From positions 11,227,059 to 11,291,058 of the forward strand of contig OZ025253.1 of the NCBI GenBank assembly GCA_964019135.1: a DNA stretch of 64,000 nt, read 5' to 3'. Shown here piece by piece: positions 1 through 64,000 of the stretch. The first letter of the stretch is position 1. Each line of letters starts with the position of its first letter. This DNA is from Arenicola marina (Eukaryota; Annelida; Polychaeta; Arenicolidae). The translations under genes were made by a program, and so were the position numbers. The notes under the pieces are model-generated. The model made no database searches. It was given only the letters and a program-made list of their open reading frames with translations, and was not told the origin of the DNA.

Positions 1-519
1 GATCTATGTACTTGACACATTCTGCTGCCGTATTTGAAGAAAACAAATCGATTGTCGCTACTTTGCGCCAGTGTGTGATTTGCATCTGGGCGTGATGTCA
101 CATATGATATAAACATGTCGCATACGACGGTTTGTCATCAGCGAGGGGTCTGTCCGACCTCCAAGCGCGTGTCTACTCGTCATCTGATTAGCGGAATATG
201 CGTGTGACGTCGTCAGATGATTGGCAGCTTGGATCGGTCTATAGTAAAACCTCCCTGCTCGACCACCTCCCTAAGCCAATCGATTATTTCCAGTCCCGGC
301 GGTCGGCCTATACCGTAGTATTGCAACAGTATTCTATAACCCGATCACTGAAAGTCGATCGGTCATTTTCGTCCCACGCTCCATTTCCCCAAGTCGATCG
401 GTTGTCGGCTGGTGGTCCACACACCAAGACGGGGGCGGAAGTATTAGTGTCTCCGGCTGACTGCGATAGAACACACACACTCGGGCAATAACGCATGTGG
501 ACATTGTGAACTAGTTAGC

Positions 520-694
520 CAGGGAAGGATCTAGAGGGGGGGGGGGATAAAGGGGTTGCACCCCCCCCCTCCCCCCTTGGGAACTTGGACTTACACTGTA
601 AAAGTCGGGTTCTCCGAGCACCCCCAACCCTGGTCTCAAGTTTTCACAGAGCAACCCCCCCGCCCCCCTTTGCACATTCCTAGATCCGCCCCTG
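520..694. mobile_element. Probable short non-autonomous DNA transposon (MITE, hAT-like ends)
   Basis: The left end reads CAGGGAAGGATCTAG. The right end, on the opposite strand, reads CAGGGGCGGATCTAG, so 13 of 15 terminal bases are inverted repeats. Both ends run into G-rich or C-rich stretches and the element is about 175 bp, far too short to encode a transposase. CAGGGGCGGATC-type ends are common on hAT-family non-autonomous elements (family knowledge). I could not find a clean 8-bp target duplication: the left flank ends TTAGC and the right flank begins ATAGC. The family call is therefore tentative. Confidence 0.45.
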
Positions 695-1353
695 ATAGCT
701 ATCTTGGGATGTATGATACATGTACGCGTGTTGTTGGCGATTGTTAGAGTATACATTGTAACTTTGATAATCATAATCATACTCAATACCTTTATAACAC
801 AATCGGGCGATACCATCTGTGAACGGCGTGAGCTTTGGTAATCTTGACCACAAGACTTCGTCTTGTTATAACACACATTTAAGATATAAGTAGAGGCTAT
901 ATATGGTAGAGGTGTTGGTCTTATGAATCGTTATCTCACTGAGCGTCATGGCAGCAACACTGAACATGCGAAGGAGCTTCCACTTTCAGCACGAAGGAAC
1001 GCTAGGGCAGGAGCAATCAACAGCTTGCTGATGTCTTGGGCATCGAAAAATCTACATATCTGAACATACTCAAGCGTAAAGCTGGTTACATTATGTATAT
1101 TGTAACCGAATTGCCAAGTTAGACGGCGGATTGCATTGTGTAGCCAAAGAAACATCGGATCTGTTAACATGTATATATTCACCTGTCGTGTATCGTGAGA
1201 CTTCCTCATTTGGATCTCTTGTAACAATGTTGTAACAGCTATAGTGGGGGTCCGATTCCTGATGGCTACCTAAGCGACTACTCGGATCACCAGAAAGATA
1301 CCGGGATGTGGTTGTGAAACCGTAGCCACCCACTGGTCGCCACACATTCGGAT

Positions 1354-1360
1354 TATATTA
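1354..1360 (+). promoter_or_regulatory. Weak TATA-like candidate
   Basis: TATATTA lies 164-170 bp upstream of the ATG at 1524. A start about 30 bp downstream would give a 5' UTR of roughly 140 nt. No initiator or other core element is evident, so this is only a candidate. Another TATAAG at 885-890 lies too far upstream unless there is an unseen 5' UTR intron. Confidence 0.15.
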
Positions 1361-1523
1361 CGCCCCAAGTAACTTCCCGGTGGCACAGTCGCCACTTTAA
1401 AATCGGCCCCGTTTCCCTTCGCAAGCGTCACAACCAAGAGAGGACGAGATCCCTGAAGGTCGGACATCGGGCTCACGAGTGTATCAAAGGGTCTTGGGAA
1501 GCATTTCCACCTCGGCATTGATC

Positions 1524-1611
1524 ATGAAGACCGGGTTCGTTCTCCTGCTCGCAGCCATTGCAGCCTTGCAGAGCGTCGCGTGTGCTGAAACCGATGTCTA
1601 TGAAAGAGAAG
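1524..1611 (+). CDS. Exon 1: start codon and signal peptide
   Basis: This exon encodes M1 to E29 plus the first base of codon 30. The start is the ATG at 1524, because it is followed directly by a basic residue, a ten-residue hydrophobic core and an A-C-A cleavage motif, which is a textbook signal peptide. The donor at 1612 is G|GTAAGT, a perfect consensus. The mature N-terminus would be ETDVYERE. Confidence 0.8.
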
Positions 1612-4600
1612 GTAAGTTTGTTATATATGCTCCCTGGTAGCAGTTTACTGAAGGACCGAACGCTCGCAAGTTGAAGGCGAAGAGTGGCGTGGTGAGATGG
1701 GATGTGACATGTATGGCGCAGTTTCTCGTTTATCGTTTCTCTACTCTGATCCAGAAGAACCCCCGTGATAAAATTTATATATTTAGACTTGTATTAAAAT
1801 ACATTAACAAAACAGGTAAATTAAGGTGAAATTGAGTAAATTAAGATAAATTAGGTAAACAGAGGTACAATTAAGGTACAACTAAGGTAAATTAGGTAAA
1901 TTAAGGTAAACTAAGGTAAAATCCTATACAATTTTATAAATTAAGGTAAAATTAGGTAACTTCAGATGCGTTGCTGCTCAGATAATTATCGTGACGCTTA
2001 ATGTTTAACTGAGGAAAGTATAACCTAAACTATACCTTTTCACCATAGTGAGCAATGGCGGCCGTTACTTACCTTCACGCCGCGCCGTGGCGGCCGTTAC
2101 TTACCTTCACGCCGCGCCGTGGCGGCCGTTACTTACCTTCACGCCGCGCCGTGGCGGCCGTTACTTACCTTCACGCCGCGCCGTGGCGGCCGTTACTTAC
2201 CTTCACGCCGCGCCGTGGCGGCCGTTACTTACCTTCACGCCGCGCTGTGGCGGCCGTTACTTACCTTCACGCCGCGCCGTGGCGGCCGTTACTTACCTTC
2301 ACGCCGCGCCGTGACTCACTGCTGGTATTTCTTTCCGGCCGCGTGGCATGTTCCAAAGGTGTAAAATGACGAGTTGTGTCGCATGGCTTGGGTTCACCGC
2401 CTCCTTACATTGTATAGAAGACCGGTTTACGGATTATTGTTCATGGGTGGATGGTTGGGAGGGGTGACAATCCCTATGGCTGGGATGACGACAGGGTTGA
2501 CACATGAGCTTTCTGAGACGGGGCCGAGAGGCGGTGAGGGCGGAGCGCAGTGGGAGGGAGGCCGAGAGGCGGTGAGGGCGGAGCGCAGTGGGAGGGAGGC
2601 CGAGAGGCGGTGAGGGCGGAGCGCAGTGGGAGGGAGGCCGAGAGGCGGTGAGGGCGGAGCGCAGTGGGAGGGAGGCCGAGAGGCGGTGAGGGCGGAGCGC
2701 AGTGGGAGGGAGGCCGAGAGGCGGTGAGGGCGGAGCGCAGTGGGAGGGAGGCCGAGAGGCGGTGAGGGCGGAGCGCAGTGGGAGGGAGGCCGAGAGGCGG
2801 TGAGGGCGGAGCGCAGTGGGAGGGAGGCCGAGAGGCGGTGAGGGCGGAGCGCAGTGGGAGGGAGGCCGAGAGGCGGTGAGGGCGGTGCGCAGTGGGAGGG
2901 AGGCCGAGAGGCGGTGAGAGCGGAGCGCAGTGGGAGGGAGGCCGAGAGGCGGTGAGGGCGGAGCGCAGTGGGAGGGAGGCCGAGAGGCGGTGAGGGCGGA
3001 GCGCAGTGGGAGGGAGGCCGAGAGGCGGTGAGGGCGGAGCGCAGTGGGAGGGAGGCCGAGAGGCGGTGAGGGCGGAGCGCAGTGGGAGGGAGGCCGAGAG
3101 GCGGTGAGGGCGGAGCGCAGTGGGAGGGAGGCCGAGAGGCGGTGAGGGCGGTGCGCAGTGGGAGGGAGGCCGAGAGGCGGTGAGGGCGGAGCGCAGTGGG
3201 AGGGAGGCCGAGAGGCGGTGAGGGCGGAGCGCAGTGGGAGGGAGGCCGAGAGGCGGTGAGGGCGGAGCGCAGTGGGAGGGAGGCCGAGAGGCGGTGAGGG
3301 CGGAGCGCAGTGGGAGGGAGGCCGAGAGGCGGTGAGGGCGGTGCGCAGTGGGAGGGAGGCCGAGAGGCGGTGAGGGCGGAGCGCAGTGGGAGGGAGGAAA
3401 TCCCTATGGCTGGGATGACGAGAGGGTTGACACATGAGCTTTCTGAGACGGGGCCGAGAGGCGGTGAGGGCGGAGCGCAGTGGGAGGGAGGCCGAGAGGC
3501 GGTGAGGGCGGTGCGCAGTGGGAGGGAGGCCGAGAGGCGGTGAGGGCGGAGCGCAGTGGGAGGGAGGCCGAGAGGCGGTGAGGGCGGAGCGCAGTGGGAG
3601 GGAGGCCGAGAGGCGGTGAGGGCGGTGCGCAGTGGGAGGGAGGCCGAGAGGCGGTGAGGGCGGTGCGCAGTGGGAGAGAGGAAATCCCTATGGCTGGGAT
3701 GACGAGAGGGTTGACACATGAGCTTTCTGAGACGGGGCCGAGAGGCGGTGAGGGCGGAGCGCAGTGGGAGGGAGGCCGAGAGGCGGTGAGGGCGGAGCGC
3801 AGTGGGAGGGAGGAAACCCCTATGGCTGGGATGACGAGAGGGTTGACACATGAGCTTTCTGAGACGGGGCCGAGAGGCGGTGAGGGCGGAGCGCAGTGGG
3901 AGGGAGGCCGAGAGGCGGTGAGGGCGGAGCGCAGTGGGAGGGAGGAAATCCCTATGGCTGGGATGACGAGAGGGTTGACACATGAGCTTTCTGAGACGGG
4001 GCCGAGAGGCGGTGAGGGCGGTGCGCAGTGGGAGGGAGGCCGAGAGGCGGTGAGGGCGGAGCGCAGTGGGAGGGAGGCCGAGAGGCGGTGAGGGCGGAGC
4101 GCAGTGGGAGGGAGGCCGAGAGGCGGTGAGGGCGGTGCGCAGTGGGAGGGAGGCCGAGAGGCGGTGAGGGCGGAGCGCAGTGGAAGGGAGGAAATCCCTA
4201 TGGCTGGGATGACGAGAGGGTTGACACATGAGCTTTCTGAGACGGGGCCGAGAGGCGGTGAGGGCGGAGCGCAGTGGGAGGGAGGCCGAGAGGCGGTGAG
4301 GGCGGAGCGCAGTGGGAGGGAGGCCGAGAGGCGGTGAGGGCGGAGCGCAGTGGGAGGGAGGCCGAGAGGCGGTGAGGGCGGAGCGCAGTGGGAGGGAGGC
4401 CGAGAGGCAGTGAGGGCGGAGCGCAGTGGGAGGGAGGCCGAGAGGCGGTGAGGGCGGAGCGCAGTGGGAGGGAGGCCGAGAGGCGGTGAGGGCGGAGCGC
4501 AGTGGGAGGGAGGCCGAGAGGCGGTGAGGGCGGAGCGCAGTGGGAGGGAGGAAATCCCTATGGCTGGGATGACGAGAGGGTTGACACATGAGCTTTCTGA

Positions 4601-7600
4601 GACGGGGCCGAGAGGCGGTGAGGGCGGAGCGCAGTGGGAGGGAGGCCGAGAGGCGGTGAGGGCGGAGCGCAGTGGGAGGGAGGCCGACAGGCGGTGAGGG
4701 CGGAGCGCAGTGGGAGGGAGGCCGAGAGGCGGTGAGGGCGGAGCGCAGTGGGAGGGAGGCCGAGAGGCGGTGAGGGCGGAGCGCATTGGGAGGGAGGCCG
4801 AGAGGCGGTGAGGGCGGAACGCAGTGGGAGGGAGGCCGAGAGGCGGTGAGGGCGGAGCGCAGTGGGAGGGAGGCCGAGAGGCGGTGAGGGCGGAGCGCAG
4901 TGGGAGGGAGGCCGAGAGGCGGTGAGGGCGGAGCGCAGTGGGAAGGAGGCCGAGAGGCGGTGAGGGCGGAGCGCAGTGGGAGGGAGGCCGAGAGGCGGTG
5001 AGGGCGGAGCGCAGTGGGAGGGAGGCCGAGAGGCGGTGAGGGCGGTGCGCAGTGGGAGGGAGGCCGAGAGGCGGTGAGGGCGGTGCGCAGTGGGAGGGAG
5101 GCCGAGAGGCGGTGAGGGCGGTGCGCAGTGGGAGGGAGGCCGAGAGGCGGTGAGGGCGGTGCGCAGTGGGAGGGAGGCCGAGAGGCGGTGAGGGCGGTGC
5201 GCAGTGGGAGGGAGGCCGAGAGGCGGTGAGGGCGGAGCGCAGTGGGAGGGAGGCCGAGAGGCGGTGAGGGCGGAGCGCAGTGGGAGGGAGGCCGAGAGGC
5301 GGTGAGGGCGGAGCGCAGTGGGAGGGAGGCCGAGAGGCGGTGAGGGCGGAGCGCAGTGGGAGGGAGGAAATCCCTATGGCTGGGATGACGAGAGGGTTGA
5401 CACATGAGCTTTCTGAGACGGGGCCGAGAGGCGGTGAGGGCGGAGCGCAGTGGGAGGGAGGCCGAGAGGCGGTGAGGGCGGAGCGCAGTGGGAGGGAGGA
5501 AATCCCTATGGCTGGGATGACGAGAGGGTTGACACATGAGCTTTCTGAGACGGGGCCGAGAGGCGGTGAGGGCGGAGCGCAGTGGGAGGGAGGCCGAGAG
5601 GCGGTGAGGGCGGAGCGCAGTGGGAGGGAGGCCGAGAGGCGGTGAGGGCGGAGCGCAGTGGGAGGGAGGCCGAGAGGCGGTGAGGGCGGAGCGCAGTGGG
5701 AGGGAGGCCGAGAGGCGGTGAGGGCGGAGCGCAGTGGGAGGGAGGCCGAGAGGCGGTGAGGGCGGAGCGCAGTGGGAGGGAGGCCGAGAGGCGGTGAGGG
5801 CGGTGCGCAGTGGGAGGGAGGCCGAGAGGCGGTGAGGGCGGAGCGCAGTGGGAGGGAGGAAATCCCTAGGGCTGGGATGACGAGAGGGTTGACACATGAG
5901 CTTTCTGAGACGGGGCCGAGAGGCGGTGAGGGCGGAGCGCAGTGGGAGGGAGGCCGAGAGGCGGTGAGGGCGGAGCGCAGTGGGAGGGAGGCCGAGAGGC
6001 GGTGAGGGCGGAGCGCAGTGGGAGGAAGGCCGAGAGGCGGTGAGGGCGGAGCGCAGTGGGAGGGAGGCCGAGAGGCGGTGAGGGCGGAGCGCAGTGGGAG
6101 GGAGGCCGAGAGGCGGTGAGGGCGGAGCGCAGTGGGAGGGAGGCCGAGAGGCGGTGAGGGCGGTGCGCAGTGGGAGGGAGGCCGAGAGGCGGTGAGGGCG
6201 GTGCGCAGTGGGAGGGAGGCCGAGAGGCGGTGAGGGCGGAGCGCAGTGGGAGGGAGGCCGAGAGGCGGTGAGGGCGGTGCGCAGTGGGAGGGAGGCCGAG
6301 AGGCGGTGAGGGCGGAGCGCAGTGGGAGGGAGGAAATCCCTATGGCTGGGATGACGAGAGGGTTGACACATGAGCTTTCTGAGACGGGGCCGAGAGGCGG
6401 TGAGGGCGGAGCGCAGTGGGAGGGAGGCCGAGAGGCGGTGAGGGCGGAGCGCAGTGGGAGGGAGGCCGAGAGGCGGTGAGGGCGGACCGCAGTGGGAGGG
6501 AGGCCGAGAGGCGGTGAGGGCGGAGCGCAGTGGGAGGGAGGCCGAGAGGCGGTGAGGGCGGAGCGCAGTGGGAGGGAGGCCGAGAGGCGGTGAGGGCGGA
6601 GCGCAGTGGGAGGGAGGCCGAGAGGCGGTGAGGGCGGTGCGCAGTGGGAGGGAGGCCGAGAGGCGCTGAGGGCGGAGCGCAGTGGGAGGGAGGAAATCCC
6701 TAGGGCTGGGATGACGAGAGGGTTGACACATGAGCTTTCTGAGACGGGGCCGAGAGGCGGTGAGGGCGGAGCGCAGTGGGAGGGAGGCCGAGAGGCGGTG
6801 AGGGCGGAGCGCAGTGGGAGGGAGGCCGAGAGGCGGTGAGGGCGGAGCGCAGTGGGAGGGAGGCCGAGAGGCGGTGAGGGCGGAGCGCAGTGGGAGGGAG
6901 GAAATCCCTATGGCTGGGATGACGAGAGGGTTGACACATGAGCTTTCTGAGACGGGGCCGAGAGGCGGTGAGGGCGGAGCGCAGTGGGAGGGAGGCCGAG
7001 AGGCGGTGAGGGCGGAGCGCAGTGGGAGGGAGGCCGAGAGGCGGTGAGGGCGGAGCGCAGTGGGAGGGAGGCCGAGAGGCGGTGAGGGCGGTGCGCAGTG
7101 GGAGGGAGGCCGAGAGGCGGTGAGGGCGGTGCGCAGTGGGAGGGAGGCCGAGAGGCGGTGAGGGCGGAGCGCAGTGGGAGGGAGGCCGAGAGGCGGTGAG
7201 GGCGGTGCGCAGTGGGAGGGAGGCCGAGAGGCGGTGAGGGCGGAGCGCAGTGGGAGGGAGGCCGAGAGGCGGTGAGGGCGGAGCGCAGTGGGAGGGAGGC
7301 CGAGAGGCGGTGAGGGCGGAGCGCAGTGGGAGGGAGGCCGAGAGGCGGTGAGGGCGGTGCGCAGTGGGAGGGAGGCCGAGAGCCGGTGAGGGCGGTGCGC
7401 AGTGGGAGGGATGCCGAGAGGCGGTGAGGGCGGAGCGCAGTGGGAGGGAGGCCGAGAGGCGGTGAGGGCGGAGCGCAGTGGGAGGGAGGCCGAGAGGCGG
7501 TGAGGGCGGAGCGCAGTGGGAGGGAGGAAATCCCTATGGCTGGGATGACGAGAGGGTTGACACATGAGCTTTCTGAGACGGGGCCGAGAGGCGGTGAGGG

Positions 7601-10600
7601 CGGAGCGCAGTGGGAGGGAGGCCGAGAGGCGGTGAGGGCGGAGCGCAGTGGGAGGGAGGCCGAGAGGCGGTGAGGGCGGAGCGCAGTGGGAGGGAGGCCG
7701 AGAGGCGGTGAGGGCGGAGCGCAGTGGGAGGGAGGAAATCCCTATGGCTGGGATGACGAGAGGGTTGACACATGAGCTTTCTGAGACGGGGCCGAGAGGC
7801 GGTGAGGGCGGAGCGCAGTGGGAGGGAGGCCGAGAGGCGGTGAGGGCGGAGCGCAGTGGGAGGGAGGCCGAGAGGCGGTGAGGGCGGAGCGCAGTGGGAG
7901 GGAGGCCGAGAGGCGGTGAGGGCGGAGCGCAGTGGGAGGGAGGCCGAGAGGCGGTGAGGGCGGAGCGCAGTGGGAGGGAGGCCGAGAGGCGGTGAGGGCG
8001 GTGCGCAGTGTGAGGGAGGCCGAGAGGCGGTGAGGGCGGTGCGCAGTGGGAGGGAGGCCGAGAGGCGGTGAGGGCGGAGCGCAGTGGGAGGGAGGCCGAG
8101 AGGCGGTGAGGGCGGTGCGCAGTGGGAGGGAGGCCGAGAGGCGGTGAGGGCGGTGCGCAGTGGGAGGGAGGCCGAGAGGCGGTGAGGGCGGAGCGCAGTG
8201 GGAGGGAGGCCGAGAGGCGGTGAGGGCGGAGCGCAGTGGGAGGGAGGCCGAGAGGCGGTGAGGGCGGAGCGCAGTGGGAGGGAGGCCGAGAGGCGGTGAG
8301 GGCGGAGCGCAGTGGGAGGGAGGAAATCCCTATGGCTGGGATGACGAGAGGGTTGACACATGAGCTTTGTGAGACGGGGCCGAGAGGCGGTGAGGGCGGA
8401 GCGCAGTGGGAGGGAGGCCGAGAGGCGGTGAGGGCGGAGCGCAGTGGGAGGGAGGCCGAGAGGCGGTGAGGGCGGAGCGCAGTGGGAGGGAGGCCGAGAG
8501 GCGGTGAGGGCGGAGCGCAGTGGGAGGGAGGCCGAGAGGCGGTGAGGGCGGAGCGCAGTGGGAGGGAGGCCGAGAGGCGGTGAGGGCGGAGCGCAGTGGG
8601 AGGGAGGAAATCCCTATGGCTGGGATGACGAGAGGTTGACACATGAGCTTCCTGAGACGGGGCCGAGAGGCGGTGAGGGCGGAGCGCAGTGGGAGGGAGG
8701 CCGAGAGGCGGTGAGGGCGGAGCGCAGTGGGAGGGAGGCCGAGAGGCGGTGAGGGCGGAGCGCAGTGGGAGGGAGGCCGAGAGGCGGTGAGGGCGGAGCG
8801 CAGTGGGAGGGAGGCCGAGAGGCGGTGAGGGCGGAGCGCAGTGGGAGGGAGGCCGAGAGGCGGTGAGGGCGGAGCGCAGTGGGAGGGAGGCCGAGAGGCG
8901 GTGAGGGCGGAGCGCAGTGGGAGGGAGGCCGAGAGGCGGTGAGGGCGGAGCGCAGTGGGAGGGAGGCCGAGAGGCGGTGAGGGCGGAGCGCAGTGGGAGG
9001 GAGGCCGAGAGGCGGTGAGGGCGGTGCGCAGTGGGAGGGAGGAAATCCCTATGGCTGGGATGACGAGAGGGTTGACACATGAGCTTTCTGAGACGGGGCC
9101 GAGAGGCGGTGAGGGCGGAGCGCAGTGGGAGGGAGGCCGAGAGGCGGTGAGGGCGGAGCGCAGTGGGAGGGAGGCCGAGAGGCGGTGAGGGCGGAGCGCA
9201 GTGGGAGGGAGGCCGAGAGGCGGTGAGGGCGGAGCGCCGTGGGAGGGAGGCCGAGAGGCGGTGAGGGCGGTGCGCAGTGGGAGGGAGGCCGAGAGGCGGT
9301 GAGGGCGGAGCGCAGTGGGAGGGAGGCCGAGAGCCGGTGAGGGCGGAGCGCAGTGGGAGGGAGGCCGAGAGGCGGTGAGGGCGGAGCGCAGTGGGAGGGA
9401 GGCCGAGAGGCGGTGAGGGCGGTGCGCAGTGGGAGGGAGGCCGAGAGGCGGTGAGGGCGGTGCGCAGTGGGAGGGATGCCGAGAGGCGGTGAGGGCGGAG
9501 CGCAGTGGGAGGGAGGCCGAGAGGCGGTGAGGGCGGAGCGCAGTGGGAGGGAGGCCGAGAGGCGGTGAGGGCGGAGCGCAGTGGGAGGGAGGAAATCCCT
9601 ATGGCTGGGATGACGAGAGGGTTGACACATGAGCTTTCTGAGACGGGGCCGAGAGGCGGTGAGGGCGGAGCGCAGTGGGAGGGAGGCCGAGAGGCGGTGA
9701 GGGCGGAGCGCAGTGGGAGGGAGGCCGAGAGGCGGTGAGGGCGGAGCGCAGTGGGAGGGAGGCCGAGAGGCGGTGAGGGCGGAGCGCAGTGGGAGGGAGG
9801 AAATCCCTATGGCTGGGATGACGAGAGGGTTGACACATGAGCTTTCTGAGACGGGGCCGAGAGGCGGTGAGGGCGGAGCGCAGTGGGAGGGAGGCCGAGA
9901 GGCGGTGAGGGCGGAGCGCAGTAGGAGGGAGGCCGAGAGGCGGTGAGGGCGGAGCGCAGTGGGAGGGACGCCGAGAGGCGGTGAGGGCGGAGCGCAGTGG
10001 GAGGAAGGCCGAGAGGCGGTGAGGGCGGTGCGCAGTGTGAGGGAGGCCGAGAGGCGGTGAGGGCGGTGCGCAGTGGGAGGGAGGCCGAGAGGCGGTGAGG
10101 GCGGAGCGCAGTGGGAGGGAGGCCGAGAGGCGGTGAGGGCGGTGCGCAGTGGGAGGGAGGCCGAGAGGCGGTGAGGGCGGTGCGCAGTGGGAGGGAGGCC
10201 GAGAGGCGGTGAGGGCGGAGCGCAGTGGGAGGGAGGCCGAGAGGCGGTGAGGGCGGAGCGCAGTGGGAGGGAGGCCGAGAGGCGGTGAGGGCGGAGCGCA
10301 GTGGGAGGGAGGCCGAGAGGCGGTGAGGGCGGAGCGCAGTGGGAGGGAGGAAATCCCTATGGCTGGGATGACGAGAGGGTTGACACATGAGCTTTCTGAG
10401 ACGGGGCCGAGAGGCGGTGAGGGCGGAGCGCAGTGGGAGGGAGGCCGAGAGGCGGTGAGGGCGGAGCGCAGTGGGAGGGAGGCCGAGAGGCGGTGAGGGC
10501 GGAGCGCAGTGGGAGGGAGGCCGAGAGGCGGTGAGGGCGGAGCGCAGTGGGAGGGAGGCCGAGAGGCGGTGAGGGCGGAGCGCAGTGGGAGGGAGGAAAT

Positions 10601-13600
10601 CCCTATGGCTGGGATGACGAGAGGGTTGACACATGAGCTTCCTGAGACGGGGCCGAGAGGCGGTGAGGGCGGAGCGCAGTGGGAGGGAGGCCGAGAGGCG
10701 GTGAGGGCGGAGCGCAGTGGGAGGGAGGCCGAGAGGCGGTGAGGGCGGAGCGCAGTGGGAGGGAGGCCGAGAGGCGGTGAGGGCGGAGCGCAGTGGGAGG
10801 GAGGCCGAGAGGCGGTGAGGGCGGAGCGCAGTGGGAGGGAGGAAATCCCTATGGCTGGGATGACGAGAGGGTTGACACATGAGCTTTCTGAGACGGGGCC
10901 GAGAGGCGGTGAGGGCGGAGCGCAGTGGGAGGGAGGCCGAGAGGCGGTGAGGGCGGAGCGCAGTGGGAGGGAGGCCGAGAGGCGGTGAGGGCGGAGCGCA
11001 GTGGGAGGGAGGCCGAGAGGCGGTGAGGGCGGAGCGCAGTGGGAGGGAGGCCGAGAGGCGGTGAGGGCGGAGCGCAGTGGGAGGGAGGCCGAGAGGCGGT
11101 GAGGGCGGAGCGCAGTGGGAGGGAGGCCGAGAGGCGGTGAGGGCGGAGCGCAGTGGGAGGGAGGCCGAGAGGCGGTGAGGGCGGAGCGCAGTGGGAGGGA
11201 GGCCGAGAGGCGGTGATGGCGGTGCGCAGTGGGAGGGAGGAAATCCCTATGGCTGGGATGACGAGAGGGTTGACACATGAGCTTTCTGAGACGGGGCCGA
11301 GAGGCGGTGAGGGCGGAGCGCAGTGGGAGGGAGGCCGAGAGGCGGTGAGGGCGGTGCGCAGTTGGAGGGAGGTCGAGAGGCGGTGAGGGCGGAGCGCAGT
11401 GGGAGGGAGGCCGAGAGGCGGTGAGGGCGGAGCGCCGTGGGAGGGAGGCCGAGAGGCGGTGAGGGCGGAGCGCAGTGGGAGGGAGGCCGAGAGGCGGTGA
11501 GGGCGGAGCGCAGTGGGAGGGAGGCCGAGAGGCGGTGAGGGCGGAGCGTAGTGGGAGGGAGGCCGAGAGGCGGTGAGGGCGGAGCGCAGTGAGAGGGAGG
11601 CCGAGAGGCGGTGAGGGCGGTGCGCAGTGGGAGGGAGGCCGAGAGGCGGTGAGGGCGGTGCGCAGTGGGAGGGAGGCCGAGAGGCGGTGAGGGCGGAGCG
11701 CAGTGGGAGGGAGGCCGAGAGGCGGTGAGGGCGGTGCGCAGTGGGAGGGAGGCCGAGAGGCGGTGAGGGCGGAGCGCAGTGGGAGGGAGGAAATCCCTAT
11801 GGCTGGGATGACGAGAGGGTTGACACATGAGCTTTCTGAGACGGGGCCGAGAGGCGGTGAGGGCGGAGCGCAGTGGGAGGGAGGCCGAGAGGCGGTGAGG
11901 GCGGAGCGCAGTGGGAGGGAGGCCGAGAGGCGGTGAGGGCGGAGCGCAGTGGGAGGGAGGCCGAGAGGCGGTGAGGGCGGAGCGCAGTGGGAGGGAGGCC
12001 GAGAGGCGGTGAGGGCGGAGCGCAGTGGGAGGGAGGAAATCCCTATGGCTGGGATGACGAGAGGGTTGACACATGAGCTTTCTGAGACGGGGCCGAGAGG
12101 CGGTGAGGGCGGAGCGCAGTGGGAGGGAGGCCGAGAGGCGGTGAGGGCGGAGCGCAGTGGGAGGGAGGCCGAGAGGCGGTGAGGGCGGAGCGCAGTGGGA
12201 GGGAGGCCGAGAGGCGGTGAGGGCGGAGCGCAGTGGGAGGGAGGAAATCCCTATGGCTGGGATGACGAGAGGGTTGACACATGAGCTTTCTGAGACGGGG
12301 CCGAGAGGCGGTGAGGGCGGAGCGCAGTGGGAGGGAGGCCGAGAGGCGGTGAGGGCGGTGCGCAGTGGGAGGGAGGCCGAGAGGCGGTGAGGGCGGTGCG
12401 CAGTGGGAGGGAGGCCGAGAGGCGGTGAGGGCGGAGCGCAGTGGGAGGGAGGCCGAGAGGCGGTGAGGGCGGAGCGCAGTGGGAGGGAGGCCGAGAGGCG
12501 GTGAGGGCGGAGCGCAGTGGGAGGGAGGCCGAGAGGCGGTGAGGGCGGAGCGCAGTGGGAGGGAGGCCGAGAGGCGGTGAGGGCGGTGCGCAGTGGGAAG
12601 GAGGCCGAGAGGCGGTGAGGGCGGAGCGCAGTGGGAGGGAGGCCGAGAGGCGGTGAGGGCGGTGCGCAGTGGGAGGGAGGCCGAGAGGCGGTGAGGGCGG
12701 AGCGCAGTGGGAGGGAGGCCGAGAGGCGGTGAGGGCGGAACGCAGTGGGAGGGAGGCCGAGAGGCGGTGAGGGCGGAGCGCAGTGGGAGGGAGGAAATCC
12801 CTATGGCTGGGATGACGAGAGGGTTGACACATGAGCTTTCTGAGACGGGGCCGAGAGGCGGTGAGGGCGGAGCGCAGTGGGAGGGAGGCCGAGAGGCGGT
12901 GAGGGCGGAGCGCAGTGGGAGGGAGGCCGAGAGGCGGTGAGGGCGGAGCGCAGTGGGAGGGAGGCCGAGAGGCGGTGAGGGCGGAACGCAGTGGGAGGGA
13001 GGCCGAGAGGCGGTGAGGGCGGAGCGCAGTGGGAGGGAGGAAATCCCTATGGCTGGGATGACGAGAGGGTTGACACATGAGCTTTCTGAGACGGGGCCGA
13101 GAGGCGGTGAGGGCGGAGCGCAGTGGGAGGGAGGCCGAGAGGCGGTGAGGGCGGTGCGCAGTGGGAGGGAGGCCGAGAGGCGGTGAGGGCGGAGCGCAGT
13201 GGGAGGGAGGCCGAGAGGCGGTGAGGGCGGAGCGCAGTGGGAGGGAGGCCGAGAGGCGGTGAGGGCGGAGCGCAGTGGGAGGGAGGCCGAGAGGCGGTGA
13301 GGGCGGAGCGCAGTGGGAGGGAGGCCGAGAGGCGGTGAGGGCGGTGCGCAGTGGGAGGGAGGCCGAGAGGCGGTGAGGGCGGAGCGCAGTGGGAGGGAGG
13401 AAATCCCTATGGCTGGGATGACGAGAGGGTTGACACATGAGCTTTCTGAGACGGGGCCGAGAGGCGGTGAGGGCGGAGCGCAGTGGGAGGGAGGCCGAGA
13501 GGCGGTGAGGGCGGTGCGCAGTGGGAGGGAGGCCGAGAGGCGGTGAGGGCGGAGCGCAGTGGGAGGGAGGCCGAGAGGCGGTGAGGGCGGAGCGCAGTGG

Positions 13601-16600
13601 GAGGGAGGCCGAGAGGCGGTGAGGGCGGTGCGCAGTGGGAGGGAGGCCGAGAGGCGGTGAGGGCGGTGCGCAGTGGGAGAGAGGAAATCCCTATGGCTGG
13701 GATGACGAGAGGGTTGACACATGAGCTTTCTGAGACGGGGCCGAGAGGCGGTGAGGGCGGAGCGCAGTGGGAGGGAGGCCGAGAGGCGGTGAGGGCGGAG
13801 CGCAGTGGGAGGGAGGAAACCCCTATGGCTGGGATGACGAGAGGGTTGACACATGAGCTTTCTGAGACGGGGCCGAGAGGCGGTGAGGGCGGAGCGCAGT
13901 GGGAGGGAGGCCGAGAGGCGGTGAGGGCGGAGCGCAGTGGGAGGGAGGAAATCCCTATGGCTGGGATGACGAGAGGGTTGACACATGAGCTTTCTGAGAC
14001 GGGGCCGAGAGGCGGTGAGGGCGGTGCGCAGTGGGAGGGAGGCCGAGAGGCGGTGAGGGCGGAGCGCAGTGGGAGGGAGGCCGAGAGGCGGTGAGGGCGG
14101 AGCGCAGTGGGAGGGAGGCCGAGAGGCGGTGAGGGCGGTGCGCAGTGGGAGGGAGGCCGAGAGGCGGTGAGGGCGGAGCGCAGTGGAAGGGAGGAAATCC
14201 CTATGGCTGGGATGACGAGAGGGTTGACACATGAGCTTTCTGAGACGGGGCCGAGAGGCGGTGAGGGCGGAGCGCAGTGGGAGGGAGGCCGAGAGGCGGT
14301 GAGGGCGGAGCGCAGTGGGAGGGAGGCCGAGAGGCGGTGAGGGCGGAGCGCAGTGGGAGGGAGGCCGAGAGGCGGTGAGGGCGGAGCGCAGTGGGAGGGA
14401 GGCCGAGAGGCAGTGAGGGCGGAGCGCAGTGGGAGGGAGGCCGAGAGGCGGTGAGGGCGGAGCGCAGTGGGAGGGAGGCCGAGAGGCGGTGAGGGCGGAG
14501 CGCAGTGGGAGGGAGGCCGAGAGGCGGTGAGGGCGGAGCGCAGTGGGAGGGAGGAAATCCCTATGGCTGGGATGACGAGAGGGTTGACACATGAGCTTTC
14601 TGAGACGGGGCCGAGAGGCGGTGAGGGCGGAGCGCAGTGGGAGGGAGGCCGAGAGGCGGTGAGGGCGGAGCGCAGTGGGAGGGAGGCCGACAGGCGGTGA
14701 GGGCGGAGCGCAGTGGGAGGGAGGCCGAGAGGCGGTGAGGGCGGAGCGCAGTGGGAGGGAGGCCGAGAGGCGGTGAGGGCGGAGCGCATTGGGAGGGAGG
14801 CCGAGAGGCGGTGAGGGCGGAACGCAGTGGGAGGGAGGCCGAGAGGCGGTGAGGGCGGAGCGCAGTGGGAGGGAGGCCGAGAGGCGGTGAGGGCGGAGCG
14901 CAGTGGGAGGGAGGCCGAGAGGCGGTGAGGGCGGAGCGCAGTGGGAAGGAGGCCGAGAGGCGGTGAGGGCGGAGCGCAGTGGGAGGGAGGCCGAGAGGCG
15001 GTGAGGGCGGAGCGCAGTGGGAGGGAGGCCGAGAGGCGGTGAGGGCGGTGCGCAGTGGGAGGGAGGCCGAGAGGCGGTGAGGGCGGTGCGCAGTGGGAGG
15101 GAGGCCGAGAGGCGGTGAGGGCGGTGCGCAGTGGGAGGGAGGCCGAGAGGCGGTGAGGGCGGTGCGCAGTGGGAGGGAGGCCGAGAGGCGGTGAGGGCGG
15201 TGCGCAGTGGGAGGGAGGCCGAGAGGCGGTGAGGGCGGAGCGCAGTGGGAGGGAGGCCGAGAGGCGGTGAGGGCGGAGCGCAGTGGGAGGGAGGCCGAGA
15301 GGCGGTGAGGGCGGAGCGCAGTGGGAGGGAGGCCGAGAGGCGGTGAGGGCGGAGCGCAGTGGGAGGGAGGAAATCCCTATGGCTGGGATGACGAGAGGGT
15401 TGACACATGAGCTTTCTGAGACGGGGCCGAGAGGCGGTGAGGGCGGAGCGCAGTGGGAGGGAGGCCGAGAGGCGGTGAGGGCGGAGCGCAGTGGGAGGGA
15501 GGAAATCCCTATGGCTGGGATGACGAGAGGGTTGACACATGAGCTTTCTGAGACGGGGCCGAGAGGCGGTGAGGGCGGAGCGCAGTGGGAGGGAGGCCGA
15601 GAGGCGGTGAGGGCGGAGCGCAGTGGGAGGGAGGCCGAGAGGCGGTGAGGGCGGAGCGCAGTGGGAGGGAGGCCGAGAGGCGGTGAGGGCGGAGCGCAGT
15701 GGGAGGGAGGCCGAGAGGCGGTGAGGGCGGAGCGCAGTGGGAGGGAGGCCGAGAGGCGGTGAGGGCGGAGCGCAGTGGGAGGGAGGCCGAGAGGCGGTGA
15801 GGGCGGTGCGCAGTGGGAGGGAGGCCGAGAGGCGGTGAGGGCGGAGCGCAGTGGGAGGGAGGAAATCCCTAGGGCTGGGATGACGAGAGGGTTGACACAT
15901 GAGCTTTCTGAGACGGGGCCGAGAGGCGGTGAGGGCGGAGCGCAGTGGGAGGGAGGCCGAGAGGCGGTGAGGGCGGAGCGCAGTGGGAGGGAGGCCGAGA
16001 GGCGGTGAGGGCGGAGCGCAGTGGGAGGAAGGCCGAGAGGCGGTGAGGGCGGAGCGCAGTGGGAGGGAGGCCGAGAGGCGGTGAGGGCGGAGCGCAGTGG
16101 GAGGGAGGCCGAGAGGCGGTGAGGGCGGAGCGCAGTGGGAGGGAGGCCGAGAGGCGGTGAGGGCGGTGCGCAGTGGGAGGGAGGCCGAGAGGCGGTGAGG
16201 GCGGTGCGCAGTGGGAGGGAGGCCGAGAGGCGGTGAGGGCGGAGCGCAGTGGGAGGGAGGCCGAGAGGCGGTGAGGGCGGTGCGCAGTGGGAGGGAGGCC
16301 GAGAGGCGGTGAGGGCGGAGCGCAGTGGGAGGGAGGAAATCCCTATGGCTGGGATGACGAGAGGGTTGACACATGAGCTTTCTGAGACGGGGCCGAGAGG
16401 CGGTGAGGGCGGAGCGCAGTGGGAGGGAGGCCGAGAGGCGGTGAGGGCGGAGCGCAGTGGGAGGGAGGCCGAGAGGCGGTGAGGGCGGACCGCAGTGGGA
16501 GGGAGGCCGAGAGGCGGTGAGGGCGGAGCGCAGTGGGAGGGAGGCCGAGAGGCGGTGAGGGCGGAGCGCAGTGGGAGGGAGGCCGAGAGGCGGTGAGGGC

Positions 16601-19600
16601 GGAGCGCAGTGGGAGGGAGGCCGAGAGGCGGTGAGGGCGGTGCGCAGTGGGAGGGAGGCCGAGAGGCGCTGAGGGCGGAGCGCAGTGGGAGGGAGGAAAT
16701 CCCTAGGGCTGGGATGACGAGAGGGTTGACACATGAGCTTTCTGAGACGGGGCCGAGAGGCGGTGAGGGCGGAGCGCAGTGGGAGGGAGGCCGAGAGGCG
16801 GTGAGGGCGGAGCGCAGTGGGAGGGAGGCCGAGAGGCGGTGAGGGCGGAGCGCAGTGGGAGGGAGGCCGAGAGGCGGTGAGGGCGGAGCGCAGTGGGAGG
16901 GAGGAAATCCCTATGGCTGGGATGACGAGAGGGTTGACACATGAGCTTTCTGAGACGGGGCCGAGAGGCGGTGAGGGCGGAGCGCAGTGGGAGGGAGGCC
17001 GAGAGGCGGTGAGGGCGGAGCGCAGTGGGAGGGAGGCCGAGAGGCGGTGAGGGCGGAGCGCAGTGGGAGGGAGGCCGAGAGGCGGTGAGGGCGGTGCGCA
17101 GTGGGAGGGAGGCCGAGAGGCGGTGAGGGCGGTGCGCAGTGGGAGGGAGGCCGAGAGGCGGTGAGGGCGGAGCGCAGTGGGAGGGAGGCCGAGAGGCGGT
17201 GAGGGCGGTGCGCAGTGGGAGGGAGGCCGAGAGGCGGTGAGGGCGGAGCGCAGTGGGAGGGAGGCCGAGAGGCGGTGAGGGCGGAGCGCAGTGGGAGGGA
17301 GGCCGAGAGGCGGTGAGGGCGGAGCGCAGTGGGAGGGAGGCCGAGAGGCGGTGAGGGCGGTGCGCAGTGGGAGGGAGGCCGAGAGCCGGTGAGGGCGGTG
17401 CGCAGTGGGAGGGATGCCGAGAGGCGGTGAGGGCGGAGCGCAGTGGGAGGGAGGCCGAGAGGCGGTGAGGGCGGAGCGCAGTGGGAGGGAGGCCGAGAGG
17501 CGGTGAGGGCGGAGCGCAGTGGGAGGGAGGAAATCCCTATGGCTGGGATGACGAGAGGGTTGACACATGAGCTTTCTGAGACGGGGCCGAGAGGCGGTGA
17601 GGGCGGAGCGCAGTGGGAGGGAGGCCGAGAGGCGGTGAGGGCGGAGCGCAGTGGGAGGGAGGCCGAGAGGCGGTGAGGGCGGAGCGCAGTGGGAGGGAGG
17701 CCGAGAGGCGGTGAGGGCGGAGCGCAGTGGGAGGGAGGAAATCCCTATGGCTGGGATGACGAGAGGGTTGACACATGAGCTTTCTGAGACGGGGCCGAGA
17801 GGCGGTGAGGGCGGAGCGCAGTGGGAGGGAGGCCGAGAGGCGGTGAGGGCGGAGCGCAGTGGGAGGGAGGCCGAGAGGCGGTGAGGGCGGAGCGCAGTGG
17901 GAGGGAGGCCGAGAGGCGGTGAGGGCGGAGCGCAGTGGGAGGGAGGCCGAGAGGCGGTGAGGGCGGAGCGCAGTGGGAGGGAGGCCGAGAGGCGGTGAGG
18001 GCGGTGCGCAGTGTGAGGGAGGCCGAGAGGCGGTGAGGGCGGTGCGCAGTGGGAGGGAGGCCGAGAGGCGGTGAGGGCGGAGCGCAGTGGGAGGGAGGCC
18101 GAGAGGCGGTGAGGGCGGTGCGCAGTGGGAGGGAGGCCGAGAGGCGGTGAGGGCGGTGCGCAGTGGGAGGGAGGCCGAGAGGCGGTGAGGGCGGAGCGCA
18201 GTGGGAGGGAGGCCGAGAGGCGGTGAGGGCGGAGCGCAGTGGGAGGGAGGCCGAGAGGCGGTGAGGGCGGAGCGCAGTGGGAGGGAGGCCGAGAGGCGGT
18301 GAGGGCGGAGCGCAGTGGGAGGGAGGAAATCCCTATGGCTGGGATGACGAGAGGGTTGACACATGAGCTTTGTGAGACGGGGCCGAGAGGCGGTGAGGGC
18401 GGAGCGCAGTGGGAGGGAGGCCGAGAGGCGGTGAGGGCGGAGCGCAGTGGGAGGGAGGCCGAGAGGCGGTGAGGGCGGAGCGCAGTGGGAGGGAGGCCGA
18501 GAGGCGGTGAGGGCGGAGCGCAGTGGGAGGGAGGCCGAGAGGCGGTGAGGGCGGAGCGCAGTGGGAGGGAGGCCGAGAGGCGGTGAGGGCGGAGCGCAGT
18601 GGGAGGGAGGAAATCCCTATGGCTGGGATGACGAGAGGTTGACACATGAGCTTCCTGAGACGGGGCCGAGAGGCGGTGAGGGCGGAGCGCAGTGGGAGGG
18701 AGGCCGAGAGGCGGTGAGGGCGGAGCGCAGTGGGAGGGAGGCCGAGAGGCGGTGAGGGCGGAGCGCAGTGGGAGGGAGGCCGAGAGGCGGTGAGGGCGGA
18801 GCGCAGTGGGAGGGAGGCCGAGAGGCGGTGAGGGCGGAGCGCAGTGGGAGGGAGGCCGAGAGGCGGTGAGGGCGGAGCGCAGTGGGAGGGAGGCCGAGAG
18901 GCGGTGAGGGCGGAGCGCAGTGGGAGGGAGGCCGAGAGGCGGTGAGGGCGGAGCGCAGTGGGAGGGAGGCCGAGAGGCGGTGAGGGCGGAGCGCAGTGGG
19001 AGGGAGGCCGAGAGGCGGTGAGGGCGGTGCGCAGTGGGAGGGAGGAAATCCCTATGGCTGGGATGACGAGAGGGTTGACACATGAGCTTTCTGAGACGGG
19101 GCCGAGAGGCGGTGAGGGCGGAGCGCAGTGGGAGGGAGGCCGAGAGGCGGTGAGGGCGGTGCGCAGTGGGAGGGAGGCCGAGAGGCGGTGAGGGCGGAGC
19201 GCAGTGGGAGGGAGGCCGAGAGGCGGTGAGGGCGGAGCGCCGTGGGAGGGAGGCCGAGAGGCGGTGAGGGCGGTGCGCAGTGGGAGGGAGGCCGAGAGGC
19301 GGTGAGGGCGGAGCGCAGTGGGAGGGAGGCCGAGAGGCGGTGAGGGCGGAGCGCAGTGGGAGGGAGGCCGAGAGGCGGTGAGGGCGGAGCGCAGTGGGAG
19401 GGAGGCCGAGAGGCGGTGAGGGCGGTGCGCAGTGGGAGGGAGGCCGAGAGGCGGTGAGGGCGGTGCGCAGTGGGAGGGATGCCGAGAGGCGGTGAGGGCG
19501 GAGCGCAGTGGGAGGGAGGCCGAGAGGCGGTGAGGGCGGAGCGCAGTGGGAGGGAGGCCGAGAGGCGGTGAGGGCGGAGCGCAGTGGGAGGGAGGAAATC

Positions 19601-22600
19601 CCTATGGCTGGGATGACGAGAGGGTTGACACATGAGCTTTCTGAGACGGGGCCGAGAGGCGGTGAGGGCGGAGCGCAGTGGGAGGGAGGCCGAGAGGCGG
19701 TGAGGGCGGAGCGCAGTGGGAGGGAGGCCGAGAGGCGGTGAGGGCGGAGCGCAGTGGGAGGGAGGCCGAGAGGCGGTGAGGGCGGAGCGCAGTGGGAGGG
19801 AGGAAATCCCTATGGCTGGGATGACGAGAGGGTTGACACATGAGCTTTCTGAGACGGGGCCGAGAGGCGGTGAGGGCGGAGCGCAGTGGGAGGGAGGCCG
19901 AGAGGCGGTGAGGGCGGAGCGCAGTAGGAGGGAGGCCGAGAGGCGGTGAGGGCGGAGCGCAGTGGGAGGGACGCCGAGAGGCGGTGAGGGCGGAGCGCAG
20001 TGGGAGGAAGGCCGAGAGGCGGTGAGGGCGGTGCGCAGTGTGAGGGAGGCCGAGAGGCGGTGAGGGCGGTGCGCAGTGGGAGGGAGGCCGAGAGGCGGTG
20101 AGGGCGGAGCGCAGTGGGAGGGAGGCCGAGAGGCGGTGAGGGCGGTGCGCAGTGGGAGGGAGGCCGAGAGGCGGTGAGGGCGGTGCGCAGTGGGAGGGAG
20201 GCCGAGAGGCGGTGAGGGCGGAGCGCAGTGGGAGGGAGGCCGAGAGGCGGTGAGGGCGGAGCGCAGTGGGAGGGAGGCCGAGAGGCGGTGAGGGCGGAGC
20301 GCAGTGGGAGGGAGGCCGAGAGGCGGTGAGGGCGGAGCGCAGTGGGAGGGAGGAAATCCCTATGGCTGGGATGACGAGAGGGTTGACACATGAGCTTTCT
20401 GAGACGGGGCCGAGAGGCGGTGAGGGCGGAGCGCAGTGGGAGGGAGGCCGAGAGGCGGTGAGGGCGGAGCGCAGTGGGAGGGAGGCCGAGAGGCGGTGAG
20501 GGCGGAGCGCAGTGGGAGGGAGGCCGAGAGGCGGTGAGGGCGGAGCGCAGTGGGAGGGAGGCCGAGAGGCGGTGAGGGCGGAGCGCAGTGGGAGGGAGGA
20601 AATCCCTATGGCTGGGATGACGAGAGGGTTGACACATGAGCTTCCTGAGACGGGGCCGAGAGGCGGTGAGGGCGGAGCGCAGTGGGAGGGAGGCCGAGAG
20701 GCGGTGAGGGCGGAGCGCAGTGGGAGGGAGGCCGAGAGGCGGTGAGGGCGGAGCGCAGTGGGAGGGAGGCCGAGAGGCGGTGAGGGCGGAGCGCAGTGGG
20801 AGGGAGGCCGAGAGGCGGTGAGGGCGGAGCGCAGTGGGAGGGAGGCCGAGAGGCGGTGAGGGCGGAGCGTAGTGGGAGGGAGGCCGAGAGGCGGTGAGGG
20901 CGGAGCGCAGTGAGAGGGAGGCCGAGAGGCGGTGAGGGCGGTGCGCAGTGGGAGGGAGGCCGAGAGGCGGTGAGGGCGGTGCGCAGTGGGAGGGAGGCCG
21001 AGAGGCGGTGAGGGCGGAGCGCAGTGGGAGGGAGGCCGAGAGGCGGTGAGGGCGGTGCGCAGTGGGAGGGAGGCCGAGAGGCGGTGAGGGCGGAGCGCAG
21101 TGGGAGGGAGGAAATCCCTATGGCTGGGATGACGAGAGGGTTGACACATGAGCTTTCTGAGACGGGGCCGAGAGGCGGTGAGGGCGGAGCGCAGTGGGAG
21201 GGAGGCCGAGAGGCGGTGAGGGCGGAGCGCAGTGGGAGGGAGGCCGAGAGGCGGTGAGGGCGGAGCGCAGTGGGAGGGAGGCCGAGAGGCGGTGAGGGCG
21301 GAGCGCAGTGGGAGGGAGGCCGAGAGGCGGTGAGGGCGGAGCGCAGTGGGAGGGAGGAAATCCCTATGGCTGGGATGACGAGAGGGTTGACACATGAGCT
21401 TTCTGAGACGGGGCCGAGAGGCGGTGAGGGCGGAGCGCAGTGGGAGGGAGGCCGAGAGGCGGTGAGGGCGGAGCGCAGTGGGAGGGAGGCCGAGAGGCGG
21501 TGAGGGCGGAGCGCAGTGGGAGGGAGGCCGAGAGGCGGTGAGGGCGGAGCGCAGTGGGAGGGAGGAAATCCCTATGGCTGGGATGACGAGAGGGTTGACA
21601 CATGAGCTTTCTGAGACGGGGCCGAGAGGCGGTGAGGGCGGAGCGCAGTGGGAGGGAGGCCGAGAGGCGGTGAGGGCGGTGCGCAGTGGGAGGGAGGCCG
21701 AGAGGCGGTGAGGGCGGTGCGCAGTGGGAGGGAGGCCGAGAGGCGGTGAGGGCGGAGCGCAGTGGGAGGGAGGCCGAGAGGCGGTGAGGGCGGAGCGCAG
21801 TGGGAGGGAGGCCGAGAGGCGGTGAGGGCGGAGCGCAGTGGGAGGGAGGCCGAGAGGCGGTGAGGGCGGAGCGCAGTGGGAGGGAGGCCGAGAGGCGGTG
21901 AGGGCGGTGCGCAGTGGGAAGGAGGCCGAGAGGCGGTGAGGGCGGAGCGCAGTGGGAGGGAGGCCGAGAGGCGGTGAGGGCGGTGCGCAGTGGGAGGGAG
22001 GCCGAGAGGCGGTGAGGGCGGAGCGCAGTGGGAGGGAGGCCGAGAGGCGGTGAGGGCGGAACGCAGTGGGAGGGAGGCCGAGAGGCGGTGAGGGCGGAGC
22101 GCAGTGGGAGGGAGGAAATCCCTATGGCTGGGATGACGAGAGGGTTGACACATGAGCTTTCTGAGACGGGGCCGAGAGGCGGTGAGGGCGGAGCGCAGTG
22201 GGAGGGAGGCCGAGAGGCGGTGAGGGCGGAGCGCAGTGGGAGGGAGGCCGAGAGGCGGTGAGGGCGGAGCGCAGTGGGAGGGAGGCCGAGAGGCGGTGAG
22301 GGCGGAACGCAGTGGGAGGGAGGCCGAGAGGCGGTGAGGGCGGAGCGCAGTGGGAGGGAGGAAATCCCTATGGCTGGGATGACGAGAGGGTTGACACATG
22401 AGCTTTCTGAGACGGGGCCGAGAGGCGGTGAGGGCGGAGCGCAGTGGGAGGGAGGCCGAGAGGCGGTGAGGGCGGTGCGCAGTGGGAGGGAGGCCGAGAG
22501 GCGGTGAGGGCGGAGCGCAGTGGGAGGGAGGCCGAGAGGCGGTGAGGGCGGAGCGCAGTGGGAGGGAGGCCGAGAGGCGGTGAGGGCGGAGGGCAGTGGG

Positions 22601-25600
22601 AGGGAGGCCGAGAGGCAGTGAGGGCGGAGCGTAGTGGGAGGGAGGCCGAGAGGCGGTGAGGGCGGAGCGCAGTGAGAGGGAGGCCGAGAGGCGGTGAAGG
22701 CGGAGCGCAGTGGGAGGGAGGCCGAGAGGCGGTGAGGGCGGTGCGCAGTGGGAGGGAGGCCGAGAGGCGGTGAGGGCGGTGCGCAGTGGGAGGGAGGCCG
22801 AGAGGCGGTGAGGGCGGAGCGCAGTGGGAGGGAGGCCGAGAGGCGGTGAGGGCGGTGCGCAGTGGGAGGGAGGCCGAGAGGCGGTGAGGGCGGAGCGCAG
22901 TGGGAGGGAGGAAATCCCTATGGCTGGGATGACGAGAGGGTTGACACATGAGCTTTCTGAGACGGGGCCGAGAGGTGGTGAGGGCGGAGCGCAGTGGGAG
23001 GGAGGCCGAGAGGCGGTGAGGGCGGAGCGCAGTGGGAGGGAGGAAATCCCTATGGCTGGGATGACGAGAGGGTTGACACATGAGCTTTCTGAGACGGGGC
23101 CGAGAGGCGGTGAGGGCGGAGCGCAGTGGGAGGGAGGCCGAGAGGCGGTGAGGGCGGAGCGCAGTGGGAGGGAGGCCGAGAGGCGGTGAGGGCGGAGCGC
23201 AGTGGGAGGGAGGCCGAGAGGCGGTGAGGGCGGAGCGCAGTGGGAGGGAGGAAATCCCTTTAATTAATCGTAATGCTATACTCCGTCGCTAGGGGAATGG
23301 GAAGAACGAATAAAACGACGGGGACGGGGTGACACCCCAGGAAGGGGTGACACACCAGACACACCGGACACCACTGCTGCGACGGGTATGTACCTTATTT
23401 ATTATACAGATGTACATATATCGTAATTTAACGACTTGAGCAACTTCCAACTGGCGGAAGCTTGCGCTGTGCGTGAGCGCATGCCAAAATGTGCTACCCG
23501 TTGCCACGGTTTATATATAACCCGCCATATGTCAAAAGGAAACCAAGCCGATCCCCGCCCTGTTAATGCCGCGTAATTATGGTGTATTGTTTAACCATAA
23601 CTAATGGTTAAAGTTGTGTAGTTAGGTGACTTATTGACTTTTTAATATCAACGTTAAATAACGCGTCATCGTATATTTCTTATTCTGTATGCATAATTAC
23701 TAACTGATTAGTAACACTTTGCATTTGACACAGAATCACCCACCCCAACCACCCCAACCAAGGCACAACTATGTGATGGCCATTCCGAAGTCCGGCAGTG
23801 TGAGGCGCTGAACACCGGAAGTGACTACAACACCCTGGAAGCCCGCGGCTTCGGCCATTGGCACGGGATCTGCCGCGTGGTCTCCACGGACGACACCCTC
23901 GATCTGGATCAGTACATCTACAGCGTCGACCTCTACAACGAGGACTCCAATCGAGGGTCAAAGTTCGGACATCTCGGAGTGACCTTCAACGTGGTCGACG
24001 CCGACAATTTCGACTTCGTCTACTTCAAGTGGGTGGCAATTGCAAAATATATCATTATAGGCTGAAAGTGCTTTACGTTAAACCGTTACAGTTAAATAAA
24101 AAAATCAGATTGGTGTCGAAATGTTATTATTTTTATGGTTGATGCCTTTGATATTTAGTAATTTGGAACTTTAACAGTATTTTTTGTTTGTCTATTTTAC
24201 TAGCGGTATAGTGGTGATGACAAAAAAATATTCCCGATAATGATATAATAGTAAGTTGTAAATAATGATATATCAGTAAGTTCTAAATAATGATACATCA
24301 GTAAGTTATAATACTTATAAGTTATAATACACATTTTTGTTCTTCAATTTAATGTTTTAATCGTTTGATTTGACAGTTGGCTAATTGGCACTTTCACATC
24401 GCTGCGCCATTAACCTTTTTCCTGGTGAACTGTAAGCCCTAGTCGAGGCGCGCATTGTGCTCCCTGTTATCCGTAACCCCTCCCCCCCCCCCTCCCCCAC
24501 CTCACTCCCGCCCCCGCCCCCTTCCTCCGCTCCCCGCCCCCACCTCACTCCCGCCCCCGCCCCCTTCCTCCGCTCCCCGCCCCCACCTCACTCCCGCCCC
24601 CGCCCCCTTCCTCCGCTCCCCGCCCCCACCTCTTGTGCCAAAAAACCGTCTTTCGCCCACCATGTTCCCCCTTCCACCGTCTTGTGATATGATACCCGTG
24701 CCCCCCCCCCCACCCTCTTGTGATATGATACCTGTGACGCCCCCGCCCGCCCCCCACCCTCTTGTGGCGTGATACCCGTGTCCCCCAACCCTCTTGGGGC
24801 GTGATATCCGTGTCCCCCCACCCTCTTGTGGCGTGATACCCGTGTCCCCCAACCCTCTTGGGGCGTGATACCCGTGTCCCCCAACCCTCTTGGGGCGTGA
24901 TACCCGTGTCCCCCCACCCTCTTGGGGCGTGATACCCGTGTCCCCCCACCCTCTTGGGGCGTGATACCCGTGTCCTCCCACCCTCTTGTGGCGTGATACC
25001 CGTGTCCCCCCACCCTCTTGTGGCGTGATACCCGTGTCCCCCCACCCTCTTGGGGCGTGATACCCGTGTCCCCCCACCCTCTTGGGGCGTGATATCCGTG
25101 TCCCCCCACCCTCTTGTGGCGTGATACCCGTGTCCCCCCACCCTCTAGGGGCGTGATACCCGTGTCCTCCCACCCTCTTGGGGCGTGATACCCGTGTCCC
25201 CCCACCCACTTGGGGCGTGATACCCGTGTCCCCCCACCCTCTTGGGGCGTGATACCCGTGTCCCCCCACCCTCTTGGGGCGTGATACCCGTGCCCCCCCC
25301 CACCCTCTTGGGGCGTGATACCCGTGTTCCCCCACCCTCTTGGGGCGTGATACCCGTGTCCCCCCACCCTCTTGGGGCGTGATACCCGTGTCCCCCCACC
25401 CTCTTGGGGCGTGATACCCGTGTCCCCCCACCCTCTTGGGGCGTGATACCCGTGTCCCCCCACCCTCTTGGAGCGTGATACCCGTGTCCCCCCACCCTCT
25501 TGGAGCGTGATACCCGTGTCCCCCCACCCTCTTGGGGCGTGATACCCGTGTCCCCCCACCCTCTTGGGGCGTGATACCCGTGTCCCCCCACCCTCTTGGG

Positions 25601-28600
25601 GCGTGATATCCGTGTCCCCCCACCCTCTTGGGGCGTGATACCCGTGTCCCCCCACCCTCTTGGGGCGTGATACCCGTGTCCCCCCACCCTCTTGGGGCGT
25701 GACACCCGTGTCCCCCCACCCTCTTGGGGCGTGATACCCGTGTCCCCCCACCCTCTTGTGGCGTGATACCCGTGTCCCCCCACCCTCTTGGGGCGTGATA
25801 CCCGTGTCCCCCCACCCTCTTGGGGCGTGATACCCGTGTCCCCCCACCCTCTTGGGGCGTGATACCCGTGTCCCCCCACCCTCTTGGGGCGTGATACCCG
25901 TGTCCCCCCACCCTCTTGGGGCGTGATACCCGTGTCCCCCCACCCTCTTGGGGCGTGACACCCGTGTCCCCCCACCCTCTTGGGGCGTGATACCCGTGTC
26001 CCCCCACCCTCTTGGGGCGTGATACCCGTGTCCCCCCACCCTCTTGGGGCGTGATACCCGTGTCCCCCCACCCTCTTGGGGCGTGATACCCGTGTCCCCC
26101 CACCCTCTTGGGGCGTGATACCCGTGTCCCCCCACCCTCTTGGGGCGTGATACCCGTGTCCCCCCACCCTCTTGGGGCGTGATACCCGTGTCCCCCCACC
26201 CTCTTGGGGCGTGATACCAGTGTCCCCCCACCCTCTTGGGGCGTGATACCCGTGTCCCCCCACCCTCTTGGGGCGTGATACCCGTGTCCCCCCACCCTCT
26301 TGGGGCGTGATACCCGTGTCCCCCCACCCTCTTGGAGCGTGATACCCGTGTCCCCCCACCCTCTTGTGGCGTGATACCCGTGTCCCCCCACCCTCTTGGG
26401 GCGTGATACCCGTGTCCCCCCACCCTCTTGGGGCGTGATATCCGTGTCCCCCCACCCTCTTGGGGCGTGATACCCGTGTCCCCCCACCCTCTTGGGGCGT
26501 GATACCCGTGTCCCCCCACCCTCTTGGGGCGTGATACCCGTGTCCCCCCACCCTCTTGGGGCGTGATACCCGTGTCCCCCCACCCTCTTGGGGCGTGATA
26601 CCCGTGTCCCCCCACCCTCTTGGGGCGTGATACCCGTGTCCCCCCACCCTCTTGTGGCGTGATACCCGTGTCCCCCCACCCTCTTGTGGCGTGATACCCG
26701 TGTCCCCCCACCCTCTTGGGGCGTGATACCCGTGTCCCCCCACCCTCTTGGGGCGTGATACCCGTGTCCCCCCACCCTCTTGGGGCGTGATACCCGTGTC
26801 CCCCCACCCTCTTGGGGCGTGATACCCGTGTCCCCCCACCCTCTTGGGGCGTGATACCCGTGTTCCCCCACCCTCTTGGGGCGTGATATCCGTGTCCCCC
26901 CACCCTCTTGGGGCGTGATACCCGTGTCCCCCCACCCTCTTGAGGCGTGATATCCGTGTCCCCCCACCCTCTTGGGGCGTGATATCCGTGTCCCCCCACC
27001 CTCTTGGGGCGTGATACCCGTGTCCCCCCACCCTCTTGGGGCGTGATACCCGTGTCCCCCCACCCTCTTGGGGCGTGATACCCGTGTCCCCCCACCCTCT
27101 TGGGGCGTGATATCCGTGTCCCCCCACCCTCTTGAGGCGTGATACCCGTGTCCCCCCACCCTCTTGGGGCGTGATACCCGTGTCCCCCCACCCTCTTGGG
27201 GCGTGATACCCGTGTCCCCCCACCCTCTTGGGGCGTGATACCCGTGTCCCCCCACCCTCTTGGGGCGTGATACCCGTGTCCCCCCACCCTCTTGGGGCGT
27301 GATACCCGTGTCCCCCCACCCTCTTGGGGCGTGATATCCGTGTCCCCCCACCCTCTTGGGGCGTGATATCCGTGTCCCCCCACCCTCTTGGGGCGTGATA
27401 CCCGTGTCCCCCCACCCTCTTGGGGCGTGGTACCCGTGTCCCCCCACCCTCTTGGGGCGTGATACCCGTGTCCCCCCACCCTCTTGGGGCGTGATATCCG
27501 TGTCCCCCCACCCTCTTGAGGCGTGATACCCGTGTCCCCCCACCCTCTTGGGGCGTGATACCCGTGTCCCCCCACCCTCTTGGGGCGTGATACCCGTGTC
27601 CCCCCACCCTCTTGGGGCGTGATACCCGTGTCCCCCCACCCTCTTGGGGCGTGATACCCGTGTCCCCCCACCCTCTTGGGGCGTGATACCCGTGTCCCCC
27701 CACCCTCTTGGGGCGTGATACCCGTGTCCCCCCACCCTCTTGGGGCGTGATACCCGTGTCCCCCCACCCTCTTGGAGCGTGATACCCGTGTCCCCCCACC
27801 CTCTTGGGGCGTGACACCCGTGTCCCCCCACCCTCTTGGGGCGTGATAGCCGTGTCCCCCCACCCTCTTGGGGCGTGATACCCGTGTCCCCCCACCCTCT
27901 TGGGGCGTGATATCCGTGTTCCCCCACCCTCTTGGGGCGTGATATCCGTGTCCCCCCACCCTCTTGGGGCGTGATACCCGTGTCCCCCCACCCACTTGGG
28001 GCGTGATACCCGTGTCCCCCCACCCTCTTGGGGCGTGATACCCGTGTCCCCCCACCCTCTTGGGGCGTGATATCCGTGTCCCCCCACCCTCTTGGGGCGT
28101 GATACCCGTGTCCCCCCACCCTCTTGGGGCGTGATACCCGTGTCCCCCCACCCTCTTGGGGCGTGATACCCGTGTCCCCCCACCCTCTTGGGGCGTGATA
28201 CCCGTGTCCCCCCACCCTCTTGGGGCGTGATATCCGTGTCCCCCCACCCTCTTGGGGCGTGATACCCGTGTCCCCCCACCCTCTTGGGGCGTGATACCCG
28301 TGTCCCCCCACCCTCTAGGGGCGTGATACCCGTGTCCCCCCACCCTCTTGGGGCGTGATACCCGTGTTCCCCCACCCTCTTGGGGCGTGATACCCGTGTC
28401 CCCCCACCCTCTTGTGGCGTGGTATCCGTGTCCCCCCACCCTCTTGAGGCGTGATACCCGTGTCCCCCCACCCTCTTGGGGCGTGATATCCGTGTCCCCC
28501 CACCCTCTTGAGGCGTGATACCCGTGTCCCCCCACCCTCTTGGGGCGTGATACCCGTGTCCCCCCACCCTCTTGGGGCGTGATACCCGTGTCCCCCCACC

Positions 28601-31600
28601 CTCTTGGGGCGTGATACCCGTGTCCCCCCACCCTCTTGTGGCGTGATACCCGTGTCCCCCCACCCTCTTGGGGCGTGATACCCGTGTCCCCCCACCCTCT
28701 TGGGGCGTGATACCCGTGTCCCCCCACCCTCTTGTGGCGTGATACCCGTGTCCCCCCACCCTCTTGGGGCGTGATACCCGTGTCCCCCCACCCTCTTGGG
28801 GCGTGATACCCGTGTCCCCCCACCCTCTTGGGGCGTGATATCCGTGTCCCCCCACCCTCTTGGGGCGTGATACCCGTGTCCCCCACCCTCTTGGGGCGTG
28901 ATATCCGTGTTCCCCCACCCTCTTGGGGCGTGATATCCGTGTCCCCCCACCCTCTTGGGGCGTGATACCCGTGTCCCCCCACCCTCTTGTGGCGTGATAC
29001 CCGTGTCCCCCCACCCTCTTGGGGCGTGATACCCGTGTCCCCCCACCCTCTTGGGGCGTGATATCCGTGTCCCCCCACCCTCTTGGGGCGTGATACCCGT
29101 GTCCCCCCACCCTCTTGGGGCGTGATACCCGTGTCCCCCCACCCTCTTGGGGCGTGATACCCGTGTCCCCCCACCCTCTTGGGGCGTGATACCCGTGTCC
29201 CCCCACCCTCTTGGGGCGTGATATCCGTGTCCCCCCACCCTCTTGGGGCGTGATACCCGTGTCCCCCCACCCTCTTGGGGCGTGATACCCGTGTCCCCCC
29301 ACCCTCTTGGGGCGTGATACCCGTGTCCCCCCACCCTCTTGGGGCGTGATATCCGTGTCCCCCCACCCTCTTGGGGCGTGATACCCGTGTCCCCCCACCC
29401 TCTTGGGGCGTGATATCCGTGTCCCCCCACCCTCTTGGGGCGTGATACCCGTGTCCCCCCACCCTCTTGGGGCGTGATACCCGTGTCCCCCCACCCTCTT
29501 GGGGCGTGATACCCGTGTCCCCCACCCTCTTGGGGCGTGATATCCGTGTCCCCCCACCCTCTTGGGGCGTGATACCCGTGTCCCCCCACCCTCTTGGGGC
29601 GTGATACCCGTGTCCCCCCACCCTCTTGGAGCGTGATACCCGTGTCCCCCCACCCTCTTGGGGCGTGATACCCGTGTCCCCCCACCCTCTTGGGGCGTGA
29701 TAGCCGTGTCCCCCCACCCTCTTGGGGCGTGATATCCGTGTTCCCCCCACCCTCTTGGGGCGTGATACCCGTGTCCCCCCACCCTCTTGGGGCGTGATAG
29801 CCGTGTCCCCCCACCCTCTTGGGGCGTGATATCCGTGTTCCCCCACCCTCTTGGGGCGTGATACCCGTGTCCCCCCACCCTCTTGGGGCGTGATATCCGT
29901 GTCCCCCCACCCTCTTGAGGCGTGATACCCGTGTCCCCCCACCCTCTTGGGGCGTGATACCCGTGTCCCCCCACCCTCTTGGGGCGTGATACCCGTGTCC
30001 CCCCACCCTCTTGGGGCGTGATACCCGTGTCCCCCCACCCTCTTGGGGCGTGATACCCGTGTCCCCCCACCCTCTTGGGGCGTGATATCCGTGTCCCCCC
30101 ACCCTCTTGGGGCGTGATACCCGTGTCCCCCCACCCTCTTGGGGCGTGATACCCGTGTTCCCCCCACCCTCTTGGGGCGTGATATCCCGTGTCCCCCCAC
30201 CCTCTTGGGGCGTGATACCCGTGTCCCCCCACCCTCTTGAGGCGTGATACCCGTGTCCCCCCACCCTCTTGGGGCGTGATAGCCGTGTCCCCCCACCCTC
30301 TTGGGGCGTGATATCCGTGTTCCCCCACCCTCTTGTGGCGTGATACCCGTGTCCCCCCACCCTCTTGGGGCGTGATAGCCGTGTCCCCCCACCCTCTTGG
30401 GGCGTGATATCCGTGTTCCCCCACCCTCTTGGGGCGTGATACCCGTGTCCCCCCACCCTCTTGGGGCGTGATATCCGTGTCCCCCCACCCTCTTGAGGCG
30501 TGATACCCGTGTCCCCCCACCCTCTTGGGGCGTGATACCCGTGTCCCCCCACCCTCTTGGGGCGTGATACCCGTGTCCCCCCACCCTCTTGGGGCGTGAT
30601 ACCCGTGTCCCCCCACCCTCTTGGGGCGTGATACCCGTGTCCCCCCACCCTCTTGGGGCGTGATATCCCGTGTCCCCCCACCCTCTTGGGGCGTGATACC
30701 CGTGTCCCCCCACCCTCTTGGGGCGTGATACCCGTGTCCCCCCACCCTCTTGGGGCGTGATATCCCGTGTCCCCCCACCCTCTTGGGGCGTGATACCCGT
30801 GTCCCCCCACCCTCTTGGGGCGTGATACCCGTGTCCCCCACCCTCTTGGGGCGTGATACCCGTGTCCCCCCACCCTCTTGGGGCGTGATACCCGTGTCCC
30901 CCCACCCTCTTGGGGCGTGATATCCCGTGTCCCCCCACCCTCTTGGGGCGTGATACCCGTGTCCCCCCACCCTCTTGGGGCGTGATATCCGTGTCCCCCC
31001 CACCCTCTTGGGGCGTGATACCCGTGTCCCCCCACCCTCCTTGGTGCGTGATATCCGTGTCCCCCCCACCCTCTTGGGGGCGTGATATCCGTGTCCCCCC
31101 CCCTCTTGGGGCGGATACCCGTGTCCCCCCACCCTCTTGGGCGTGATATCCGTGTCCCCCCACCCTCTTGGGCGTGATATCCGTGTCCCCCCACCCTCTT
31201 GTGGCGTGATACCCCGTGGTCCCCCCCACCCTCTTGGGGCGTGATATCCGTGTCCCTCTTGTGGCGTGATACCCGTGTCCCCCACCCTCTTGGGGCGTGA
31301 TATCCGTGTCCCCCCACCCTCTTGAGGCGTGATACCCGTGTCCCCCCACCCTCTTGGGGCGTGATATCCGTGTCCCCCCACCCTCTTGGGGCGTGATATC
31401 CGTGTCCCCCCACCCTCTTGTGGCGTTCTTGTGGCGTGATACCCGTGTCCCCCACCCTCTTGGGGCGTGATATCCGTGTCCCCCCACCCTCTTGAGGCGT
31501 GATACCCGTGTCCCCCCACCCTCTTGGGGCGTGATATCCGTGTCCCCCCACCCTCTTGGGGCGTGATACCCGTGTCCCCCCACCCTCTTGGGGCGTGATA

Positions 31601-34600
31601 CCCGTGTCCCCCCACCCTCTTGGGGCGTGATACCCGTGTCCCCCCACCCTCTTGAGGCGTGATACCCGTGTCCCCCCACCCTCTTGGGGCGTGATACCCG
31701 TGTCCCCCCACCCTCTTGGGGCGTGATACCCGTGTCCCCCCACCCTCTTGAGGCGTGATACCCGTGTTCCCCCACCCTCTTGGGGCGTGATACCCGTGTC
31801 CCCCCACCCTCTTGGGGCGTGATACCCGTGTCCCCCCACCCTCTTGGGGCGTGATACCCGTGTCCCCCCACCCTCTTGTGGCGTGATAACCCGTGTTCCC
31901 CCACCCTCTTGAGGCGTGATACCCGTGTCCCCCACCCACTTGGGGCGTGATACCCGTGTTCCCCCACCCTCTTGGGGCGTGATACCCGTGTCCCCCCACT
32001 CTCTTGGGGCGTGATATCCGTGTCCCCCCACCCTCTTGGGGCGTGATACCCGTGTCCCCCCACCCTCTTGGGGCGTGATACCCGTGTCCCCCCACCCTCT
32101 AGGGGCGTGATACCCGTGTCCCCCCACCCTCTTGGGGCGTGATACCCGTGTTCCCCCACCCTCTTGGGGCGTGATACCCGTGTCCCCCCACCCTCTTGTG
32201 GCGTGGTATCCGTGTCCCCCCACCCTCTTGAGGCGTGATACCCGTGTCCCCCCACCCTCTTGGGGCGTGATATCCGTGTCCCCCCACCCTCTTGAGGCGT
32301 GATACCCGTGTCCCCCCACCCTCTTGGGGCGTGATACCCGTGTCCCCCCACCCTCTTGGGGCGTGATACCCGTGTCCCCCCACCCTCTTGGGGCGTGATA
32401 CCCGTGTCCCCCCACCCTCTTGGGGCGTGATATCCGTGTCCCCCCACCCTCTTGAGGCGTGATACCCGTGTCCCCCCACCCTCTTGGGGCGTGATATCCG
32501 TGTCCCCCCACCCTCTTGGGCGTGATACCCGTGTCCCCCCACCCTCTTGGGGCGTGATACCCGTGTCCCCCCACCCTCTTGGGCGTGATACCCGTGTCCC
32601 CCCACCCTCTTGGGGCGTGGTACCCGTGTCCCCCCACCCTCTTGGGGCGTGATACCCGTGTCCCCCCACCCTCTTGGGGCGTGATACCCGTGTCCCCCCA
32701 CCCTCTTGGGGCGTGATACCCGTGTCCCCCCACCCTCTTGGGGCGTGATATCCGTGTCCCCCCACCCTCTTGGGGCGTGATAGCCGTGTCCCCCCACCCT
32801 CTTGGGGCGTGATACCCGTGTCCCCCCACCCTCTTAGGGCGTGATACCCGTGTCCCCCCACCCTCTTGTGGCGTGATACCCGTGTCCCCCCACCCTCTTG
32901 GGGCGTGATATCCGTGTCCCCCCACCCTCTTGGGGCGTGATACCCGTGTCCCCCCACCCTCTTGGGGCGTGATACCCGTGTCCCCCCACCCTCTTAGGGC
33001 GTGATACCCGTGTCCCCCCACCCTCTTGTGGCGTGATACCCGTGTCCCCCCACCCTCTTGGGGCGTGATACCCGTGTCCCCCCACCCTCTTGGGGCGTGA
33101 TATCCGTGTCCCCCCACCCTCTTGGGGCGTGATACCCGTGTCCCCCCACCCTCTTGGGGCGTGATACCCGTGTCCCCCCACCCTCTTGGGGCGTGATACC
33201 CGTGTCCCCCCACCCTCTTGGGGCGTGATACCCGTGTCCCCCCACCCTCTTGGGGCGTGATACCCGTGTCTCCCCACCCTCTTGGGGCGTGATACCCGTG
33301 TCCCCCCACCCTCTTGGGGCGTGATACCCGTGTCCCCCCACCCTCTTGGGGCGTGATAGCCGTGTCCACCCACCCTCTTGGGGCGTGATACCCGTGTCCC
33401 CCCACCCTCTTGGGGCTTGATACCCGTGTCCCCCCACCCTCTTGGGGCGTGATACCCGTGTCCCCCCACCCTCTTGGGGCGTGATACCCGTGTCCCCCCA
33501 CCCTCTTGGGGCGTGATATCCGTGTCCCCCCACCCTCTTGGGGCGTGATACCCGTGTCCCCCCACCCTCTTGGGGCGTGATACCCGTGTCCCCCCACCCT
33601 CTTGGGGCGTGATACCCGTGTCCCCCCACCCTCTTGGGGCGTGATATCCGTGTCCCCCCACCCTCTTGGGGCGTGATACCCGTGTCCCCCCACCCTCTTG
33701 GGGCGTGATATCCGTGTCCCCCCACCCTCTTGGGGCGGGATACCCGTGTTCCCCCACCCTCTTGGGGCGTGATACCCGTGTCCCCCCACCCTCTTGGGGC
33801 GTGATACCCGTGTCCCCCCACCCTCTTGGGGCGTGATACCCGTGTCCCCCCACCCTCTTGGGGCGTGATACCCGTGTCCCCCCACCCTCTTGGGGCGTGA
33901 TATCCGTGTCCCCCCACCCTCTTGGGGCGTGATACCCGTGTCCCCCCACCCTCTTGGGGCGGGATACCCGTGTTCCCCCACCCTCTTGGGGCGTGATACC
34001 CGTGTCCCCCCACCCTCTTGGGGCGTGATACCCGTGTCCCCCCACCCTCTTGGGGCGGGATACCCGTGTTCCCCCCACCCTCTTGGGGCGTGATACCCGT
34101 GTCCCCCCACCCTCTTGGGGCGTGATACCCGTGTTCCCCCACCCTCTTGTGGCGTGATACCCGTGTCCCCCCACCCTCTTGGGGCGTGATACCCGTGTCC
34201 CCCCACCCTCTTGGGGCGTGATACCCGTGTCCCCCCACCCTCTTGGGGCGTGATACCCGTGTCCCCCCACCCTCTTAGGGCGTGATACCCGTGTCCCCCC
34301 ACCCTCTTGGGGCGTGATACCCGTGTCCCCCCACCCTCTTGGGGCGTGATACCCGTGTCCCCCCACTCTCTTGGGGCGTGATACCCGTGTCCCCCCACCC
34401 TCTTGTGGCGTGATACCCGTGTCCCCCCACCCTCTTGGGGCGTGATACCCGTGTCCCCCAACCCTCTTGGGGCGTGATACCCGTGTCCCCCCACCCTCTT
34501 GGGGCGTGATACCCGTGTCCCCCCACCCTCTTGGGGCGTGATACCCGTGTCCCCCCACCCTCTTGGGGCGTGATACCCGTGTCCCCCCACCCTCTTGGGG

Positions 34601-36478
34601 CGTGATACCCGTGTCCCCCCACCCTCTTGGGGCGTGATACCCGTGTCCTCCCACCCTCTTGGGGCGTGATACCCGTGTCCCCCCACCCTCTTGGGGCGTG
34701 ATACCCGTGTCCCCCCACCCTCTTGGGGCGTGATACCCGTGTCCCCCCACCCTCTTGTGGCGTGATACCCGTGTCCCCCCACCCTCTTGGGGCGTGATAT
34801 CCGTGTCCCCCCACCCTCTTGGGGCGTGATACCCGTGTCCCCCCACCCTCTTGGGGCGTGATACCCGTGTCCCCCCACCCTCTTGGGGCGTGATACCCGT
34901 GTCCCCCCACCCTCTTGGGGCGTGATACCCGTGTCCCCCCACCCTCTTGGGGCGTGATACCCGTGTCCCCCCACCCTCTTGGGGCGTGATACCCGTGTCC
35001 CCCAACCCTCTTGGGGCGTGATACCCGTGTCCCCCCACCCTCTTGGGGCGTGACACCCGTGTCCCCCCACCCTCTTGGGGCGTGATACCCGTGTCCCCCA
35101 ACCCTCTTGGGGCGTGATACCCGTGTCCCCCCACCCTCTTGGGGCGTGACACCCGTGTCCCCCCACCCTCTTGGGGCGTGATACCCGTGTCCCCCCACCC
35201 TCTTGGGGCGTGATACCCGTGTCCCCCCACCCTCTTGGGGCGTGATACCCGTGTCCCCCCACCCTCTTGGGGCGTGATACCCGTGTCCCCCAACCCTCTT
35301 GGGGCGTGATACCCGTGTCCCCCCACCCTCTTGGGGCGTGACACCCGTGTCCCCCCACCCTCTTGGGGCGTGATACCCGTGTCCCCCCACCCTCTTGGGG
35401 CGTGATACCCGTGTCCCCCAACCCTCTTGGGGCGTGATACCCGTGTCCCCCCACCCTCTTGGGGCGTGATACCCGTGTCCCCCAACCCTCTTGGGGCGTG
35501 ATACCCGTGTCCCCCCACCCTCTTGGGGCGTGATACCCGTGTCCCCCCACCCTCTTGGGGCGTGATACCCGTGTCCCCCCACCCTCTTGGGACGTGATAC
35601 CCGTGTCCCCCCACCCTCTTGGGGCGTGATACCCGTGTCCCCCAACCCTCTTGGGGCGTGATACCCGTGTCCCCCCACCCTCTTGGGGCGTGATACCCGT
35701 GTCCCCCAACCCTCTTGGGGCGTGATACCCGTGTCCCCCCACCCTCTTGGGGCGTGATACCCGTGTCCCCCCACCCTCTTGGGGCGTGATACCCGTGTCC
35801 CCCCACCCTCTTGTGGCGTGATACCCGTGCCCCCCCCCCCACCCTCTTGCGGCGTGGTACCCGTGCCCCCCACCCACCCTCTTGTGGCGTGATACCCGTC
35901 CCCCCCCCCCCCATCCAGCGCCCACTCCCCACCCTCTTGTGGCGTGATACCCGTGTCCCCCGACACCCCCCCCAACCTTTCGTGCAATGTTACCCGTGAC
36001 CCCCCCCGCCCACCCCCACCCTCTTGTCGTATGATAACCGTGCGCCCCCCCCCCCTCTCACCGCTCGCCCACAAATTTGCTCCAACCACATTCTACCCCG
36101 CCTTTTTCTCTCAAACTCGTGAACTCCGCTCTGGCGACAAATTGCGCTGTACTCAAATTTAATTTTCATTTTGCCCCTCACCCAACAAACAGCCCGCAGA
36201 GCAAATACAACCGGGACTGTGTGCGCTATGGGTACAAGAGAGGCTCCACCGTGAACTCCAGGGGCCACAGCCGCTGCTCTGCCGCCAAGGTCCGCGGGTC
36301 CACGTGGTTCAATGTCAAGATCAAGGTCAAGGCTGGACGGGCTCAAGTGTTTGTCGATGACACGAAGCTTGTGACCGTGACGCCTCACTACTCCGTCAGG
36401 AGTCAGGCCGGCGTCATGGTGTGGAACGGACACGCCAACACCGTTCGGTACAGGAATGCAACGATTACCTCCCTGTGA
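1524..36478 (+). CDS. Secreted ConA-like (LamG-like) domain protein, three exons
   Basis: The coding sequence joins 1524-1611, 23734-24028 and 36193-36478 and encodes 222 residues. Phases agree at both junctions: exon 1 ends in phase 1 at G|GTAAGT, and exon 2 ends in phase 2 at AA|GTGGGT and completes an Asn codon with the C after AACAG. Residues 1-21 form a signal peptide (hydrophobic VLLLAAIAAL core, AXA-type cut before E22). Residues 31-39 are a Pro/Thr-rich linker. From residue 43 onward the protein looks like a beta-sandwich, with NFDFVYF at 121-127, W166, VFVDD at 180-184, TPHY at 191-194 and GVMVWNGHANTVRYRN at 201-216. As I recall, this succession matches secreted concanavalin A-like/LamG-type domains of marine invertebrates. 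Five mature cysteines (43, 52, 76, 137, 156) could form disulfides, and N216-A-T is a glycosylation sequon. The ligand is unknown. The gene model is firm; the family call is moderate. Confidence 0.8.
1811..1960 (+). repeat. Degenerate AT-rich short tandem repeat
   Basis: About 150 bp of imperfect repeats built on AATTAAGGTAA-like words (AGGTAAATTAAGGTAAA, TAAGGTACAAT and similar), with a period of roughly 9-11 bp. Many copies contain GGTAA, so the stretch is dense in cryptic splice-donor-like words just downstream of the true donor. It is old or loosely kept, because no two adjacent copies are identical over a long span. Confidence 0.6.
2058..2313 (+). repeat. Eight-copy 32-bp minisatellite, CpG-rich
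   Basis: Exactly 8 x 32 = 256 bp, starting GCGGCCGTTACTTACC and ending GCCGCGCCGTG. Copies are nearly identical: the sixth has GCGCTGTG in place of GCGCCGTG. Each unit has six CpG dinucleotides. Each unit also carries ACTTACCTTC, the exact reverse complement of GAAGGTAAGT at the exon-1/intron-1 junction (1608-1617). The plus strand has no stop codon in any frame, which explains small open frames here. I do not regard these as genes. Confidence 0.95.
3093..13095 (+). repeat. First copy of a 10,003-bp higher-order duplication
   Basis: Spacer positions and variant units recur at an offset of exactly 10,003 bp. Examples are spacers at 3397 and 13400, at 3681 and 13684, and at 8607 and 18610; both of the last pair share a 1-bp loss (GAGAGGTTG). 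Comparing unit types backwards, the match holds to 3093/13096. There copy 1 continues with plain units and copy 2 meets a spacer, so the junction lies there. I noticed only isolated differences, such as A at 9157 versus T at 19160 and C at 9334 versus G at 19337. Confidence 0.85.
13096..22570 (+). repeat. Second copy of the duplication, with a 682-bp internal loss
   Basis: From 13096 to about 20745 this copy follows the first at +10,003. From about 20,870 (unit with GCGTAG, partner at 11549) to about 22,570 it follows at +9,321. The 682-bp difference equals fifteen 38-bp units plus two 56-bp spacers. The spacers of copy 1 at about 10842 and 11240 are the two missing ones. The right end is approximate because plain units carry no markers. 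A further local copy of the GCGTAG-marked block appears at about 22,600-22,970. Confidence 0.75.
23260..23733. other. Unique tail of intron 1
   Basis: This is AT-rich single-copy sequence between the array and exon 2. I see no gene, RNA or mobile element in it, only a short imperfect direct repeat at about 23317-23357 (GGGGTGACACCCCAG and GGGGTGACACACCAG). It ends in the exon-2 acceptor. Confidence 0.6.
23734..24028 (+). CDS. Exon 2: linker and N-terminal half of the ConA-like domain
   Basis: The exon completes codon 30 (E), encodes residues 31-127 and gives two bases of codon 128. It carries the Pro/Thr-rich linker, cysteines 43, 52 and 76, and the beta-strand-like stretches YIYSVDLYNE (90-99), LGVTFNV (110-116) and NFDFVYF (121-127). 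The frame is open throughout and third positions are strongly C/G, unlike the flanking AT-rich intron DNA. The donor is AA|GTGGGT. Confidence 0.8.
24238..24312 (+). repeat. Three imperfect 25-bp AT-rich repeats
   Basis: TAATGATA words followed by CAGTAAGTT recur at 24238, 24263 and 24288, a 25-bp period with a few mismatches per copy. Decayed GTAAGTTATAA-like words continue to about 24330. Confidence 0.6.
24498..24626 (+). repeat. Three identical 43-bp C-rich units
   Basis: Units start at 24498, 24541 and 24584 with CACCTCACTCCCGCCCCCGC and are identical across all 43 bp. A fourth start (CACCTC, 24627) breaks off at once. It sits just upstream of the 32-bp array but shares no unit with it beyond being C-rich. 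Lack of divergence means recent expansion or conversion. Confidence 0.9.
24672..36044 (+). repeat. 11.3 kb C-rich 32-bp minisatellite
   Basis: About 350 copies of a 32-bp unit containing GGGGCGTGATACCCGTGT followed by CCCCCCACCCTCTT. Variants include GATATCCG, GATAGCCG, CTTGTGG, CTTGAGG and GTGTTCC. Most units keep exactly 32 bp. The first units (from 24672) and last units (from about 35,820) are diverged in length and sequence, and carry TATGATA where the core has GCGTGATA. The minus strand is G-rich and stop-free in all three frames, giving frames of 2,300 to 2,800 codons with no domain features beyond the repeat. I reject these as genes. The array fills intron 2. Confidence 0.95.
30990..31440 (+). 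repeat. Disrupted zone inside the intron-2 array
   Basis: In this stretch of about 450 bp, unit lengths depart from 32 bp many times: GGGGGCG for GGGGCG, GGCGGATACC lacking GT, CTTGGGCG with a lost G, ACCCCGTGGTCCC with insertions, and GTCCCTCTTG with about nine bases missing. Flanking units are far more regular, apart from several 33-bp GATATCCCG units from about 30,180 onward. It may be a true recombination seam or a patch of assembly error. Confidence 0.7.
36193..36478 (+). CDS. Exon 3: C-terminal half of the ConA-like domain and stop
   Basis: The exon completes codon 128 (AA+C, Asn) and encodes P129 to L222, ending at the TGA at 36476-36478. It holds cysteines 137 and 156, W166, the VFVDD and TPHY motifs and the final GVMVWNGHANTVRYRN stretch. 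The alternative acceptor after CCCGCAG (exon from 36200) is rejected because it breaks the phase set by exon 2. An in-frame ATG upstream at 36077 lies in intron sequence. Confidence 0.8.
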
Positions 36479-36551
36479 GGATCCGTGGCATCCCATTCAA
36501 ACGGAAGCGGCCACATCACCTTAAATTTAGTTTTTTTATATGATATTTGGA

Positions 36552-36617
36552 ATTAAAAGATTGCTTGCGTAATTTTCCTCTCTTTCCCTTTTCTCAAGTT
36601 AACGCTTCCGCAATAAA
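36552..36617 (+). promoter_or_regulatory. Polyadenylation signals
   Basis: ATTAAA at 36552-36557 and canonical AATAAA at 36612-36617 lie 74 and 134 bp after the stop codon. Either would give a short 3' UTR of about 100-160 nt. The AATAAA, in the context CGCAATAAAAAC, is the stronger candidate. Confidence 0.65.
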
Positions 36618-37190
36618 AACAATTTGGACACTAACGAATTGCTTGTGTTGTTGCTCTATTGTCTAAGATATATCGGACGCCCTTGTATTCGCTAGGTGGC
36701 GCCTTACTTCATCTGCTTCTGGAACGCGCAAATCGACAGTTCTCCCCGGGGGTGGGGGGGGGGGGAGGCACTGTTACACAAATCTGGTTGGGGGGTTCCG
36801 CTGATGCCCCTTGATGCCTGAGGGAGAGCGGACGCCCCGACCAAGCGGATTTTGGCGGGGAAAAGAAAGGGTGGCGCTTTACCGAAGAAACCCCCCGGCC
36901 ACCGCCATGTCTTAAAGTACCCCCCCCCCCCCGGGCGGTTCTTCTGGGACTCTTCTGGGACTCCTGTAAAAATGTAATCATGTGGGCAAGGCCAGAAATT
37001 AAAACGCATTGAGTTAACGAACGCACTTTGGGAAACATCTATGACACATAGTAGTTTATAAAGATAAATTCGGTTTTCGTGAAATTTACCACTTCAAAAC
37101 AAATGAGAACCGGTAAAAGGTTAGATGTTGACCGGATTTCGGTTCACTCAAGGAAACACGTAACATAAGCACCAGCTACCTGGCTAAGAC
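36618..37190. other. Downstream intergenic stretch with G- and C-runs
   Basis: No gene is seen. A G-run (about 36749-36766) and a C-run (about 36919-36932) lie roughly 160 bp apart and are flanked by loosely complementary words (AGTTCTCCCCGGGGG against AGAACCGCCCGGGGG on the other strand). This could be an old inverted-repeat element, but the match is short. The rest is AT-rich and featureless. Confidence 0.4.
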
Positions 37191-37324
37191 CTGTGGCGGA
37201 TTTCACGAACGCATTTTAGCCGACTACGGGGCTTAGACGACTACAGTTACCATGTAAATGATGGGCGATTTTAGACGACTAAGCCACGTAGCCGGCTAAA
37301 CTATGTACGTGAAATAGGCCACTG
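37191..37324. repeat. Imperfect inverted repeat, 53-bp arms
   Basis: The arms at 37191-37243 and 37272-37324 are complementary at roughly 80 percent of positions, with a 28-bp loop. Shared words include ATTTCACG, TTTAGCCG, CTACG and GGCTTAG. The element is about 134 bp, which would suit an old palindromic MITE. I see no target duplication. Confidence 0.6.
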
Positions 37325-37384
37325 ATGGGATAAACGTCATCCAGACCACGAGCGCTCAAGTCTATTAATCACGATCCGCCACGA

Positions 37385-37564
37385 TATGTCATAAAGCAAC
37401 CGTACATGTTACTCCCCACTATTAATATACTAATAATATTGGCTTAAGGGGTGTTTCACGGGAATTATATCACATCATATCATATCATATCATATAATAT
37501 ATCATAGTAATATAATTATTACATTAATAGTGGGGAGTAACATGTACGGTTGCTTTATGACATA
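37385..37564. mobile_element. MITE with perfect terminal inverted repeats and TA flanks (Tc1/mariner-like)
   Basis: Left arm 37383-37426 and right arm 37523-37566 are perfect reverse complements over 44 bp. They include TGTCATAAAGCAACCG and ACATGTTACTCCCC. Placing the ends at TGTCATAAAGC leaves a TA on each side (37385-37386 and 37563-37564), as expected for Tc1/mariner-type insertion. The 176-bp body has no coding capacity. Its centre is AT-rich with CATAT repeats (about 37470-37505). Perfect arms suggest a young copy or a hairpin kept by conversion. Confidence 0.6.
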
Positions 37565-37566
37565 TC

Positions 37567-37971
37567 CAGACCCCGCCCGGCGTCCTCGTGGCGCGCACAC
37601 CGGGACGCACACCCCGCACCGACCATGTTACCAAGTTGGCCAGCTATCTGCCACGTAAATGAACTAATAATTATTATTTTCTTGGGGGGGGGGGGGGGGG
37701 GCGCTCCCCGCATACAAATGAAGGGCGGATACCCGATATAATTTTCTCGATTTCCCCATTCACGGTTATCTCATATAAAAAATCCCCAGTCCACGATTAA
37801 CGAAAATCCTTGATAAGGACGGATAATACGCCATTCCCAGTTCACGGATAAATATTGTCCTCACCCCTAGTGAAACAGTTCACAGTGAAATGAAAAGCCT
37901 ATTCTCGAGGGACGGAAATACCCCTTGCCGTAACCACGTGCACATCGTACCCAGTAACTACATATGTAGGT
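37567..37971. other. Intergenic stretch with an 18-G homopolymer
   Basis: I see no gene here. The stretch contains a run of 18 G at 37684-37701 and otherwise unremarkable AT-rich sequence. Confidence 0.5.
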
Positions 37972-38175
37972 CACTGGCAACGGAATGAATGTTGGTGTTT
38001 TAGGCCACTTTTGTGCACATACAGGCTAAATTGGGCCAAGGAACCTCCCGAGACGATGAAGGAATGAAACATGCCCCAGATTAGGTGCCCGAGCCCGGAT
38101 TCGAACCCAGGACCTATTGATCTGCGGTCTAGTGCGCTAACAACTACACCAGAGAGGCCCCCCACTGGCAACGGA
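37972..38175 (-). mobile_element. tRNA-derived SINE with 13-bp target-site duplication
   Basis: CACTGGCAACGGA occurs at 37972-37984 and again at 38163-38175, a perfect 13-bp direct repeat enclosing a 178-bp body. On the minus strand the body opens with a tRNA-like head: an A-box-like TGGTGTAGTTG (38141-38151) and a B box GGTTCGAATCC (38097-38107). The loop between them resembles tRNA-Cys with anticodon GCA (CCGCAGA), but the anticodon stem has two mismatches. About 100 bp of non-tRNA body follows, ending AACATTCATT at the duplication, with no poly-A. A 78-codon minus-strand frame across it is a by-product of the SINE. Mobilisation would depend on a LINE elsewhere. Confidence 0.8.
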
Positions 38176-38388
38176 GCGGGCGAGGGCGGGGCGACCCCTT
38201 CAGACACGTTGACGGCACCCCCGTCCCTATAGGATAGGATTGCTACAACAACCCATTTACACCCTCAAGTAGGCTACAAAAAGTTCATTTTGGTGTCCCC
38301 GTTGCAACGATCAGCTCGGAGTGTAAGTAACATTACATAACAACCACCATATGGTCTGTTTCTTCTGACTCCCGAAGAAGGAGAACAG
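38176..38388. other. Single-copy link between SINE and terminal array
   Basis: About 210 bp of unique sequence. The array starts abruptly at 38389 after GAAGAAGGAGAACA. No gene is visible. Confidence 0.6.
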
Positions 38389-41300
38389 GATCCCAGCCAC
38401 CGAGCATGAGGAGTGTACAGGATCCCAGCCACCGAGCATGAGGACCAGCCACCGCGCTCGAGGAGTGTACAGGATCCCAGCCACCGCGCTGGAGGAGTGT
38501 ACAGGATCCCAGCCACCGACCATGAGGAGTGTACAGGATCCCAGCCACCGAGCATGAGGAGTGTACAGGATCCCAGCCACCGAGCATGAGGAGTGTACAG
38601 GATCCCAGCCACCGAGCATGAGGAGTGTACAGGATCCCAGCCACCGAGCATGAGGAGTGTACAGGATCCCAGCCACCGAGCATGAGGAGTGTACAGGATC
38701 CCAGCCACCGAGCATGAGGAGTGTACAGGATCCCAGCCACCGAGCATGAGGAGTGTACATGATCCCAGCCACCGAGCATGTGGAGTGTACATGATCCCAG
38801 CCACCGAGCATGAGGAGTGTACAGGATTCCAGCCACCGGGCATGAGGAGTGTACAGGATCCCAGCCACCGAGCATGAGGAGTGTACAGGATCCCAGCCAC
38901 CGCGCATGAGGAGTGTACAGGATCCCAGCCACCGAGCATGAGGAGTGTACAGGATCCCAGGCACCGAGCATGAGGAGTGTACAGGATCCCAGCCACCGAG
39001 CATGAGGAGTGTACAGGATCCCAGCCACCGCGCATGAGAAGTGTACATGATCCCAGCCACCGAGCATGAGGAGTGTACAGGATCCCAGGCACCGAGCATG
39101 AGAAGTGTACAGGATCCCAGCCACCGAGCATGAGGAGTGTACAGGATCCCAGCCACCGAGCATGACGAATGTACAGGATCCCAGCCACCGAGCATGAGGA
39201 GTGTACAGGATCCCAGCCACCGAGCATGAGGAGTGTACAGGATCCCAGCCACCGAGCATGAGGAGTGTACAGGATCCCAGCCACCGAGCATGAGGAGTGT
39301 ACAGGATCCCAGTCGCCGCGCTGGAGGAGTGTACAGGATCCCAGCCACGGAGCATGAGGAGTGTACAGGATCCCAGCCACGGAGCATGAGGAGTGAACAG
39401 GATCCCAGCCACCGAGCATGAGGAGTGTACAGGATCCCAGCCACCGCGCTGGAGGAGTGTACAGGATCCCAGCCACCGAGCATGAGGAGTGTACAGGATC
39501 CCAGCCACCGCGCATGAGCAGTGTACAGGATCCCAGCCACCGAGCATGAGGAGTGTACAGGATCCCAGCCACCGAGCATGAGGAGTGTACAGGATCCCAG
39601 CCACCGAGCATGAGGAGTGTACAGGATCCCAGCCACCGAGCATGAGGAGTGTACAGGATCCCAGCCACCGCGCATGAGGAGTGTACAGGATCCCAGCCAC
39701 CGCGCTGGAGGAGTGTACAGGATCCCAGCCACCGCGCTTGCGGAGTGTACAGGATCCCAGCCACGGAGCATGAGGAGTGTACAGGATCCCAGCCACCGAG
39801 CATGAGGAGTGTACAGGATCCCAGCCCCCGAGCATGAGGAGTGTACAGGATCCCAGCCACCGAGCATGAGGAGTGTACAGGATCCCAGCCACCGAGCATG
39901 AGGAGTGTACAGGATCCCAGCCACCGAGCATGAGGAGTGTACATGATCCCAGCCACCGAGCATGAGGAGTGTACAGGATCCCAGCCACCGAGCATGAGGA
40001 GTGTACAGGATCCCAGCCACCGTGCATGAGGAGTGTACAGGATCCCAGCCACCGAGCATGAGGAGTGTACAGGATCCCAGCCACGGAGCATGAGGAGTGT
40101 ACAGGATCCCAGCCACCGAGCATGAGGAGTGTACAGGATCCCAGCCACCGAGCATGAGGAGTGTACAGGATCCCAGCCACCGAGCATGCGGAGTGTACAG
40201 GATCCCAGCCACCGAGCATGAGGAGTGTACAGGATCCCAGCCACCGAGCATGAGGAGTGTACAGGATCCCAGCCACCGAGCATGAGGAGTGTACAGGATC
40301 CCAGCCACCGAGCATGAGGAGTGTACAGGATCCCAGCCACCGAGCATGCGGAGTGTACAGGATCCCAGCCACCGAGCATGAGGAGTGTACAGGATCCCAG
40401 CCACCGTGCATGAGGAGTGTACAGGATCCCAGCCACCGAGCATGAGGAGTGTACAGGATCCCAGCCACCGAGCATGAGGAGTGTACAGGATCCCAGCCAC
40501 CGCGCATGAGGAGTGTACAGGATCCCAGCCACCGAGCATGAGGAGTGTACAGGATCCCAGCCACCGAGCATGAGGAGTGTACAGGATCCCAGCCACCGAG
40601 CATGAGGAGTGTACAGGATCCCAGCCACCGAGCATGAGGAGTGTACAGGATCCCAGCCACCGAGCATGCGGAGTGTACAGGATCCCAGCCACCGCGCATG
40701 AGGAGTGTACAGGATCCCAGCCACCGAGCATGAGGAGTGTACAGGATCCCAGCCACCGAGCATGAGGAGTGTACAGGATCCCAGCCACCGAGCATGCGGA
40801 GTGTACAGGATCCCAGCCACCGAGCATGAGGAGTGTACAGGATCCCAGCCACCGAGCATGAGGAGTGTACAGGATCCCAGCCACCGAGCATGAGGAGTGT
40901 ACAGGATCCCAGCCACCGAGCATGAGGAGTGTACAGGATCCCAGCCACCGCGCATGAGAAGTGTACATGATCCCAGCCACCGAGCATGAGGAGTGTACAG
41001 GATCCCAGGCACCGAGCATGAGAAGTGTACAGGATCCAGGCCACCGAGCATGAGGAGTGTACAGGATCCCAGCCACCGCGCTGGAGGAGTGTACAGTATC
41101 CCAGCCACGGAGCATGAGGAGTGTACAGGATCCCAGCCACGGAGCATGAGGAGTGTACAGGATCCCAGCCACCGAGCATGAGGAGTGTACAGGATCCCAG
41201 CCACCGCGCTGGAGGAGTGTACAGGATCCCAGCCACCGAGCATGAGGAGTGTACAGAATCCCAGCCACCGCGCATGAGCAGTGTACAGGATCCCAGCCAC

Positions 41301-44300
41301 CGAGCATGAGGAGTGTACAGGATCCCAGCCACCGAGCATGCGGAGTGTACAGGATCCCAGCCACCGAGCATGAGGAATGTACAGGATCCCAGCCACCGAG
41401 CATGAGGAGTGTACAGGATCCCAGCCACCGAGCATGAGGAGTGTACAGGATCCCAGCCACCGAGCATGAGGAGTGTACAGGATCCCAGCCACCGAGCATG
41501 AGGAGTGTACAGGATCCCAGCCACCGAGCATGCGGAGTGTACAGGATCCCAGCCACCGAGCATGAGGAGTGTACAGGATCCCAGCCACCGAGCATGAGGA
41601 GTGTACAGGATCCCAGCCACCGAGCATGAGGAGTGTACAGGATCCCAGCCACCGAGCATGAGGAGTGTACAGGATCCCAGCCACCGAGCATGAGGAGTGT
41701 ACATGATCCCAGCCACCGAGCATGAGGAGTGTACAGGATTCCAGCCACCGAGCATGAGGAGTGTACAGGATCCCAGCCACCGAGCATGAGGAGTGTACAG
41801 GATCCCAGCCACCGCGCATGAGGAGTGTACAGGATCCCAGCCACCGAGCATGAGGAGTGTACAGGATCCCAGCCACCGCGCATGAGGAGTGTACAGGATC
41901 CCAGCCACCGCGCATGAGGAGTGTACAGGATCCCAGCCACCGAGCATGAGGAGTGTACATGATCCCAGCCACCGAGCATGAGGAGTGTACAGGATCCCAG
42001 CCACCGAGCATAAGAAGTGTACAGGATCCCAGCCACCGAGCATGAGGAGTGTACAGGATCCCAGCCACCGAGCATGCGGAGTGTACAGGATCCCAGCCAC
42101 CGAGCATGAGGAGTGTACAGGATTCCAGCCCCCGGGCATGAGGAGTGTACAGGATCCCAGCCACCGAGCATGAGGAGTGTACAGGATCCCAGCCACCGCG
42201 CATGAGGAGTGTACATGATCCCAGCCACCGAGCATGAGGAGTGTACAGGATCCCAGCCACCGAGCATGAGAAGTGTACAGGATCCCAGCCACCGAGCATG
42301 AGGAGTGTACAGGATCCCAGCCACCGAGCATGCGGAGTGTACAGGATCCCAGCCACCGAGCATGAGGAGTGTACAGGATTCCAGCCCCCGGGCATGAGGA
42401 GTGTACAGGATCCCAGCCACCGAGCATGAGGAGTGTACAGGATCCCAGCCACCGAGCATGAGAAGTGTACAGGATCCCAGCCACCGAGCATGAGGAGTGT
42501 ACAGGATCCCAGCCACCGAGCATGCGGAGTGTACAGGATCCCAGCCACCGAGCATGAGGAGTGTACAGGATTCCAGCCCCCGGGCATGAGGAGTGTACAG
42601 GATCCCAGCCACCGAGCATGAGGAGTGTACAAGATCCCAGCCACCGCGCATGAGGAGTGTACAGGATCCCAGCCACCGAGCATGAGGAGTGTACAGGATC
42701 CCAGCCACCGCGCATGAGAAGTGTACAGGATCCCAGCCACCGAGCATGCGGAGTGTACAGGATCCCAGCCACCGAGCATGAGGAGTGTACAGGATCCCAG
42801 CCACCGAGCATGAGGAGTGTACAGGATCCCAGGCACCGAGCATGAGGAGTGTACAGGATCCCAGCCACCGAGCATGAGGAGTGTACAGGATCCCAGGCAC
42901 CGAGCATGAGGAGTGTACAGGATCCCAGCCACCGAGCATGAGGAGTGTACAGGATCCCAGCCACCGAGCATGAGGAGTGTACAGGATCCCAGCCACCGAG
43001 TATGAGGAGTGTACAGGATCCCAGGCACCGAGCATGAGGAGTGTACAGGATCCCAGTCACCGAGCATGAGGAGTGTACAGGATCCCAGCCACCGAGCATG
43101 AGGAGTGTACAGGATCCCAGCCACCGAGCATGAGGAGTGTACAGGATCCCAGCTACCGAGCATGAGGAGTGTACAGGATCCCAGCCACCGAGTATGAGGA
43201 GTGTACAGGATCCCAACCACCGAGCATGAGGAGTGTACAGGATCCCAGCCACCGAGCATGTGGAGTGTACAGGATCCCAGGCACCGAGCATGAGGAGTGT
43301 ACAGGATCCCAGCCACCGAGCATGAGGAGTGTACAGGATCCCAGCCACCGAGCATGAGGAGTGTACAGGATCCCAGCCACCGAGTATGAGGAGTGTACAG
43401 GATCCCAGGCACCGAGCATGAGGAGTGTACAGGATCCCAGTCACCGAGCATGAGGAGTGTACAGGATCCCAGCCACCGCGCATGAGGAGTGTACAGGATC
43501 CCAGCCACCGAGCATGAGGAGTGTACAGGATCCCAGCCACCGAGCATGAGGAGTGTACAGGATCCCAGCACCGTGCATGAGGAGTGTACAGGATCCCAGC
43601 CACCGAGCATGCGGAGTGTACAGGATCCCAGCCACCGCGCATGAGGAGTGTACAGGATCCCAGCCACCGAGCATGAGGAGTGTACAGGATCCCAGCCACC
43701 GAGCATGAGGAGTGTACAGGATCCCAGCCACCGCGCATGAGGAGTGTACAGGATCCCAGCCACCGAGCATGAGGAGTGTACAGGATCCCAGCCACCGAGC
43801 ATGAGGAGTGTACAGGATCCCAGCCACCGTGCATGAGGAGTGTACAGGATCCCAGGCACCGAGCATGAGGAGTGTACAGGATCCCAGCCACCGAGCATGA
43901 GGAGTGTACAGGATCCCAGCCACCGCGCATGAGGAGTGTACAGGATCCCAGCCACGGCGCATGAGGAGTGTACAGGATCCCAGCCACCGAGCATGAGGAG
44001 TGTACAGGATCCCAGCCACCGAGCATGCGGAGTGTACAGGATCCCAGCCACCGAGCATGAGGAGTGTACAGGATCCCAGCCACCGAGCATGAGGAGTGTA
44101 CAGGATCCCAGCCACCGAGCATGCGGAGTGTACAGGATCCCAGCCACCGAGCATGAGGAGTGTACAGGATCCCAGCCACCGCGCATGCGGAGTGTACAGG
44201 ATCCCAGCCACCGAGCATGAGGAGTGTACAGGATCCCAGCCACCGAGCATGAGGAGTGTACAGAATCCCAGCCACCGAGCATGAGGAGTGTACAGGATCC

Positions 44301-47300
44301 CAGCCACCGGCATGAGGAGTGTACAGGATCCCAGCCACCGAGCATGAGGAGTGTACAGGATCCCAGCCACCGAGCATGCGGAGTGCACATGATCCCAGCC
44401 ACCGACCATGAGGAGTTTACAGGATTCCAGCCACCGGGCATGAGGAGTGTACAGGATCCCAGGCACCGAGCATGAGGAGTGTACAGGATCCCAGCCACCG
44501 CGCTGGAGGAGTGTACAGGATCCCAGCCACCGAGCATGAGGAGTGTACAGGATCCCAGCCACCGCGCTGGAGGAGTGTACAGGATCCCAGCCACCGCGCT
44601 TGCGGAGTGTACAGGATCCCAGCATCGCGCATGAGGAGTGTACATGATCCCAGCCACCGCGCATGAGGAGTGTACAGGATCCCAGCCACCGCGCATGAGG
44701 AGTGTACAGGATCCCAGCCACCGCGCATGAGGAGTGTACAGGATCCCAGCCACCGCGCATGAGGAGTGTACAGGATCCCAGCCACCGAGCATGCGGAGTG
44801 TACAGGATCCCAGCCACCGAGCATGCGGAGTGTACAGGATCCCAGCCACCGCGCTGGAGGAGTGTACAGGATCCCAGCCACCGCGCATGAGGAGTGTATA
44901 GTATCCCAGCCACCGCGCATGAGGAGTGTACAGGATCCCAGCCACCGAGCATGAGGAGTGTACAGGATCCCAGGCACCGAGCATGAGGAGTGTACAGGAT
45001 CCCAGGCACCGAGCATGAAGAGTGTACAGGATCCCAGCCACCGCGCATGAGGAGTGTACAGGATCCCAGCCACCGAGCATGAGGAGTGTACAGGATCCCA
45101 GCCACCGCGCATGAGGAGTGTACAGGATCCCAGCAACCGCGCATGCGGAGTGTACAGGATCCCAGCCACCGCGCACGAGGAGTGTACAGGATCCCAGCCA
45201 CCGAGCATGAGGAGTGTACAGGATCCCAGCCACCGTGCATGCGGAGTGTACAGGATCCCAGGCACCGAGCATGAGGAGTGTACAGGATCCCAGCCACCGA
45301 GCATGAGGAGTGTACAGGATCCCAGCCACCGCGCATGAGGAGTGTACAGGATCCCAGCCACCGAGCATGAGGAGTGTACAGGATCCCAGCCACCGAGCAT
45401 GCGGAGTGTACAGGATCCCAGCCACCGCGCATGAGGAGTGTACAGGATCCCAGCCACCGCGCATGAGGAGTGTACAGGATCCCAGCCACCGCGCTGGAGG
45501 AGTGTACAGGATCCCAGCCACCGCGCATGAGGAGTGTACAGGATCCCAGCCACCGCGCATGCGGAGTGTACAGGATCCCAGCCACCGAGCATGAGGAGTG
45601 TACAGGATCCCAGCCACCGCGCATCAGGAGTGTACAGGATCCCAGCCACCGTGCATGAGGAGTGTACAGGATCCCAGCCACCGCGCATGAGGAGTGTACA
45701 GGATCCCAGCCACCGAGCATGAGGAGTGTACAGGATCCCAGCCACCGAGCATGAGGAGTGTACAGGATCCCAGCCACCGGTCATGAGGAGTGTACAGGAT
45801 CCCAGCCACCGCGCATGAGGAGTGTACAGGATCCCAGCCACCGCGCATGAGGAGTGTACAGGATCCCAGCCACCGCGCATGAGGAGTGTACAGGATCCCA
45901 GCCACCGCGCATGAGGAGTGTACAGGATCCCAGCCACCGCGCTGGAGGAGTGTACAGGATCCCAGCCACCGCGCTTGCGGAGTGTACAGGATCCCAGCAT
46001 CGCGCATGAGGAGTGTACATGATCCCAGCCACCGCGCATGAGGAATGTACAGGATCCCAGCCACCGCGCATGAGGAGTGTACAGGATCCCAGACACCGCG
46101 CATAAGGAGTGTACAGGATCCCAGCCACCGCGCATGAGGAGTGTACAGGATCCCAGCCACCGAGCATGCGGAGTGTACAGGATCCCAGCCACCGAGCATG
46201 CGGAGTGTACAGGATCCCAGCCACCGCGCTGGAGGAGTGTACAGGATCCCAGCCACCGCGCATGAGGAGTGTATAGGATCCCAGCCACCGCGCATGAGGA
46301 GTGTACAGGATCCCAGCCACCGAGCATGAGGAGTGTACAGGATCCCAGGCACCGAGCATGAGGAGTGTACAGGATCCCAGGCACCGAGCATGCGGAGTGT
46401 ACAGGATCCCAGCTACCGCGCATGAGGAGTGTACAGGATCCCAGCCACCGAGCATGAGGAGTGTACAGGATCCCAGCCACCGAGCATGAGGAGTGTACAG
46501 GATCCCAGCCACCGAGCATGAAGAGTGTACAGGATCCCAGCTACCGCGCATGAGGAGTGTACAGGATCCCAGGCACCGAGCATGAGGAGTGTACAGGATC
46601 CCAGCCACCGAGCATGAGGAGTGTACAGGATCCCAGCCACCGAGCATGAGGAGTGTACAGGATCCCAGCCACCGAGCATGAGGAGTGTACAGGATCCCAG
46701 CCACCGAGCATGCGGAGTGTACAGGATCCCAGCCACCGAGCATGAGGAGTGTACAGGATCCCAGCCACCGAGCATGCGGAGTGTACAGGATCCCAGCCAC
46801 CGAGCATGAGGAGTGTACAGGATCCCAGCCACCGAGCATGAGGAGTGTACAGGATCCCAGCCACCGAGCATGAAGAGTGTACAGGATCCCAGCTACCGCG
46901 CATGAGGAGTGTACATGATCCCAGCCACCGCGCATGAGGAGTGTACAGGATCCCAGCCAGCGACATGAGGAGTGTACAGGATCCCAGCCACCGAGCATGC
47001 GGAGTGTACAGGATCCCAGCCACCGCGCATGAGGAGTGTACAGGATCCCAGCCACCGCGCATGAGGAGTGTACAGGATCCCAGCCACGGAGCATGAGGAG
47101 TGTACAGGATCCCAGCCACCGCGCATGCGGAGTGTACAGGATCCCAGCCACCGCGCATGAGGAGTGTACAGGATCCCAGCCACCGCGCATGAGGAGTGTA
47201 CAGGATCCCAGCACCGCGCATGAGGAGTGTACAGGATCCCAGCCACCGCGCATGAAGAGTGTACAGGATCCCAGCCACCGCGCATGAGGAGTGTACAGGA

Positions 47301-50300
47301 TCCCAGCCACCGAGCATGCGGAGTGTACAGGATCCCAGCCACCGCGCATGAGGAGTGTACAGGATCCCAGCCACCGCGCATGAGGAGTGTACAGGATCCC
47401 AGCCACCGCGCATGAGAAGTGTACAGGATCCCAGCCACCGCGCATGAGGAGTGTACAGGATCCCAGCCACCGAGCATGCGGAGTGTACAGGATCCCAGCC
47501 ACCGAGCATGCGGAGTGTACAGGATCCCAGCCACCGAGCATGAGGAGTGTACAGGATCCCAGCCACCGAGCATGAGGAGTGTACAGGATCCCAGCCACCG
47601 AGCATGAGGAGTGTACAGGATCCCAGCCACCGAGCATGAGGAGTGTACAGGATCCCAGCCACCGAGCATGAGGAGTGTACAGGATCCCAGCCACCGAGCA
47701 TGCGGAGTGTACAGGATCCCAGCCACCGAGCATGAGGAGTGTACAGGATCCCAGCCACCAAGCATGAGGAGTGTACAGGATCCCAGCCACCGCGCTGGAG
47801 GAGTGTACAGGATCCCAGCCACCGAGCATGAGGATTGTACAGGATCCCAGCCACCGAGCATGCGGAGTGTACAGGATCCCAGCCACCGAGCATGAGGAGT
47901 GTACAGGATCCCAGCCACCGAGCATGAGGAGTGTACAGGATCTCAGCCACCGAGCATGAGGAGTGTACAGGATCCCAGCCACCGAGCATGAGGAGTGTAC
48001 AGGATCCCAGCCACCGAGCATGAGGAGTGTACAGGATCCCAGCCACCGTGCATGAGGAGTGTACAGGATCCCAGCCACCGTGCACGAGGAGTGTACAGTA
48101 TCCCAGCCACCGCGCATGAGGAGTGTACAGGATCCCAGCCACCGCGCTGGAGGTGTGTACAGGATCCCAGCCACCGAGCATGAGGAGTGTACAGGATCCC
48201 AGCCACCGCGCATGAGGAGTGTACAGGATCCCAGCCACCGAGCATGAGGAGTGTACAGGATCCCAGCCACCGCGCTGGAGGAGTGTACAGGATCCCAGCC
48301 ACCGCGCATGCGGAGTGTACAGGATTCCAGCCACCGAGCATGAGGAGTGTACAGGATCCCAGCCACCGAGCATGCGGAGTGTACAGGATCCCAGTCACCG
48401 AGCATGAGGAGTGTATAGGATCCCAGCCACCGAGCATGCGGAGTGTACAGGATCCCAGCCACCGCGCATGAGGAGTGTACAGGATCCCAGCCACCGAGCA
48501 TGAGGAGTGTACAGGATCCCAGCCACCGAGCATGCGGAGTGTACAGGATCCCAGCCACCGCGCATGAGGAGTGTACAGGATCCCAGCCACCGAGCATGCG
48601 GAGTGTACAGGATCCCAGCCACCGAGCATGCGGAGTGTACAGGATCCCAGCCACCGAGCATGCGGAGTGTACAGGATCCCAGCCACCGAGCATGAGAAGT
48701 GTACAGGATCCCAGCCACCGAGCATGCGGAGTGTACAGGATCCCAGCCACCGAGCATGAGGAGTGTACAGGATCCCAGCCACCGAGCATGAGGAGTGTAC
48801 AGGATCCCAGCCACCGAGCATGAGGAGTGTACAGGATCCCAGCCACCGAGCATGAGGAGTGTACAGGATCCCAGCCACCGAGCATGCGGAGTGTACAGGA
48901 TCCCAGCCACCGCGCTGGAGGAGTGTACAGGATCCCAGCCACCGCGCATGAGGAGTGTACAGGATCCCAGCCACCGTGCATGCGGAGTGTACAGGATCCC
49001 AGCCACCGAGCATGCGGAGTGTACAGGATCCCAGCCACCGAGCATGAGGAGTGTACAGGATCCCAGCCACCGAGCATGAGGAGTGTACAGGATCCCAGCC
49101 ACCGAGCATGAGGAGTGTACAGGATCCCAGCCACCGAGCATGCGGAGTGTACAGGATCCCAGCCACCGAGCATGAGGAGTGTACAGGATCCCAGCCACCG
49201 AGCATGAGGAGTGTACAGGATCCCAGCCACCGAGCATGCGGAGTGTACAGGATCCCAGCCACCGAGCATGAGGAGTGTACAGGATCCCAGCCACCGAGCA
49301 TGAGGAGTGTACAGGATCCCAGCCACCGAGCATGAGGAGTGTACAGGATCCCAGCCACCGAGCATGAGGAGTGTACAGGATCCCAGCCACCGAGCATGAG
49401 GAGTGTACAGGATCCCAGCCACCGAGCATGCGGAGTGTACAGGATCCCAGCCACCGAGCATGAGGAGTGTACAGGATCCCAGCCACCGAGCATGAGGAGT
49501 GTACAGGATCCCAGCCACCGAGCATGAGGAGTGTACAGGATCCCAGCCACAGAGCATGAGGAGTGTACAGGATCCCAGTCACCGAGCATGAGGAGTGTAC
49601 AGGATCCCAGCCACCGAGCATGAGGAGTGTACAGGATCCCAGCCACCGCGCATGAGGAGTGTACAGGATCCCAGCCACCGAGCATGCGGAGTGTACAGGA
49701 TCCCAGCCACCGAGCATGAGGAGTGTACAGGATCCCAGCCACCGAGCATGCGGAGTGTATAGGATCCCAGCCACCGAGCATGAGGAGTGTACAGGATCCC
49801 AGCCACCGAGCATGAGGAGTGTACAGGATCCCAGCCACCGAGCATGCGGAGTGTACAGGATCCCAGCCACCGAGCATGCGGAGTGTACAGGATCCCAGCC
49901 ACCGAGCATGAGGAGTGTACAGGATCCCAGCCACCGAGCATGCGGAGTGTACAGGATCCCAGCCACCGAGCATGCGGAGTGTACAGGATCCCAGCCACCG
50001 CGCATGAGGAGTGTACAGGATCCCAGCCACCGAGCATGAGGAGTGTACAGGATCCCAGGCACCGCGCATGAGGAGTGTACAGGATCCCAGCCACCGAGCA
50101 TGAGGAGTGTACAGGATCCAAGCCACCGCGCATGAGGAGTGTACAGGATCCCAGCCACCGAGCGTGCGGAGTGTACAGGATCCCAGCCACCGCGCGTGAG
50201 GAGTGTATAGGATCCCAGCCACCGAGCATGCGGAGTGTACAGGATCCCAGCCACCGCGCATGAGGAGTGTACAGGATCCCAGCACCGAGCGTGCGGAGTG

Positions 50301-53300
50301 TACAGGATCCCAGCCACCGCGCGTGAGGAGTGTATAGGATCCCAGCCACCGAGCATGCGGAGTGTATAGGATCCCAGCCACCGAGCATGCGGAGTGTACA
50401 GGATCCCAGCACCGTGCATGAGGAGTGTACAGGATCCCAGCCACCGAGCATGAGGAGTGTACAGGATCCCAACCACCGAGCGTGCGGAGTGTACAGGATC
50501 CCAGCCACCGAGCATGAGGAGTGTACAGGATCCCAGCCACCGAGCATGAGGAGTGTACAGGATCCCAGCCACCGAGCATGAGGAGTGTACAGGATCCCAG
50601 CCACCGAGCATGAGGAGTGTACAGGATCCCAGCCACCGAGCGTGCGGAGTGTACAGGATCCCAGCCACCGAGCATGAGGAGTGTACAGGATCCCAGCCAC
50701 CGAGCATGAGGAGTGTACAGGATCCCAGCCACCGAGCGTGCGGAGTGTACAGGATCCCAGCCACTGAGCATGAGGAGTGTACAGGATCCCAGCCACCGCG
50801 CATGAGGAGTGTACAGGATCCCAGCCACCGAGCATGAGGAGTGTACAGGATCCCAGCCACCGAGCATGAGGAGTGTACAGGATCCCATCCACCGAGCATG
50901 AGGAGTGTACAGGATCCCAGCCACCGCGCATGAGGAGTGTACAGGATCCCAGCCACCGAGCATGAGGAGTGTACAGGATCCCAGCCACCGAGCATGAGGA
51001 GTGTACAGGATCCCAGCCACCGAGCATGAGGAGTGTACAGGATCCCAGCCACCGAGCATGAGGAGTGTACAGGATCCCATCCACCGAGCATGAGGAGTGT
51101 ACAGGATCCCAGCCACCGAGCATGAGGAGTGTACAGGATCCCAGCCACCGAGCATGCGGAGTGTATAGGATCCCAGTCACCGAGCATGAGGAGTGTACAG
51201 GATCCCAGTCACCGAGCATGAGGAGTGTACAGGATCCCAGCCACCGAGCATGAGGAGTGTACAGGATCCCAGCCACCGAGCGTGCGGAGTGTACAGGATC
51301 CCAGCACCGTGCATGAGGAGTGTACAGGATCCCAGCCACCGAGCATGAGGAGTGTACAGGATCCCAGCCACCGCGCATGAGGAGTGTACAGGATCCCAGC
51401 CACCGAGCATGCGGAGTGTACAGGATCCCAGCCACCGAGCATGAGGAGTGTACAGGATCCCAGCCACCGAGCATGCGGAGTGTACAGGATCCCAGCCACC
51501 GAGCATGAGGAGTGTACAGGATCCCAGCCACCGAGCGTGCGGAGTGTACAGGATCCCAGCCACCGAGCATGAGGAGTGTACAGGATCCCAGCCACCGAGC
51601 ATGAGGAGTGTACAGGATCCCAGCCACCGAGCATGCGGAGTGTACAGGATCCCAGCCACCGAGCATGCGGAGTGTACAGGATCCCAGCCACCGCGCATGA
51701 GGAGTGTACAGGATCCCAGCCACCGAGCATGAGGAGTGTACAGGATCCCAGCCACCGCGCATGAGGAGTGTACAGGATCCCAGCCACAGAGCATGAGGAG
51801 TGTATAGGATCCCAGTCACCGAGCATGCGGAGTGTACAGGATCCCAGCCACCGAGCATGAGGAGTGTACAGGATCCCAGCCACCGCGCATGAGGAGTGTA
51901 CAGGATCCCAGCCACCGCGCTGGAGGAGTGTACAGGATCCCAGCCACCGAGCATGAGGAGTGTACAGGATCCCAGCCACTGAGCATGAGGAGTGTACAGG
52001 ATCCCAGCCACCGAGCATGAGGAGTGTACAGGATCCCAGCCACCGCGCATGAGGAGTGTACAGGATCCCAGCCACCGCGCATGAGGAGTGTACAGGATCC
52101 CAGCCACCGAGCATGAGGAGTGTACAGGATCCCAGCCATCGAGCATGAGGAGTGTACAGGATCCCAGCCATCGAGCATGAGGAGTGTACAGGATCCCAGC
52201 CACCGAGCATGAGGAGTGTACAGGATCCCAGCCATCGAGCATGAGGAGTGTACAGGATCCCAGCCATCGAGCATGAGGAGTGTACAGGATCCCAGCCACC
52301 GAGCATGAGGAGTGTACAGGATCCCAGCCACCGAGCATGAGGAGTGTACAGGATCCCAGCCATCGAGCATGAGGAGTGTACAGGATCCCAGCCACCGAGC
52401 ATGAGGAGTGTACAGGATCCCAGCCATCGAGCATGCGGAGTGTACAGGATCCCAGCCACCGCGCTAGAGGAGTGTACAGGATCCCAGCCACCGAGCATGA
52501 GGAGTGTACAGGATCCCAACCACCGAGCATGCGGAGTGTATAGGATCCCAGCCACCGAGCATGAGGAGTGTACAGGATCCCAGCCACCGAGCATGAGGAG
52601 TGTACAGGATCCCAGCCACCGAGCATGAGGAGTGTACAGGATCCCAGCCACCACGCATGAGGAGTGTACAGGATCCCAGGCACCGCGCATGAGGAGTGTA
52701 CAGGATCCCAGCCACCGAGCATGAGGAGTGTACAGGATCCAAGCCACCGCGCATGAGGAGTGTACAGGATCCCAGCCACCGAGCGTGCGGAGTGTACAGG
52801 ATCCCAGCCACCGCGCGTGAGGAGTGTATAGGATCCCAGCCACCGAGCATGAGGAGTGTACAGGATCCCAGCCACCGAGCATGAGGAGTGTACAGGATCC
52901 CAGCCACCGAGCATGAGGAGTGCACATGATCCCAGCCACCGAGCATGAGGAGTGTACAGGATCCCAGCCACCGAGCATGCGGAGTGTACAGGATCCCAGC
53001 CACCGAGCATGAGGAGTGTACAGGATCCCAGGCACCGAGCATGAGGAGTGTATAGGATCCCAGCCACCGAGCATGCGGAGTGTGCAGGATCCCAGCCACC
53101 GCGCTGGAGGAGTGTACAGGATCCCAGCCACAGAGCATGAGGAGTGTACAGGATCCCAGCCACCGCGCATGAGGAGTGTACAGGATCCCAGCCACCGAGC
53201 ATGCGGAGTGTATAGGATCCCAGTCACCGAGCATGAGGAGTGTACAGGATCCCAGCCACCGAGCATGAGGAGTGTACAGGATCCCAGCCACCGAGCATGC

Positions 53301-54836
53301 GGAGTGTATAGGATCCCAGCCACCGAGCATGAGGAGTGTACAGGATCCCAGCCACCGAGCATGCGGAGTGTACAGGATCCCAGCCACCGAGCATGCGGAG
53401 TGTACAGGATCCCAGCCACCGAGCATGCGGAGTGTATAGGATCCCAGCCACCGAGCATGAGGAGTGTACAGGATCCCAGCCACCGAGCATGAGGAGTGTA
53501 CAGGATCCCAGCCACCGAGCATGCGGAGTGTACAGGATCCCAGCCACCGAGCATGAGGAGTGTATAGGATCCCAACCACCGAGCATGAGGAGTGTACAGG
53601 ATCCCAGCCACCGAGCATGAGGAGTGTACAGGATCCCAGCCACCGAGCATGCGGAGTGTACAGGATCCCAGTCACCGAGCATGCGGAGTGTATAGGATCC
53701 CAGCCACCGCGCATGAGGAGTGTACAGGATCCCAGCCACCGAGCATGCGGAGTGTACAGGATCCCAGCCACCGCGCATGCGGAGTGTACAGGATCCCAGC
53801 CACCGAGCATGAGGAGTGTACAGGATCCCAGCCACCGAGCATGAGGAGTGTACAGGATCCCAGCCACCGAGCATGAGGAGTGTACAGGATCCCAGCCACC
53901 GAGCATGAGGAGTGTACAGGATCCCAGCCACCGCGCATGAGGAGTGTACAGGATCCCAGCCACCGAGCATGCGGAGTGTACAGGATCCCAGCCACCGCGC
54001 ATGCGGAGTGTATAGGATCCCAGCCACCGAGCATGCGGAGTGTACAGGATCCCAGCCACCGAGCATGCGGAGTGTACAGGATCCCAGCCACCGAGCATGC
54101 GGAGTGTACAGGATCCCAGCCACCGAGCATGCGGAGTGTATAGGATCCCAGCCACCGAGCATGAGGAGTGTACAGGATCCCAGCCACCGCGCATGAGGAG
54201 TGTACAGGATCCCAGCCACCGAGCATGCGGAGTGTACAGGATCCCAGCCACCGCGCATGCGGAGTGTACAGGATCCCAGCCACCGAGCATGCGGAGTGTA
54301 CAGGATCCCAGCCACCGAGCATGAGGAGTGTACAGGATCCCAGCCACCGAGCATGAGGAGTGTACAGGATCCCAGCCACCGAGCATGAGGAGTGTACAGG
54401 ATCCCAGCACCGCGCATGAGGAGTGTACAGGATCCCAGCCACCGAGCATGAGGAGTGTATAGGATCCCAGTCACCGCGCATGCGGAGTGTACAGGATCCC
54501 AGCCACCGAGCATGCGGAGTGTACAGGATCCCAGCCACCGCGCATGAGGAGTGTATAGGATCCCAGTCACCGAGCATGCGGAGTGTATAGGATCCCAGCC
54601 ACCGCGCTGGAGGAGTGTACAGGATCCCAGCACCGCGCATGCGGAGTGTACAGGATCCCAGCCACCGAGCATGCGGAGTGTACAGGATCCCAGCCACCGA
54701 GCATGAGGAGTGTATAGGATCCCAGTCACCGAGCATGCGGAGTGTATAGGATCCCAGCCACCGCGCTGGAGGAGTGTACAGGATCCCAGCACCGCGCATG
54801 AGGAGTGTACAGGATCCCAGCCACCGAGCATGAGGA

Positions 54837-57262
54837 GTGTATAGGATCCCAGTCACCGCGCATGCGGAGTGTACAGGATCCCAGCCACCGAGCATGAGGA
54901 GTGTACAGGATCCCAGCCACCGAGCATGCGGAGTGTACAGGATCCCAGCCACCGAGCATGAGGAGTGTATAGGATCCCAGCCACCGAGCATGAGGAGTGT
55001 ACAGGATCCCAGCCACCGCGCATGAGGAGTGTACAGGATCCCAACCACCGAGCATGCGGAGTGTACAGGATCCCAGCCACCGAGCATGAGGAGTGTACAG
55101 GATCCCAGCCACCGAGCATGCGGAGTGTACAGGATCCCAGCCACCGAGCATGAGGAGTGTACAGGATCCCAGCCACCGAGCATGAGGAGTGTACAGGATC
55201 CCAGCCACCGAGCATGAGGAGTGTACAGGATCCCAGCCACCGCGCTGGAGGAGTGTACAGGATCCCAGCCACCGAGCATGAGGAGTGTACAGGATCCCAG
55301 CCACCGAGCATGAGGAGCGTACAGGATCCCAGCCACCGCGCATGAGGAGTGTATAGGATCCCAGCCACCGAGCATGAGGAGTGTACAGGATCCCAGCCAC
55401 CGAGCATGAGGAGTGTACAGGATCCCAGCCACCGAGCATGAGGAGTGTACAGGATCCCAGCCACCGAGCATGCGGAGTGTACAGGATCCCAGCCACCGAG
55501 CATGCGGAGTGTATAGGATCCCAGCCACCGAGCATGAGGAGTGTATAGGATCCCAGCCACCGAGCATGAGGAGTGTACAGGATCCCAGCCACCGCGCATG
55601 AGGAGTGTACAGGATCCCAGCCACCGAGCATGCGGAGTGTATAGGATCCCAGCCACCGAGCATGAGGAGTGTATAGGATCCCAGCCACCGAGCATGAGGA
55701 GTGTACAGGATCCCAGCCACCGAGCATGAGGAGTGTATAGGATCCCAGCCACCGAGCATGAGGAGCGTACAGGATCCCAGCCACCGAGCATGAGGAGTGT
55801 ACAGGATCCCAGCCACCGAGCATGAGGAGTGTATAGGATCCCAGCCACCGCGCATGAGGAGTGTACAGGATCCCAGCCACCGAGCATGAGGAGTGTATAG
55901 GATCCCAGCCACCGAGCATGAGGAGTGTACAGGATCCCAGCCACCGCGCATGAGGAGTGTACAGGATCCCAGCCACCGAGCATGCGGAGTGTACAGGATC
56001 CCAGCCACCGAGCATGAGGAGTGTACAGGATCCCAGGCACCGAGCATGAGGAGTGTATAGGATCCCAGCCACCGAGCATGAGGAGTGTACAGGATCCCAG
56101 CACCGCGCATGCGGAGTGTATAGGATCCCAGCCACCGAGCATGAGGAGTGTACAGGATCCCAGCCACCGAGCATGAGGAGTGTACAGGATCCCAGCACCG
56201 CGCATGCGGAGTGTATAGGATCCCAGCCACCGAGCATGAGGAGTGTACAGGATCCCAGCCACCGCGCATGAGGAGTGTACAGGATCCCAGCCACCGAGCA
56301 TGAGGAGTGTACAGGATCCCAGCACCGCGCATGCGGAGTGTATAGGATCCCAGCCACCGAGCATGAGGAGTGTACAGGATCCCAGCCACCGCGCATGAGG
56401 AGTGTACAGGATCCCAGCCACCGAGCATGAGGAGTGTATAGGATCCCAGCCACCGAGCATGAGGAGTGTACAGGATCCCAGCCACCGAGCATGAGGAGTG
56501 TACAGGATCCCAGCCACCGAGCATGAGGAGTGTACAGGATCCCAACCACCGAGCATGAGGAGTGTACAGGATCCCAGCCACCGAGTATGAGGAGTGTATA
56601 GGATCCCAACCACCGAGCATGAGGAGTGTACAGGATCCCAGCCACCGAGTATGAGGAGTGTACAGGATCCCAGCCACCGAGCATGCGGAGTGTACAGGAT
56701 CCCAGCCACCGCACTGGAGGAGTGTACAGCATCCCAGCCACCGAGCATGAGGAGTGTACAGGATCCCAGCCACCGAGCATGAGGAGTGTACAGGATCCCA
56801 GCCACCGAGCATGAGGAGTGTACAGGATCCCAACCACCGCGCATGCGGAGTGTATAGGATCCCAGCCACCGAGCATGCGGAGTGTACAGGATCCCAGCCA
56901 CCGAGCATGAGGAGTGTACAGGATCCCAGCTACCGAGCATGAGGAGTGTACAGGATCCCAGCCACCGAGCATGCGGAGTGTACAGGATCCCAGCCACCGA
57001 GCATGCGGAGTGTACAGGATCCCAGCCACCGAGCATGAGGAGTGTACAGGATCCCAACCACCGCGCATGCGGAGTGTATAGGATCCCAGCCACCGAGCAT
57101 GCGGAGTGTACAGGATCCCAGCCACCGAGCATGAGGAGTGTACAGGATCCCAGCCACCGAGCATGCGGAGTGTACAGGATCCCAGCCACCGAGCATGAGG
57201 AGTGTATAGGATCCCAGCCACCGAGCATGAGGAGTGTACAGGATCCCAGCCACCGAGCATGA
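54837..57262 (+). repeat. Higher-order block in the terminal array, copy 1
   Basis: The order of unit variants at 54837-55729 recurs at 60811-61703 (offset 5,974), and that at 56594-57262 recurs from 62315 (offset 5,721). The offset change means units were lost or gained between the two matched parts. Marker units include GGAGCGTACAG, GAGTATGAGG and AGCATCCC. Confidence 0.65.
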
Positions 57263-60200
57263 GGAGTGTACAGGATCCCAACCACCGCGCATGCGGAGTG
57301 TATAGGATCCCAGCCACCGAGCATGAGGAGTGTATAGGATCCCAGCCACCGAGCATGAGGAGTGTACAGGATCCCAGCCACCGAGCATGAGGAGTGTACA
57401 GGATCCCAGCCACCGAGCATGAGGAGTGTATAGGATCCCAGCCACCGAGCATGAGGAGTGTACAGGATCCCAGCCACCGAGCATGAGGAGTGTACAGGAT
57501 CCCAACCACCGCGCATGAGGAGTGTATAGGATCCCAGCCACCGAGCATGCGGAGTGTACAGGATCCCAGCCACCGAGCATGAGGAGTGTATAGGATCCCA
57601 GCCACCGAGCATGCGGAGTGTACAGGATCCCAGCCACCGAGCATGAGGAGTGTACAGGATCCCAGCCACCGAGCATGAGGAGTGTACAGGATCCCAACCA
57701 CCGCGCATGCGGAGTGTATAGGATCCCAGCCACCGAGCATGCGGAGTGTACAGGATCCCAGCCACCGAGCATGAGGAGTGTACAGGATCCCAGCCACCGA
57801 GCATGCGGAGTGTACAGGATCCCAGCCACCGAGCATGAGGAGTGTATAGGATCCCAGCCACCGAGCATGAGGAGTGTACAGGATCCCAGCCACCGAGCAT
57901 GCGGAGTGTACAGGATCCCAGCCACCGAGCATGAGGAGTGTACAGGATCCCAGCCACCGAGCATGCGGAGTGTACAGGATCCCAGTCACCGAGCATGAGG
58001 AGTGTACAGGATCCCAGCCACCGAGCATGAGGAGTGTACAGGATCCCAGTCACCGAGCATGAGGAGTGTATAGGATCCCAGCCACCGAGCATGAGGAGTG
58101 TACAGGATCCCAGCCACCGAGCATGAGGAGTGTACAGGATCCCAGCCACCGAGCATGAGGAGTGTACAGGATCCCAGCCACCGAGCATGCGGAGTGTACA
58201 GGATCCCAGCCACCGAGCATGAGGAGTGTACAGGATCCCAGCCACCGAGCATGCGGAGTGTACAGGATCCCAGTCACCGAGCATGAGGAGTGTACAGGAT
58301 CCCAGCCACCGAGCATGAGGAGTGTACAGGATCCCAGTCACCGAGCATGCGGAGTGTACAGGATCCCAGCCACCGAGCATGAGGAGTGTACAGGATCCCA
58401 GCCACCGAGCATGCGGAGTGTATAGGATCCCAGCCACCGCGCTGGAGGAGTGTACAGGATCCCAGCCACCGAGCATGAGGAGTGTACAGGATCCCAGCCA
58501 CCGAGCATGAGGAGTGTACAGGATCCCAGCCACCGAGCATGAGGAGTGTACAGGATCCCAGCCACCGAGCATGAGGAGTGTACAGGATCCCAGCCACCGA
58601 GCATGAGGAGTGTACAGGATCCCAGCCACCGCGCTGGAGGAGTGTACAGGATCCCAGCACCGCGCATGCGGAGTGTATAGGATCCCAGCCACCGAGCATG
58701 CGGAGTGTATAGGATCCCAGCCACCGCGCATGCGGAGTGTACAGGATCCCAGCACCGCGCATGAGGAGTGTACAGGATCCCAGTCACCGAGCATGCGGAG
58801 TGTATAGGATCCCAGCCACCGAGCATGAGGAGTGTACAGGATCCCGGCCACCGAGCATGAGGAGTGTACAGGATCCCAGCACCGCGCATGAGGAGTGTAC
58901 AGGATCCCAGTCACCGAGCATGCGGAGTGTATAGGATCCCAGCCACCGAGCATGAGGAGTGTACAGGATCCCAGCCACCGAGCATGAGGAGTGTACAGGA
59001 TCCCAGCCACCGCGCATGCGGAGTGTATAGGATCCCAGCCACCTAGCATGAGGAGTGTACAGGATCCCAGCCACCGCGCATGGGGAGTGTACAGGATCCC
59101 AGCCACCGAGCATGAGGAGTGTACAGGATCCCAGCCACCGAGCATGCGGAGTGTACAGGATCCCAGCCACCGAGCATGAGGAGTGTACAGGATCCCAGCC
59201 ACCGAGCATGAGGAGTGTACAGGATCCCAGCCACCGAGCATGAGGAGTGTACAGGATCCCAGCCACCGAGCATGAGGAGTGTACAGGATCCCAGCCACCG
59301 AGCATGAGGAGTGTACAGGATCCCAGCCACCGCGCTGGAGGAGTGTACAGGATCCCAGCACCGCGCATGCGGAGTGTATAGGATCCCAGTCACCGAGCAT
59401 GCGGAGTGTACAGGATCCCAGCCACCGAGCATGAGGAGTGTACAGGATCCCAGCCACCGAGCATGAGGAGTGTACAGGATCCCAGCCACCGCGCTGGAGG
59501 AGTGTACAGGATCCCAGCACCGCGCATGAGGAGTGTACAGGATCCCAGCCACCGAGCATGCGGAGTGTATAGGATCCCAGCCACCGCGCATGAGGAGTGT
59601 ACAGGATCCCAGCCACCGAGCATGAGGAGTGTACAGGATCCCAGCCACCGAGCATGAGGAGTGTACAGGATCCCAGCCACCGAGCATGAGGAGTGTATAG
59701 GATCCCAGCCACCGAGCATGAGGAGTGTATAGGATCCCAGCCACCGCGCATGAGGAGTGTACAGGATCCCAGCCACCGAGCATGAGGAGTGTATAGGATC
59801 CCAGTCACCGAGCATGCGGAGTGTACAGGATCCCAGCCACCGCGCGTGAGGAGTGTATAGGATCCCAGCCACCGAGCATGAGGAGTGTATAGGATCCCAG
59901 CCACCGAGCATGAGGAGTGTACAGGATCCCAGCCACCGAGCATGCGGAGTGTATAGGATCCCAGTCACCGAGCATGCGGAGTGTACAGGATCCCAGCCAC
60001 CGCGCGTGAGGAGTGTATAGGATCCCAGCCACCGAGCATGAGGAGTGTATAGGATCCCAGCCACCGAGCATGAGGAGTGTATAGGATCCCAGCCACCGAG
60101 CATGAGGAGTGTACAGGATCCCAGCCACCGAGCATGCGGAGTGTATAGGATCCCAGTCACCGAGCATGAGGAGTGTACAGGATCCCAGCCACCGAGCATG

Positions 60201-60810
60201 AGGAGTGTACAGGATCCCAGCCACCGAGCATGAGGAGTGTACAGGATCCCAGCCACCGCGCATGAGGAGTGTACAGGATCCCAGCCACCGCGCATGAGGA
60301 GTGTACAGGATCCCAGCCACCGCGCATGAGGAGTGTACAGGATCCCAGCCACCGAGCATGCGGAGTGTACAGGATCCCAGCCACCGAGCATGAGGAGTGT
60401 ATAGGATCCCAGTCACCGAGCATGAGGAGTGTATAGGATCCCAGTCACCGAGCATGCGGAGTGTATAGGATCCCAGTCACCGAGCATGAGGAGTGTATAG
60501 GATCCCAGTCACCGAGCATGCGGAGTGTATAGGATCCCAGTCACCGAGCATGAGGAGTGTATAGGATCCCAGCCACCGCGCTGGAGGAGTGTACAGGATC
60601 CCAGCACCGCGCATGAGGAGTGTACAGGATCCCAGCCACCGAGCATGAGGAGTGTATAGGATCCCAGCCACCGAGCATGAGGAGTGTATAGGATCCCAGT
60701 CACCGAGCATGCGGAGTGTATAGGATCCCAGCCACCGCGCTGGAGGAGTGTACAGGATCCCAGCACCGCGCATGAGGAGTGTACAGGATCCCAGCCACCG
60801 AGCATGAGGA

Positions 60811-63495
60811 GTGTATAGGATCCCAGTCACCGCGCATGCGGAGTGTACAGGATCCCAGCCACCGAGCATGAGGAGTGTACAGGATCCCAGCCACCGAGCA
60901 TGCGGAGTGTACAGGATCCCAGCCACCGAGCATGAGGAGTGTATAGGATCCCAGCCACCGAGCATGAGGAGTGTACAGGATCCCAGCCACCGCGCATGAG
61001 GAGTGTACAGGATCCCAACCACCGAGCATGCGGAGTGTACAGGATCCCAGCCACCGAGCATGAGGAGTGTACAGGATCCCAGCCACCGAGCATGCGGAGT
61101 GTACAGGATCCCAGCCACCGAGCATGAGGAGTGTACAGGATCCCAGCCACCGAGCATGAGGAGTGTACAGGATCCCAGCCACCGAGCATGAGGAGTGTAC
61201 AGGATCCCAGCCACCGCGCTGGAGGAGTGTACAGGATCCCAGCCACCGAGCATGAGGAGTGTACAGGATCCCAGCCACCGAGCATGAGGAGCGTACAGGA
61301 TCCCAGCCACCGCGCATGAGGAGTGTATAGGATCCCAGCCACCGAGCATGAGGAGTGTACAGGATCCCAGCCACCGAGCATGAGGAGTGTACAGGATCCC
61401 AGCCACCGAGCATGAGGAGTGTACAGGATCCCAGCCACCGAGCATGCGGAGTGTACAGGATCCCAGCCACCGAGCATGCGGAGTGTATAGGATCCCAGCC
61501 ACCGAGCATGAGGAGTGTATAGGATCCCAGCCACCGAGCATGAGGAGTGTACAGGATCCCAGCCACCGCGCATGAGGAGTGTACAGGATCCCAACCACCG
61601 AGCATGCGGAGTGTATAGGATCCCAGCCACCGAGCATGAGGAGTGTATAGGATCCCAGCCACCGAGCATGAGGAGTGTACAGGATCCCAGCCACCGAGCA
61701 TGAGGAGTGTATAGGATCCCAGCCACCGAGCATGAGGAGTGTACAGGATCCCAGCCACCGAGCATGAGGAGTGTACAGGATCCCAGCCACCGAGCATGAG
61801 GAGTGTATAGGATCCCAGCCACCGCGCATGAGGAGTGTATAGGATCCCAGCCACCGAGCATGAGGAGTGTATAGGATCCCAGTCACCGAGCATGAGGAGT
61901 GTACAGGATCCCAGCCACCGAGCATGAGGAGTGTACAGGATCCCAGCCACCGAGCATGAGGAGTGTACAGGATCCCAGCCACCGCGCATGAGGAGTGTAC
62001 AGGATCCCAGCCACCGAGCATGCGGAGTGTACAGGATCCCAGCCACCGAGCATGAGGAGTGTATAGGATCCCAGCCACCGAGTATGAGGAGTGTACAGGA
62101 TCCCAGCCACCGAGCATGAGGAGTGTATAGGATCCCAGCCACCGAGCATGAGGAGTGTACAGGATCCCAGCCACCGAGCATGAGGAGTGTACAGGATCCC
62201 AGCCACCGAGCATGAGGAGTGTACAGGATCCCAACCACCGAGCATGAGGAGTGTACAGGATCCCAGCCACCGAGTATGAGGAGTGTACAGGATCCCAGCC
62301 ACCGAGCATGAGGAGTGTATAGGATCCCAACCACCGAGCATGAGGAGTGTACAGGATCCCAGCCACCGAGTATGAGGAGTGTACAGGATCCCAGCCACCG
62401 AGCATGCGGAGTGTACAGGATCCCAGCCACCGCGCTGGAGGAGTGTACAGCATCCCAGCCACCGAGCATGAGGAGTGTACAGGATCCCAGCCACCGAGCA
62501 TGAGGAGTGTACAGGATCCCAGCCACCGAGCATGAGGAGTGTACAGGATCCCAACCACCGCGCATGCGGAGTGTATAGGATCCCAGCCACCGAGCATGCG
62601 GAGTGTACAGGATCCCAGCCACCGAGCATGAGGAGTGTACAGGATCCCAGCTACCGAGCATGAGGAGTGTACAGGATCCCAGCCACCGAGCATGCGGAGT
62701 GTACAGGATCCCAGCCACCGAGCATGCGGAGTGTACAGGATCCCAGCCACCGAGCATGAGGAGTGTACAGGATCCCAACCACCGCGCATGCGGAGTGTAT
62801 AGGATCCCAGCCACCGAGCATGCGGAGTGTACAGGATCCCAGCCACCGAGCATGAGGAGTGTACAGGATCCCAGCCACCGAGTATGAGGAGTGTACAGGA
62901 TCCCAGCCACCGAGCATGCGGAGTGTACAGGATCCCAGCCACCGCGCTGGAGGAGTGTAAAGCATCCCAGCCACCGAGCATGAGGAGTGTACAGGATCCC
63001 AGCCACCGAGCATGAGGAGTGTACAGGATCCCAGCCACCGAGCATGAGGAGTGTACAGGATCCCAACCACCGCGCATGCGGAGTGTATAGGATCCCAGCC
63101 ACCGAGCATGCGGAGTGTACAGGATCCCAGCCACCGAGCATGAGGAGTGTACAGGATCCCAGCTACCGAGCATGAGGAGTGTACAGGATCCCAGCCACCG
63201 AGCATGCGGAGTGTACAGGATCCCAGCCACCGAGCATGCGGAGTGTACAGGATCCCAGCCACCGAGCATGAGGAGTGTACAGGATCCCAACCACCGCGCA
63301 TGCGGAGTGTATAGGATCCCAGCCACCGAGCATGCGGAGTGTACAGGATCCCAGCCACCGAGCATGAGGAGTGTACAGGATCCCAGCCACCGAGCATGCG
63401 GAGTGTACAGGATCCCAGCCACCGAGCATGAGGAGTGTATAGGATCCCAGCCACCGAGCATGAGGAGTGTACAGGATCCCAGCCACCGAGCATGA
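60811..63495 (+). repeat. Higher-order block in the terminal array, copy 2
   Basis: This is the partner of the block near 54.8-57.3 kb. Within it, the stretch starting at 62603 recurs at 63115, 512 bp or exactly 16 units later, so a further local duplication happened in this copy only. Edges are approximate because unmarked units cannot be assigned. Confidence 0.65.
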
Positions 63496-64000
63496 GGAGT
63501 GTACAGGATCCCAACCACCGCGCATGCGGAGTGTATAGGATCCCAGCCACCGAGCATGCGGAGTGTACAGGATCCCAGCCACCGAGCATGAGGAGTGTAC
63601 AGGATCCCAGCCACCGAGCATGAGGAGTGTACAGGATCCCAACCACCGCGCATGCGGAGTGTATAGGATCCCAGCCACCGAGCATGCGGAGTGTACAGGA
63701 TCCCAGCCACCGAGCATGAGGAGTGTACAGGATCCCAGCCACCGAGCATGCGGAGTGTACAGGATCCCAGCCACCGAGCATGAGGAGTGTATAGGATCCC
63801 AGCCACCGAGCATGAGGAGTGTACAGGATCCCAGTCACCGAGCATGAGGAGTGTACAGGATCCCAGCCACCGAGCATGCGGAGTGTACAGGATCCCAGCC
63901 ACCGAGCATGAGGAGTGTATAGGATCCCAGCCACCGAGCATGAGGAGTGTACAGGATCCCAGCCACCGAGCATGCGGAGTGTACAGGATCCCAGCCACCG

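Follow-up and report, generated by a model that had tools for sequence, protein, structure and literature searches.

A 222-codon gene of Arenicola marina with unrelated minisatellite arrays in both introns, in a genome sample rich in long arrays

The window analyzed here is a 64,000-nucleotide stretch of Arenicola marina DNA in which a gene for a small, putatively secreted product of 222 amino acids spans approximately 35 kb of the forward strand. Joining exon 1 (1524..1611), exon 2 (23734..24028) and exon 3 with the stop codon (36193..36478) yields 222 codons plus stop; both introns have GT-AG borders, the first in phase 1 and the second in phase 2. This model is the longest among 12 frame-preserving GT-AG combinations within the enumerated boundary ranges. 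Exons 2 and 3 are placed by tblastn to paralogs, whose exon 2 has its 3' end at matching residues (FVYF or FVFF, FEFVYF, FDFIYF) and whose protein resumes in exon 3. The gene and its closest paralog (L003, C6:32.91 Mb) have two strings in common: TTTGACACAG, at the acceptor of intron 1, and CTCACCCAACA, ahead of the acceptor of intron 2. By this comparison the paralogs back intron 2 on both sides, and intron 1 solely at its acceptor. In 18 paralog loci tblastn did not recover exon 1 (best E 0.11), nor did blastn of window positions 1-2600 against a 5.7-kb stretch of the closest paralog that begins upstream and extends into its exon 2; exon 1 thus rests on its reading frame, its start codon with a signal-peptide-like N-terminus (judged by eye) and its phase-1 donor GTAAGT. 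A candidate polyadenylation signal (AATAAA) follows at 36612..36617 (+). The intact 222-codon frame and splice phases of the original prediction are confirmed by the joined exons, the GT-AG boundaries and the paralog junctions (for exon 1 by frame and donor only), and the predicted transcript is probably made and spliced.

The protein scores 25.3 bits against PF06439 (3-keto-disaccharide hydrolase-like protein; E 1.8e-5, residues 156-219), below the curated cut-off of 26.8, and four paralogs, with their exon pieces joined by X, score 18.0-24.7 bits. A search for solved relatives gave just three PDB matches (E 0.91 to 1.2). No structured RNA or tRNA was found in the window and in loci L042/L043 (0 Rfam matches at gathering scores, 0 ARAGORN genes).

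Both introns consist mainly of tandem repeats, here delimited with TRF (all on the plus strand). Intron 1 (1612..23733; 22,122 bp) holds array 1 (2522..23251), 20,730 bp of a 38-bp unit whose edges lie 910 and 482 bp from the splice sites. The 38-bp units are broken up by a 53-base spacer (44 copies at no more than 8 edits), and a single near copy of this spacer stands directly left of the array, from 2469. A small 32-bp array (2056..2313; 8 copies, 99% matches) and an 18-bp repeat in two copies (23322..23358) lie in the same intron; in the closest paralog, sequence related to the latter makes up a small 27-bp array that precedes exon 2. Intron 2 (24029..36192; 12,164 bp) holds array 2 (24750..35911), 11,162 bp with 348 copies of a 32-bp unit (96% matches). 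Its outermost units are degenerate on either side, and it stops 721 and 281 bp short of the donor and acceptor. To its left is a 43-bp C-rich array of 3.3 copies (24489..24632), and its degenerate right edge (35919..36055) stops 137 bp before the intron end. These lengths agree with the 20.8 kb and 11.3 kb predicted originally. Without the two main arrays the introns would measure 1.39 and 1.00 kb; the predicted values of about 1.1 and 0.7 kb are reached once the small neighbouring arrays are also removed. On the coding strand, array 1 contains 22.6 GTRAG motifs per kb and no acceptor with a pyrimidine tract, and array 2 contains six such acceptors; two arrays are too few for these counts to prove anything.

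A third array (38445..64000, +; 32-bp unit), absent from the original prediction, lies 3' of the gene and runs 3,629 bp past the window, to 29.2 kb in total. Two further arrays lie farther out. In the 84 kb surrounding the gene, long arrays account for 86% of the sequence, within and outside the gene and on both sides. We searched the 867-Mb genome for the units with up to 3 mismatches. All 406 matches to the 38-bp unit and all 310 matches to the 32-bp unit of array 2 fall in the window, and the 771 matches to the array 3 unit equal the 771 counted in the window and its flank (L042). The three units therefore occur at one place each at this threshold, and the two intronic arrays indeed have no unit in common, as had been predicted, which supports a separate origin for each. 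On this search at up to 3 mismatches we reject a dispersed satellite or transposon as their source, and the single locations set the three arrays apart from classical satellite DNA, whose unit family occupies many places or large heterochromatic blocks. With 38-bp and 32-bp units (the class covers approximately 10-100 bp) between exons, and genome matches confined to these arrays at up to 3 mismatches, the two arrays of this one assembly fit the known class of intronic minisatellites and are candidate VNTRs.

The paralogs show what intron 2 looks like elsewhere. Both exons could be placed in 16 paralog loci. In every one of these the gap between the exon-2 and exon-3 matches is 223-799 bp, and none has a tandem repeat of at least 60 bp in intron 2. 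These loci remain from 20 found in the paralog search after setting aside L001 and L002 (the window gene itself), L004 (the same gene as L003) and L020 (without exon 3); further exon pairs from the search stand outside the count. By gap length the 16 loci form about seven groups: L006-L009 are near-identical, and L011, L012, L013, L015, L016, L017 and L019 have a common gap of 385-386 bp.

In the closest paralog, intron 2 is approximately 0.8 kb long, both of its sides can be aligned with the window flanks, and between these flanks lies one unit-like copy. Four distinct queries, comprising the consensus core and the tested array-2 units, each match this copy with 4-5 mismatches in 23 bases, whereas their best places on the two strands of 112 kb of probe sequence have 7-9 mismatches, and the minimum in 200 shuffles of the paralog's intron 2 is 7-8. 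Other array-2 units differ from it by up to 6 bases. When the query is the TRF consensus for the degenerate right edge, the copy has only 2 mismatches, compared to 8 in the probes. Because the closest paralog keeps one unexpanded unit between alignable flanks, array 2 most likely grew in place from such a seed. Growth here is the probable direction; loss of a long array in the paralog is the less likely alternative. Central cores of array 2 average 0.63 substitutions per 26 bases, far below the paralog split (dS 0.35). Unit uniformity gives no strict date, however, since unequal exchange can hold an old array uniform.

For array 1, a search of the closest paralog ahead of its exon 2 found no seed: the best places have 14 of 38 mismatches for the 38-bp unit (minimum 16 in 60 shuffles), 26 of 53 for the spacer (shuffles 25) and 14 of 32 for the 32-bp unit included in this search (shuffles 13). 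We infer that array 1 likewise grew from a local seed.

Taken together, the reading we prefer, with a probability of roughly 0.77, is in-place minisatellite growth in a minisatellite-rich genome, with the gene left intact. A short stretch already present in each intron would have been duplicated repeatedly in tandem until it formed an array, presumably through replication slippage, unequal exchange or both, and the same would have happened at very many places in the genome, introns included. Growth appears to have been confined to the intron interiors, with small arrays and degenerate edges nearest the splice sites (down to 137 bp). Having stayed within the introns, it would have let splice sites and coding frame survive, and a function of the arrays would not be needed.

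The lengths of the arrays may be a different matter from their presence. Array 1 contains an exact repeat of 6,065 bp, and its 7,751-bp block at 3092..10842 (+) recurs 10,003 bp further on, the two copies differing by 2 mismatches; this may be a recent duplication or an assembly error. It could thus be argued that the arrays are real and their lengths inflated by the assembler, array 1 above all. Arrays 2 and 3, by contrast, consist of variant units without long exact repeats (422 and 936 bp at most), the sampled assembly has long arrays throughout, and array 1 would still be about 10.7 kb long minus the 10,003 bp. We regard inflation by the assembler as unlikely, though well worth keeping in mind for array 1.

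Less probable is that the gene is decaying or unexpressed, so that the arrays grew for want of selection against them. The protein evolves fast (omega 0.61 against the closest paralog, bootstrap 0.39-0.94) and belongs to a many-copy family with stops in some of its matches. Against this, the gene has kept its frame, its splice sites and a candidate polyadenylation signal, 98.9% of bootstraps give an omega below 1, and under a neutral simulation with base changes only, run over the time since the paralog split, the probability of acquiring no stop is 0.023. These substitution estimates show constraint on the coding sequence over that time, not necessarily since the arrays grew, and decay seems to us improbable.

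Another question is whether this locus is special. In 36 random 2-kb probes, 30.6% of the sequence is long array (400 bp or more), with a wide 95% confidence interval of 18-44%; 15 of the 36 carry such an array and seven are at least 90% filled. Because those 15 include one 8-bp and one 346-bp unit, we also estimated the fraction for 10-99-bp units only, which is 26.5% (confidence interval 14.2-40.2; 13 of 36 probes). The probes derive from 40 places drawn on C1-C18 at positions up to 38 Mb, leaving out the distal parts of longer contigs and the later contigs; four places fell past the ends of small contigs (C15, C16). Regionally, in 20 probes 45 kb to 1.5 Mb from the gene, long arrays make up 24.5%. 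Both sampled values (31%, or 27% for 10-99-bp units) exceed two published annelid values, with methods and thresholds differing and only 36 probes sampled here: 9.84% tandem repeats including 2.65% minisatellites are given for Amynthas aspergillum (PMC12130307), and 13.24% tandem repeats by TRF for Sipunculus nudus (PMC10212961). For a third annelid genome, the portion of the report consulted has no separate value for tandem repeats (PMC12890243). Among the matches listed in the open-licence literature, we found no annelid genome with such a minisatellite fraction.

Conserved genes look different. None of 67 myosin and kinesin introns exceeds 10 kb (median 531 bp), where an intron is the gap between profile-adjacent matches rather than an annotated intron, and four of five probes inside the long myosin intervals are not arrays. 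This count took 66 of 77 myosin matches (leaving out nine repeated exons on C4, C4:2724781 and C8:20795985) and 122 of 133 kinesin matches (leaving out five on C390, C504 and C536 and six others on C1, C12, C13 and C18). The gene therefore lies in the tail, and two introns above 10 kb in a single gene are atypical.

The original prediction saw in the two independent expansions a locus-level tendency; transcription, chromatin or a break hotspot at the gene would be conceivable drivers. The mostly short introns of the sampled conserved genes are in line with it, as are the two arrays within one gene, the 86% array content around it and the further small arrays that the closest paralog carries ahead of its exon 2. 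Yet long arrays also occur across the random and regional samples, they continue outside the gene on both sides, and intron 2 of the 16 paralog loci is free of them. The prediction is thus not supported: the tendency to form arrays is regional and genomic, heedless of gene bounds, and we give instability specific to this locus a slim chance. Since approximately a third of the random genome sample consists of tandem repeats, the gene fits better as a striking example of a widespread process than as a special gene.

Some Y-linked genes of Drosophila have megabase-sized introns. Drosophila genes with gigantic, satellite-containing introns are reported to use a special expression program (PMC6508621); the likeness is that most of the gene length is intronic tandem repeat, whereas here the repeats are locus-private minisatellites of 11-21 kb on a large scaffold. 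The human CACNA1C VNTR (TRACT) is likewise intronic, with a 30-bp unit and an array of 3 to 30+ kb in a working gene; its account attributes it to growth of perfect repeat tracts and links long alleles to reduced expression in two settings, fibroblasts and testis (PMC13131567). What is described there is a single array within one of the introns of a gene for a calcium channel (PMC13131567), against two unrelated arrays filling both introns of a 222-codon gene here. Such precedents (PMC6508621, PMC13131567) are what might suggest a function of the arrays in the gene, through slowed transcription or intronic enhancement, which we consider highly improbable, as intron 2 is short and array-free in the paralog loci examined (16), and the units occur in this gene copy alone at up to 3 mismatches, so that nothing conserved points to function.

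Closer in kind are the earthworm metallothionein genes, also small annelid genes, where arrays of minisatellite length in intron 1 differ between duplicates (PMC12783039). The description there concerns the first intron and notes repeats conserved across two species (PMC12783039), whereas here the units are private to one paralog. In the amphioxus 'mirages' (Adh3, globin), minisatellite-like repeats at introns are described as seemingly not hindering regular splicing, as would hold here, but mirage units span the exon-intron boundary (PMC3087553). The main arrays of the present gene end at distances of 910, 482, 721 and 281 bp from the splice sites, and the degenerate edge of array 2 at 137 bp, which rules out a mirage of this type.

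Summarizing, the gene shows the extent to which introns can be inflated by locus-private repeats with the coding sequence intact. Together with the paralog that has one unexpanded unit, it forms a pair that shows a minisatellite before and after its birth; to our knowledge such pairs are seldom available. Tentatively, at somewhat less than even odds, a quarter to a third of the genome may consist of long minisatellites, above the two compared annelids, many of them locus-private and grown from single-copy seeds. A mutational process acting genome-wide in this lineage would then keep making arrays out of ordinary DNA, intronic DNA among it, and paralog pairs like the present one would catch the step from seed to array. 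If the sampled array fraction holds genome-wide, Arenicola marina would be a good system for studying what starts and what limits minisatellite growth.

The window is located at C6:11227059-11291058 of an assembly comprising 867 Mb in 762 contigs, and its gene consists of three exons on the plus strand (1524-1611, 23734-24028 and 36193-36478). Joined together these yield 222 codons plus a stop, and both introns (22,122 bp and 12,164 bp) have GT-AG ends, so the intact coding frame and splice sites of the original prediction stand. Its coordinates and sizes are likewise correct, apart from counting differences. A candidate polyadenylation signal (AATAAA, plus strand) follows at 36612. Searching the genome with the protein (tblastn) gives 69 exon-level matches, 58 of which are on C6. 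Intron 2 is supported at both ends, because the paralogs show the same end of exon 2 and their exon 3 resumes there. The closest paralog (L003/L004, C6:32.91 Mb) shares TTTGACACAG at the intron-1 acceptor as well as the sequence preceding exon 3. No counterpart of exon 1 was found in the paralogs with tblastn, nor in the closest one with blastn.

Between the gene and this paralog the amino-acid identity is 66% over 188 compared codons, with dS 0.35, dN 0.22 and omega 0.61 (bootstrap 0.39-0.94). A frame without stops remains in just 2.3% of the neutral-simulation runs (base changes alone). Together these values show that the coding sequence has been constrained during at least much of the time since the two copies split. 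The N-terminus resembles a signal peptide when judged by eye. Towards the C-terminus lies a match to PF06439 (3-keto-disaccharide hydrolase; E-value 1.8e-5) that scores under the curated cut-off, as do the matches in four paralogs; we regard the protein as a putative distant PF06439 relative in an expanded gene family. Four near-identical paralog copies, spaced approximately 58 kb apart according to the tblastn matches, are seen at C6:32.97-33.17 Mb and look like a recent tandem segmental duplication.

The origin of the repeats can be followed in intron 2, where array 2 (24750-35911) occupies 11,162 bp with a 32-bp unit according to Tandem Repeats Finder (TRF). In the closest paralog this intron measures about 0.8 kb. 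Its two sides can be aligned to the left and right flanks of array 2, with a single unit-like sequence in between. This sequence is 4-5 of 23 bases off the consensus core and the tested array-2 units, whereas the nearest matches are 7-9 of 23 bases off in 112 kb of probe DNA and 7-8 of 23 off when the paralog's intron 2 is shuffled 200 times. The closer match argues that a segment present at some 348 copies in our gene is single copy in the closest paralog. In all 16 paralog loci with both exons placed (about seven distinct groups, the remainder being near-copies), the gap between the exon-2 and exon-3 matches is 223-799 bp and contains no tandem repeats of at least 60 bp. Array 2 would have grown via slippage or unequal exchange, for which degenerate edges and a homogeneous centre, as observed, are expected.

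Array 1 (2522-23251) fills 20,730 bp of intron 1 with a 38-bp unit (TRF), broken up by 44 copies of a 53-base spacer. A near copy of this spacer occurs once directly left of the array, from 2469, and part of the left flank thus seems to have been pulled into the amplified unit. No seed of array 1 was found in the closest paralog. The small arrays that this paralog carries ahead of its exon 2, presumably within intron 1, differ from array 1, and one of them expands a sequence found as two copies at window positions 23322-23358. A copy of block 3092-10842 lies 10,003 bp further on in array 1 and differs from it at 2 of 7,751 positions, reflecting either a recent large within-array duplication or an assembly error; the longest exact repeats in array 2 and array 3 are 422 bp and 936 bp. 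Also inside intron 1, at 2056-2313, eight near-identical 32-bp units carry what by eye is a consensus-like splice donor, AAGGTAAGT, on the minus strand.

Long arrays make up 86% of the 84 kb around the gene. Just outside it an array of 2.9 kb lies upstream, and downstream array 3 (32-bp unit, 29.2 kb) runs from 38445 to 64000 and 3,629 bp beyond the window. Further on, an array with a 59-bp unit (at least 8.4 kb and at least 141 copies) starts at position 6640 of L042 and continues in L043, both directly beyond the window end (window positions of about 70640 to at least 79000). Its unit matches a SINE-like segment at 38097-38157, mostly at 84-93% identity. This segment is tRNA-like by eye and related DNA is also present in a random probe (L050); ARAGORN called zero tRNAs in L042/L043 and in the window. 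At 37383-37566 two exact 37-base inverted-repeat arms flank a stretch rich in ATATC, much as in a small palindromic mobile element.

Whole-genome searches with patterns of about 1.3-1.8 units, allowing at most 3 mismatches, give 406, 310 and 771 matches for arrays 1, 2 and 3. Counts are identical within the window (for array 3, the window plus the next 10 kb), so all matches are local, and the opposite strand yields zero matches genome-wide at the same threshold. At up to 3 mismatches this rules out both a dispersed satellite and transposon cargo as source of the three arrays.

The original prediction also proposed a tendency specific to this locus. Arrays of at least 400 bp, however, cover 30.6% (95% CI 17.7-44.3) of 36 random 2-kb probes and are present in 15 of them; counting 10-99-bp units only, coverage is 26.5% (14.2-40.2) in 13 of the 36. 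For 20 probes at distances of 45 kb to 1.5 Mb the long-array fraction is 24.5%. Given these values and the arrays outside the gene, the tendency to grow arrays is genome-wide with local clustering. Array length may in some cases run to hundreds of kilobases: a 44-bp unit from a random-probe locus (L061, C11:36548336 onward) has 5,790 genome matches on one strand only, and among the matches listed (about 100 places) all are on C11, where the array possibly spans about 250 kb.

Sixty-seven myosin and kinesin introns, taken as gaps between profile-adjacent exons (using 66 of 77 myosin and 122 of 133 kinesin matches), have a median length of 531 bp; nine exceed 2 kb and none exceeds 10 kb. By eye, several longer intervals with at most 41 unmatched profile positions do exceed 10 kb, and one of five probes in three long myosin intervals is pure array, the other four not. 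Having both introns longer than 10 kb is therefore uncommon for a gene, yet not demonstrably beyond chance in an array-rich genome.

Some further observations concern the assembly as a whole. COX1 on the mitochondrial contig (15,942 bp) contains 13 TGA codons, which are stops under the standard code, and is open under the invertebrate code (table 5). Frames identified by eye as ND2, COX1 and COX2 are consecutive, which is the annelid mitochondrial gene order. The haemoglobin-linker domain PF16915, to our knowledge restricted to annelids, has four exon matches in the genome. These features agree with an annelid source. Contigs C390, C504 and C536 carry kinesin-like frames with in-frame TAA/TAG and without TGA, as in some ciliate codes, and are possibly contaminants.

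Intronic minisatellites of such size are already known, and the gene is another example. Cases include the human CACNA1C intronic repeat, which is of comparable size (PMC13131567), intron 1 of earthworm metallothionein (PMC12783039), the amphioxus mirages (PMC3087553) and, at a far larger scale than here, Drosophila genes with gigantic introns (PMC6508621). More unusual are the tiny gene with both introns filled and the preservation of a seed in a paralog. Next to the published values for two annelids, Amynthas aspergillum and Sipunculus nudus, the genome of Arenicola marina also seems unusually rich in minisatellite arrays.
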